A stretch of DNA of 64,000 nucleotides from Haliclona indistincta (Eukaryota; Porifera; Demospongiae; Haplosclerida; Chalinidae), in assembly GCA_964017065.1 (NCBI GenBank), contig OZ024785.1, positions 2,437,142 through 2,501,141 on the forward strand, given 5' to 3'. Below, in pieces: positions 1 to 64,000 of this stretch. The notes under the pieces were generated by a model. The model did not search any database. It worked only from the letters and a program-made list of their open reading frames with translations, and was not told where the DNA came from. The number at the start of each line of letters is the position of its first letter. Within the stretch, counting starts at the first letter, position 1. Made by a program: the position numbers and the translations under genes.

Positions 1-41
1 TTGCAATATACATGTGTCTTCATGTGCTGTATCTAACTCAC

Positions 42-1255
42 TATACACAGTGTTAATGGTGATTCTCTGGTTAGCTTGATTCTCTACTACTAGTGATACA
101 TTGTAGGTTGAGTTACAGGATAGTGGACTAGTGACATTATCACTAGACACATCAAACATCAGTTGATTGGTTGGTCCATATACAATAGTCCCTCCATCCA
201 ACACATCTGTCAGCACAAGTGTGACAGCAATGGCTACCTCATATTGACACACTTCTGGTACCTGGACAGTATTACTGTAGTTGAGTGATAGTAACCAAAT
301 ATTGTGTGTTGGTCATACATTAGCTGTGGCTTGAATAATGTTATCATGACATGTTATGGTGACATTGCTTTGGTTCCTTGCAGTAGCGTCTAATCCTGTT
401 ATGAAAACAACGAATGAATATAGTTATACAATACTAGTTAGTACTGCACCTTTAGGGAATCCACTAGTAGTGTTTGTACTGGGTCCAGTGCTACCCACAT
501 CAGTCTCAGCCTCCACTGTGAACACCAGCTCATCACACTGACCTCCTCCTCCTCCTCTCAGCACTAACTGCTCATCACATGTTGTCCACTGAGTGATCTG
601 GTTTGATGTGAGGTTGAGCATGGTCACAGTGTAGTTGATGACAGGGAATGGCCATGGAGCAGTCCAGGTGAGAGTGAGGGCAGTCAGGTTAGTCACTGTC
701 ACTGAGGGAGCTACAGGAGGGCCTGGTGGACCTGTGAGGAGATTAACACTCAGGGTAGCCATGTTCTACTGGCACTGTGTGTACCTTCGACAATGATTAG
801 CTTTGCTATCTGAGTTTGAATAAAGCAAGTGCTTCCACGGTTGAAGACGCATCTAAGCTCAGTGTTATTGTTGTTTAGTATTGGTAGAATATTCACTACA
901 CATGAACTGTTGCTAGTATCACACGCACCACTAGGTGTGCCTTCTCCTTGACACTCATAAGATATGTTCATGTTGGACACATATTCTCTTGCAGCATCAT
1001 TGTTTATAATAACTTCATTGACCTTCAGTTCAATTCTACCTTCACCTTCACACATGAATGTGATATTGTTCACTCCTGGTAGAGTAACACGGGTTTGAGG
1101 CTGTACCAGAACTAGATCAAGACTGTTATCATAGACATGCTAGTCAACATCACAGTTACTATAGTTACTGCTAGCTCAGTGAACTCACTCTCTGCCTTTG
1201 TGTGTATTAGAATAACAGCAGTAGCCATCATCAGTGCAGCTATCTTCATGTTCAT
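42..1255 (-). CDS. R1, Ig-FN3 receptor, 3' part beyond the window edge
   Basis: Five exons are visible: 1189-1255 (signal peptide, starts MNMKIAALMM), 785-1111 (Ig-like domain with Cys at the expected B and F strand positions), 450-731 (FN3), 319-395 and 42-261 (the split second FN3-like domain, starting VPEVCQYE). Splice sites are GT-AG and phases agree throughout. The stalk, membrane helix and short tail seen in R2 should lie to the left of position 1. The FN3 exon carries five glycines in the loop where paralogues carry three or four, from extra GGN codons. The product is inferred to be a type I surface receptor. It is a partial gene by window position only; no lesion is seen. Confidence 0.8.
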
Positions 1256-2525
1256 CTTCACTGCCTGTTTCACAGCTCTTGTTATTCCAATTGATAGATA
1301 TGGATCGTATAGATTAAGGGTGCTGATCCTAACAACCATTGACTTATTCAGGAATGTGCAAAGATTGTAATTAACAATGTACATGTACAAGGAATTTAAT
1401 AAACACCCTCTAAGTAGGAAAACCACGAGGTAAGCAGCTCATAATCGCACTTTCAAGCATGATACACGAAAAAGCTCTATGTTACTGCCTTCGCCTTGTT
1501 GAAGTACGTATATATCCACAATCTGAAGTTCTACTGCCCGAGTGAAAGAAAGTTTTATTAGCCTAAGCGTTGTATCAAGCTGCACCCGTCACGTTTCCGT
1601 CTGGCACTTTCAGCGCTCATAATTTGCAATGTGTACAGCCTACACCAGTCTTATAACATAGGTCTTTGGTTTCTTGGAATATCAGCAGTAGTTTCTGAGA
1701 TACAGTCCCCTAGCAACCAGCCAAAAATACATGCATGGGCGTGAACCTGCACCCTTAAGCAAGATATGACCACCAAGCAGTGGCTTTGATCTTACGGTCA
1801 CCCGAGCTACAATATGTACTATCACTGATTCCACATGCCAACTGTAGTGGGAGTTTATTACTTGTTAGTATACGCACCTTTGCTTTACTGTATTATGCCT
1901 AACGGTCATTAAGGGCATAGTTATTTTAAACATGTCAATAGTAGGATTAGTAGGATATCAGATTTGATTATGTTGTCTAGTAACTGTTCACTGGTGCTGT
2001 GGGCGTGGTTAATGTGATAAATTGGGCGTGGTTAATGTGATAATTGGGTACTACCATACACTAGTATTGATTATATACACATGCTTCTTGTATTAGTCTC
2101 TTGCAACTGGTCAATCGTGCTGTGGGTGTGATCTTTACATCTTATTCCTACATATCACTCAATCACGGAACTAGTACGATGATACTGTTAGCAGCACACA
2201 TGGCTTAGTTTAATGACACCCTTTCTTCTACAGGTCAAGTCGTGTAGCATGGAGTAGCTGAAGAGAGGTAGATGGCTGGCGCTACTGATAAAGATAAAGC
2301 ACACTATACCAAGGTGCGTACCACTATCGCACTCCTCCCCTCATGATGACCTGAGTGTTACAACAATAGCATGCAGTTACTCTTCGCTAGTGTATCTATA
2401 ATCTCGTGCTATTAATAGTATAGTACAATGATGTCATGTTACTATTATTAGTAGCAGCAAACATTGTTGACTAAAGCAGAATACAGGCATGTGGTAATCG
2501 TAAATGCAGTCCTTGCTCGAGCAAT
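1256..2525. other. Spacer between R1 and R2
   Basis: No gene is seen. The block from about 1400 to 1760 recurs after R2 (4780-5030, continuing at 6899) and inverted at 10766-11110. Near 2235-2300 is a block conserved beside every short-tailed gene; on the minus strand it resembles a decayed piece of the long cytoplasmic tail exon of R9 (see findings). Confidence 0.6.
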
Positions 2526-4631
2526 CTAAGTTTTGATTTCGTAATCGTTTTCTTGACTCTCTTTCTCATCAAGTTCCACTGGTGCTATAAGATAGTAACA
2601 CATGATCATTAGTGTCTCTAAGCTAGTCCGTACCATTCTTATGTTGCTTTGAGCTGTGTCTAATAAAGGCAGCTGCCATGATAGTTATAGTGACAATGAT
2701 GATGATGAGTATTATTATAGACAGTATAACAGGGATTCCAATAGTGACCCAGTTACTGACAGTAGACTCCATTTGACCTGTACAGCAATATATTGATAAT
2801 AATAGTGCATTAGGTAGGACTGGCTCTAGGGATACGGCTAATATGCGGGCACTGCTTCCGGCATAATAGGTAAATTTTTTCCCAGCATTATTCGAAGCAT
2901 AATCGGTAAAAATTTAACATAATCAGTAGGTGTGGTTGTTACACCCACCACATTCGAATGTGCGTTCAAATTCAACAGCAACACAAGAACAAGCAAGCAC
3001 AGCTTGTATTTGAAAATGCGTTGTCAATTTGTCGACAGTAAGCTAGCAGCTGTGAGCTGTCTTAGCCTGCCTATCAATCGTTCAATATTGATGATCATGT
3101 GAGGTAGCATATTTGAAAGCATAATATGAAACTTTGTGAGCATTATCGGTGAAAATTTGAGCAGTGCGGAATAGAATAATGGGTAAATTTTTGAGCATAA
3201 TAGCCTCATCCCTAACTGGCTCACTAGTAGGTGTGGGTGTGGTTATTATAGTGTTAGTGGGTGTGGTTATGGGTGTGGTCAATAGAGTGCTTGTGGGTGT
3301 GGTCACGTGTTGACTTGCTGTGGTAGTCATGGGTTGACCTGGTATATTAGTAGTAGCTGGCGCCATTGATGCTGTAATAATGCAATATACATGTGTCTAC
3401 ATGTGCTGTATCTAACTCACCGTACACAGTGTTAATGGTGATTGTCTGGTTAGCTTGATTCTCTACTACTAGTGATACATTGTAGGTTGAGTTACAGGAT
3501 AGTGGACTAGTGACATTATCACTAGACACATCAAACATCAGTTGATTGGTTGGTCCATATACAATAGTCCCTCCATCCAACACATCTGTCAGCACAAGTG
3601 TGACAGCAATGGCTGCCTCATATTGACACACTTCTGGTACCTGTACAGTATTACTGTAGTTGAGTGATAGTAATCAAATATTGTGTGTTGGTCATACATT
3701 AGCTGTGGCTTGAATAATGTTATCATGACATGTTATGGTGACATTGCTTTGGTTCCTTGCAGTAGTGTCTAATCCTTTTATGAAAACAACAAATGAATAT
3801 AGTTATACAATACTAGTTAGTACTGCACCTTTAGGGAATCCACTAGTAGTGTTTGTACTGGGTCCAGTGCTACCCACATCAGTCTCAGCCTCCACTGTGA
3901 ACACCAGCTCATCACACTGACCTCCTCCTCCTCTCAGCACTAACTGCTCATCACATGTTGTCCACTGAGTGATCTGGTTTGATGTGAGGTTGAGCATGGT
4001 CACAGTGTAGTTGATGACAGGGAATGGCCATGGAGCAGTCCAGGTGAGAGTGAGGGCAGTCAGGTTAGTCACTGTCACTGAGGGAGCTACAGGAGGGCCT
4101 GGTGGACCTGTAAGAAGATTAACACTCAGGGTAGCCATGTTCTACTGGCACTGTGTGTACCTGTGACAATGATTAGCTTTGCTATCTGAGTTTGACTAAA
4201 GCAAGTGCTTCCACGATTGAAGAGGCATCTGAGCTCAGTGTTATTGTTGTTTAGTATTGGTAGAATATTCACTACACATGAACTGTTGCTAGTATCACAC
4301 GCAGCACTAGGTATGCCTTCTCCTTGACACTCATAAGATATGTTTCTTCTGGAAACATACTCTCTTGCACCATCATTGTTTAGAATAACTTCATTGACCT
4401 TCAGATCAATTCTACCTTCACCCTCACACATGAATGTGATATTGTTGACTCCTGGTAGAGTAACACGGGTTTGAGGCTGTACCAGAACTAGATCAAGACT
4501 GTTATCATAGACATGCTAGTCAACATCATAGTTACTATAGTTACTGCTAGCTCAGTGAACTCACTCTCTGCCTTTGTGTGTATTAGAATAACAGCAGTAG
4601 CCATCATCAGTGCAGCTATCTTCATGTTCAT
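2526..4631 (-). CDS. R2, Ig-FN3 receptor with short DYEI tail
   Basis: Eight exons: 4565-4631 signal peptide, 4161-4487 Ig, 3829-4107 FN3, 3698-3774 and 3421-3640 second FN3-like domain, 3225-3371 Thr/Pro stalk, 2634-2777 membrane helix, 2526-2584 tail. The sum is 1320 nt, a 439-residue protein. The Ig exon has the paired Cys (FMCEGEG and ELRCLF) and several N-glycosylation sites. The membrane exon reads WVTIGIPVILSIIILIIIVT, then a basic stop-transfer stretch. The tail is about 35 residues and ends NDYEIKT, a possible SH2-docking or ITIM-like tyrosine. A 388-bp MITE lies in the stalk-to-membrane intron. Role in surface recognition is inferred. Gene structure is well supported by phase agreement with the paralogues. 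Confidence 0.85.
2827..3214. mobile_element. MITE with 8-bp target duplication in an R2 intron
   Basis: The 388-bp element has imperfect terminal inverted repeats (tagggatacggctaatatgc against tagggatgaggctattatgc read from the other end). The 8-bp duplication actggctc flanks it at 2819-2826 and 3215-3222, which suits an hAT-like family. It has no coding capacity. The same element sits at the same place in R3. Confidence 0.8.
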
Positions 4632-5030
4632 CTTCACTGCCTGTTACACAGCTCTTGTTATTCCAATTGATAGATATGGGTCGTATAGATTAAGGGTGCT
4701 GATCCTAACAACCATTGACTTATTCAGGAATGTACAAAGAATGTAATAAACAATGTACATGTACAAGGAATTTAATAAACACCCTCTAAGTAGGAAAACC
4801 ACGAGGTAAGCAGCTCATAATCGCACTTTCAAGCACAATACACGAAAAAGCTCTATGTTACTGCCTTCGCCTTGTTGAAGTACATATATATCCACAATCT
4901 GAAGTTCTACTGCCTGAGTGAACGAAAGTTTTATTAGCCCAAGCGTTGTATCAAGCTGCACCCGTCACGTTTCCGTCTGGCACTTTCAGTGCTCATAACT
5001 TGCAATGTGTACAGCCTGCACCAGTCTTAT

Positions 5031-6898
5031 TATCATTGCCGATAGGCAATGATATGTAGGGATGACCTCGAATTAAGATGGCGGCTACTCATGTGTGAAA
5101 ATGAGTTTTCGCACATATCTCTACTATTATACATCTATACTGCATTTTAACTATCTCTGAGTGACTCTGAAGTGTAAGCGCTTGTAGGACGTCTATGAAA
5201 GTCGCCGGGACTGCTTGTTTGATGACGAAAATCAAGATAGAGAGCATTTGCAGATCTTCGCTGTTATAGCGTTTCTTGAGATTCTAGACATCTAGGATTG
5301 ATCAGGCGATTGTTCTGAGCAAGAAAATACCTTTGGCGAAGCTGGCAGACGTTTCTAAAGTGGTAAACTGAAATCGCCGCCCACGCGAATTGTTCATCTT
5401 CTTTCTTCTTCTTCTTCTTCTTCTTCTTCTTTGACAAGCATAGCGCTGTCATGAGTGAACGAATCACTACCAAACCTGCACCATCGCATGTGTATATATC
5501 AGGGTTAGTGCACTTACTTCTTAGATAGGCATCAAACACTACCAGAAGCGAGTAATCCTTGAAAAACATGGTTTTTGGACCATTTTGGACTAGCGACTTC
5601 ATTAATTAACCCTCTTGTCGCTTCTTATCATTAACTCCGCCCACATCGGTTTTGCAGCTATCTCGCTACTGCGTTTTGTCTCTGCTCTGGACGCTTCAGC
5701 GCGCAAGCCAGAGGTATGAAAATGTGTCTAAACCAGTACTATACCCTAAATAACACTGATCTGTTCGTTAACGCTTCAGATGGCGGGTTAAAGCTGACTT
5801 ACACAGACGTGAACAACTTGAGTGTCTAGCCTGCTTACCGGCAGCAAGATTCTACGCACAGTAAGGTTCCTACACCACGCAGCGTAAGTTGCAAAGGACT
5901 AGAAGCCTCTGTGAGTGTGATATTGACTTCAACAAGATTCTACTAGGCGTGCTCCTACTGTTTAGGCTCGCAGCATCATGAATTGTCAGTACTAGTGCTA
6001 GTCTCTTCTTCATCCATTACAATACTAACAAGTATCATGTTGTCAAATCATACCTGGACTTGACATTATGCTGTCTGCGTCCTCAACCTCTTTAACTATT
6101 TTAAACCTTTCAATGAATGATTATTCTTGTGATTGGTAATATTAAACATTTAAACCACACTCCTTACTCTCAAGAGGCTGTGCACGTTCACATCTCTGCT
6201 AGACTAGTATCTATATACTCCTCACAGATTTGTAAAAATGAAATAACATCTAACATAGAATACAACTAATAAGTTCAAACTGATAGTGATCAAAAAAGTA
6301 ACAGGAACAAGTAAAGTAAAAAAATTTTTAATAAAAAACTGAAAAGTGTAGGGATGACTCTTAAAAAAGGAAAGGAACAAGATGGGATGATGCTTGCAAA
6401 AGTAAAGGAACAAGATGGAATAATGCTTGCTAATGTAAAAGTCCCAAGTATCCCTACATCAGCGGCTTGAAGGAGGACGCAGTCCGATGGAGTAATTGAC
6501 GGTTGTGAATAACTAGAGGTATCTGTCTTTGGAGGACGCAGTCCGATGAAGTAATTGACGGTTGTATATAACTAGAGGCATCTGTGTTTAGGAGGACGCA
6601 GTCCGATGAAGTAGTTGACAGTTTTAAATAAGCTGCAGGTAGCTGTGTTTGGAGGACGCAGTCCGATGAAGTATTTGACGGTTATAAAAGGTATAGGAAG
6701 AGGATTCCGCATTTGTCAGTAGCACGTTGTCGCAGCAAGCCGCTGATGTAGGGATACTTGGGACTTTTACATTTGCAAGCATTATTCCATCTTGTTCCTT
6801 TACTTTTGCAAGCATCATCCCATCTTGTTCCTTTCCTTTTTTAAGAGTCATCCCTACACTTTTCAGTTTTTTATTAAAAATTTTTTTACTTTACTTGT
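5031..6898. mobile_element. Composite 1.87-kb insertion upstream of R2
   Basis: Comparison with the spacer at 1640-1660 shows the uninterrupted sequence: cagtcttat then aacatagg. Here 1868 bp separate the two halves. The left end is a perfect-looking palindrome (atcattgccgataggcaatgat, about 22 bases) followed by about 50 bp that recur alone at 20955-21025. The right part, 6306-6898, is an inverted-repeat unit: arms 6306-6471 and about 6736-6898 enclose tandem 60-bp repeats. A CTT run lies at 5398-5432. No credible gene is present. Confidence 0.65.
6472..6690. repeat. Tandem 59-60 bp repeat, 3.7 copies
   Basis: Copies begin at 6472, 6531, 6591 and 6651, each opening with ggaggacgcagtccgatg. 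They lie between the inverted arms of the small element at 6306-6898, an arrangement common in non-autonomous DNA transposons. Confidence 0.85.
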
Positions 6899-7781
6899 AA
6901 CATATGTCTTTGGTTTCTTGGAATATCAGCAGTAGTTTCTGAGATACAGTCCCCTAGCAACCAGCCAAAAATACATGCGTGGGCGTGAACCTGCACCCTT
7001 AAACAAGATATAACCACCAAGCAGCGGCTTTGATCTTACGGTCACCTGAGCTACAATATGTACTATCACTGATTCCACATGCCGACTGTAGTGGGAGTTT
7101 ATTACTTGTTAGTATACGCACCTTTGCTTTACTGTATTATGCCTGACGGTCATTAAGGACATAGTTATTTTAAACATGTCAGATAGTAGGATTAGTATAC
7201 CCAGATGTGTATCAATTTATTATTAGTATGATATTTTGGTTATGTTTTCTAGTAACTGTTCACTGGTGCTGTGGGCGTGATAAATTGGGTGTGCTTAGTG
7301 TGATAATTGGGTACTACCATACACTAGTATTGACACATGCTTCTTGTATTAGTCTCTTGCAACTGTTCAATCGTGCTGTGGGTGTGATCTTTACATCTTA
7401 TTCCTACATATCACTCAATCACGGAACTAGTACGATGATACTGTTAGCAGCACACATGGCTTAGTTTAATGACACCCTTTCTTCTACAGGTCAAGTCGTG
7501 TAGCATGGAGTAGCTGAAGAGAGGTAGATGGCTGGCGCTACTGATAAAGATAAAGCACACTATACCAAGGTGCGTACCACTATCACACTCCTCCCCTCAT
7601 GATGACCTGAGTGTTACAACAATAGCATGCAGTTACTCTTCGCTAGTGTATCTATAATCTCGTGCTATTAATAGTATAGTACAATGATGTCATGTTACTA
7701 TTATTAGTAGCAGCAAACATTGTTGACTAAAGCAGAATACAGGCATGTGGTAATCGTAAATGCAGTCCTTGCTCGAGCAAT

Positions 7782-9843
7782 CTAAGTTTTGATTTCGTAA
7801 TCGTTTTCTTGACTCTCTTTCTCATCAAGTTCCACTGGTGCTATAAGATAGTAACACATGATCATTAGTGTCTCTAAGCTAGTCCGTACCATTCTTATGT
7901 TGCTTTGAGCTGTGTCTAATAAAGGCAGCTGCCATGATAGTTATAGTGACAATGATGATGATGAGTATTATTATAGACAGTATAACAGGGATTCCAATAG
8001 TGACCCAGTTACTGACAGTAGACTCCATTTGACCTGTACAGCAATATATTGATAATAATAGTGCATTAGGTAGGACTGGCTCTAGGGATACGGCTAATAT
8101 GCGGGCACTGCTTCCGGCATAATAGGTAAATTTTTTCCCAGCATTATTCGAAGCATAATCGGTAAAAATTTAACATAATCAGTAGGTGTGGTTGTTACAC
8201 CCACCACATTCGAATGTGCGTTCAAATTCAACAGCAACACAAGAACAAGCAAGCACAGCTTGTATTTGAAAATGCGTTGTCAATTTGTCGACAGTAAGCT
8301 AGCAGCTGTGAGCTGTCTTAGCCTGCCTATCAATCGTTCAATATTGATGATCATGTGAGGTAGCATATTTGAAAGCATAATATGAAACTTTGTGAGCATT
8401 ATCGGTGAAAATTTGAGCAGTGCGGAATAGAATAATGGGTAAATTTTTGAGCATAATAGCCTCATCCCTAACTGGCTCACTAGTAGGTGTGGGTGTGGTT
8501 ATTATAGTGTCAGTGGGTGTGGTTATGGGTGTGATCAATAGAGTGCTTGTGGGTGTTGTTACATGTTGACTTGCTGTAGTAGTCATTGGTTGACCTGGTA
8601 GATTAGTAGTAGCTGGCGCCATTGATGCTGTAATATTGCAATATACATGTGTCTACATGTGCTGTATCTAACTCACTGTACACAGTGTTAATGGTGATTG
8701 TCTGGTTAGCTTGATTCTCTACTACTAATGATACATTGTAGGTTGAGTTACAGGATAGTGGACTAGTGACATTATCACTAGACACATCAAACATCAGTTG
8801 ATTGGTTGGTCCATATACAATAGTCCCTCCATCCAACACATCTGTCAGCACAAGTGTGACAGCAATGGCTGCCTCATATTGACACACTTCTGGTACCTGG
8901 ACAGTATTACTGTAGTTGAGTGATAGTAATCAAATATTGTGTGTTGGTCATACATTAGCTGTGGCTTGAATAATGTTATCATGACATGTTATGGTGACAT
9001 TGCTTTGGTTCCTTGTAGTAGTGTCTAATCCTATTATGAAAACAACGAATGAATATAGTTATACAATACTAGTTAGTACTGCACCTTTAGGGAATCCACT
9101 AGTAGTGTTTGTACTGGGTCCAGTGCTACCCACATCAGTCTCAGCCTCCACTGTGAACACCAGCTCATCACACTGACCTCCTCCTCCTCTCAGCACTAAC
9201 TGCTCATCACATGTTGTCCACTGAGTGATCTGGTTTGATGTGAGGTTGAGCATGGTCACAGTGTAGTTGATGACAGGGAATGGCCATGGAGCAGTCCAGG
9301 TGAGAGTGAGGGCAGTCAGGTTAGTCACTGTCACTGAGGGAGCTACAGGAGGGTCTGGTGGACCTGGAGTAGCAATGGCGATAGTGTCAGCAGTGCTTGG
9401 TTGGCTCAGCTCACCTGTTACTACTATTAGTTGAGCTGTGTGTGTCATTTCATGGCAGTCACTGTTTTGAAAGACACAATGCATCATAGTGCCATTGTTT
9501 CCTATACTTGCTAGTACAGTAACCCTCCATTCACTGGCTCCATTGCACCCAGCACTGCTACCAGCTATATACCGCCATGTTATACCACGATTAGTGAAGT
9601 GCTGTACTACACTGTTATCAGCCACTGTATGGTCAATGTTCAATATACTGCTCCCGTTTCCACGACATATGAAGGTAACATTCTCCCCAACAAGAGACAC
9701 TTTGGATTGTGGCTGGATCAAGACTAGGAGAAGCTGATCACTTCATTAGCTAGTCTGTGGTTGCACTTACCTTCAGAACATACTTGATTTAGTACATAAA
9801 TCAATATGATCGCTGCTGCAAATTGGTGCTGGCTTTTCGTCAT
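7782..9843 (-). CDS. R3, chimeric Ig-FN3 receptor with short DYEI tail
   Basis: Eight exons: 9771-9843 signal peptide, 9415-9723 Ig, 9085-9363 FN3, 8954-9030 and 8677-8896 second FN3-like domain, 8481-8627 stalk, 7890-8033 membrane helix, 7782-7840 tail. The sum is 1308 nt, 435 residues. From FN3 to tail the gene nearly matches R2 at a constant 5256-bp offset, MITE included. Its signal peptide (MTKSQHQFAAAIILIYV) and Ig exon (LIQPQSKVSLVGENVTFIC) instead match R11 and R13, 38-49 kb away. It is therefore a mosaic made by recombination or gene conversion. The tail ends NDYEIKT. Confidence 0.85.
8083..8470. mobile_element. Second copy of the R2 intron MITE
   Basis: It is the same element as at 2827-3214, with the same 8-bp duplication (8075-8082 and 8471-8478). 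Sharing of the insertion shows that R2 and R3 were duplicated after it. Confidence 0.8.
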
Positions 9844-10072
9844 TTCTGTATTAGCGGTCATTTTACATCCGGCCTGGCCCTGCCCTTTTTATACGCCTGC
9901 TGAACTCGCAGAACGTCCACGTCGATTCCGTAATTCCCAATATTTTTATCCGCCCGCTGTTCGTTTAAGACCAAAATTTGTGGTCTTAATAGAGAGTGCC
10001 TATATAAAATCATGTATAAAATGATCAAAAATAGTGGTCTTAATATAGAGGTGGTCTTATTACACAAGTGGT
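9844..10072. other. Unassigned insert upstream of R3
   Basis: This stretch starts right after the R3 start codon region and has no match to the R11/R13 5' flank. It includes two short direct repeats of tagtggtctta type near 9980-10050. No gene is seen. It is probably the remnant of a transposon. Confidence 0.4.
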
Positions 10073-10765
10073 CCTTAAGGTGGCGGGTTACCGTTCGATA
10101 TGAATATTAATGAGTTAATTTCTTTTGTTTGTAACTTTTGACAGAAACTATTACAGAGTACAATACTTGTTACGGAGCATGCTGACGTGCGTCCATGCTT
10201 CACTAGCGACTTTCAACAAGATCTGCAAACCGAGAAGTGCGCGCGATCTCTGTAACGCTGTAGCAATTTTTCGAACCAAAATTCTCGACGTGCAGCAATA
10301 GCACGTCTACAATAAAGCGCTGTACTTCAAGCCAAGGACACTGCCGAGGGCATGACGAGGCCTTTTTTTGAATTTTGCTCTTGTAGATTTTTTATGAATT
10401 TTAAAGCGCGGGTCACTAGCAAACATTCTTCGTTCGTCGACGATAACTCAGGACTCGAGAAAAAAAGCGAAAAAAGGCCTCGTCATGCCCTCGGCAGTGT
10501 CCTTGGCTTGAAGTACAGCGCTTTATTGTAGACGTGCTATTGCTGCACGTCGAGAATTTTGGTTCGAAAAATTGCTACAGCGTTACAGAGATCACGCGCA
10601 CTTCTCGGTTTGTAGATCTTGTTCAAAGTCGCTAGTGAAGCATGGACGCACGTCAGCATGCTCCATAACAAGTATTGTACTCTGTAATAGTTTCTGTCAA
10701 AAGTTACAAACAAAAGAATTTAACTCATTAATATTCATATATAACGGTAACCCGCCACCTTAAGG
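10073..10765. mobile_element. Foldback element with about 300-bp inverted arms
   Basis: The two halves are near-perfect reverse complements: both ends read ccttaaggtggcgggttacc inward, and the arms meet around 10370-10475. Total length is about 693 bp. The single-stranded form would fold into one long hairpin. No protein is encoded; the apparent frames inside it are by-products of the palindrome. Confidence 0.85.
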
Positions 10766-11340
10766 GTGCAGTGTCACGCCCACGCATGTATTTTTGGCTG
10801 GTTGCTAGGGGACTGTATCTCAGAAACTACTGCTGATATTCCAAGAAACCAAAGACCTATGTTATAAGACTGGTGTAGGCTGTACACATTGCAAATTATG
10901 AGCGCTGAAAGTGCCAGACGGAAACGTGACGGGCGTGGCTAGATACAACGCTTAGGCTAATAAAACTTTCGTTCACTCAGGCAGTAGAACTTCAGATTGT
11001 GGATATATACGTACTTCAACAAGGCGAAGACAGTAACAGAGAGCTTTTTCGTGTATTGTGCTTGAAAGTGCGATTATGAGCTGCTTACCTCGTGGTTTTC
11101 CTACTCAGAGGGAGTTTATTTAAAAAAACTCTCTGTTACTGTCTTTATCTGGTTACTAATAGTCATATATCCAAGTTTGGGTCTATTCTGAAGGCCACAG
11201 AAAGAGTTTTATTGAGGAATGTATTGTTCATGATCTTGCCCAGCTACTGTCAATCATTCTTATGCTTTACGTGCTTGTACAAACAGTGAATATCATTTGT
11301 GGTGTTGTAACAATGTCCAACTTGTACATTCCTGAATAAG
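10766..11340 (-). repeat. Inverted copy of the R1/R2 spacer
   Basis: About 10766-11110 is the reverse complement of the block at 1400-1760, including tttggctggttgctagggga. The foldback element has inserted at its edge, at a ccttaag sequence that also occurs near 1751 in the other copy. No gene is seen. Confidence 0.7.
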
Positions 11341-11460
11341 TTAATGGTTGTTAGGGCCTGCACCCTTAAGACAGGTTTCACTGTACTACACATATCTCAA
11401 CAAGAGCGATGTGGTTTACACATGGCAGCATCACTGGATTTTATTTTTGGTAATAAAACT

Positions 11461-14400
11461 GTTATTATGCCTCAGTGGGCGGAGCCACGAGGCATACAGT
11501 AGTTCGTTGGTTTGTCATTCATTCATTCATTATGCCTCGGTGTTGGCGGAGCCACGAGGCATACTGTAATCGCGTTGTCTGTCGTTCGTTCTGTCTGTCG
11601 CAACGATTTCTCGTAGCTCGCTGAAAACTAATCGCTGAAACAAGCAACACGGGTAGAAATCGATACTTGCTCGGATTTGAATTTTCAGAAGTTTGATTTT
11701 AAAGCTTAGTGCGTAAGTTACCGCGTGAATTGCTCACGGCTGGCTTAGTTTTGTAGCGCACGCTGAAAGTTAAGCTCTGAAACTAGCAATGCAAGTAGTA
11801 CACGGTATTATCTCGCTCTAGAACATGTGAAAACTTTATACGAAGCTTTGTTCGTGAGTTATGGCGCAATTTACTCACCGGCTCGCCATCGAGCTGTTGC
11901 TGGCGATCTGGAAAGGCAAAGCTATCCACAGTTGACTACCTAGAAGCTTATAGGTTAGAATTTCACTACAGGACAACAGCACAGGTCCAGAGAAATTGTG
12001 TGAGCAAGCTATGGAAGCTATCTAGTATGAATGGGCTGTACTGAACATTGTAGACACGCCCAGTAGAATTGTGGTCAGCACTGATTGGCTTCTGATTGCA
12101 TAACTAAAGCACTGCATTGTGATTGCTGTACAGAAATCCTGTATACATGCATCTGCCGTGTTTGTGGAATGGTGGATAGTTTTGTTTGTTGATAATGTGT
12201 CATTCCACTGAGGCATCTGCACCTTTGGTGCTATTTTTCATTCTGTTTGCAGGCAGAACTCCGCGTCGGCAGAAAGCTAAGCGCTGATACTTGCAATACA
12301 TGTTCAACTCGGTGTTGCCTCGGAATTGAATTGATAGACTTTTGGTTTCAACGCTTCGTTACCTTAATTGAATGGCATTGCTGGACTCGCTCAGCATTAT
12401 GGGACTTCGCTGAAGATAAAGCTGGGTCATTCCATATCATTTCAACAACTTTTTGGCATGACCCTCTGGGATTTTCTCGAAACTTGGCGTTGTTGAACCC
12501 CTCATGGTCATATGATTCCATAACAAGTTTCAGCTTGATACCTTGTATGGTTTCTTTTTAAACCCTGATTGCATTTTCAACGATATTTCCTACTACTAGC
12601 TGTTTAACTATTTATAACTATGTTATATTTTGACCTATCAGCAGACTAATAACATCAAATTGAAGCTGAATAAATGCTCTTTCATATGACATGCAACACA
12701 TAGTGTATCGCATGTCGTAACTATTTAACCACGCCCACATACTTTGATCTTTGATTCTTTAAAAAAACGCTGCGTCAATTTCATTTTAAATGATTGTGAT
12801 TTAATAGTAGTCTATTAGCTACTTCTATACCAAATTTCATGTTGGGACACAAATGGGAAGGTTAGTTTGCAAGCTTTATTAAAAAAAAGGGGCATTAATG
12901 CATACTACTTGGACACCAATAAACACAGTGAAAAGACTTGGGCTAGCTGTTTGAAGACTTAGGATAGTTGCTTGTATGTTGATTGATTGACATAGAAGGG
13001 AGTTCCACTTTTTGAATAGAACTGTATAAGTTTTAACATTAATTCATTGATGTTGGTATGTCGATGTCAAGAATTTCAATAATTTTTTTTGTGAACAATT
13101 TTTTAATCGGAATTTCTTTGATCACACAAGTCAACTGACATAATTTTGTGTTCTTGAATCAATGATAGAAGACAAGTAAAGTAACCTTTTGATCTTGTCG
13201 AATCTATATAGTTGACAATAGACCATGCAATCATGCCATAGTTGTTTTATAGAGTTTTGTAGTGTTTTACTTGTAGCAATACATGTAAGCCCTATCACAT
13301 AGCAAATTATTTTGCTGAAAATCTAATTACTAAAGCACTTCTGGTATATAAACTGTGATTGTATCGTTATTATGAACATAGTCTGAATTTTTGACTACGT
13401 GGTTTAATTAGCAAACCTAGGTAATAAAAGATACAAGGTTACTTGAGTAATAATTTATTGACTATTATTTCATTAAAATTGCATCTTATTACTTAAAAAG
13501 GCTGCTTGTTGCTTTGCTAAAAAATTGACAAATCAAATTGCAAAAGCCTCAATCTCACTTGTAAAACACTACATGTAATATCCCACGATTCTTTCTGATG
13601 TTTCTGAATGCAGCAGGTGGTGAGGGAGGGTTGTTGCATATTACATTTGATTTACTATCTTTAGTACGTGTGACAGTGATGAATGTACACTTTTAAACTA
13701 GCTAGTGATCATTTTGCATGTCCTAATATCTCAGAAATGGACTAAACACTTCCAAGTGGTTCATACTCATACACACAACAACTATTTTGTCAAGGAAGTT
13801 TGATAATCATTAGTTTTCTATAATAGAACCATCAGCTACACTGAGTTTGAAGAGAATAGCACTATAGGTTCCCATTTGTGTCCCAACACGAAATTTGGCT
13901 TAGAAGTAGCCAATAGACTACTATTAAATCACAATCATTTAAAATGAAAATTGAAGCAGCGTTTTTTTAAAGAATCAAAGATCAAAGTATGTGGGCGTGG
14001 TTAAATAGTTACGACATGCAATGCACTATGTGTTGCATGTCATATGAAAGAGCATTTATTCAGCTTCAATTTGATGTTATTAGTCTGCTGATAGGACAAA
14101 ATATAACAAAGTTGTAAATAGTTTAACAGCAAGTAGTAGGAAATATCGTCGAAAATGCAATCAGGGTTTAAAAAGAAACCATACAAGGGATCAAGCTGAA
14201 ACTTGTTATGGAATCATATGACCATGAGGGGTTCAACAATACCAAGTTTCAAGAAAATCCCAGAGGGTCATGCCAAAAAGTTGTTGAAATGATATGGAAT
14301 GACCCAGCTGTCTACTATAGTCTTCTTCACAGCTTGTAAGACAATTCTGTACTCAAGGTAGTACAGTGAGTGCTGAGAAATCAATCGTGCTATCGCTAAG

Positions 14401-14735
14401 CAGCGGCAGCTCCAGCAAGCTAGCAACCAGCGCTCACTTGCTGTGTTGATTATAGGCACGCCCAACTGAATTCTATGTGGTTAGCACTGCTAGGCTTCTG
14501 ATTGCATAGTTGCAACCCACTAGCTTATTCTGCAAACAGTGCTGTATTGCAGCTTATTGCAGCTTGTTGCAGCGCTCTTCAGCTTTAATTTCATCATACA
14601 GGAATTGCATTGCATAACTATTATACTGCATTGTGATTGCTGTACAGAAAGTTATAATAGCTGCAGTTTGTTGCTGTGTATGTGAAATGGTTGCATTCCA
14701 CCGAGGCATCTGCACCTTTGGTGCTTCATTGAATA
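11461..14735. mobile_element. Cluster of nested non-autonomous transposons
   Basis: The flanks 11341-11460 and 14725-15350 match the DNA upstream of R4 (about 20560-20730), so the whole block is inserted. It opens with two copies of a ggcggagccacgaggcat sequence (11475 and 11542). The ends aggcatctgcacctttggtg at 12212 and 14703 suggest two related elements side by side. The second is interrupted by the element at 12420-14309. No intact gene is seen. Confidence 0.6.
12420..14309. mobile_element. 1.9-kb element with about 440-bp inverted repeats
   Basis: Arms 12420-12861 and 13868-14309 are about 440 bp each and start agctgggtcattcc. They are highly similar with scattered mismatches, so this is an older insertion than the foldback element. 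The 1-kb centre is AT-rich and without a recognisable transposase, so the element was presumably moved in trans. Confidence 0.8.
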
Positions 14736-14908
14736 AGAAATCTAACTAGGTAAACTTCAGCTGGTCTACAGGGTTTGTTTGAAAGTTATCATGTGTTTGA
14801 TTTAGTGCTGTGATGGATGAATCTCATTAAGTGGCCAACTGTGTAACAATGCAGGAATTTAATTTTGTGCTTCCATGAAGGAAATGAGTTTGTACTGCAA
14901 AGTTTAAT

Positions 14909-14954
14909 ACTGCACACACATACACACACACACACACATACACACACACACACA

Positions 14955-14998
<44 letters not shown>
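14909..14998. repeat. (AC)n microsatellite
   Basis: An AC run with rare ACAT and ACGT interruptions. The same microsatellite sits in the first-intron or 5' region of R4-R7 (about 20838, 26251, 31377, 36789). Cys-Val or His-Thr frames across it are not genes. Confidence 0.95.
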
Positions 14999-15000
<2 letters not shown>

Positions 15001-15376
15001 GTCACTGAAAAAATCAAATTATGGTTCTCACAATTATCAGGCCATACGGTAGCACCACTCTACTTGTGCATTCCTGCGTAAGTCAATGGTTGTTCGGTTG
15101 ACCTCCCTTAAATTCTGATTTATGCAAATGGAGCAACTCAAAATAATTTTTTGTTGCTCATCAAGCAGTTGATCATTAAAACCAAATAGCTATCATATTT
15201 AGTTTTTAATTACAAAAATATTTTGAACAGGGCACAGCATTTAATAATAATTATAATAACAGTATTGTTTCTTAACTATTGAGTAATGTACAGCTAGCTC
15301 TCTTAGGAAAGCTGGCATAAGGACTGGGGTTACATACTAACATTCTAGCTACATAATAGTTAGACAGCGCATCCGA

Positions 15377-15479
15377 GGATCTACGCGATTTAGAAGCCCG
15401 AGAGCCGTTGCTATATAGCGTCCGAGCGTAGCGAGGACGCTATGGCAACGGCGCGAGGGCTTCTAAATCGCGTAGATCC
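15377..15479. promoter_or_regulatory. Long near-perfect hairpin upstream of the recombinase
   Basis: Outer arms 15377-15399 and 15457-15479 are 23-bp perfect inverted repeats. Inner arms 15404-15423 and 15434-15451 add about 18 more pairs with small mismatches, and the loop is about 10 bases. It is 115 bp before the start codon. It could be a recombinase binding or crossover site, a promoter element, or both; this is inference. Confidence 0.6.
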
Positions 15480-15593
15480 GATTGGATGCACTGTCCAACT
15501 GGTTTAGACTATAGCAACAGCGAACAGAAACGACACAAGCCAGTCGAAAATCAAACTAGCTAGCAGCAAGTCACTTGTCTACGGTCTGCTATA

Positions 15594-17144
15594 ATGGACG
15601 ACTACATTAGCGACGCTCAGTTGGTAGAGGCACTAGACACTTTTGAAGACATGTACACACCAACCTGCTTCATTAGCAGCGGCTTCTGCCCTTCTGGACC
15701 ACCACTGATGTCAACTGCCTCCTCTGCTCCATTTTTACTACCGAGTACTAGCTCCGCCTCTGCTCCTCCTTTTACACCCAGCCCACTCCCGGTACCAGGG
15801 CCCCTTACGAGCTCCTCCCTCTACACTGCTGCAAAAGCTATTGCTACAACAAGTGGGTACCGGTACGCGCTCCCCAAAACTGACAGGGAAGTCGACGATG
15901 CAAGGATAAGTGCTGTGCCAAAGAAAACTCAAGATGACACCAAATACTGTTTTAAACTCTTTGAAGATTGGAGAAAGCAACGTGAAGAGACAACAGGAGA
16001 GTTTATTGGTGATTTACGCACACTTCCCGATAGTCAAATACAGCACTGGATGACCAGATTTATTCTGGAAGTGAGGAAACGAGATGGTAGTGTTTATACA
16101 CCAAACACACTGCATCACATCACTGCTGGTGTAATGCGGCACCTGAGGTGGAACGGGCGTCAAGACATAGACTTTTTCCGTGCTAGCGAATACACCAATT
16201 TTCGTCAATCTCTGGATGCTGAAATGAAGAGGCTGCAGAGCCTGGGCATCGGTGCCAAAAAGAAGCAGGCCGAAGTTTTGACTGAGGCTGAGGAAGAGTT
16301 GCTATGGACGGAAGGTCTACTAGGAGGCAAAACACCTCAGATGTTACTGGACACAGTAGTCTTCTATAATGGCCTATATTTTGCGCTTCGAAGTGGGCGA
16401 GAACATCGACAACTCCGACACTCACCCTGCCAAGTTGAGGTGGTAGAAAAGCCTGGTGAGAGACCGTACCTGGTTTACCACGAAGACACCTCAAAAAACC
16501 ATCCTGGTGGACTAAAGGGACGAAAAACTACACCAAAGGTTGTTGTTCACCACTCTAATACACAGAGCCCAGAGAGATGCTTCGTCACTCTTTTTAAAAA
16601 GTACAGAGAACTGTGTCCTGATGATCCAGTAGCCAACGCTTTCTATCTACAACCATCGCGTTCTCCAACAGAGACCTGCTGGTACACCAGACAGCCACTG
16701 GGTCACTCCACACTCGGTGGTACAGTGGCTCGACTGTGTAGAGAGGCTGGCATTCAAGGCTATAAAACCAACCACAGCCTGAGAGCAACTGCCACCACTA
16801 GGCTGTACGAGTCTGGAGTTGATGAGCAACAAATCATGGAGAGAACTGGACACCGTAGCTTGGAAGGCGTTCGCTCTTACAAGCGAACGTCAAACAAGCA
16901 GAGGCAAGCGCTGTCTGATGTGCTAAACAGAGCGCGGGAGCCTTCTCAGACAACACAAGTTCAGCAACAACCAGCGGCAGCATTCTGTGCCTTCACGAGC
17001 CAACAACAGCTCTGTTCTCTTACCTTGCCATCTGCAACTTTTAATGACTGCACAGTCAACTTCGTAATTGGAGGCGCGACTAACAGCTCAAGCAGATCGA
17101 AAAGGCGACGACCACTCGTCATCGACGATACTGACACAGACTAG
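15594..17144 (+). CDS. Crypton-like tyrosine recombinase
   Basis: An intact, intronless gene of 516 residues. Residues 1-75 are Ser/Pro-rich and low in complexity. About 100-215 look like the helical core-binding part. About 220-450 form the catalytic part, with the expected set Arg266, Lys308, His394-x-x-Arg397, His420 and Tyr429 (HSLRATATTRLY, then GHRS and SYKR). The C-terminus ends with a basic SKRRR patch, a likely nuclear signal. The family cuts and rejoins DNA through a 3'-phosphotyrosine and is related to the DUF3504 proteins domesticated in animals. Its G+C is higher than the surrounding DNA. All catalytic residues are present, so it may be active. The start was chosen as the first ATG after the hairpin. 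Confidence 0.85.
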   Translation: MDDYISDAQLVEALDTFEDMYTPTCFISSGFCPSGPPLMSTASSAPFLLPSTSSASAPPFTPSPLPVPGPLTSSSLYTAAKAIATTSGYRYALPKTDREVDDARISAVPKKTQDDTKYCFKLFEDWRKQREETTGEFIGDLRTLPDSQIQHWMTRFILEVRKRDGSVYTPNTLHHITAGVMRHLRWNGRQDIDFFRASEYTNFRQSLDAEMKRLQSLGIGAKKKQAEVLTEAEEELLWTEGLLGGKTPQMLLDTVVFYNGLYFALRSGREHRQLRHSPCQVEVVEKPGERPYLVYHEDTSKNHPGGLKGRKTTPKVVVHHSNTQSPERCFVTLFKKYRELCPDDPVANAFYLQPSRSPTETCWYTRQPLGHSTLGGTVARLCREAGIQGYKTNHSLRATATTRLYESGVDEQQIMERTGHRSLEGVRSYKRTSNKQRQALSDVLNRAREPSQTTQVQQQPAAAFCAFTSQQQLCSLTLPSATFNDCTVNFVIGGATNSSSRSKRRRPLVIDDTDTD

Positions 17145-17221
17145 CTTAGCTTATCATGTATAAACAAAAACTACACTCTTGTTCTGTATAATCTCCGCGC
17201 ATATCAGTAATCTATTGTTTT

Positions 17222-17370
17222 AGCACCTCGTGGCGGGATTACATTATGGAGTGGCGGGATTACATTATGGAGTGGCGGGATTACATTATGGAGTGGCGGG
17301 ATTACATTATGGGTGGCGAGATTACATTATGGAGTGGCGGGATTACATTATGGGTGGCGAGATTACATTA
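17222..17370. repeat. Seven-copy tandem repeat behind the recombinase
   Basis: About seven copies of a 19-21 bp unit, gtggcgggattacattatgg, with gtggcgag variants. There are no unique spacers, so it is not a CRISPR. Its position just inside the right end suggests iterated binding sites for the recombinase. A second copy is at 27761-27909. Confidence 0.85.
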
Positions 17371-17479
17371 CGAGATTTAGATCCAAGCAACTAGACAATC
17401 TGATTGGCTAATACCACTAAGCTATAGTCTAATATAAAATTATAATTGCCGAGTATTGTTAATAATTCTCATCACTCAC

Positions 17480-17552
17480 CACTTGTAGCTGGTCCACTAA
17501 GCCACAGGACTAGCAACAGCAGCACACTGAACATGATCGAACTGTCAGGCAT
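17480..17552 (-). pseudogene. Orphan signal-peptide exon
   Basis: The exon starts MPDSSIMFSVLLLL and ends in a phase-1 gtgagt donor, like exon 1 of R8. Going downstream on the minus strand, the Crypton-like element and the transposon cluster follow. No Ig exon is found before R3, which has its own first exon. Its former gene body therefore appears lost or displaced. Copies are at 28019-28091, 37261-37333 and, shortened, at 21420-21471. Confidence 0.6.
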
Positions 17553-17732
17553 TGCTTATCTACACATCACACAGGAAGTCTAGAGTGCATGGTTACCACT
17601 CTGTGGTTTTACTAATCATTCCTGTGTACAGAATTATGCAAACAATCTGTTTACATTGCAATTAGTAAAGCCAAGACAGTTATCATTTAGTCATACATGA
17701 GTCATTCCACAACAGCAGTGCAGTGAACTCAC

Positions 17733-17786
17733 TTCTGTTTGTGTGTAGCAGAGACACATCAAGAGTACAACTATATTCGTGTCCAT
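17733..17786 (-). pseudogene. Second, decayed signal-peptide exon
   Basis: It reads MDTNIVVLLMCLCYTQTE and then gtgagttcac, like exon 1 of R1, R2 and R14. Its length is 54 nt, which leaves phase 0 where the Ig exons need phase 1, so it looks disabled by a small deletion. Similar copies are at 23147-23200, 28272-28325 and 33686-33739. Confidence 0.5.
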
Positions 17787-18481
17787 TTTTCACAGCTCTA
17801 TACCAAGATGCTTATTGATCCATGGTTACTAACATACACTAGTATTGATTCCATGCAGACACAGGATTAAGTATACACATGCTATCGTATTATTGCTAAC
17901 GGTCTCTTGCAACTGTTCAATCGTGCTGTGGGTGTGATCTTTATATCTTATTCCTACATATCACTCAATCACTTAACTAGTACCCAGCTGCATTGCAACT
18001 AGTGTTGGTAGTGTTAATATGTGCTGTTAGCAGCACACATGGCTTAGTTTAATAACACCTTCTCTTCTACAGGTCAAGTCGTGTAGCATGGAGTAGCTGA
18101 AGAGAGGTAGGTGGCTGGCGCTACTGATAAAGATAAAATGTGTGTCAACACACTATACCAAGGTGCGTACTAGAATTTACTATCACATGACATGGGCACA
18201 CTTCACTTATAATAGTGTTTATATATTATCCATCAGGTGTCACGATATAGTCACTGTGCGTCGCAATGGTCCAAACTCCACCTACTGGCTCCTCCCCTCA
18301 TGATAATGTGAGTGTAGTGTATATAATAGCATGCAGTTACTCTTCACTAGTCAATCTATAATCTCGTGCTATTAATAGTATAATGATGTCGTGTTACTAT
18401 TATCAGTAGCAGTTGCCTTATTTGACTAAAGCAGAATACAAGGCATGTGGTAATCGTAAATGCAGTCCATGCTTGAGCAAT

Positions 18482-20379
18482 CTAAGGTATGATTTCGTAA
18501 TCGTTATCTTGACTCTCTTTCTCATCAAGTTCCACTGGTGGTGCTATAAGATAGTAACACATGATCATTAGTGTCTCTAAGCTAGTCCGTACCATTCTTA
18601 TGTTGCTTTGAGCTGTGTCTATGAAAGGCAGCTGCCATGATAGTTATAGTGACAATGATGATGATGAGTATTATTATAGACAGTATAACAGGGATTCCAA
18701 TAGTGATCCAGTTACTAACAGTAGACTCCACTTGATCTATATCACCAGGAGCGTATAAGGGGAAGGAGCGTTCAACTACCGTATACGCTTAGTAATATCG
18801 AAGTCTAAAGTCCGCCGCCGTGCGCTGTTGCTACTTGGAACTTGGGCCTTTCTTTGCGCGTTGTGGCTCGCTATTTCCTACCTATACATTCATCCACGTT
18901 TCATCCTGCCCGTCTCCGGCTAAAACAAGCAAGCTTTCAGCCAGAGCTATGGTCGCCGTCTTATGCGGCCTGCAAAAACCTTCCTCATAAGGAAGGTTTT
19001 TGCAGCGCAAGCGGCGGACTTTAGACTCCGATATTTCTATTAGTTACACGCTCCTTCCCCTTATACGCTCCTGATATCACATGTACAGCATTAGTGGTAA
19101 TAATAGTGTATTAGGCTCACTAGTAGGTGTGGGTGTGGTTATTAGAGTGTTTGTGGGTGTGGTCACGTGTTGACTTGCTGTGGTAGTCATCGGTTGACCT
19201 GGTATATTAGTAGTAGCTGGCGCCATTGATGCTGTAATATTGCAATATACATGTGTCTACATGTGCTGTATCTAACTCACTATACACAGTGTTAATGGTG
19301 ATTCTCTGACTGGCTTGATTCTCTACTACTAGTGATACATTGTAGGTTGAGTTACAAGATAGTGGACTAGTGACATTATCACTAGACACATCAAACATCA
19401 GTTGATTGGTTGGTCCATATACAATAGTCCCTCCATCCAACACATCTGTCAGCACAAGTGTGACAGCAATGGCTGCCTCATATTGACACACTTCTGGTAC
19501 CTGGACAGTATTACTGTAGTTGAGTGATAGTAATCAAATATTGTGTGTTGGTCATACATTAGCTGTGGCTTGAATAATGTTATCATGACATGTTATGGTG
19601 ACATTGCTTTGGTTCCTTGCAGTAGTGTCTAATCCTATTATGAGAACAACGAATGAATATAGTTATACAATACTAGTTAGTACTGCACCTTTAGGGAATC
19701 CACTAGTAGTGTTTGTACTGGGTCCAGTGCTACCCACATCAGTCTCAGCCTCCACTGTGAACACCAGCTCATCACACTGACCTCCTCCTCCTCTCAGCAC
19801 TAACTGCTCATCACATGTTGTCCACTGAGTGATCTGGTTTGACGTGAGGTTGAGCATGGTCACAGTGTAGTTGATGACAGGGAATGGCCATGGAGCAGTC
19901 CAGGTGAGAGTGAGGGCAGTCAGGTTAGTCACTGTCACTGAGGGAGCTACAGGAGGGCCTGGTGGACCTAGTTGACACAATAATAATACTGAAATGGATA
20001 GTATTTGTTCAAACTTACTTTCTGCTACAATCAGTCTTGAAGAGTCTGTTCTGATCCGGTCACCAATAATTCCATACACTTCAGTGTTGTTATTCTCTAC
20101 TGTAGCAAGTATTTGAAAAGTGAATTTTCCTGTTTCTTGGTACCAGCTAATGTTTCTATCTTTCAATTGCTGATCAATGTCAGTAAACGATCCAATTATG
20201 ATGCCTCCAATATCTCCAGCACACATAACAACTCCTTGGAAACTTACTCCATTGTTGTATGGAAATGTAAAGTTGGTGACTTGTCCTATCAGAGCAACTC
20301 TATCATTGCTACTGCATCTTATTTCTGTGATAAATATGACAATTATTAGTGCCCACATGCAGCAGCTTACTCCTCTCAT
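18482..20379 (-). CDS. R4, Ig-FN3 receptor with atypical Ig, short tail
   Basis: Exons: 20019-20379 (signal peptide and Ig in one exon), 19689-19967 FN3, 19558-19634 and 19281-19500 second FN3-like domain, 19121-19231 stalk, 18593-18736 membrane helix, 18482-18543 tail. The sum is 1254 nt, 417 residues. The tail ends NDYEIIP. The Ig exon aligns with R2 but both disulphide cysteines are replaced (FTFPYNN for FMCEGEG, TEVYGII for TELRCLF). An alternative first exon is at 21420-21471: it would join at an acceptor after 20325 in the same phase and replace the local signal peptide. The 51-bp intron after the Ig exon is frame-neutral and open, so it could be retained. A MITE lies 10 bp from the membrane-exon acceptor. 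Confidence 0.75.
18746..19073. mobile_element. MITE beside the R4 membrane-exon splice acceptor
   Basis: A 328-bp element with terminal inverted repeats of about 26 bp (caggagcgtataaggggaag), inner inverted repeats around aagtctaaagtccgccg and a 7-bp duplication, atatcac, at 18739-18745 and 19074-19080. The duplicated bases form part of the polypyrimidine/acceptor region of R4. A copy is at 29285-29612. Confidence 0.85.
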
Positions 20380-20837
20380 TTCCAGATACACTGTTTGTCA
20401 CTAACACATTGTGCTTTATAATGGTGTTCATCCATAGCTAGCACGTTTTTGGCATAGGCAATCTCTACAGCAGTCCTACAAACCAGTCTTAATCTGGCAA
20501 TTGCGAATAGTAGTTTTAAGACTAAGAAAACATACTAGGTTTTGCCTTCAAAACCACTAACCCATACACTGCACATATCTCAACAAGAGCAATGAGGTTT
20601 ACACTAGGCAGCATCACTGGATTTTATTTTTGGTAGTAAAACTCTCTGTTATCGTCTGAAGCATTGAATAAGAAATCTAACAAGGTAAACTTCAGCTGGT
20701 CTACAGAGGTTGTTTGAAAGTTATCATGTGTTTGATTTAGTGCTGTGATGGATGAATCTCATTAAGTGGCCAATAATGCAGGAATTTAATTTGTGCTTCC
20801 ATGAAGGAAATGAGTTTGTACTGCAAAGTTTAATACT

Positions 20838-20844
20838 GCACACA

Positions 20845-20891
<47 letters not shown>

Positions 20892-20904
20892 ACACACACA
20901 CACA

Positions 20905-20937
<33 letters not shown>

Positions 20938-20938
20938 G
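20838..20938. repeat. (AC)n microsatellite
   Basis: An AC run with three ACAT interruptions, upstream of R4. The copy is at 31377-31477. Confidence 0.95.
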
Positions 20939-20954
20939 TTGTCACTGCAAAAAT

Positions 20955-21025
20955 TATCATTGCCAATCGGCAATGATATGTAGGGGTGACCTTGAATTAA
21001 GATGGCGGCTACTCATGTGCGAAAA
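20955..21025. mobile_element. Short insertion with a 22-bp palindromic end
   Basis: About 71 bp are absent from the equivalent sites at 15010 and 36925. It starts with an atcattgcc/ggcaatgat palindrome and matches the left end of the 5031-6898 insertion. It looks like a minimal or truncated member of that family. The copy is at 31494-31564. Confidence 0.65.
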
Positions 21026-21419
21026 TCAAATTATGGTTCTCCCAAAGTATCAGGCCATATGATAGCACAACTCTACTTGTACAGTCCTGCATGATTCAAT
21101 GGGTGTTGACCTCCCTTAAATTTCTGATTTTTACAAATAGAACAACTCAAAATAATTTATTGTTGCTCATCAAACAGTTGATCATTAAAACCAATTGCTA
21201 TCATATTTAAATAGGTTTTGATTACAAAAAAATGTTTTGAACAGGGCACAGCATTTGGCCTATTTAATAATATAATAACAGTATTGTTTCTTAACTATTG
21301 AGTAATGTACAGCTAGCTCTCTTAGGAAAGCTGGCAGAGTGACTGGGGTTACATACTAACATTCTAGCTAGTGTAAAGATATGTATAGTCGAGTATTGTT
21401 AATAATTCTCATCACTCAC

Positions 21420-21471
21420 CACTTGTAGCTGGTCCACTGAGCCACAGGACTAGCAACAGCACACCGAACAT
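21420..21471 (-). other. Possible distal first exon of R4
   Basis: It encodes MFGVLLLVLWLSGPATS and a phase-1 gtgagt donor. The usual start (MPDSS) is lost because ATG became ATA. Joining to the R4 Ig exon after the acceptor at 20325-20327 keeps the frame and gives 416 residues. Confidence 0.45.
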
Positions 21472-21591
21472 GATCGAACTGTATGGTTTTACTAATCATC
21501 TTGTGTACAGAATTATGCAAACAATCTGTTTACATTGCAATTAGTATAGTAGCAAAGACTAAGACAGATTTAGTCATACATGAGTAATCCC

Positions 21592-23118
21592 CGGTCTGTG
21601 TACTGTTTGTCCACTCGGTTTTCGCTTCGAAATTGGCAGTTCAAAAATCAAATTTTAGCAATTTTTCTGTATTTGAACACTCAGTTCGAAAAATAGAAAT
21701 TGCAACCTATTTTCCAAATTTTGTGCTGTTCTAAACAGAATAAACTATCATACTATCACGTTTTTGGTGCATTTCTGTACCGTACAACGTTGTGCAAGGA
21801 AGTTGAGCTTGCAAACTTGCTGTAGTGAAAGATGAGCCATTCTGTGAGCTGTTTGTAAAGTGAATTTTCTTAACTCAGCCAAATAGCCATTTCCAAGCCT
21901 TTTTAAAAACTTCAGCTACTGAGCTTATTCAGTGACCTATAATTAATAGTTGATAACTTTTGCAATAGTTGGTTGTGAGCTGTCATATTTGATGCACATA
22001 ATCTACAATGTTATACCATACTTCAGACCAGATTTGAGGATTGTATTACCTTTGATAAAATTTTTACAGCATAATATGTAAAAACATCAAAATTGGACTC
22101 TCTAAGCTGGAAGCACTGTATGTGTTTGTGTGTAGGAGGGTGAGTGTGTACGACCATGTTAATTATGTGCACACACTCCTTCCACCTTTACATGTAGCAA
22201 AGCATATACGAAGCCAGGGTACCTTAGTAAACAGGTACTATGCACAACACTACGACCTCCTGCAGGAGGACCAACAGTGTGGCTCTTACTGCAGGTGTGC
22301 CACCACAACATTAGTAGATCATGAGACACAGCCGGTCATGTCAGTGGACTAACTGCTCTCCACTACATGTACAAGACCAGATTAGGTGGGGTGGACGCAC
22401 ACAGAGTAATAGGAGGAGTGTGAGTACGTAGGAAGGAAGAGGAGGAGGAAGAGTGAGTGCACATAATGTGTGACGCAGGTAATAATTATATATAGGGAGG
22501 ATTTTATTAGTCCATGGACATAAATTATGACATGCTAGTGATGGGATGGATACTTAAATTTCTTTACTGTCAACAGCTGTCTTCAAAGTGCGTAATGCAG
22601 CAAGAAAAAAGGATATGCATAATTGTTTCGGATCTACAAATTATCCAAGGAAATGGCATGCTGCCTCATTGACCCCAGCTTTACGTGATTACATGGTTGT
22701 CTGTCCTATCTCTCAGACCACACCTTCCATTTCAGCCTTGCATTCTAAAGAGGGTGTGGTTAAGTGATCGTGTGGAGGTCATCATGTAATAAGCACTCTT
22801 CTTTGCTATGAGATACAAACCAAATTAAAAATTGGTGGTGGTTTCTGTTTGTAATAAAAATGAACTGTGTATTCTTGATTTTTGTATCTTGAACTGTCCA
22901 ATGATAGAATAGAACATTGCTATACAGTGGACAAACAGTACAAGGGTCTTTGCTGACAATGCATTCTGCTTAGAAAGGTACAGAATTTAGCAAATAGGTT
23001 GCAATTTCTATTTTTCGAACTGAGTGTTCAAATACAAAACATGAAAAATGGCTAAAATTTGATTTTTGAACTGTCAATTTCGAAGCGAAAACCGAGTGGA
23101 CAAACAGTACACAGACCG
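21592..23118. mobile_element. 1.5-kb inverted-repeat element
   Basis: Ends read cggtctgtgtactgtttgtc inward on both sides, and inverted repeats extend about 130 bp. The sequence aatccc flanks both sides. The interior has a 76-codon frame at 22122-22352 that I do not recognise; it may be a captured fragment or chance. No transposase is evident. The copy is at 32131-33657. Confidence 0.75.
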
Positions 23119-23901
23119 ACCAATCCCACGACAGCAGTGAACTCACTTCTGTTTGTGTGTAGCAGAGACACATCATGAGTACAACTATATTCGTGTCCAT
23201 TTTCACAGCTCTATACCAAGATGCTTATTGATCCATGGTTACTAACATACACTAGTATTGATTCCATGCAGACACAGGATTAAGTATACACATGCTATCG
23301 TATTATTGCTAACGGTCTCTTGCAACTGTTCACTCATGCTGTGGGTGTGATCTTTACATCTTATTCCTACATATCACTCAATCACTTAACTAGTACCCTG
23401 CTGCATTGCAACTATAGTGTTGGTAGTGTTAATATGTGCTGTTAGCAGCACACATGGCTTAGTTTAATTACACCCTCTCTTCTACAGCTCAAGTCGTGTA
23501 GCATGGAGTAGCTGAAGAGAGGTAGGTGGCTGGCGCTACTGATAAAGATAAAATGTGTGTCAACACACTATACCAAGGTGCGTACTAGAATTTACTATCA
23601 CATGACATGGGCACACTTCACTTTTAATTGTGTTTATATTATCCATCAGGTGTCACGATATAGTCACTGTGAGTCGCAAAGGTCCAAGCTCCACCTACCA
23701 GCTCCTCCCCTCATGATGACGTGAGTGCAGTGTATGTAATAGCATGCAGTTACTCTTCACTAGTGTATCTATAATCTTGTGCTATTAATAGTATAGTATA
23801 ATGATGTCATGTTACTATTGTTAGTAGCAGCAAACATTGTTGACTAAAGCAGAATACAAGGCATATGGTAATATGTTAAATGCAGTCCATGCTTGAGCAA
23901 T

Positions 23902-25763
23902 CTAAGTTTTGATTTCGTAATCGTTATCTTGTCTCTCTTTCTCATCAAGTTCCACTGGTGCTATAAGATAGTAACACATGATCATTAGTGTCTCTAAGCT
24001 AGTCCGTACCATTCTTATGTTGCTTTGAGCTGTGTCTAACAAAGGCAGCTGCCATGATAGTTATAGTGACAATGATGATGATGAGTATTATTATAGACAT
24101 TATAACAGGGATTCCAATAGTGATCCAGTTACTGACAGTAGACTCCACTTGACCTGTACAGCATTAGTGATAATAATAGTGTATTAGCTATAGGCTCACT
24201 AGTAGGTGTGGGTGTGGTCACAGCTTGACTTGTTGTGGTATTAGCTGGCAGCATTGATGATGATTGGATAAAAATAATGCAATATACATGTGTCTACATG
24301 TGCTGTATTTAACTCACTGTACACAGTGTTAATGGTGATTCTCTGACTGGCTTGATTCTCTACTACTAGTGATACATTGTAGGTTGAGTTACAGGATAGT
24401 GGACTAGTGATATTATCACTAGACACATCAAACATCAGTTGATTGGTTGGTCCATATACAATAGTCCCTCCATCCAACACATCTGTCAGCACAAGTGTGA
24501 CAGCAAGTGCCTCGTATGGACACACTTCTGGTACCTGGACAGCATGTCAATTCAATAGTTTGTACAATAGAGCCAGCAACATACTTGAATGGCTGCATGA
24601 AGTATGTTTGTGTTCCTATCGCAAACTATGGTGACATTGGTTTGCTTCCTTGCAGTAGTGTCTAATCCTATTATTAAAACAATGAATGAATATAGTTATA
24701 CAATACTAGCAAGAGTATTTAACTAAGAAGAGTGTCGAACGTAGCATACCCGCGTACAATATCTGTGTGAATAGTAATGTGACACGCACGTGAGTAATCG
24801 CCGTAATTGTGTCCGTAAGTTGTTAGTATAATTTATTTTTATTGTCATTTGTTATATTTGCGAGGGGACGTGGCCATGTATCAGACATCATCATAAGCCC
24901 GTGTTAGTACAGCCATCGATCCGCGCCGACAGCGCGCATATGGAGCGGCAGGATTCTGCGTCATTTAGCTCACGTGCGTGGCACATTACTTTCCACACAG
25001 ATATTGTACACGGGTATGCTATGTTCGACACTCTTCTTAATTATAATATTATACTCTTGATACTAGTTAGTACTGCACCTTTAGGGAATCCACTAGTAGT
25101 GTTTATACTGGGTCCAGTGCTACCCACATCAGTCTCAACCTCCACTGTGAACACCAGCTCATCACACTGACCTCCTCCTCTCAGCACTAACTGCTCATCA
25201 CATGTTGTCCACTGAGTGATCTGGTTTGATGTGAGGTTGAGCATGGTCACAGTGTAGTTGATGACAGGGAATGGCCATGGAGCAGTCCAGGTGAGAGTGA
25301 GGGCAGTCAGGTTAGTCACTGTCACTGAGGGAGCTACAGGAGGACTTGGTGGACCTAGTTGGCACAATAATAATACTGAAATGGATAGCATTTGTTCAAA
25401 CTTACTTTCTACTACAATCAGTCGTGAAGAGTCTGTTCTCATTGAGGAACCAATAAGTCCATACACTTCAGTATTGTTATTCTCTACTGTAGCAAGTATT
25501 TGAAAAGTGAATTTATTTGTTTCTTGGTGCCAACTAATGTTTCTATCTTTCAATTGCTGATCTGTTGCATCAGAGAATCCAATTATGATGCCTCCAATAT
25601 CTCCAACACACATAACAACTCCTTGGAAACTTTCTCCATTGTTGTATGGAAATGTAAAGTTGGTGACTTGTCCTATCAGAGCAACTCTATCATTGCTACT
25701 GCATTTTATTTCTGTGATAAATATGACAATTAGTTCCCACATGCAGCATCTCACTACACTCAT
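23902..25763 (-). CDS. R5, Ig-FN3 receptor with atypical Ig, very short stalk
   Basis: Exons: 25406-25763 signal peptide and Ig, 25079-25354 FN3, 24585-24667 and 24318-24534 second FN3-like domain, 24200-24244 stalk, 24010-24153 membrane helix, 23902-23960 tail. The sum is 1182 nt, 393 residues. As in R4, both Ig cysteines are missing. The stalk exon is only 45 nt because the usual acceptor before CATCAATG is disrupted and a later cag must be used. A 350-bp MITE fills the intron after FN3. A distal first exon could be 28019-28091, but only across the assembly gap and recombinase copy. The tail ends NDYEIKT. Confidence 0.72.
24710..25059. mobile_element. MITE in the R5 intron after FN3
   Basis: A 350-bp element with inverted ends (caagagta / tactcttg and gtgtcgaacgtagcataccc inward). 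The 7-bp duplication atactag lies at 24703-24709 and 25060-25066. The uninterrupted site is seen in R4 (acaatactagttagtactgc). The copy is at 35249-35598. Confidence 0.9.
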
Positions 25764-26250
25764 TCCCAGCTACACTGTTTCACATCAACACATTGTGCTA
25801 TTGATGGTGTTCATCTATAGCTAGCACGTTTTTAATGGTAGGACTACAGTTAGCCATAGGAAATCACTACAGCTGTCCTACAAACCAGTCTTAATCTGGC
25901 AATTGCGAATAGTAGTTATAAGACTAAGAAAACTTATAGGTTTTGCCTTCAAAACCACTAACCCATATACTGCACATATCTCAACAAGAGCAATGTGGTT
26001 TACACAAGGCAGCATCACTGGATTTTTATTTTTGGTAATAAAACTCTCTGTTATCGTCTGAAGCATTGAATAAGAAATCTAACTAGGTAAACTTCAGCTG
26101 GTCTACAGAGGTTGTTTGAAAGTTATCATGTGTTTGATTTAGTGCTGTGATGGATGAATCTCATTAAGTGGCCAACTGTGTAACAATGCAGGAATTTAAT
26201 TTGTGCTTCCTTGAAGGAAATGAGTTTGTACTGCAAAGTTTAATACTGCA

Positions 26251-26262
26251 CTCACACGCGCA

Positions 26263-26357
<95 letters not shown>
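26251..26357. repeat. (AC)n microsatellite before the gap
   Basis: An AC run starting with ACGCGC units. It differs in length and interruptions from its counterpart at 36789-36910. This is the only difference noticed between the two 10-kb copies. Confidence 0.95.
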
Positions 26358-26360
<3 letters not shown>

Positions 26361-26386
26361 GTCACTGCAAAAATCAAATTATGGTT

Positions 26387-26586
26387 NNNNNNNNNNNNNN
26401 NNNNNNNNNNNNNNNNNNNNNNNNNNNNNNNNNNNNNNNNNNNNNNNNNNNNNNNNNNNNNNNNNNNNNNNNNNNNNNNNNNNNNNNNNNNNNNNNNNNN
26501 NNNNNNNNNNNNNNNNNNNNNNNNNNNNNNNNNNNNNNNNNNNNNNNNNNNNNNNNNNNNNNNNNNNNNNNNNNNNNNNNNNNNNN
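26387..26586. other. Assembly gap of exactly 200 N
   Basis: The left flank matches position about 15025 and the right flank matches 16048. If the tandem copy is real, about 1.0 kb should be missing here, including the recombinase start and hairpin. The round number suggests a placeholder rather than a measured size. Confidence 0.99.
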
Positions 26587-26588
26587 GG

Positions 26589-27683
26589 ATGACCAGATTT
26601 ATTCTGGAAGTGAGGAAACGAGATGGTAGTGTTTATACACCAAACACACTGCATCACATCACTGCTGGTGTAATGCGGCACCTGAGGTGGAACGGGCGTC
26701 AAGACATAGACTTTTTCCGTGCTAGCGAATACACCAATTTTCGTCAATCTCTGGATGCTGAAATGAAGAGGCTGCAGAGCCTGGGCATCGGTGCCAAAAA
26801 GAAGCAGGCCGAAGTTTTGACTGAGGCTGAGGAAGAGTTGCTATGGACGGAAGGTCTACTAGGAGGCAAAACACCTCAGATGTTACTGGACACAGTAGTC
26901 TTCTATAATGGCCTATATTTTGCGCTTCGAAGTGGGCGAGAACATCGACAACTCCGACACTCACCCTGCCAAGTTGAGGTGGTAGAAAAGCCTGGTGAGA
27001 GACCGTACCTGGTTTACCACGAAGACACCTCAAAAAACCATCCTGGTGGACTAAAGGGACGAAAAACTACACCAAAGGTTGTTGTTCACCACTCTAATAC
27101 ACAGAGCCCAGAGAGATGCTTCGTCACTCTTTTTAAAAAGTACAGAGAACTGTGTCCTGATGATCCAGTAGCCAACGCTTTCTATCTACAACCATCGCGT
27201 TCTCCAACAGAGACCTGCTGGTACACCAGACAGCCACTGGGTCACTCCACACTCGGTGGTACAGTGGCTCGACTGTGTAGAGAGGCTGGCATTCAAGGCT
27301 ATAAAACCAACCACAGCCTGAGAGCAACTGCCACCACTAGGCTGTACGAGTCTGGAGTTGATGAGCAACAAATCATGGAGAGAACTGGACACCGTAGCTT
27401 GGAAGGCGTTCGCTCTTACAAGCGAACGTCAAACAAGCAGAGGCAAGCGCTGTCTGATGTGCTAAACAGAGCGCGGGAGCCTTCTCAGACAACACAAGTT
27501 CAGCAACAACCAGCGGCAGCATTCTGTGCCTTCACGAGCCAACAACAGCTCTGTTCTCTTACCTTGCCATCTGCAACTTTTAATGACTGCACAGTCAACT
27601 TCGTAATTGGAGGCGCGACTAACAGCTCAAGCAGATCGAAAAGGCGACGACCACTCGTCATCGACGATACTGACACAGACTAG
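26589..27683 (+). CDS. Crypton-like tyrosine recombinase, second copy, 5' end in the gap
   Basis: It is identical to residues 153-516 of the recombinase at 15594. All catalytic residues are present. The missing N-terminus coincides with the N run, so truncation is an assembly limit, not a biological lesion. The tandem repeat follows at 27761-27909. Confidence 0.85.
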   Translation: MTRFILEVRKRDGSVYTPNTLHHITAGVMRHLRWNGRQDIDFFRASEYTNFRQSLDAEMKRLQSLGIGAKKKQAEVLTEAEEELLWTEGLLGGKTPQMLLDTVVFYNGLYFALRSGREHRQLRHSPCQVEVVEKPGERPYLVYHEDTSKNHPGGLKGRKTTPKVVVHHSNTQSPERCFVTLFKKYRELCPDDPVANAFYLQPSRSPTETCWYTRQPLGHSTLGGTVARLCREAGIQGYKTNHSLRATATTRLYESGVDEQQIMERTGHRSLEGVRSYKRTSNKQRQALSDVLNRAREPSQTTQVQQQPAAAFCAFTSQQQLCSLTLPSATFNDCTVNFVIGGATNSSSRSKRRRPLVIDDTDTD

Positions 27684-28018
27684 CTTAGCTTATCATGTAT
27701 AAACAAAAACTACACTCTTGTTCTGTATAATCTCCGCGCATATCAGTAATCTATTGTTTTAGCACCTCGTGGCGGGATTACATTATGGAGTGGCGGGATT
27801 ACATTATGGAGTGGCGGGATTACATTATGGAGTGGCGGGATTACATTATGGGTGGCGAGATTACATTATGGAGTGGCGGGATTACATTATGGGTGGCGAG
27901 ATTACATTACGAGATTTAGATCCAAGCAACTAGACAATCTGATTGGCTAATACCACTAAGCTATAGTCTAATATAAAATTATAATTGCCGAGTATTGTTA
28001 ATAATTCTCATCACTCAC

Positions 28019-28091
28019 CACTTGTAGCTGGTCCACTAAGCCACAGGACTAGCAACAGCAGCACACTGAACATGATCGAACTGTCAGGCAT
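28019..28091 (-). other. Signal-peptide exon, copy of 17480-17552
   Basis: Here the exon lies upstream of R5 on the minus strand, separated by the recombinase copy and the gap. It could be the distal first exon of R5, with the Crypton-like element in the intron. The decayed exon copy is at 28272-28325. Confidence 0.45.
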
Positions 28092-29020
28092 TGCTTATCT
28101 ACACATCACACAGGAAGTCTAGAGTGCATGGTTACCACTCTGTGGTTTTACTAATCATTCCTGTGTACAGAATTATGCAAACAATCTGTTTACATTGCAA
28201 TTAGTAAAGCCAAGACAGTTATCATTTAGTCATACATGAGTCATTCCACAACAGCAGTGCAGTGAACTCACTTCTGTTTGTGTGTAGCAGAGACACATCA
28301 AGAGTACAACTATATTCGTGTCCATTTTTCACAGCTCTATACCAAGATGCTTATTGATCCATGGTTACTAACATACACTAGTATTGATTCCATGCAGACA
28401 CAGGATTAAGTATACACATGCTATCGTATTATTGCTAACGGTCTCTTGCAACTGTTCAATCGTGCTGTGGGTGTGATCTTTATATCTTATTCCTACATAT
28501 CACTCAATCACTTAACTAGTACCCAGCTGCATTGCAACTAGTGTTGGTAGTGTTAATATGTGCTGTTAGCAGCACACATGGCTTAGTTTAATAACACCTT
28601 CTCTTCTACAGGTCAAGTCGTGTAGCATGGAGTAGCTGAAGAGAGGTAGGTGGCTGGCGCTACTGATAAAGATAAAATGTGTGTCAACACACTATACCAA
28701 GGTGCGTACTAGAATTTACTATCACATGACATGGGCACACTTCACTTATAATAGTGTTTATATATTATCCATCAGGTGTCACGATATAGTCACTGTGCGT
28801 CGCAATGGTCCAAACTCCACCTACTGGCTCCTCCCCTCATGATAATGTGAGTGTAGTGTATATAATAGCATGCAGTTACTCTTCACTAGTCAATCTATAA
28901 TCTCGTGCTATTAATAGTATAATGATGTCGTGTTACTATTATCAGTAGCAGTTGCCTTATTTGACTAAAGCAGAATACAAGGCATGTGGTAATCGTAAAT
29001 GCAGTCCATGCTTGAGCAAT

Positions 29021-30918
29021 CTAAGGTATGATTTCGTAATCGTTATCTTGACTCTCTTTCTCATCAAGTTCCACTGGTGGTGCTATAAGATAGTAACACA
29101 TGATCATTAGTGTCTCTAAGCTAGTCCGTACCATTCTTATGTTGCTTTGAGCTGTGTCTATGAAAGGCAGCTGCCATGATAGTTATAGTGACAATGATGA
29201 TGATGAGTATTATTATAGACAGTATAACAGGGATTCCAATAGTGATCCAGTTACTAACAGTAGACTCCACTTGATCTATATCACCAGGAGCGTATAAGGG
29301 GAAGGAGCGTTCAACTACCGTATACGCTTAGTAATATCGAAGTCTAAAGTCCGCCGCCGTGCGCTGTTGCTACTTGGAACTTGGGCCTTTCTTTGCGCGT
29401 TGTGGCTCGCTATTTCCTACCTATACATTCATCCACGTTTCATCCTGCCCGTCTCCGGCTAAAACAAGCAAGCTTTCAGCCAGAGCTATGGTCGCCGTCT
29501 TATGCGGCCTGCAAAAACCTTCCTCATAAGGAAGGTTTTTGCAGCGCAAGCGGCGGACTTTAGACTCCGATATTTCTATTAGTTACACGCTCCTTCCCCT
29601 TATACGCTCCTGATATCACATGTACAGCATTAGTGGTAATAATAGTGTATTAGGCTCACTAGTAGGTGTGGGTGTGGTTATTAGAGTGTTTGTGGGTGTG
29701 GTCACGTGTTGACTTGCTGTGGTAGTCATCGGTTGACCTGGTATATTAGTAGTAGCTGGCGCCATTGATGCTGTAATATTGCAATATACATGTGTCTACA
29801 TGTGCTGTATCTAACTCACTATACACAGTGTTAATGGTGATTCTCTGACTGGCTTGATTCTCTACTACTAGTGATACATTGTAGGTTGAGTTACAAGATA
29901 GTGGACTAGTGACATTATCACTAGACACATCAAACATCAGTTGATTGGTTGGTCCATATACAATAGTCCCTCCATCCAACACATCTGTCAGCACAAGTGT
30001 GACAGCAATGGCTGCCTCATATTGACACACTTCTGGTACCTGGACAGTATTACTGTAGTTGAGTGATAGTAATCAAATATTGTGTGTTGGTCATACATTA
30101 GCTGTGGCTTGAATAATGTTATCATGACATGTTATGGTGACATTGCTTTGGTTCCTTGCAGTAGTGTCTAATCCTATTATGAGAACAACGAATGAATATA
30201 GTTATACAATACTAGTTAGTACTGCACCTTTAGGGAATCCACTAGTAGTGTTTGTACTGGGTCCAGTGCTACCCACATCAGTCTCAGCCTCCACTGTGAA
30301 CACCAGCTCATCACACTGACCTCCTCCTCCTCTCAGCACTAACTGCTCATCACATGTTGTCCACTGAGTGATCTGGTTTGACGTGAGGTTGAGCATGGTC
30401 ACAGTGTAGTTGATGACAGGGAATGGCCATGGAGCAGTCCAGGTGAGAGTGAGGGCAGTCAGGTTAGTCACTGTCACTGAGGGAGCTACAGGAGGGCCTG
30501 GTGGACCTAGTTGACACAATAATAATACTGAAATGGATAGTATTTGTTCAAACTTACTTTCTGCTACAATCAGTCTTGAAGAGTCTGTTCTGATCCGGTC
30601 ACCAATAATTCCATACACTTCAGTGTTGTTATTCTCTACTGTAGCAAGTATTTGAAAAGTGAATTTTCCTGTTTCTTGGTACCAGCTAATGTTTCTATCT
30701 TTCAATTGCTGATCAATGTCAGTAAACGATCCAATTATGATGCCTCCAATATCTCCAGCACACATAACAACTCCTTGGAAACTTACTCCATTGTTGTATG
30801 GAAATGTAAAGTTGGTGACTTGTCCTATCAGAGCAACTCTATCATTGCTACTGCATCTTATTTCTGTGATAAATATGACAATTATTAGTGCCCACATGCA
30901 GCAGCTTACTCCTCTCAT
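29021..30918 (-). CDS. R6, copy of R4
   Basis: Exons 30558-30918, 30228-30506, 30097-30173, 29820-30039, 29660-29770, 29132-29275 and 29021-29082. It is identical to R4 in every exon, 417 residues, with the same cysteine-less Ig and the same MITE near the membrane-exon acceptor. The possible distal first exon is 31959-32010. Whether it is a separate gene depends on whether the 10.3-kb duplication is real. Confidence 0.7.
29285..29612. mobile_element. MITE, copy of 18746-19073
   Basis: Same element and same atatcac duplication, carried along with the 10.3-kb repeat. Confidence 0.85.
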
Positions 30919-31383
30919 TTCCAGATACACTGTTTGTCACTAACACATTGTGCTTTATAATGGTGTTCATCCATAGCTAGCACGTTTTTGGCATAGGCAA
31001 TCTCTACAGCAGTCCTACAAACCAGTCTTAATCTGGCAATTGCGAATAGTAGTTTTAAGACTAAGAAAACATACTAGGTTTTGCCTTCAAAACCACTAAC
31101 CCATACACTGCACATATCTCAACAAGAGCAATGAGGTTTACACTAGGCAGCATCACTGGATTTTATTTTTGGTAGTAAAACTCTCTGTTATCGTCTGAAG
31201 CATTGAATAAGAAATCTAACAAGGTAAACTTCAGCTGGTCTACAGAGGTTGTTTGAAAGTTATCATGTGTTTGATTTAGTGCTGTGATGGATGAATCTCA
31301 TTAAGTGGCCAATAATGCAGGAATTTAATTTGTGCTTCCATGAAGGAAATGAGTTTGTACTGCAAAGTTTAATACTGCACACA

Positions 31384-31430
<47 letters not shown>

Positions 31431-31443
31431 ACACACACACACA

Positions 31444-31476
<33 letters not shown>

Positions 31477-31493
31477 GTTGTCACTGCAAAAAT

Positions 31494-31564
31494 TATCATT
31501 GCCAATCGGCAATGATATGTAGGGGTGACCTTGAATTAAGATGGCGGCTACTCATGTGCGAAAA
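31494..31564. mobile_element. Short palindromic insertion, copy of 20955-21025
   Basis: Same sequence, duplicated with its surroundings; follows the (AC)n run at 31377-31477. Confidence 0.65.
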
Positions 31565-32130
31565 TCAAATTATGGTTCTCCCAAAGTATCAGGCCATATG
31601 ATAGCACAACTCTACTTGTACAGTCCTGCATGATTCAATGGGTGTTGACCTCCCTTAAATTTCTGATTTTTACAAATAGAACAACTCAAAATAATTTATT
31701 GTTGCTCATCAAACAGTTGATCATTAAAACCAATTGCTATCATATTTAAATAGGTTTTGATTACAAAAAAATGTTTTGAACAGGGCACAGCATTTGGCCT
31801 ATTTAATAATATAATAACAGTATTGTTTCTTAACTATTGAGTAATGTACAGCTAGCTCTCTTAGGAAAGCTGGCAGAGTGACTGGGGTTACATACTAACA
31901 TTCTAGCTAGTGTAAAGATATGTATAGTCGAGTATTGTTAATAATTCTCATCACTCACCACTTGTAGCTGGTCCACTGAGCCACAGGACTAGCAACAGCA
32001 CACCGAACATGATCGAACTGTATGGTTTTACTAATCATCTTGTGTACAGAATTATGCAAACAATCTGTTTACATTGCAATTAGTATAGTAGCAAAGACTA
32101 AGACAGATTTAGTCATACATGAGTAATCCC

Positions 32131-33657
32131 CGGTCTGTGTACTGTTTGTCCACTCGGTTTTCGCTTCGAAATTGGCAGTTCAAAAATCAAATTTTAGCAA
32201 TTTTTCTGTATTTGAACACTCAGTTCGAAAAATAGAAATTGCAACCTATTTTCCAAATTTTGTGCTGTTCTAAACAGAATAAACTATCATACTATCACGT
32301 TTTTGGTGCATTTCTGTACCGTACAACGTTGTGCAAGGAAGTTGAGCTTGCAAACTTGCTGTAGTGAAAGATGAGCCATTCTGTGAGCTGTTTGTAAAGT
32401 GAATTTTCTTAACTCAGCCAAATAGCCATTTCCAAGCCTTTTTAAAAACTTCAGCTACTGAGCTTATTCAGTGACCTATAATTAATAGTTGATAACTTTT
32501 GCAATAGTTGGTTGTGAGCTGTCATATTTGATGCACATAATCTACAATGTTATACCATACTTCAGACCAGATTTGAGGATTGTATTACCTTTGATAAAAT
32601 TTTTACAGCATAATATGTAAAAACATCAAAATTGGACTCTCTAAGCTGGAAGCACTGTATGTGTTTGTGTGTAGGAGGGTGAGTGTGTACGACCATGTTA
32701 ATTATGTGCACACACTCCTTCCACCTTTACATGTAGCAAAGCATATACGAAGCCAGGGTACCTTAGTAAACAGGTACTATGCACAACACTACGACCTCCT
32801 GCAGGAGGACCAACAGTGTGGCTCTTACTGCAGGTGTGCCACCACAACATTAGTAGATCATGAGACACAGCCGGTCATGTCAGTGGACTAACTGCTCTCC
32901 ACTACATGTACAAGACCAGATTAGGTGGGGTGGACGCACACAGAGTAATAGGAGGAGTGTGAGTACGTAGGAAGGAAGAGGAGGAGGAAGAGTGAGTGCA
33001 CATAATGTGTGACGCAGGTAATAATTATATATAGGGAGGATTTTATTAGTCCATGGACATAAATTATGACATGCTAGTGATGGGATGGATACTTAAATTT
33101 CTTTACTGTCAACAGCTGTCTTCAAAGTGCGTAATGCAGCAAGAAAAAAGGATATGCATAATTGTTTCGGATCTACAAATTATCCAAGGAAATGGCATGC
33201 TGCCTCATTGACCCCAGCTTTACGTGATTACATGGTTGTCTGTCCTATCTCTCAGACCACACCTTCCATTTCAGCCTTGCATTCTAAAGAGGGTGTGGTT
33301 AAGTGATCGTGTGGAGGTCATCATGTAATAAGCACTCTTCTTTGCTATGAGATACAAACCAAATTAAAAATTGGTGGTGGTTTCTGTTTGTAATAAAAAT
33401 GAACTGTGTATTCTTGATTTTTGTATCTTGAACTGTCCAATGATAGAATAGAACATTGCTATACAGTGGACAAACAGTACAAGGGTCTTTGCTGACAATG
33501 CATTCTGCTTAGAAAGGTACAGAATTTAGCAAATAGGTTGCAATTTCTATTTTTCGAACTGAGTGTTCAAATACAAAACATGAAAAATGGCTAAAATTTG
33601 ATTTTTGAACTGTCAATTTCGAAGCGAAAACCGAGTGGACAAACAGTACACAGACCG
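32131..33657. mobile_element. Inverted-repeat element, copy of 21592-23118
   Basis: Identical in the parts compared. A decayed signal-peptide exon lies just beyond it at 33686-33739. Confidence 0.75.
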
Positions 33658-34440
33658 ACCAATCCCACGACAGCAGTGAACTCACTTCTGTTTGTGTGTA
33701 GCAGAGACACATCATGAGTACAACTATATTCGTGTCCATTTTCACAGCTCTATACCAAGATGCTTATTGATCCATGGTTACTAACATACACTAGTATTGA
33801 TTCCATGCAGACACAGGATTAAGTATACACATGCTATCGTATTATTGCTAACGGTCTCTTGCAACTGTTCACTCATGCTGTGGGTGTGATCTTTACATCT
33901 TATTCCTACATATCACTCAATCACTTAACTAGTACCCTGCTGCATTGCAACTATAGTGTTGGTAGTGTTAATATGTGCTGTTAGCAGCACACATGGCTTA
34001 GTTTAATTACACCCTCTCTTCTACAGCTCAAGTCGTGTAGCATGGAGTAGCTGAAGAGAGGTAGGTGGCTGGCGCTACTGATAAAGATAAAATGTGTGTC
34101 AACACACTATACCAAGGTGCGTACTAGAATTTACTATCACATGACATGGGCACACTTCACTTTTAATTGTGTTTATATTATCCATCAGGTGTCACGATAT
34201 AGTCACTGTGAGTCGCAAAGGTCCAAGCTCCACCTACCAGCTCCTCCCCTCATGATGACGTGAGTGCAGTGTATGTAATAGCATGCAGTTACTCTTCACT
34301 AGTGTATCTATAATCTTGTGCTATTAATAGTATAGTATAATGATGTCATGTTACTATTGTTAGTAGCAGCAAACATTGTTGACTAAAGCAGAATACAAGG
34401 CATATGGTAATATGTTAAATGCAGTCCATGCTTGAGCAAT

Positions 34441-36302
34441 CTAAGTTTTGATTTCGTAATCGTTATCTTGTCTCTCTTTCTCATCAAGTTCCACTGGTGC
34501 TATAAGATAGTAACACATGATCATTAGTGTCTCTAAGCTAGTCCGTACCATTCTTATGTTGCTTTGAGCTGTGTCTAACAAAGGCAGCTGCCATGATAGT
34601 TATAGTGACAATGATGATGATGAGTATTATTATAGACATTATAACAGGGATTCCAATAGTGATCCAGTTACTGACAGTAGACTCCACTTGACCTGTACAG
34701 CATTAGTGATAATAATAGTGTATTAGCTATAGGCTCACTAGTAGGTGTGGGTGTGGTCACAGCTTGACTTGTTGTGGTATTAGCTGGCAGCATTGATGAT
34801 GATTGGATAAAAATAATGCAATATACATGTGTCTACATGTGCTGTATTTAACTCACTGTACACAGTGTTAATGGTGATTCTCTGACTGGCTTGATTCTCT
34901 ACTACTAGTGATACATTGTAGGTTGAGTTACAGGATAGTGGACTAGTGATATTATCACTAGACACATCAAACATCAGTTGATTGGTTGGTCCATATACAA
35001 TAGTCCCTCCATCCAACACATCTGTCAGCACAAGTGTGACAGCAAGTGCCTCGTATGGACACACTTCTGGTACCTGGACAGCATGTCAATTCAATAGTTT
35101 GTACAATAGAGCCAGCAACATACTTGAATGGCTGCATGAAGTATGTTTGTGTTCCTATCGCAAACTATGGTGACATTGGTTTGCTTCCTTGCAGTAGTGT
35201 CTAATCCTATTATTAAAACAATGAATGAATATAGTTATACAATACTAGCAAGAGTATTTAACTAAGAAGAGTGTCGAACGTAGCATACCCGCGTACAATA
35301 TCTGTGTGAATAGTAATGTGACACGCACGTGAGTAATCGCCGTAATTGTGTCCGTAAGTTGTTAGTATAATTTATTTTTATTGTCATTTGTTATATTTGC
35401 GAGGGGACGTGGCCATGTATCAGACATCATCATAAGCCCGTGTTAGTACAGCCATCGATCCGCGCCGACAGCGCGCATATGGAGCGGCAGGATTCTGCGT
35501 CATTTAGCTCACGTGCGTGGCACATTACTTTCCACACAGATATTGTACACGGGTATGCTATGTTCGACACTCTTCTTAATTATAATATTATACTCTTGAT
35601 ACTAGTTAGTACTGCACCTTTAGGGAATCCACTAGTAGTGTTTATACTGGGTCCAGTGCTACCCACATCAGTCTCAACCTCCACTGTGAACACCAGCTCA
35701 TCACACTGACCTCCTCCTCTCAGCACTAACTGCTCATCACATGTTGTCCACTGAGTGATCTGGTTTGATGTGAGGTTGAGCATGGTCACAGTGTAGTTGA
35801 TGACAGGGAATGGCCATGGAGCAGTCCAGGTGAGAGTGAGGGCAGTCAGGTTAGTCACTGTCACTGAGGGAGCTACAGGAGGACTTGGTGGACCTAGTTG
35901 GCACAATAATAATACTGAAATGGATAGCATTTGTTCAAACTTACTTTCTACTACAATCAGTCGTGAAGAGTCTGTTCTCATTGAGGAACCAATAAGTCCA
36001 TACACTTCAGTATTGTTATTCTCTACTGTAGCAAGTATTTGAAAAGTGAATTTATTTGTTTCTTGGTGCCAACTAATGTTTCTATCTTTCAATTGCTGAT
36101 CTGTTGCATCAGAGAATCCAATTATGATGCCTCCAATATCTCCAACACACATAACAACTCCTTGGAAACTTTCTCCATTGTTGTATGGAAATGTAAAGTT
36201 GGTGACTTGTCCTATCAGAGCAACTCTATCATTGCTACTGCATTTTATTTCTGTGATAAATATGACAATTAGTTCCCACATGCAGCATCTCACTACACTC
36301 AT
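34441..36302 (-). CDS. R7, copy of R5
   Basis: Exons 35945-36302, 35618-35893, 35124-35206, 34857-35073, 34739-34783, 34549-34692 and 34441-34499. It is identical to R5, 393 residues. Unlike R5 it has an uninterrupted upstream region, with a complete candidate distal first exon at 37261-37333 about 1 kb away. This makes R7 the best place to test which first exon is used. Confidence 0.72.
35249..35598. mobile_element. MITE, copy of 24710-25059
   Basis: Same element and same atactag duplication, in the R7 intron after FN3. Confidence 0.88.
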
Positions 36303-36788
36303 TCCCAGCTACACTGTTTCACATCAACACATTGTGCTATTGATGGTGTTCATCTATAGCTAGCACGTTTTTAATGGTAGGACTACAGTTAGCCATAGGA
36401 AATCACTACAGCTGTCCTACAAACCAGTCTTAATCTGGCAATTGCGAATAGTAGTTATAAGACTAAGAAAACTTATAGGTTTTGCCTTCAAAACCACTAA
36501 CCCATATACTGCACATATCTCAACAAGAGCAATGTGGTTTACACAAGGCAGCATCACTGGATTTTTATTTTTGGTAATAAAACTCTCTGTTATCGTCTGA
36601 AGCATTGAATAAGAAATCTAACTAGGTAAACTTCAGCTGGTCTACAGAGGTTGTTTGAAAGTTATCATGTGTTTGATTTAGTGCTGTGATGGATGAATCT
36701 CATTAAGTGGCCAACTGTGTAACAATGCAGGAATTTAATTTGTGCTTCCTTGAAGGAAATGAGTTTGTACTGCAAAGTTTAATACTGC

Positions 36789-36801
36789 ACTCACACGCGC
36801 A

Positions 36802-36852
<51 letters not shown>

Positions 36853-36869
36853 ACACACACACACACACA

Positions 36870-36908
<39 letters not shown>

Positions 36909-36910
36909 AC
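36789..36910. repeat. (AC)n microsatellite
   Basis: Longer than its counterpart at 26251-26357 and with ACGT and ACTC interruptions absent there. Confidence 0.95.
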
Positions 36911-37260
36911 GTTGTCACTGCAAAAATCAAATTATGGTTCTCACAATTATCAGGCCATACGGTAGCACCAACTCTACTTGTGCATTCCTGCGTGAGTCTA
37001 TGGGTGTTCGGTTGACCTCCCTTAAATCTCTGATTTTTACAAATGGAGCTATCATAATGAGTTTTTTTTTAATATTTTGAACAGGGCACAGCATTTGGCC
37101 TATTTAATAATATAATAACAGTATTGTTCCTTAACTATTGAGTATTGTACAGCTAGCTCTCTTTAGGAAAGCTGGCAGAGTGACTGGGGTTACATACTAA
37201 CATTCTAGCTAGTGTAAAGATATGTATAGTCAAGTATTGTTAATTATTCTCATCACTCAC

Positions 37261-37333
37261 CACTTGTAGCTGGTCCACTGAGCCACAGGACTAGCAACAA
37301 CAGCACACTGAACAAGATAGAACTGTCAGGCAT
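37261..37333 (-). other. Signal-peptide exon upstream of R7
   Basis: It encodes a start MPDSSILFSVLLLLV and ends in a phase-1 gtgagt donor. It is 73 bp, in frame with the R7 Ig exon if spliced to the acceptor just after the local ATG region. No lesion is seen. Confidence 0.5.
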
Positions 37334-37609
37334 TGCTTACCTATACAACACACAGGAAGTCTAGAGTGCATGGTCACCACTCTATGGCTTTACTTATCAT
37401 TCTTGTGTACAGAATTATGCAAACAATCCGTTTACATTGCAATTAGTAACAAAGACTGAGACAGATTTCTTTAGTCATACATGAGTACAACTATATTCGT
37501 GTCCATTTTTCACAGCTCTAACCAAGTTGCTTATTGATCCATGGTTGCTAACATACACTAGTATTGATTCCATGCAGACACAGGATTAAGTATACACATG
37601 CTATCGTAT

Positions 37610-38158
37610 AGAGGTTGTGCGTGTGACGTCACGAATCAGGCGCATGTGATGCACACGACCATTTTGAGTGTCAACTGCAAGAAACAACGTGCTCTGCTCC
37701 CGTTTGTAACCTGCACAGCTCAGTAAAAAGTGAATAGCAGTCTTGCTTAGTACCAGGGCTACATAGAAGACGAAGCAAAGAAGTGCGGCAGAGCAAGAAT
37801 AGCAACTTTCTTTAAACAGACCTTTCAGCAGTCAGCTTCACTCGTACAGTACGTACGAGTCCTTGTTGTCAATCCCACGTCAACGCAATGTTGTTAAAAC
37901 AGCTTCAACCACCTCAATACTGTACCTTGAGCGCAGGCAAGCGCTGCCGTTCCACAAGAGGGTCCTTGCTTGGTGCATGCAGCTAGTAACAATCTTGTAT
38001 TCCACCTAGCAGTGCTTGTTTGCACCATAGCGTGAATGTACAGCTTTATCTAGCTAGCAAAAATGCTAAAGTACTTCTTGTCTGACACTCAAAATGGCGC
38101 CGTAGCAACGGTTACTAACACGAAAAATGTGTGTCAAAGTTGTATGTGCACAACCTCT
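37610..38158. mobile_element. MITE-like insertion upstream of R8's 3' end
   Basis: The sequence interrupts ctatcgta/ttattgctaac, which is continuous at 33835-33850. Ends are inverted (gaggttgtgc and gcacaacctc), and ccattttgagtgtca occurs in inverted orientation inside both ends. Length is about 548 bp. No coding capacity is seen. Confidence 0.75.
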
Positions 38159-38754
38159 ATTATTGCTAACAGTCTCTTGCAACTGTTCACTCGTACTGTG
38201 GGTGTGATCTTTATATCTTGTTCCTACATATCACTCAATCACGGAACTAGTACCTACAACTGCATTGCTACTAGTGTTGGTAGTGTTATCATGTGCAGCA
38301 CACATGACTTAGTTTAATAACACCTTCTCTTCTACAGATCAAGTCGTGTAGCATGGAGTAGCTGAAGAGAGGTAGATGGCTGGCGCTACTGATAAAGATA
38401 AAATGTGTGTCAACACACTATACCAAGGTGCGTACTAGAATTTACTATGACATGACATGGGCACACTTCACTTTTAATTGTGTTTCATATTATCCATCAG
38501 GTGTCATGAAATAGTCACTGTGAATCGCAATGGTTCTAGCTCCACCTACCAGCTCCTCCCCTCATGATGACGTGAGTGCAGTGTATGTAATAGCATGCAG
38601 TTACTCTTCACTAGTGTATCTATAATCTCGTGCTATTAATAGTATAGTACAATGATGTCATGTTACTATTATTAGTAGCAGCAACCATTGTTGACTAAAG
38701 CAGATAATACAAGGCATATGGTAATATCGTAAATGCAGTCCTTGCTTGACCAAT

Positions 38755-40512
38755 TTAAGTTTTGATTTCGTAATCGTTATCTTGACTCTCTTTCTCATCA
38801 AGTTCCACTGGTGGTGCTATAAGATAGTAACACATGATCCTTAGTGTCTCTAAGCTAGTCCGTACCATTCTTATGTTGCTTTGAGCTGTGTCTATGAAAG
38901 GCAGCTGCCATGATAGTTATAGTGACAATGATGATGATGAGTATTATTATAGACAGTATAACAGGGATTCCAATAGAGATCCAGTTACTGACAGTAGACT
39001 CCACTTGACCTGTGCAGCATTATTGATAATAGTAGTGTATTAGGTAGGACTGACTCACTAGTAGGTGTGGTTATTATAGTGTTAGTGGGTGTGGTCACAG
39101 TTTGACTTGTTGTGGTAGTAGCTGGCGGCATTGATGCTGAAATTTTGCAATATACATGTGTCTACATTATGCTGTATCTAACTCACTATACACAGTGTTA
39201 ATGGTGATTCTCTGACTGGCTTGATTCTCTACTACTAGTGATACATTGTAGGTTGAGTTACAGGATAGTGGACTAGTGACATTATCACTAGACACATCAA
39301 ACATCAGTTGATTGGTTGGTCCATATACAATAGTCCCTCCATCCAACACATCTGTCAGCACAAGCGTGACAGCAAGTGCCTCGTATGGACACACTTCTGA
39401 TACCTGGACAGCATTTCAATTCGATAGTTTGTACAATAGAGCCAGCAACATACTTGAATGGCTGCATGAAGTATGTTTGTGTTCCTATCGCAAACTATGG
39501 TGACATTGGTTTGGTTCCTTGCAGTAGTGTCAAATCCTTTTAAGAAAACAACGAATGAATATAGTTATACAATACTAGTTAGTACTGCACCTTTAGGGAA
39601 TCCACTAGTAGTGTTTGTACTGGGTCCAGTGCTACCCACATCAGTCTCAGCCTCCACTGTGAACACCAGCTCATCACACTGACCTCCTCCTCCTCCTCTC
39701 AGCACTAACTGCTCATCACATGTTGTCCACTGAGTGATCTGGTTTGATGTGAGGTTGAGCATGGTCACAGTGTAGTTGATGACAGGAAATGGCCATGGAG
39801 CAGTCCAGGTGAGAGTGAGGGCAGTCAGGTTAGTCACTGTCACTGAGGGAGCTACAGGAGGGCCTGGTGGACCTGTAGTAGCAATGACAATGAATGTTTC
39901 AATGTCACTATTTTTACCATACCTTCAACAGCAATAATCCTTTGTTGTGGTGTAATGACAGTTCCAGCAAAGCATCGTACCACAGTTCCATTATTCTCAA
40001 TACTAGCTGGTACGGATATGTTACCAACAGCTGTTATATTGTTTTTGTCAATGTTCCATATTATTCCTCTGTTACGCAAGTTATTATCATACTGTGGATT
40101 GGTTCCAAGAACGTGAACACCCACAAGAAATCTAACAGATGGATCAGCATTGCCATTATTACCATCATCAATGCATGTGAGTGTGAAATTTGTTCCTAGT
40201 CTCAAGACACGATCTGTTGATGGATTAAAAGCTGCAGCAAACAGGAATTTTAGTGCAAGTCTGACTGTGGTACCATAGACCACACTCACGAGCTGTACAG
40301 TATTCTGTTTAACTAATTTCATGTTTTAGAAATTTCATGACAACAGGATTTTCGAATATCAGAAAATTTGAGGCACAGCCTACTGCACCATTCTTGCATG
40401 TCACTAACCCAGTACATGATCATTGTTAATACTCACCTTGTGTAGCTGATCCACACAGTAACAAGCCTAGCACCAGTATACTACTGACCTTGATCGAGCT
40501 GTTAGCCGCCAT
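38755..40512 (-). CDS. R8, Ig-FN3 receptor with short DYEI tail
   Basis: Exons: 40437-40512 signal peptide (MAANSSIKVSSILVLGLLLC), 39923-40231 Ig, 39591-39872 FN3, 39454-39536 and 39187-39403 second FN3-like domain, 39059-39136 stalk, 38866-39009 membrane helix, 38755-38816 tail. The sum is 1251 nt, 416 residues. The Ig domain has its own sequence (FTLTCIDDGN and VVRCFAG keep the Cys pair) and is only distantly like the others, while the FN3 exon is nearly the same. The tail ends NDYEIKT, with a TAA stop. It is the last short-tailed gene before the long-tailed group. No lesion is seen. Confidence 0.85.
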
Positions 40513-40735
40513 TGCTTAGCTACACACACTAACATCTACTGTACAGAATGTGATGATCTTGTGTTGTGACAGAAACTATCTTTACTCAATCATATCTTAC
40601 TCTATCTTACTCAATCATAGTAACATGAATAGTAAACAACAAATCAGTGTTTCTTAATACATGTACATGCTACTTTTACAGTCACATTTATAGTACACTG
40701 CAATACTAGTAATAGTAGTCGTTCAGCTGGATTAG

Positions 40736-43361
40736 CTACAGTGATTGCCTCTTGCCGACGACACAAGTCGGTGTCTCTGCGTATCGTGGAGTAGCTGGTG
40801 ACTGGAGTGGGGGAGATGAGACATCACTGCTGCTGGCGCTCTTGCTCAAGGAGATAGTTATTATTCCGCTGTGCCTGACTGCAGACCCCTTGCGAGGCGG
40901 GGGGACATTGGGAGGAGCGACATTACACATGTCCAGTGACATTACTGACCCAACGTGGTCGTATATTACGCTTTCCTCGTACAACGGATTCGTTGTCATA
41001 TTTTTTGGAATGTTCGTGTTTTTCGTCGTCGGTGTCACTCTAATTGCTGCTAATACAATAACAATGTCAGTAGACATAGTCAATACCGAACACTTACTCT
41101 GTTTTGTCTTCTTCCTGATAATCAACAGCAACAGCAGAAGCAATGCTACTGCAGGCAGTATTACTACAAGAATCACTCCAAACGCTAGTCCTATGATAAC
41201 ATAGTCTTGTAGCAATGCTGTGTTTACTGGCGGAGTTGTAGCTAGACCAGAGGAAACATATGTAACAGTATACACACCCATTAGGTGATCTGCATAGATT
41301 GCAAATAGCTTTACACAGAGCTGTCTGACTTTGAGGCTGTCAATATTATATAGCAGGCTCCTAAAACCTGCTCAACGTTGTATTTTGATGAAAAAAGTTT
41401 TGTGTCCACTTCAATGTTATTCTGCTATGTATTGTGCATGTATTACCTTGTGTTGGGCTTATAGTCAGTGTCTGTTCTGTATCTGGTGTTGTCACTCTGT
41501 TTACTGTTGTAGTTGATTCAGTATGATCTGCCTCAGCTGTCGGGAATAGAGCGGTAGGGTTTGAAATTAGACCTTCCGACAAGTCTGTTTCATGTGAGAT
41601 AAAGTTGTGTGGTTAGAATAATTCACATAAAAGCATTTCACTAAATCAACCACCATACACTGCTTGTTCAACACTACTTTGTAGCAATTTGAAATTGGTC
41701 TACAGCGCTACTCAAGCGCAATCTGTACATGACTTGTAACCTTGTTGTATGTGACTTTGCTGATTGTAAAACTAAAATTTTTATGTGAAGGTATTAACCA
41801 AATGCTATCACAATGCTGGTGGATAGTTATACCTAGTATTGCCTCCATTGATAATGTCTGTCCGGCACTGTTCCTTGCCGTCACTGTCATGACGTAACTC
41901 GACGTATCGCTGAAGAAGCTGTTATTTTTCATGCTGACCGTCAAGTTAGTTGCATGTGTGGACCAGTTCCCTAGAACCAGCTCACTGCCCTGTCTTCTTA
42001 TGGCGTACGTGTAGATCATTTTAGCTTCATAAGAGCACATGTGTGGTGGGTTCTGTGGAGAGAACACAATGGCAGTTGTCTGCTTTAGTCAGTTCAATAC
42101 CTTTATAGTTATGATGAGGACTGTATTGTTCATTGTTAGCTCCACTACTGTAGTGTTGTCATCCTGGAGGCCTGGGGGATGATGGTATGGTTTGTAATGT
42201 GTGATGGCAATATCGTACCCTTAGGGCAGAGCACAAAATAACGTCCGGCCACCGGCCAATTTCCTCGCAATCAAGCAAATGGGCCGAGCAAATACACGCT
42301 CGATCGGTCATTCTGTCCGGGCGTTCTTTCATGATCTAAGGCTATTGCTATATTTAGCGCTTACCTGGGGCTACTTTCCAAGCCTGCAAAAGGCGCTTCT
42401 CTGATTGTAGGCCATGTAGGCCCAACACAAAAACGCACGCATGTACTTACTACTGCAGACATTCTATTTAACGCCCAAAACGCCACACCTATTATTGCGA
42501 CCACGCCCCTATGACCGACTAGAATTGAATGATGGCTGGACAAAATGTACATTGACTGGACAAATGACCACCCATGCTCAAAAATTATTTTTGGCTCTGT
42601 TAGGGAATCCACTAGTAGTGTTTGTACTGGATCCAGTGCTACCCACATCAGTCTCAGCCTCCACTGTGAACACCAGCTCATCACACTGACCACTTTCTTG
42701 TTCGTTTGTGAGCACATATCGTTCCTCAGTTGCAGTCCACTGAGTGATCTGGTTTGATGTGAGGTTGAGCATGGTCACAGTGTAGTTGATGACAGGGAAT
42801 GGCCATGGAGCAGTCCAGGTGAGAGTGAGGGCAGTCAGGTTAGTCACTGTCACTGAGGGAGCTACAGGAGGACCTGGTGGACCTGGAGTAGCAATGGTGG
42901 TAATGACTAGTGTCAGCAGTGCTTGACTCAGCTTACCTGTTACTATAATGAGTTTAGCTGTGTGTGTCTCTCCTCCCGGACAATCGTTATCATGAAAGAA
43001 GCATTTCAGCATCGTGCCATTGTTCATGTCACTTGCTAGTATGGTAACTCTCCATTGACTGATATCACTGCAGTCACTGCTGGTATACTGCCATGTTATA
43101 CCACGACCAGCGAAATATTCAACTTCTCCAGCACCAACAATAGTATTCGCAATGTTTAGTATGCTTGGGCCGTGCCCTTTGCACCAGAAGATGGCACTTT
43201 CTCCCAGCAGGGCAGTTTGTGACCGTGGGTGCTCTGTGACTGTCAGATTAATGGATAAAGCAACTCTGCTCACGCCTCTCTCTACACTTACTTGTAGCAA
43301 GACTGCCTCTCAGAGCAACAGCTACCAGCAGGAAGACAGCAATCAGTCGAATGCTCTTCAT
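40736..43361 (-). pseudogene. R9, long-tailed Ig-FN3 receptor interrupted by a MITE
   Basis: Exons: 43292-43361 signal peptide, 42937-43239 Ig, FN3 from 42882, 42101-42171 and 41833-42052 second FN3-like domain, 41447-41584 stalk, 41098-41241 membrane helix, 40736-41046 tail. A 373-bp MITE (42227-42599) splits the FN3 exon near its 5' splice site. Reading into it gives a stop at 42578 and a 225-residue Ig-FN3 product with no membrane anchor. Leaving the MITE out of the count, the coding length is 1542 nt and in frame. The tail has NPLYEESVIYDHV, PPPRKG and PRYAETP, but the YITM/YITI tyrosine is replaced (HSGIITIS). It is either a recent pseudogene or a gene now making a secreted form. Confidence 0.75.
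42227..42599. mobile_element. MITE inside the R9 FN3 exon
   Basis: A 373-bp element with imperfect inverted ends (cagagcacaaaataa and cagagccaaaaataa read inward). The sequence ttaggg is duplicated at 42221-42226 and 42600-42605. On the minus strand it supplies an early stop and, further in, a gtaagtac that could act as a splice donor. Confidence 0.85.
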
Positions 43362-43502
43362 TTCCCCAGCACTGGTGTGTGATTCGTTTACTGTAAAATA
43401 TCAACTACTGAAGTTGTGCTGCTACATCAATGCTTGTACAGGACATGCTCATCATATCAGACACGTCCTCATTTTGAAATCATTACATCACAATCCTGAC
43501 AC

Positions 43503-43720
43503 ACCAATATACAACACAGTCATCAAAATATACAACACAGTCATCAAAATGTACAGCACAGTCATCAAAATATACAACACTGTCATCAAAATATACAGCA
43601 CGGTCATCAAAATATATAACAGAGTCATCAAAATGTACAACACAGTCATCAAAATATACAACACAGTCATCAAAATATACAGCACAGTCATCAAAATATA
43701 CAGCACAGTCATCAAAAAAT
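43503..43720. repeat. 21-bp minisatellite
   Basis: About ten copies of a unit of the kind cagtcatcaaaatatacaac. Three-copy versions lie at 46424-46490 and 56479-56545, at the same place behind R11 and R13. Open frames across it are repeat artefacts. Confidence 0.9.
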
Positions 43721-43753
43721 AGATAACAAATCGTTTGTTTGTTGCATTTGTGG

Positions 43754-43996
43754 TTAGTTGATGGTGATGTAGTGTGGTTTGCCGGATAGTGGAGAAGGGG
43801 TTAATGGTGTATGGCCTAGCTTCTGCTCTGTTGGGAGATGGTTAGGGAGATGGTGATGGGACACAGCGTACCTTGCCGCGGAGGAGTTGGTGGAGGATTA
43901 TCGGGTATAGGAGTGATCGGCTGCATGATTTTAACCTGGTCATACAATGCTCCTTCGTACAATGGATTCTCTTCTAGCGTATCAGGTATCTTTGAG
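43754..43996 (-). pseudogene. Orphan tail exons of an R11/R13-type gene
   Basis: 43872-43996 matches the NPLYEGALYDQVKI tail exon and 43754-43827 the final exon ending PHYITIN. Both are intact, with their donor and acceptor. The rest of the gene is missing: at 43997 the sequence switches directly to the spacer found downstream of R12 and R14 (tatttgctgttcaatgtcaa). It is the remnant of a deletion, probably by unequal crossing over. Confidence 0.8.
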
Positions 43997-44230
43997 TATT
44001 TGCTGTTCAATGTCAATCTACATGCTATAATGCTTTGATTGTTTGCTGACAATGGTGATAAACTGCCATAGTTTACAAAAATCCCATCATGTTTTGGTAT
44101 CAATATCTGTAGTACAGAACACTTAATACAAGGTCAAATACAAGACATCAACTAGCTCTACATGTTTTTGTAAATATTTGGAATATCACATCACATCTTA
44201 ATAAAGTCATTGTGTGAGCAGGCTCATGAA

Positions 44231-46270
44231 TCAAGTGTCTTTTTCTTTCGGTGCAAAAAGGTTCGTTTTAGCAACTGGTGGTTCGGAGTATCGAGGTGAC
44301 GACACAGGTAGAGACAAGGCAGAGGACATGGTTATGTACTCATCTTGATCAATGTATCCTTGTACCGCTAGGCCAGCTGCTTTCTCTCTCGGTGGCGGTA
44401 TGGATGGCGGCAGGAGTGCACTAGGACTGCTTGCTGGCGTAGCACTCAACTCTTTCTTCAGAGTGGATATCTCTGGAATAGTGTCGTAGATAGTACCGTT
44501 GTTTGACACATCGTAGATAGGATTCTCCCTCATAGGAGGGATACTAATCTCCATTGTCATAGTGTTTGTATAAGATGACTTGATGCCTTTAGAATTGACA
44601 AAGAAGCGTTGTATCAGGAACTATATGCTAATACCTGATATACGGTTCCGTTTCTGTGATCGGACATTGATTATGCATCCTATCACTGTGCATAGTATCA
44701 CTGCTATGCACAGCAACAGTAGAGAGCCCACTCCTCCAGCAACACCAGCTGCAATGATCTGCTGATTGTTGGTAGCTCCTGTAGATAACACATGAATAAT
44801 TTCAAACAGCTTTCAGTTTGTCTTACCTGGAGTTGGAGTAGGTGGATGTATAGTGGTACTGGTTGTGCTGGTTGCTATGGATACACTGGTTGCTATGGAT
44901 ACACTGGTTGTTATAGATACACTGGTTGCTATAGATACACTGGTAGTTATGTAATCTGTAATGATAAATTCCAGAGTGCAATGCAGTGTCTATGTAAACA
45001 AACATGGATGTATACTCTGATGTCATGATATTATTAGCATTCAGTTTATGATGTCTCAAGAAGGTATTAGCATACAACAGTGTAGTACATGGTCATTTCC
45101 CACTGAGATTTTAACATAAATACTCACTGATGGTCTTGTTGAAAGTAACTGACATTCCACCATCCACCATGACCACAGCTGTGATACAATATGGTCTCAG
45201 CTCTCTCTCCATATGGTGTTCTCCTAGACTAGTATTGGAGCTGTGGAAAGAGCTGTGTGACCAGTTAGCGAACAATGCTTGACAACTGTTAGTGTGAATT
45301 GTGTACGAGTATTGAAATCTTTGATAAGTACAGACTTCCGGCAAATTCTAGAATTGTAGACTGAATTAGCTGATAAATGAGTGATCATGACCAAGTACCT
45401 TGACTGTCAGCAGTATAGTAGTGTCCACCTCTGATACCATTAGCATAGTTTCTTCAAAACTGACCTCTATAACAGTAATGATGTCAGATAGTGTATTAAC
45501 ATAGTGTACCTTTAGGGAATCCACTAGTAGTGTTTGTACTGGGTCCAGTGCTACCCACATCAGTCTCAGCCTCCACTGTGAACACCAGCTCATCACACTG
45601 ACCACTTTCTTGTTCGTTTGTGAGCACATATCGTTCCTCAGTTGCATTCCACTGAGTGATCTGGTTTGATGTGAGGTTGAGCATGGTCACAGTGTAGTTG
45701 ATGACAGGCAATGGCCATGGAGCAGTCCAGGTGAGAGTGAGGGCAGTCAGGTTAGTCACTGTCACTGAGGGAGCTACAGGAGGACCTGGTGGACCTGGAG
45801 TAGCAATGGTGGTAATGATTAGTGTCAGCAGTGGTTGGTTGGCTCAGCTCACCTGTTACTGCAATGAGTTGAGCTGTGTGTGTCACTCCTCCCGGACAAT
45901 CGTTATCATGAAAGAAGCATTTCAGCATCGTGCCATTGTTCATGTTACTTGCTAGTATGCTAACTCTCCATTGACTGATACCACTGCAGTCACTGCTGTT
46001 GTGCTGCCATGTTATACCACGAAAAGTGAAATAGTCAACTAATCCAGGAACAGCATCAGTATTCGCAATGTTTAGTTTGCTTGGGCCGTGCCCTTTGCAC
46101 CAGAAGATGGCACTTTCTCCCAGCAGGGCAGTTTGTGTGTGTGGGTGCTCTGTGACTGTCAGATTAATGGATAAAACAACTCTGCTCACACCTCTCTCTA
46201 CACTTACAAGACTGCCTCTCAGAGCCACAGCTACCAGCAGGAAGACAGCAATCAGTCGAATGCTCATCAT
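44231..46270 (-). CDS. R10, long-tailed Ig-FN3 receptor with altered first intron
   Basis: Exons: 45853-46270 (signal peptide, unspliced 52-nt intron and Ig), 45510-45794 FN3, 45399-45466 and 45128-45347 second FN3-like domain, 44827-44955 stalk, 44635-44778 membrane helix, 44231-44586 tail. The sum is 1620 nt, 539 residues. Compared with R9 and R12, 7 bp are missing right before the gtaagt donor. If the intron is removed the frame breaks; if retained it is open. The stalk has four SVSIAT-type repeats. Tail motifs are NPIYD, TIYDTI, PPPR, DEYITM and PRYSEP, suggesting phosphotyrosine signalling through PTB and SH2 partners (inference). Confidence 0.75.
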
Positions 46271-46564
46271 TTCCCCAGCACTGGTGTGTGATTCGTTTAC
46301 TGTTATAATATCAACTACTGAAGTTGTGCTGCTACATCAATACGTGCACAGGACACCTGTCATCACAACAGACATGTTCTCCTTTTGAAATCATTACATC
46401 ACAATCCTGACACACCATTATACAACACAGTCATCAAAATATACAGCACAGTCATCAAAATATACAGCACAGTCATCAAAATAATACAAAACAGTCTTCA
46501 AAATGATTTGGATCATCAAACAAATTCAAATAGATAACAAATCGTTTGTTTGTTGCATTTGTGG

Positions 46565-48334
46565 TTAGTTGATGGTGATGTAGTGTGGTTTGCCGGATGG
46601 TGGAGAAGAGGTTAATGGTGTATGGCCTAGCTTCTGCTCTGTTGGGAGATGGTTAGGGAGAAGGTGATGTGACATGGCGTACCTTGCCGTGGAGGAGTTG
46701 GTGGAGGATTATCGGGTAGAGGAGTGATTGGCTGCATGATTTTAACCTGGTCATACAATGCTCCTTCGTACAATGGATTCTCTTCTAACGTATCAGGTAT
46801 CTTTGAGACTGAAGCAATATATTCTTCTTTATGCTTATCTTATCTTTCGTGCAATTACCTTTTTTCTTTCGTTTTGTGATGAAACAGGCTATTATTATCA
46901 CTATGGTGACGCAGAATGTTAGCGGGATGAGAATCCCAATACTGATTAGTTCAACAAATTCCGACGTTGCTGTGCTCACTACAAACAAAGGCGTGTAAGG
47001 ATCAGTACTACTGGATGAAACTGCTTACTAGAAGGGGTGACAGTTGGTAGCTGGTTCATGGATGAAGCTGTATCAAGCAGCCATCTTGATTCTGTTGCTG
47101 TGTGTGTGACGACAGTGCTAGACACCACTGGACCTACTCAAAAAAATGTTAGCAATATCAAAATTTTTATTATATCAATTTTGTTTACCTTCAAGTGAGG
47201 TGTTTATTGATATTGTCTGACCAGCAATGTTTGTGATAGTGATGATAATAGAGTATGGCGGCTCTATATGACTGCTGTTGAGCTGTTTATTGCTGATGGT
47301 TATATTGTTAGGAGTGGTCCCATTGCCTGACAGACTGTAGCCGTTATTGTCGCTTATTGTGTATTCGTAGGACAGCTGGTCGTCATAGTTACACACTTGT
47401 GGTAGATTCTGTTGGTATTAACACAATGTTTTTTGCTTAGTGTGTGTATCGTTAGCTCACTGTGATTAAGATTTTTAGTCCTTCGGTGATCATCTCAACA
47501 TGTAACGATGAATTCGTGACTAGAGAAAGAGCTACAAAGATTGTCAGAAGCTGTTATCATGTGTTTGTGTACCTTTAGGGAATCCACTAGTAGTGTTTGT
47601 ACTGGGTCCAGTGCTACCCACATCAGTCTCAGCCTCCACTGTGAACACCAGCTCATCACACTGACCTCCTCCTCCTCTCAGCACTAACTGCTCATCACAT
47701 GTTGTCCACTGAGTGATCTGGTTTGATGTGAGGTTGAGCATGGTCACAGTGTAGTTGATGACAGGGAATGGCCATGGAGCAGTCCAGGTGAGAGTGAGGG
47801 CAGTCAGGTTAGTCACTGTCACTGAGGGAGCTACAGGAGGGCCTGGTGGACCTGGAGTAGCAATGGCGATAGTGTCAGCAGTGGTTGGTTGGCTCAGCTT
47901 ACCTGTTACTACTATCAGTTGAGCTGTGTGTGTCATTTCATGGCAGTCACTGTTATCAAAGACACAATGCATCATAGTGTCATTGTTTCCTATACTTACT
48001 AGTACAGTAACCCTCCATTCACTGGCTCCATTGCACCCAGCACTGCTACCAGCTATACTCTGCCATGTTATACCACGACTAGTGAAGTGCTGTAATACAC
48101 TGCTATCAGCCACTGTATGGTCAATGTTCAATATACTGCTCCCGTTTCCACGACATATGAAGGTAACATTCTCCCCAACAAGAGACACTTTGGATTGTGG
48201 CTGGATCAAGACTAGGAGAAGCTGATCACTTCACTAGCTAGTCTGTGGTTGCACTTACCTTTAGAACACACTTGATGTAGTACATAAATCAATATGATTG
48301 CAGCTGCAAATTGGTGCTGGCTTTTCGTCACCAT
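46565..48334 (-). CDS. R11, Ig-FN3 receptor with NPLYE / YITI tail
   Basis: Nine exons: 48259-48334 signal peptide (MVTKSQHQFAAAIILIYV), 47903-48211 Ig, 47573-47851 FN3, 47461-47519 and 47189-47408 second FN3-like domain, 47029-47133 stalk, 46859-46978 membrane helix (ISIGILIPLTFCVTIVIIIA), 46683-46808 and 46565-46638 tail. The sum is 1368 nt, 455 residues. The tail carries NPLYEGALYDQV, TPPR and a C-terminal PHYITIN. It is nearly identical to R13, 10 kb away, in all exons. No lesion is seen. The 1.86-kb transposon at 48369 lies only 35 bp upstream of its start codon and may affect its promoter. Confidence 0.87.
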
Positions 48335-48368
48335 AGCTCAAAATTCTCTGCTGTAAATTACTACGTTA

Positions 48369-50229
48369 GTCTGGCTGTTGAAGGCTAAAAATTGGTCAAA
48401 CGCGGAAGAAATTGGTATAGTAACAATTTTGGTATCAAAAGAAGCAGAATGCTTTACTTAAGTACATATACAAAATCCACCTAAATCCACTTTGGGGAAA
48501 TTTTTTTATGATTATTTAAAATCAGTAAAATGTTACTTATTTTTCAGAGGATCTTGTAAACAAGATCTTGTAAGTTTGCACCTTAGCTCGTTATTTTCTG
48601 GAAATATTACATGACCTCTTCTTTGTGGTCATGTATTATGCACAAGCAAAATATGCATGTTCTTGACTCACAGAGTCACAGAGTCTGATTCACAAAGTGA
48701 AATGCAGTAGAAAGTGACATTATTATAGAGATGTATGTGTAGGCTATGTGTGTGCTAAATACAACGTTTGCTCTGTTGTTTTTGATGGCTATCAAAGCCT
48801 ATCAATCAAAGACCGTGCGTGAGTACCAGAAGAGAGCTCAAAAAGCATGTGCTGATTTTTATGTTATAGAATGCATGGAAACTCATGCAAATCAGTATTC
48901 TAACAAAGATAACAAAGCACAGTTTATCTTACTGCTAAGTTGTTACTTAAAATCTGATGGTCAGGCAGTACATGTGTACACTCTACTGACACTTTAACAG
49001 TTAATTGTGTTCTTCAAATTGCAATGGATGGGCAGGAAGTCAATGTGGTTGCTGACAACACAAATGCGCTCATTTTGCTAATGCACCACTAGAGATACAG
49101 CATGGCAGATGTGTATATTCTTTCTGAACCCAAGAGCAAATCAAAGAAAGGCTTGCAAGTCTAAAGCATAATCGTATGTGATTTGGTTGCCAAAGGTGGA
49201 ACCTTAGTAGTATCTTTCTAAATGCATGGAGTAGATGTGACTCAACCTCTGCTACCTTTGGACAAGGCAAAACATGCCTCATCAAGAAGATTCAGGTCGA
49301 TGCAGAGGTGCAGCAGATATCTTCATTGATAAGTGATTCTCAAGTCACAGCTATAGAATCGAAAAGCTGGTGCTCGTCTGATTGTTATAGTATATGGTGG
49401 TAAGCTAGAAGACTCCTTAAACTTTTTGCGGTATGTGAAGGTCATGAACATGGTTTCATCCAGTAAGGAACTTGACCCACAGAAGCTATCACCTACAGAG
49501 AGAGCAGCTCATTATCATAGATTGAGGGCTCATTTGCAGGTCATCCTCTGGAAGAAGCTTATGCTTGCAATTGAATCTTCAGCATTTGGGGTTGGACACT
49601 TGACTCAGATGGCACTATTCTGTCTCTAATAATGACAGACATGGCTGCTGCACCAGAAACACTACAAAAATTTGTACTGTGCAAATGTAAGCTTTCTTCA
49701 AGAAATTCTTGTGGAACAAATTATTTTGTGCTCTTGCCGAAAACATGGACTCAAGTGTTTCACAGCATTTGGAGACTGCAGAGGAGAAGGTTGTGGAAAT
49801 GCAGAGAACATTATTTTCGACTCAGAACTTATGCAATAATAGTTATGGATATCAAAATGTTTTCAAAAGAGAATTTTTTGATAGTGCCGGCTAAAATTCA
49901 ACATTGGAGATAACAGTTTTGAATAATTATGACAGCAATTTTAATCATCCAATCACAACAGAATTTTTCTTTTAGCACCTACAGGATCTATTCTTGATTA
50001 GGAAGTGCTGATTGTTCCATATAATGGCAAATCAGGAAAAAATATTTAGAAAATAATTGTATTCATTGAATAATTAATTAGTTTTTATTCAAATATCCAT
50101 AAAAGATTTTTCCCGAAGTGGATTCAGGTGGATTTTGAATATGTTATTGTCCATTAGATTCTGCTTCATTTAGTATAAAAATTTCTTCTATACCAATTTC
50201 TTCCCGGTTGAACCCTTCAACAGCCAGAC
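48369..50229. mobile_element. 1.86-kb inverted-repeat element just upstream of R11
   Basis: The intact site is visible upstream of R13 (attactacgtgactcc at 58418). Here gtctggctgttgaagg and its complement end the insert, flanked by tacgtta and tacgtga (48362-48368, 50230-50236). Inverted similarity extends about 170 bp inward. It carries the decayed gene listed separately. Confidence 0.8.
48741..49630 (+). pseudogene. Decayed gene of an uncharacterised, repeat-associated family
   Basis: Several in-frame pieces are broken by stops and shifts: 48746-48997, about 49021-49092 (EVNVVADNTNALILLMHH), about 49222-49320 (WSRCDSTSATFGQGKTC) and 49426-49629. The CDSTSAxFGxGK motif and acidic VVADNTNAL stretch resemble an uncharacterised protein family that I recall from other invertebrate genomes, often in many copies. 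I cannot name its activity. It sits inside the inverted-repeat element, so it was probably cargo or the original element protein. Confidence 0.5.
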
Positions 50230-50236
50230 TACGTGA

Positions 50237-50527
50237 CTCCACTGGGAAATGCTTACTGGCACATTAAGTACCTAGCCGGCATTGATGCTGTTCACATATC
50301 CTCTACAGCAGTATTTGCTGTTCAATGTCAACCAACATGCTATAATGCTTACTGACAATGCTGGTGATCTAAAACTGGCACCGTTTGCAAAAATCCCATC
50401 ATGTTTGGTATCAATATCTGTAGTGCATACAAGGTAAAATACAAGACATCAACAAGCTTTAAATACTTAGAATATCACATCACATCTTAATAAAGTCGTT
50501 ATGTGAGCAGGCTTCGACCTTCCCGAA
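50237..50527. other. Spacer between the R12 3' end and the R11 transposon
   Basis: It matches the R14-R13 spacer (58430-58746), including tatttgctgttcaatgtcaa. No gene is seen. Confidence 0.6.
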
Positions 50528-50632
50528 TCAAGTGTCTTTTTCTTTCGGTGCAATAAGGTTCGTTTTAGCAATCGGTGGTTCGGAGTTTCGAGGTGACGAC
50601 CCAGGTGGAAGCGAGGCAGAGGACATGGTTAT

Positions 50633-50876
50633 TGTGGAGAGTTGACCTCACTCTCTACTGTATTGTATTGTATCAATACTACTCTACATTGTTAATAATA
50701 CGAGCCTTGTCGATTGTCACATGCCTACACGTCTCTGATATTGTTTACTGTAGTTTTGTCATATTGGTATATATAGACACTGCTCATCTATTTTGTCACT
50801 CTTCTTCTCTGGTCCCTCTGTCATAATCCATACTAAGTATTTGGCTCGAACCTGTTGAACCCTGCGTTACGCTACA
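50633..50876 (+). repeat. 5' LTR of the Gypsy element
   Basis: 244 bp, starting tgtggagagt and ending cgctaca. It appears identical to the other LTR. A candidate primer-binding site, tggtggcagcgg, follows directly. The 5-bp target duplication gttat is at 50628-50632. Confidence 0.95.
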
Positions 50877-50891
50877 TGGTGGCAGCGGTGT

Positions 50892-53800
50892 GTGACTATG
50901 GCAGGAATTCTACAGCTACAACCCCTTGAGCAGTTCAGCTTTCTTCATCCAGAACAGTGGCCAAGGTGGAAACAGAGGTTCGACCAGTTTAGGCTTGCCT
51001 CTGGACTTATCGCGGAGAGCGAAGAACGCCAGATAAGCATGCTGCTATACTCAATGGGGCCAGACGCTCAGGATGTACTGGAGACAACCAGCATCACAGC
51101 GGAAGAGAAAGCGAGGTTCGACTCGGTCGTCAGCAAGTTTGACGAATACTTCGGAGTAAGGAAGAATGTTATTTTTGAGCGGGCTCAGTTCAACCTCAGG
51201 AAGCAACAAGCTGGTGAGACCGGTGAACAGTACATTCTGGCTCTCTACGCTCATGCAGCAAAGTGCGGCTACACAGACCAGACGCAAAAGGAGAGAGATA
51301 TCCGTGACCGTCTCGTGGTTGGAATTCGCGACACACAGTTGTCAAGAAGGATGCAACTAGACCCCTTGCTGACGTTGGACAACGCGAAGAAGCATGTACT
51401 CCAGACAGAGGCTGTGCAAGAGACGCACAAGAAACTCGCTGCGGGTGACAGTCGCGACAATCCTGTGGAGGTTGACTCAGTAACGTGGAAGAAGGACAAG
51501 CGTGGAACTCCTCGTGGTGGTGACAGACACGTTCAACGACATCGTCAACGTTCTCAATTCCGGAAGAACGACCGTGACCAGAAGTCGTCGCCGTCCGTGT
51601 GTACGAGATGCGGTAAAGAGCCTCACAGCAGAAGAGTCTGTCCAGCTAGAGATGCGGAGTGCCACAAGTGCGGAAAGCGAGGACACTTCAGTGCACAATG
51701 CCGTTCCAAGAACGTCATCTCTAATGTCTCTTTAGAACCCGGTGCTGGACAGGGCAAAGATGTTCCAGTGGACACTGGTTTCCTCGATTCACTGACTGCT
51801 GCTGAGACTTCTGGACCTGCAGTTTGGAATGTGACAGTATTTGTTGACAAGCAGGCAGTAACATTTAAAGTAGATACTGGTGCAGAGGTTACAGCCATTT
51901 CTGATTTCTCCTACAGGCAACTCAAAGGGATCCACCTCAACACTGCAAGCAGAGTGCTGTGTGGACCTGACCATTCTCGTCTCAAGGTGCTGGGACAGTT
52001 CAAGTCAACTCTTGAAGATAAGGAGGAACATGATCTCAGACTAAGAGCTGTGCTGAACAGAATGGCAGAGGCAGGCACTACCCTCAACATGGAAAAGTGT
52101 GTGTTTCAGCAGACGGAGTTAAAGTTCCTTGGTCATGTGCTCAACCAAGATGGGGTGTCTCCGGATCCTGAGAAAACAAGAGCAATCGCTTTGATGCCAG
52201 CTCCTGATGGAGTTCCTGCTCTAAGACGCTTCCTGGGGATGGTTAACCACCTTGGAAAGTTCTCTCATCGACTATCAGAGCTGACTAAGCCACTACGTGA
52301 TCTGCTAAGTGCTAAGAACTCATGGAGTTGGGGTCCAGATCAAGATAGAGCATTTCAAGAAGTAAAAGAGGAGCTCTCTAGACCCACAGTGCTTGCTCTC
52401 TATAGTCCTCAGGTCGAGACCAAAGTTTCTGCTGATAGCTCATCATTTGGGCTAGGAGCCGTATTGCTGCAGCGCCAAACATCAGATTCTGCTTGGAAAC
52501 CGGTGGCTTACGCCTCTAGAGCTCTTACCGAAACAGAGGGTCGCTATGCTCAAGTCGAAAAGGAGGCACTGGCATGTACTTGGGCAGCAGAGAAATTTTC
52601 GGACTATCTACTTGGTAAACATTTCACAATGGAGACAGATCACAAGCCATTGGTGTCCCTTCTCGGAAACAAGAATTTGGACAACTTACCACCTAGGGTG
52701 CTACGATTTCGTCTACGTCTATCAAGATTTCTGTACTCTGTAGAACACGTACCAGGAAAGTCGTTCTATACTGCCGATACTCTGTCCCGAAGTCTTGCTC
52801 CTTCTACTGACTCAGATGGAGCTGTATCCTCTAGAGATGTTAATTGTTTCATTGATGCCATAATAACTTCCCTCCCAGCCTCTACAGATCGGTTGCAGAC
52901 CTACAAGGCAGCTCAAGAGGAGGATCAGATCTGTAAGCAGATTATCACCTACTGCAAGCAGGGATGGCCCGAGAAACAAGTTCGTTCTAAGCAGTTCAAC
53001 TCGTACTGGGGTGCTCGTCACAAGTTCACCATAGTGGACGGATTGCTCCTATATGGCTCATGTATCGTCATTCCTTCCTCTCTGCAGGCAGAGACACTTG
53101 ACAAGATTCATACTGGTCATCTGGGAGTGCAAAAGTGCCTGTCGAGAGCTAAAACGTCAGTGTGGTGGCCCGGCATGACTGGACAGTTGAAAAGAAAAAT
53201 CCAGGAGTGTCGAGAGTGCAGAGAGCATCTTGTCCAGAGAAAGGAACCACTCATTCCCTCAAAGCTACCAGCCTATCCTTGGGAGGAAGTAGGAGCAGAT
53301 TTATTCCATCTGAGAGGTGTCACCTATCTGCTCGTGGTTGATTATTTTTCCAAGTTTCCAGAATTGATCAAGCTTACATCCACCACTGCATCAAATGTGA
53401 TCAACGCACTGAAAGCTGTCTTTGCCAGACATGGCATTCCTTCCTGTTTGAGGAGCGATAATGGACCTCAATTTGACTGCTCTGAGATGGAAGCATTCGC
53501 CACTTCGTATGGATTCAAGCACCGTACCAGCAGTCCAAGATTTCCTCAGAGTAATGGACAAGTGGAACGTGCCGTACAGACCATCAAGAATCTTCTGAGA
53601 AAGTCAGATGATCTGTTCCTGTCACTATTGGTCTATCGTTCTACTCCTTTGAGGTGGTGTGGTAGGAGCCCTGCTGAGCTGTGTATGGGTAGGAAGTTGA
53701 GCACGAACCTTCCACAACTCCAGAGTGCCTTGATTCCTGAGTGGACCTACCTTGACCAGTATCGTGAAGCAGACAAGATTTACAAGGATCGAGTCAAACA

Positions 53801-54161
53801 GGACTACGATCGACGACATGGTACTAACGTGCTACCTGAGCTACCGAACCACTCAGCAGTCTTAGTGGACGATCCAACGGGTCACAACAGAGAGCCTGGG
53901 ATTACCATTGATACGGCAGATGCTCCTCGGTCATATGTGGTTAAGACTTCTTCTGGTGGTATCATCAGACGCAATCGTCACCAACTCATTACTAACCCCT
54001 CATCCTCACCACCTAAGAAGACAGTGAGATTTGCTGACCCACCTGCTGACTGTATTGAGCCACCTGCTAATCATGATACTCCTCCTATCTTCAAGCGCAG
54101 TCCCATTGTTACAAGATCACGAACGAGAGCTCTCCAAACAAAGGGGGATGTGGAGAGTTGA
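50892..54161 (+). CDS. Gag-Pol of the Gypsy element, reverse-transcriptase core absent
   Basis: One open frame of 1089 residues; the start at 50892 or the ATG at 50898 would both serve. In order: Gag capsid-like part (about 1-225), two zinc knuckles (about 236-271, CTRCGKEPHSRRVC and CHKCGKRGHFSAQC), aspartic protease with VDTGAEV (about 326), then an abrupt jump at about residue 375 to the end of reverse transcriptase (FLGHVLNQDGV), RNase H (SADSSSFGLGAVLLQ, TDHKPL) and integrase (zinc-binding HxxxH and CxxC, then catalytic Asp, SDNGPQF and NGQVERA). The fingers, palm and the YxDD active site are missing, yet the frame is kept. It should depend on a complete relative for reverse transcription (inference). 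Confidence 0.9.
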   Translation: MTMAGILQLQPLEQFSFLHPEQWPRWKQRFDQFRLASGLIAESEERQISMLLYSMGPDAQDVLETTSITAEEKARFDSVVSKFDEYFGVRKNVIFERAQFNLRKQQAGETGEQYILALYAHAAKCGYTDQTQKERDIRDRLVVGIRDTQLSRRMQLDPLLTLDNAKKHVLQTEAVQETHKKLAAGDSRDNPVEVDSVTWKKDKRGTPRGGDRHVQRHRQRSQFRKNDRDQKSSPSVCTRCGKEPHSRRVCPARDAECHKCGKRGHFSAQCRSKNVISNVSLEPGAGQGKDVPVDTGFLDSLTAAETSGPAVWNVTVFVDKQAVTFKVDTGAEVTAISDFSYRQLKGIHLNTASRVLCGPDHSRLKVLGQFKSTLEDKEEHDLRLRAVLNRMAEAGTTLNMEKCVFQQTELKFLGHVLNQDGVSPDPEKTRAIALMPAPDGVPALRRFLGMVNHLGKFSHRLSELTKPLRDLLSAKNSWSWGPDQDRAFQEVKEELSRPTVLALYSPQVETKVSADSSSFGLGAVLLQRQTSDSAWKPVAYASRALTETEGRYAQVEKEALACTWAAEKFSDYLLGKHFTMETDHKPLVSLLGNKNLDNLPPRVLRFRLRLSRFLYSVEHVPGKSFYTADTLSRSLAPSTDSDGAVSSRDVNCFIDAIITSLPASTDRLQTYKAAQEEDQICKQIITYCKQGWPEKQVRSKQFNSYWGARHKFTIVDGLLLYGSCIVIPSSLQAETLDKIHTGHLGVQKCLSRAKTSVWWPGMTGQLKRKIQECRECREHLVQRKEPLIPSKLPAYPWEEVGADLFHLRGVTYLLVVDYFSKFPELIKLTSTTASNVINALKAVFARHGIPSCLRSDNGPQFDCSEMEAFATSYGFKHRTSSPRFPQSNGQVERAVQTIKNLLRKSDDLFLSLLVYRSTPLRWCGRSPAELCMGRKLSTNLPQLQSALIPEWTYLDQYREADKIYKDRVKQDYDRRHGTNVLPELPNHSAVLVDDPTGHNREPGITIDTADAPRSYVVKTSSGGIIRRNRHQLITNPSSSPPKKTVRFADPPADCIEPPANHDTPPIFKRSPIVTRSRTRALQTKGDVES

Positions 54162-54392
54162 CCTCACTCTCTACTGTATTGTATTGTATCAATACTACTC
54201 TACATTGTTAATAATACGAGCCTTGTCGATTGTCACATGCCTACACGTCTCTGATATTGTTTACTGTAGTTTTGTCATATTGGTATATATAGACACTGCT
54301 CATCTATTTTGTCACTCTTCTTCTCTGGTCCCTCTGTCATAATCCATACTAAGTATTTGGCTCGAACCTGTTGAACCCTGCGTTACGCTACA
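54149..54392 (+). repeat. 3' LTR of the Gypsy element
   Basis: 244 bp, same as 50633-50876. The last codons of the Gag-Pol frame overlap its first bases. Confidence 0.95.
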
Positions 54393-56621
54393 GTTATGTA
54401 CTCATCTTGATCAAAGTTTCCTGGGAATGGTAGACCAGCTGCTTTCTCTCTCGGTGGCGGTATGGATGGTGGCAGGAGTGGTTCGCTAGGGCTGCTTGCT
54501 GGCGTAGCACTCAACTCTTTCTTCAGAGTGGATATCTCTGGAATAATATCGTAGATAGTACCGTTGTTAGACACATCGTAGATAGGATTCTCTCTCATTG
54601 GAGGGATGCTAATCTCCATTGTCATAGTGTTTGTATAAGATGACTTGATGCCTTTAGAATTGACAAAGAAGCATTGTATCAGGAACTTGTATGTGGTCAT
54701 ACCTGATATACGGTTCCGTTTCTGTGATCGGACATTGATTATGCATCCTATCACTGTGCATAGTATCACTGCTATGCACAGCAACAGTAGAGAGGCCACT
54801 CCTCCAGCAACACCAGCTGCAATGATCTACTGATTGCTGGTAGCTCCTGTAGATAACACAAGAGTAACTTCAAACATCTTTCAGTTTGTCTTACCTGGAG
54901 TCGGAGTAGGTGGATGTGTGGTAGTACTGGTTGTGCTGGTTGCTATGGATACACTGGTTGCTATGGATACACTGGTTGCTATGGATACACTGTTAGTTAT
55001 GTAATCTGTAATGATAAAATTCCAGAGTGCAATGCAGTGTCTATGTAAACAAACATGGACGTATACTCTGATGTCATGATATTATTAGCATTCAGTTTAT
55101 GATGTCTCAAGAAGGTATTAGCATACAACAGTGTAGTACATGGTCATTACCCACTGAGATTCTAACACAAATACTCACTGATGGTCTTGTTGAGAGTAAC
55201 TGACATTCCACCATCCGCCATGACCACAGCTGTAATGCAATATGGTCTCAGCTCTCTCTCCATGTTGTGTTCTCCTAGACTAGTAGTGGAGCTGTGGAGA
55301 GAGCTTTGTGACCGGTTTGCGAACAATGCTTGACAACTGTTAGTGTGGATTGTGTACGAGTATTGAAATCGCTGATAAGTACAGACTTCCGGCAAATTCT
55401 AGAATTGTAGACTGAATTAGCTGATAAATGAGTGATCATGACCGAGTACCTTGACTGTCAGTAGTATAGTAGTGTTCACCTCTGATACCATTAGAATAGT
55501 TTCTTTAAAACTGACCTCTATAACAGTAATGATGTCAGATAGTGTATTAACATAGTGTACCTTTAGGGAATCCACTAGTAGTGTTTGTACTGGGTCCAGT
55601 GCTACCCACATCAGTCTCAGCCTCCACTGTGAACACCAGCTCATCACACTGACCACTTTCTTGTTCGTTTGTCAGCACATATCGTTCCTCAGTTGCATTC
55701 CACTGAGTGATCTGGTTTGATGTGAGGTTGAGCATGGTCACAGTGTAGTTGATGACAGGGAATGGCCATGGAGCAGTCCAGGTGAGAGTGAGGGCAGTCA
55801 GGTTAGTCACTGTCACTGAGGGAGCTACAGGAGGGCCTGGTGGACCTGGAGTAGCAATGGTGGTAATGATTAGTGTCAGCAGTGGTTGGTTGGTTCAGCT
55901 TACCTGTTACTGCAATGAGTTGAGCTGTGTGTGTCACTCCTCCCCAACATTGGTTATCATGAAAGAAGCATTTCAGCATCGTGCCATTGTTCATGTTACT
56001 TGCTAGTATGCTAACTCTCCATTGACTGATACCACTGCAGTCACTGCTGTTGTACTGCCATGTTATACCACGACCAGCGAAATATTCAACTAATTCATCA
56101 ACAGCATCAGTACTCGCAATGTTTAGTTTGCTTGGGCCTTGCCCTTTGCACCAGAAGATGGCACTTTCTCCCAGCAGGGCAGTTTGTGTGTGTGGGTGCT
56201 CTGTGACTGTCAGATTAATGGATAAAGCAACTCTGCTCACACCTCTCTCTATACTTACTTGCAGCAAGACTGCCTCTCAGAGCCACAGCTACCAGCAGGA
56301 AGACAGCAATCAGTCGAATGCTCATCATTTCTCCAGCACTGGTGTGTGATTCGTTTACTGTTATAATATCAACTACTGAGTTGTGCTGCTACATCAATAC
56401 GTGCACAGGACACCTGTCATCACAACAGACATGTTCTCCTTTTGAAATCATTACATCACAATCCTGACACACCATTATACAACACAGTCATCAAAATATA
56501 CAGCACAGTCATCAAAATATACAGCACAGTCATCAAAATAATACAAAACAGTCTTCAAAATGATTTGGATCATCAAACAAATTCAAATAGATAACAAATC
56601 GTTTGTTTGTTGCATTTGTGG

Positions 56622-58393
56622 TTAGTTGATGGTGATGTAGTGTGGTTTGCCGGATGGTGGAGAAGGGGTAAATGGTGTATGGCCTAGCTTCTGCTCTGTT
56701 GGGAGATGGTTAGGGAGATGGTGATGTGACATGGCGTACCTTGCCGCGGAGGAGTTGGTGGAGGATTATCGGGTAGAGGAGTGATCGGCTGAATGATTTT
56801 AACCTGGTCATACAATGCTCCTTCGTATAATGGATTCTCTTCTAACGTATCAGGTATCTTTGAGACTGAAGCAATATAGTCTTCTTTGTGCTTATCTTAT
56901 CTTTCGTGTAATTACCTTTTTTCTTTCGTTTTGTGATGAAACAGGCTGTTATTATCACTATGGTGACGCAGAATGTTAGCGGGATGAGAATCCCAATACT
57001 GATTAGTTCAACAAATTCCGACGTTGCTGCGCTCACTACAAAGGCGTGTAAGTTTTAGTCCTACTAGATGGAACTGCTTACTGGAAGGGGTGACAGTTGG
57101 CAGCTGGTTCATGGATGAAGCTGTACCAAGCAGCCATCTTGATTCTGTTGCTGTGAGTGTGACGGCAGTGCTGGACACCACTGGACCTACTCAAAAAAAT
57201 GATAGCAATATCAAAAATTTTTATTATAAATTATCGATTTTGTTTACCTTCAAGTGAGGCGTTTATTGATATTGTCTGACCAGCAATGTTTGTGATAGTG
57301 ATGGTAATACAGTATGGCGGCTCTATATGACTGCTGTTGAGCTGTTCATTGCTGATGGTTATATTGTTAGGAGTGGTCCCATTGTCTGACAGACTGTAGC
57401 CGTTATTGCCGCTTATTGTGTATTCGTAGGACAGCTGGTCGTCATAGTAACACACCTCTGGTAGATTCTGTTGGTATTAACACAATGTGTTTTGCTTAGC
57501 GTGTGTATCGATAGCTCACTGTGATTAAGATTCTTAGTCCTTCGGTGATCATCTCAACATGTAACGATGAATTAGTGTCTAGAGAAAGAGCTACAAGGAT
57601 TGTCAGAAGCTGTTATCATGTGTTAGTGCACCTTTAGGGAATCCACTAGTAGTGTTTGTACTGGGTCCAGTACTACCCACATCAGTCTCAGCCTCCACTG
57701 TGAACACCAGCTCATCACACTGACCTCCTCCTCCTCTCAGCACTAACTGCTCACCACATGTTGTCCACTGAGTGATCTGGTTTGATGTGAGGTTGAGCAT
57801 GGTCACAGTGTAGTTGATGATAGGGAATGGCCATGGAGCAGTCCAGGTGAGATTGAGGGCAGTCAGGTTAGTCACTGTCACTGAGGGAGCTACAGGAGGG
57901 TCTGGTGGACCTGGAGTAGCAATGGTGATAGTGTCAGCAGTGCTTGGTTGGCTCAGTTCACCTGTTACTACTATTAGTTGAGCTGTGTGTGTCATTTCAT
58001 GGCAGTCACTGTTTTGAAAGACACAATGGATCATAGTGTCATTGTTTCCTATACTTGCTAGTACAGTAACCCTCCATTCACTGGCTCCATTGCACCCAGC
58101 ACTGCTACCAGATATATACTGCCATGTTATACCACGATTAGTGAAGTGCGTTATCACACTGTTATCAGCCACTGTATGGTCAATGTTCAATATACTGCTC
58201 CCGTTTCCACGACATATGAAGGTAACATTCTCCCCAACAAGAGACACTTTGGATTGTGGCTGGATCAAGACTAGGAGAAGCTGACCACTTCATTAGCTAA
58301 TCTGTGGTTGCGCTTACCTTTAGAACACACTTGATGTAGTACATAAATCAATATGATCGCTGCTGCAAATTGGTGCTGGCTTTTCGTCACCAT
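56622..58393 (-). CDS. R13, Ig-FN3 receptor with NPLYE / YITI tail
   Basis: Nine exons: 58318-58393 signal peptide, 57962-58270 Ig (FICRGNG and IHCVFQN hold the Cys pair), 57632-57910 FN3, 57520-57578 and 57248-57467 second FN3-like domain, 57082-57186 stalk, 56916-57035 membrane helix, 56740-56865 and 56622-56695 tail. The sum is 1368 nt, 455 residues. Membrane helix at about 357-383 is followed by TKRKKKG. The tail has NPLYEGALYDQV, then PPPTPPR, and ends PHYITIN. The FN3 donor is GTGCAC, where R11 has GTACAC. The gene is intact and close to R11. Its Ig domain matches the one now in R3. Confidence 0.88.
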
Positions 58394-58746
58394 AGTTCAA
58401 AATTCCCTGCTGTAAATTACTACGTGACTCCACTGGGAAGTGCTTACTGGCACATTAAGTACCTAGCTGGGCGGCATTGTTGCTGTTCACATATCCTCTA
58501 CAGCACTATTTGCTGTTCAATGTCAACCAACATGCTATAATGCTTTAATTGTTTACTGTCAATGGTGATCTAAAACTGGCAGCATTTGAAAAATCCCATC
58601 ATGTTTTGCATCAATATCTGTAGTAGAACACTTAATACAAGGTAGAATACAAGACATCAACAAGCTCTACATGTTTTATAAATATTTGGAATATCACATC
58701 ACATCATAATAGAGTCATTGTGTGAGCAGGCTCCGTCCTTCCCGAA
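58394..58746. other. Spacer between R13 and R14
   Basis: No gene is seen. It matches the spacer upstream of R11 before the transposon insertion and thus serves as the empty-site reference. Confidence 0.6.
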
Positions 58747-60834
58747 TCAAGTGTCTTTTTCTTTCGGTGCAATAAGGTTCGTTTTAGCAACTGGTGGTTC
58801 GGAGTATCGAGGTGACGACCCAGGTGGAAGCGAGGCAGAGGACATGGTAATGTACTCGTCTTGATCAAAGTTTCCTGGGAATGGTAGACCAGCTGCTTTC
58901 TCTCTCGGTGGCGGTATGGATGGTGGCAGGAGTGGTTCTCTAGGACTGCTTGCTGGCGTAGCACTCAACTCTTTCTTCAGAGTGGATATCTCTGGAATAA
59001 TATCGTAGATAGTACCGTTGTTAGACACATCGTAGATAGGATTCTCTCTCATTGGAGGGATGCTAATCTCCATTGTCATAGTGTTTGTATAAGATGACTT
59101 GATGCCTTTAGAAGTGACAAAGAAGCGTTGTATCAGGAACTTTTATGTGCTCATACCTGATATACGGTTGCGTTTCTGTGATCGGACATTGATTATGCAT
59201 CCTATCACTGTACATAGTATCACTGCTATGCACAGCAACAGTAGAGAGGCCACTCCTCCAGCAACACCAGCTGCAATGATCTGCTGATTGTTGGTAGCTA
59301 CTGTAGATAACACAAGAATAATAATTTCAAACAGCATTCAGTTTGTCTTACCTTGAGTAGGAATAGGTGTAGTATTGGTTGTGCTGGTTGCTATGGATAC
59401 ACTGGTTGCTATGGATACACTGGTAGTTATGTAATCTGTAATGATAAAATTCCAGAGAGCTAATGCAGTGTCTATGTAAACAAACAGTGACTGCATTGAG
59501 GCTTTAGTGCTGTATACTCAGATATCATGATATTATTAGCATCCACTTGTGATGTCTCAAGTAGACAACAGTGTATATAGCGTAACCTTTGGGTCATTTC
59601 CCACTGAGACTCTAACACAAATACTCACTGATGGTCTTGTTGAAAGTAAATGACATTCCACCATCCGCCATGACCACAGCTGTGATGCAATATGGTCTCA
59701 GCTCTCTCTCCATGTGGTGTTTTCCTAGACTAGTATTGGAGCTGTGGAAAGAACTGTGTGACCGGTTTGCGAACAATGCTTGACAACTGTTAGTGTGGAT
59801 TGTGTACGAGTATTGAAATCGTTGATAAGTACAGACTTCCGGCAAATTCTAGAATTGTAGACTGAATTAGCTGATAAATGAGTGATCATGACCAAGTACC
59901 TTGACTGTCAGTAGTATAGTAGTGTCCACCTCTGATACCATTAGAATAGTGTCTTCAAAACTGACCTCTATAACAGTAATGATGTCAGCTAGTGTATTAA
60001 CATAGTGTACCTTTAGGGAATCCACTAGTAGTGTTTGTACTGGGTCCAGTGCTACCCACATCAGTCTCAGCCTCCACTGTGAACACCAGCTCATCACACT
60101 GACCACTTTCTTGTTCGTTTGTCAGCACATATTGTTCCTCAGTTGCAGTCCACTGAGTGATCTGGTTTGATGTGAGGTTGAGCATGGTCACAGTGTAGTT
60201 GATGACAGGGAATGGCCATGGAGCAGTCCAGGTGAGAGTGAGGGCAGTCAGGTTAGTCACTGTCACTGAGGGAGCTACAGGAGGGCCTGGTGGACCTGTA
60301 AGAAGATTAACACTCAGGGTAGCCATGTTTTACTGGCACTGTGTGTACCTTCGACAATGATTAGCTTTGCTGTCTGAGTTTGAATAAAGCAAGTGCTTCC
60401 TCGGTTGAAGACGCATCTAAGCTCAGTGTTATTGTTGTTTAGTATTGGTAGAATATTCACTACACATGAAGTGATGCTACTATCACACTTAGCACTAGGT
60501 GTGCCTTCTCCTTGACACTCATAAGATATGTTCATGTTGGACACATGCTCTCTTGCGGCATCAGTGTTTATAATAGCTCCATTGACCTTCAGATCAATTC
60601 TACCTTCACCTTCACACATGAATGTGATATTGTTCACTCCTGGTAGAGTAACATGGGTTTGAGGCTGTACCAGAACTAGATCAAGACTGTTATCACACTA
60701 TACAGTATGATGATAACACACTCCCTACACTATTATTGCATTCCAGTGCTTTCCTGTGCGGTGAACTTACTCTCTGCCTTTGCCTGTAGTAGAGCCACTG
60801 CCATCATCACGAGTACAGCTCTCTTCACATCCAT
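58747..60834 (-). CDS. R14, long-tailed Ig-FN3 receptor
   Basis: Eight exons: 60771-60834 signal peptide (MDVKRAVLVMMAVALLQAKA), 60349-60675 Ig, 60011-60295 FN3, 59900-59967 and 59629-59848 second FN3-like domain, 59352-59435 stalk with two SVSIAT-type repeats, 59157-59300 membrane helix, 58747-59105 tail. The sum is 1551 nt, 516 residues. The Ig exon must use the acceptor after gatctag; the earlier cag would give a stop. The Ig is the R1/R2 type although the tail is the R10/R12 type. Tail motifs: NPIYD (about 420), TIYDII, PPPR, DEYITM (YxxM, the classic PI3-kinase SH2 site) and PRYSEP. No lesion is seen. Confidence 0.88.
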
Positions 60835-61369
60835 TTTTACAGCCAGTAACTCAAGACGAACGTCCAGCTCAAAATGCACATTTAGCAAGCATGTTCTGTT
60901 TATAGCTGACCTATAGTTACTGCAACATCATAACATAGATTCCCAGTTATGAACTGTCGCCCATGCAGTATATAGATAGCAACAACAGCTGTTTCCTGTT
61001 GTGAGTTTGTCTTACAGAACTATGTGAGCCGACACGTGCAGGATTCTTCAACTTGAAAACAAATTTTTCATGTGTAAACATTTTTGTTTGTTCTGATCAT
61101 GTGAATGTATATATTAACAACTGTAAACGACACAAACGGAACAGAAAAATGCGTTGATGATCAATTTGTGCATTGGTGGTGAGGATTGAATTTCTGGTAA
61201 AAATAACACAATAAACGAACGATACACAATTTACAAAAAGCACTCAATTTTACACTGTACACATATGTTGTGAGTCTGAATTGTCGATAGTGATCACAAC
61301 TGATAGGCATTTTGATAACTGCTACACACCTGTGCTATATGTTAGCCTGCCAATGGCTACACATTGTTT
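60835..61369. other. Spacer between R14 and R15
   Basis: 535 bp, AT-rich, with no gene, repeat or transposon end that I can recognise. It should contain the R14 promoter and R15 3' end. Confidence 0.5.
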
Positions 61370-63847
61370 TCACAGCGTCGCTAGCCTATCGTAGTCGTCC
61401 GATTCTTCTGTGCGAGTCTGCGAGGGCAAGTCACAGCTGAATTTCCGGTTTTCGAGCTGCGGTTGTGAACCAAGGGTGGGCGGCTCTGTGTAGCGAGGAG
61501 AAGCGGTGGGTGGAGTTGAGGCAGCGTCAGGGCTGGACGCCATTACTATGTACTGTTCACCGTCAGCTTCTGTTGCAGCTGGATTGCTGCCGGGTGTTGT
61601 CGGTGGAATCACGATGCTGACTTGAGCCTCGGTGACGGGGGTCACCACGTTCTCTGTGCTGTCACCGGTGTGTTTGGTCGATATGCTGACATCCATGGTA
61701 GCACGTCTTGGTGGAGGCAGAATAGGAGGTGCTGGACCTGTGAAATCAATAGAATCGAGGCCGGTGAATACTGGAATGAATTCATATATTTCGGTCTCTG
61801 CTCCGTCGTAAATCGGGTTTTTAGCCATTGGAGGAACAAAGGGTTTACTTGATAATGTCCGACGCAAGACTGTATAAGAAAAGTGCAATTGTGATTATTG
61901 TAAGGTGCTTTGAGTGTTTGGTACCTCTGTTCCTCTGTGTGCGACATACACACAGCCACCATGACATGAGGAAGAGGACAGGAAACAGAATAAAAGCCAC
62001 TAGCAGGCCTGGTATGATAGCTATCACAATAAGGGACTCTTCCGTTGGTGGTACTGATAATGGTGAAGGACAAATAAACAGCTTATACAACAAGTGAAGT
62101 CACACACATGCATTGTGTATATACAGATAATGTGTGTACCTTGTGGGTCTGATGATGGTCGAAGTGGATCTATAATGGTAAAATGAAACCAAGATATCAT
62201 CGATACTCTATCATCCATGCCCTAGTGCGGGTATCTCTACTCACCTGATGGTCGTGATGTAGTCCTGCTGCCGATATCTGCAATGAGTAGTACACAGGTC
62301 ATGCTAATCGATATCTAGCTATGGCGTGATAACTCACCTAGAGTAGTTGTGGTAGGGCTTGTTTCTGTATAATACAAGACAAGATAACACCACAATCAAT
62401 ATCAAGCTTGTGCACAAGTACGCATGGATCTGCATTATACAATATTCAAAGGCTATTGGTAACGTTTATACTGATCAAATAATTTTTTCAGCGTATTCTT
62501 TTTGTCTTTACTACACACACGAATTGTTTTCTCTTTGCTGTCTGTGACAAGAAAGAGTTCAAAGGATGTCCCTCTGAGTGGAGTACACTATTTGGTTGTC
62601 TCTACTACTGATACTCGCGACACTTCATTACAAACCCACACACAAGGAAGTGTAATCACTCACCGAATGTAAAATTTGTGATCACCGAATAGCTCTCAAA
62701 GTGTTCGTTCAACATCGTCAAGTTTAACATGTATTTGACGTTGAATTCGATTCCGTCTGAAACAGTCTTGTTTGTTGATGTGGTGATGTTACGCATTAGC
62801 AATCTCTTCTCTTCCCAGTCTCTAATCTCGTACACATATGATATTCTCTGATAATGGCACACATCCGGCGCCTGTGAATACATTAGGTATTGTACACAGA
62901 ATGAGCTTATCAGTGCGTACCTCGAATTGGATACCCAATATAGCGTTTCTGCCCTGCACTGTTTTGTTAAGCTCAATCTTAGGTTCAGTCACATTTGTAT
63001 TAAAAATTGCTGAGCAAATTGAGCGAATATGTTACTTTGTGTTCTAGAAGAAAAATGTGTACTTACATTGAGGGAATCCATTAGTATTGCTGTTTGTACT
63101 GGGTCCAGTGCTACCCACATCAGTCTCAGCCTCCACTGTGAACACCAGCTCATCACACTGACCTCTTTCTTGTTCGTTTGTGAGCACATATCGTTCCTCA
63201 GTTGCAGTCCACTGAGTGATCTGGTTTGATGTGAGGTTGAGCATGGTCACAGTGTAGTTCGAGACAGGGAATGGCCATGGAGCAGTCCAGGTGAGAGTGA
63301 GGGCAGTCAGGTTAAAGGTTTGGACTGTTGGAGCTGCAGGAGGGCCTGGTGGACCTGTGAGATATAAAATTATTTCAATTCTTGTTTGTTTGGTTCTCTA
63401 CTCACCATTCACAACTACAAGAACAGCTTTATTAGAAATGTATTGATCAAAAGTACAGCTGATTCTGGTGTTGTTATTCTGTTCATTGGCTAGCACACTC
63501 AGATCCCATCTTACAGTGGTTCCATCTTCAGGAGGAGTTCGTGTCCAAGTGAAGTTTCTACTTTCATAGCTTTGTATTGCTTGCATATTAGGAAAGCGTA
63601 GCCCCACAACAAGATCATCATTGACATGTAGAGTGGGTCTGCTGTCTCCTCCTGCAGTAGTTCCTTCACATGAGTATTGCACAGTTGTTCCAGGATAGGC
63701 CACACGACCTATTGGCTGCACTAGCACTATAGAATACAAGCAGTATCATGTCATGCAAAGATGGACGAATCTATGCTTACCTTTTGCTTGGCAAACCGAT
63801 GCCACAAGAGCTGCAAACAGCAAAGCTATCGTGAATGAGGAAGACAT
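61370..63847 (-). CDS. R15, long-tailed Ig-FN3 receptor, most divergent member
   Basis: Ten exons: 63781-63847 signal peptide (MSSSFTIALLFAALVASVCQ), 63406-63726 Ig, 63067-63354 FN3, 62921-63009 and 62664-62871 second FN3-like domain, three tiny stalk exons 62338-62364, 62245-62277 and 62140-62169, 61925-62053 membrane helix, 61370-61869 tail. The sum is 1692 nt, 563 residues. The tail (about 166 residues) carries NPIYD, EIYEFIP, PPPRR, EQYIVM (YxxM), PRYTEP and a C-terminal DDYDRLATL, an ITIM-like site. Most of the sequence is far from the paralogues, yet the core of FN3 is nearly identical to theirs. No lesion is seen. Upstream 63848-64000 holds no recognisable feature. Confidence 0.88.
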
Positions 63848-64000
63848 GTTTTCAGCCCTGACTACACTTGTGTGAGTGTGAAAGTGTGCTTGTGGTGTAA
63901 ATGCACTAGTATGTATAGGGAAGTCTGTAATACACTCTGTATACTGACCTTACCTATTGGAGTACTACATAGATGCATATCTTCACCATAGATTGTCTCA

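Follow-up and report, generated by a model that had tools for sequence, protein, structure and literature searches.

A tandem array of modular Ig-FN3 receptor genes in a demosponge, with a homogenised FN3 exon as candidate joint between heads and tails

The stretch of DNA analysed here (the window, 64,000 nucleotides of contig C3, from a genome whose mitochondrial cox1 indicates a demosponge) is probably the middle section of a longer tandem array that encodes single-pass receptors of the cell surface. All units (15 of 15) have an Ig-type exon with an FN3-type exon next in order, in every case on the minus strand; they are given below with the other features of the window; D3 denotes the third, membrane-proximal domain, TM the transmembrane segment.

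61370..63847, minus strand: unit 1, head IgF, FN3, D3c, TM, long tail CY4 (spliced model)
58747..60834, minus strand: unit 2, chimera of an IgA head with D3y/TM3/CY3
56684..58393, minus strand: unit 3, head IgB, FN3, D3x, long tail CY5
50534..56270, minus strand: unit 4, head IgE, FN3, D3y (upper limit approximate, the leader lying outside the model)
46627..48334, minus strand: unit 5, head IgB, FN3, D3x, long tail CY5
44231..46270, minus strand: unit 6, head IgE, FN3, D3y, TM3, long tail CY3
40736..43361, minus strand: unit 7, head IgE, FN3, D3 of type b, TM2, long tail CY2
38755..40512, minus strand: unit 8, head IgD, FN3, D3, TM1, short tail
34441..36302, minus strand: unit 9, head IgC, short tail, duplicate of unit 11
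29021..30918, minus strand: unit 10, head IgC, short tail, duplicate of unit 12
23902..25763, minus strand: unit 11, head IgC, FN3, D3, TM1, short tail
18482..20379, minus strand: unit 12, head IgC, FN3, D3, TM1, short tail
7782..9846, minus strand: unit 13, chimera of an IgB head with a short-tail body
2526..4631, minus strand: unit 14, head IgA, FN3, D3, TM1, short tail
42..1255, minus strand: unit 15, head IgA, FN3 and D3 inside the window
C3:2436961 and 2436762: TM and tail exons of unit 15, outside the window, as is its linker
63847, minus strand: ATG of unit 1 (gene model), exactly the upper limit of the array in an earlier note on this DNA
42, minus strand: end of D3b of unit 15 (gene model), exactly the lower limit of the array in that note
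16048..26357 and 26587..36898, no strand: copies one and two of a mismatch-free 10.3-kb duplication
26387..26586, no strand: assembly gap of 200 N
50859..54158, plus strand: ORF of a Gypsy-type LTR retrotransposon (Pfam: zinc knuckle, RNase H, integrase; scanned in three pieces)
15564..17141, plus strand: ORF of a Crypton-like tyrosine recombinase (Pfam: DUF3504, Phage_integrase, QRICH1)

The earlier note had described 15 genes in tandem, all on one strand and filling the window. The array is real and its single orientation was confirmed, but the number of distinct units is 13. The copies of the 10.3-kb duplication align with 0 mismatches and one gap over 10,312 columns, copy two beginning with the base that immediately follows the 200-N gap and copy one stopping 29 bases short of the gap. 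Mismatch-free copy ends abutting the gap indicate unmerged contig ends; the duplication is therefore almost certainly an unmerged contig overlap, with units 9 and 10 repeating units 11 and 12 across the gap. A shortened second copy of the Crypton-like recombinase also follows the gap. The array does span positions 42 to 63847, but runs on beyond both window edges, occupying C3:2,407,130-2,558,508 with 33 FN3 units (31 distinct). No other cellular gene, as the note had also stated, was seen in the list of ORFs of at least 90 amino acids and in Pfam scans of two ORFs.

The core of the units follows the single exon plan previously claimed, with a common order and common phases (signal peptide / head / FN3 / D3a / D3b / linker / TM / tail), but the 5' end differs in the IgC units (four, two of them distinct), in which leader and head form a single exon, and some uncertainty attaches to the leader junction in unit 6. 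The AG/GT borders of these predicted exons hold across units with the following exceptions: the FN3 donor of unit 7, the borders of the linker in units 4 and 9-12 and of the tail in units 9 and 11 (both with uncertain alignment), and the IgC head borders as aligned, for which reading of the sequence gives a fitting phase-1 donor two bases further along. The linker of unit 1 consists of three small exons. As for the several damaged or chimeric copies reported earlier, clear damage affects two of the 13 distinct units, namely unit 7, which has lost its FN3 splice donor, and unit 4, which carries a stop in its TM exon and a tail exon split by the inserted Gypsy-type LTR element, with the tail end at 50644-50534; chimerism was demonstrated for units 2 and 13.

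The receptor structure read in the first instance (leader, Ig head, FN3, one TM, tyrosine-bearing tail) is borne out: gene models, profile matches and fold predictions all support a head with an Ig fold, an FN3 domain after it, a single TM helix and a tail in the cytoplasm. In fold and profile comparisons the best neighbours were receptor PTP delta, NCAM2 and titin. Both folds were recovered by profile and model searches, but Pfam alone placed fn3 below cut-off and returned no Ig. D3 received no assignment from a profile comparison against the Ig-FN3 alignment or from a PDB sequence search, whose best E values were 0.16 and 1.2. In Pfam scans of four spliced proteins there was no match above cut-off and no enzyme domain in the tails, the best match in the tail region being TMEM154 in unit 14 (20.5 bits, with the cut-off at 30.3). 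The spliced proteins of units 5 and 1 had no match at E<=0.001 or E<=10 among 5.8 billion proteins, which we do not take as absence of relatives because the search requires common 5-residue words; its scoring is limited to the best candidates and its sensitivity is limited. The earlier statement that no description of this exact architecture is known agrees with our finding no account of it in the open-licence PMC literature searched, outside which most subscription journals lie.

The new point of our analysis is the modularity of the units, which combine at least 8 head types, 6 membrane-proximal types and several tails of about 27 to 165 amino acids. Each receptor may be viewed as a modular rod comprising an Ig-fold binding head, one FN3, D3, a Thr/Ser-rich linker, a TM helix and a cytoplasmic tail. 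The tails, to which the earlier note attributed tyrosine motifs, fall into two classes, long in units 1-7 and short (about 27 amino acids, with one tyrosine) in units 8-15. NPxY...Y[DE]x[IV] is present in 7 of the 7 long-tail types found. The long tail CY4 of unit 1 contains NPIYDGAETEIYEFI, PPPR, EQYIVM and SPRYTE, and VIYDHV in unit 7 fits the ITIM consensus, to which other long-tail types conform only in part. An ITAM reading of the tails was rejected, the spacing of the two tyrosines departing from the ITAM consensus. The TM1 segments of short-tailed units have no charged residue inside the hydrophobic stretch. IgA and IgB heads each occur on both long and short tails.

Heads and FN3 exons differ sharply in divergence. 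Leaving out the duplicate units 9 and 10, FN3 pieces below 200 nt (30 FN3 kept) and heads under about 250 nt (25 kept), synonymous divergence between head types is saturated (median pS 0.71, 270 pairs), whereas the FN3 exon of the same 270 pairs has a pS of 0.075. The 30-copy FN3 set includes the divergent copy at 2407492; a separate 32-copy set omits it and contains the split FN3 at C3:2515564 and two C7 copies. Within types, pN/pS is 1.06 for pooled heads and 6.97 for IgE heads, against 0.42 for D3 and 0.65 (p 0.03) for the FN3 exon; a separate count of 8 copies of D3c gave 0.33. To enter these within-type counts, copies had to reach 60% identity to the query, which removes D3c, and pieces a length of about 100 nt, which removes the short tails. 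The claim that ectodomains vary is upheld, non-synonymous change being relatively more frequent in the heads than in the stem, and D3 and tails of the array genes are constrained.

Both chimeras change parentage in FN3. Unit 2 joins an IgA head, whose nearest relative in the window is unit 15, to the D3y/TM3/CY3 tail found in unit 6, with a breakpoint at about 60148, and in unit 13 a head 97% identical to those of units 3 and 5 meets a body 97% identical to that of unit 14 at 9354-9306. In the two units tested, the kinship of flanking introns is that of the head or of the tail as far as the edge of the exon, where it changes. Recombination or gene conversion would keep the FN3 exon nearly identical across the array, and this near-identity would make it a homologous joint where units swap heads and tails, so placing one head type on long or short tails. 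The long tails, with NPxY...Y[DE]x[IV], SH3-type proline runs and YxxM, would serve, upon contact with a ligand or a cell, as substrates of tyrosine kinases and as docking sites for PTB/SH2 adaptors; the short-tailed receptors may modulate, compete or signal differently.

We regard as probable that the array encodes recognition receptors, for allogeneic or microbial partners, diversified by head-tail exchange at FN3. The pattern of multigene recognition loci that the earlier note had proposed is borne out by the contrast between head and stem, homogenisation at the level of one exon, the chimeras and sister arrays nearby. The most likely function of such an array would be to recognise, at the cell surface, partners that vary, be they microbes or allogeneic sponge cells; a more specific role, in allorecognition or in immunity, is our inference.

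The same modular mechanism directed at microbes or symbionts instead of allogeneic cells, as immune sensing in a filter feeder, is possible, although we lean away from it. Changing heads and a constrained stem and tail fit either ligand, and sister FN3 exons on C3 (75 of 94 matches in the adjoining region and about 108 of 151 reported farther off) are numerous for a single histocompatibility system, but the pattern of Hydractinia ARC, with clustered Ig genes and pseudogenes in the available part of its account (PMC11067881), lies equally close. A lineage expansion of ordinary adhesion or guidance receptors of the LAR/NCAM/Dscam kind, with no role in non-self recognition, would agree with the best fold and profile neighbours, yet we consider it unlikely: pooled heads change near the synonymous rate, some units are chimeric or damaged, and the tails of the four spliced proteins lack an enzyme domain. 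Adhesion and guidance receptor genes are usually few and conserved. Quite improbable, in our view, is a decaying array in which a head pN/pS near 1 reflects neutrality under relaxed constraint. To the pooled value and the damage to units 4 and 7 it can add the 5 of 31 heads removed by the length filter (three frameshifted, two truncated), but the other 26 are full length, with stops in 0 of 26, the same genes show constraint in D3 and tail, and the long-tail motif is kept in every type found. Strong purifying selection or codon constraint on FN3, which its pN/pS might suggest, is hardly credible as the source of near-identity, as synonymous sites in FN3 are also nearly identical, against saturation in adjacent exons, and intron kinship switches at the exon edge in the two units tested. 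Inflation of the array by haplotype or contig duplication holds for units 9 and 10, and a 2.3-kb repeat with 90.6% identity to C3:2548143-2550456 likewise begins at the first base after a gap (2522984-2523183), but as a general account it is highly improbable, the remaining array repeats of at least 1,500 bases being 90-97% identical, with each pair inside one gap-free stretch, on which ground an allelic origin of all near-duplicates, the 10.3-kb copy excepted, was rejected.

Returning to recognition receptors diversified at FN3, sister Ig-FN3 arrays adjoin the main array on C3, and some members of a neighbouring family display the same contrast between head and other exons. We tentatively suggest that C3:2.0-4.0 Mb houses several Ig-FN3 receptor families which together make up a 'histocompatibility-like' complex of the sponge, in which homogenised FN3 would act as a dedicated recombination joint between fast-evolving heads and alternative signalling tails, yielding germline paired receptors convergent with vertebrate KIR/LILR and cnidarian Alr. 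If so, shuffling of heads and tails among paired receptors, with a homogenised exon as its site, arose in an animal lineage that branched off very early. To our knowledge, the genes behind sponge graft rejection are not settled; in the part available of a grafting transcriptome study, aggregation-factor adhesion genes were without significant enrichment (PMC5450542). With a named locus that combines variable heads and constrained signalling tails, and with a clear exchange mechanism, the question becomes directly testable, and the array is a concrete candidate for self or microbe recognition in a very simple animal.

Among known systems, LAR-type receptor phosphatases, NCAM and Dscam share the order Ig then FN3 and give the best profile and fold matches, whereas the sponge receptors have a single Ig and a single FN3 in a fast-changing tandem array, and Pfam scans of the four spliced proteins gave no tyrosine phosphatase domain of the LAR/PTP delta type. 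The sponge aggregation factor is a secreted proteoglycan core with Calx-beta and related repeats. Its family is a candidate for sponge self-recognition, according to the available part of PMC5450542. The present array, by contrast, encodes predicted membrane receptors, and Pfam scans of six proteins or exons revealed no Calx-beta or AF-type domains. The mammalian paired receptors KIR, LILR and CEACAM form tandem arrays of Ig receptors, with similar ectodomains placed on long or short tails through exon-level recombination. Concerted evolution is described for CEACAM in the part available of PMC7042247. Near-identical heads on long and short tails (IgA, IgB) liken the sponge array to the paired receptors of KIR/LILR, but its short-tail TM lacks a charged residue for an ITAM adaptor; unlike all three families, its tails carry NPxY instead of clear tandem ITIMs, and FN3 is the junction. 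Hydractinia belongs to another phylum, and the sponge array, known here from its genes, is compared with it by description. The Ig nature of Alr was confirmed through domain architecture and structure prediction, and the account, in its available part, has no counterpart to the FN3 exon that is nearly unchanged in nearly all sponge units and joins head and tail (PMC11067881). Like the Hydractinia ARC (Alr1, Alr2 and Alr-like genes), the sponge array nevertheless comprises clustered, predicted type I membrane proteins of the Ig superfamily, with Ig-fold ectodomains that diverge between copies and with damaged copies among them.

The genome assembly comprises 144.03 Mb in 46 contigs, and exons of the receptor array reach past the window (C3:2,437,142-2,501,141) on both sides, from C3:2,407,130 to 2,558,508, on the minus strand throughout. 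An Ig-type and an FN3-type exon were found in all 15 units of the window, likewise on the minus strand, which bears out the one-strand Ig-FN3 array proposed in the earlier note; its count of 15 genes had to be lowered. Window positions 16048-26357 and 26587-36898 align over 10,312 columns with no mismatches and one gap, the right copy (26587-36898) starting at the first base past a 200-N gap and the left copy stopping 29 bases short of it. This looks like an unmerged overlap of contig ends, whereby the 15 units reduce to 13 distinct ones. The two other 200-N gaps in the 194-kb region showed no adjoining near-exact copy of at least 1,500 bases; directly past one gap (2522984-2523183) begins a 2.3-kb repeat (C3:2523184-2525498), 90.6% identical to 2548143-2550456, 25 kb away.

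The whole array holds 33 FN3-bearing units, 31 of them distinct, with 26 full-length recognisable heads, three split by frameshifts and two truncated; contig C7 carries two further FN3 units with D3c. Upstream of the FN3 exon at C3:2513935 (DNA piece L026), a long open frame replaces most of the Ig head and is possibly another N-terminal domain.

Aligning exon libraries to all 15 window units gave an exon plan in which the leader ends in phase 1 and is followed by head (1-1), FN3 (1-1), D3a (1-0), D3b (0-1), linker (1-1), TM (1-1) and tail, the splice sites being predicted from DNA. The proposal of one shared plan held for exon order and phases, common to the 15 units, and failed for individual exceptions. 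Head and FN3 are both symmetrical 1-1 exons, the type classically suited to exon exchange. At window 9062-9742, 47544-48230, 57603-58289, 19663-20397 and 42578-43309, the reading frame runs open through the intron between head and FN3, and retention of that intron would leave the coding frame intact.

Heads sort into types A to H and membrane-proximal domains into six D3 types. Pairs of different head type (270 pairs, 25 units) had a median pS of 0.713 in heads, which is saturated, and of 0.075 in the FN3 exon (interquartile 0.028-0.120, maximum 0.641); 157 pairs of different D3 type likewise gave 0.729 in D3 versus 0.070 in FN3. In this FN3 divergence comparison 30 of the 31 distinct units passed the filter, the remaining one being the split copy at 2515564. 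Two versions of an internal FN3 loop each occur with heads A, F and G and with D3, D3c and D3g. The FN3 exon works as a joint of exchange between units.

Chimerism, also suggested earlier, was confirmed in units 2 and 13, the two units tested, by 100-base identity windows and MaxChi (2,000 permutations) against parents picked from the window self-comparison. From leader through head, unit 13 matches unit 3 at 89-99% identity; it then matches unit 14 at 97-100% from FN3 through D3b and at 93-100% onward past the tail, with a break within FN3 (MaxChi 680, window 9354-9306, p<=0.0005). Unit 2 joins a unit 15-like head to a unit 6-like tail (lowest window 64%, in the linker), its break also lying within FN3 (MaxChi 338, window 60148, p<=0.0005). 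Heads A and B are therefore each found on both long and short tails.

Selection was assessed as pN/pS from independent (minimum spanning) comparisons. Pooled heads gave 1.06 (p 0.78 against 1), differing from the D3 types D3, g, x and y (0.42, p 2.2e-6; difference p 1.3e-4) and from TM plus tails (0.54, p 0.0097; difference p 0.012); FN3 gave 0.65 (p 0.03). Among single head types, IgE reached 6.97 (p 0.005 before any correction for the eight types), IgB (2.32), IgG (2.25) and IgC (1.18) were not significant, and IgA, IgD, IgF and IgH lay below 1. None of the 26 full-length heads contained a stop codon. Within-type head variation was over-represented in the segment from the first Cys to the I-x-W strand (60/211 versus 111/606 column observations, p 0.0023).

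The tyrosine motifs reported in the tails were recovered: a combination of NP[ILM]Y with a downstream Y[DE]x[IV] occurs in all seven long-tail types found (four within the window, three outside located by similarity to those four) and in one of 140,000 shuffled tails. YxxM (4/7), PPP runs (5/7) and [ST]PRY[SAT]E (4/7) accompany it; PTB, SH2, SH3 and PI3-kinase are the candidate binding partners of these motifs. Short tails terminate in DYEIKT or DYEIIP.

A sister Ig-FN3 family lies at C3:2018318-2401340, mostly on the plus strand, opposite to the array, with 75 of its 94 FN3 matches in C3:2.02-2.40 Mb (our own count, fragments included). In the 20 kb examined (pieces L036 and L037), one pair with pS 0.62 in its heads had 0.000 in its FN3 exons (L037 8555/8965 versus 842/1176), so that the combination of dissimilar heads with almost unchanged FN3 exons recurs in part in this second family; other FN3 pairs there gave 0.14-0.33. 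At C3:2361696-2366855 and 2370806-2375965, three FN3 matches recur at 9,110-base spacing with identical scores, a possible second false or very recent duplication. A third, very large Ig-FN3 family has at least 151 FN3 matches, about 108 among the matches listed falling on C3:2.85-3.98 Mb and the other listed ones on C1, C4-C7, C9 and C10.

Loci of the third Ig-FN3 family besides C3
C4:0.99-1.11 Mb, third-family locus
C5:7.4-7.6 Mb, third-family locus
C6:10.8-11.0 Mb, third-family locus
C7:2.08-2.10 Mb, third-family locus

Two transposable elements also lie in the window. One encodes a Crypton-like recombinase (matches to DUF3504, E 1.1e-33, Phage_integrase and QRICH1); the other is of Gypsy type, with matches to RNase H, integrase and zinc knuckle. 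A long-inverted-repeat insert, MITE-like by reading, lies at 18740-19080 between the linker and TM exons of unit 12, and likewise in the duplicate of that unit. Contig C46 (24,895 bases) is mitochondrial, with a complete cox1 and, by reading, nad4L; the best named cox1 match was a cluster labelled Demospongiae (84% identical; cnidarians 82%, one unlabelled protein 90%), and the source organism was thus taken as a demosponge. Contig C45 (L042, 13,000 bases, 34% GC), with a long ORF of 666 aa under translation table 4, is possibly foreign, and in C44 (L043, 16,197 bases) the first 2,000 bases consist of tandem copies of a unit about 497 bases long.

As read from sequence, the units are built like surface receptors whose head changes while stem and tail are constrained. 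Their most economical function, the two options taken jointly, would be to recognise allogeneic cells or microbes. The array works like the multigene Ig recognition loci Alr and KIR/LILR and is not classed as a member of either; we regard it as a variant form of such a locus.
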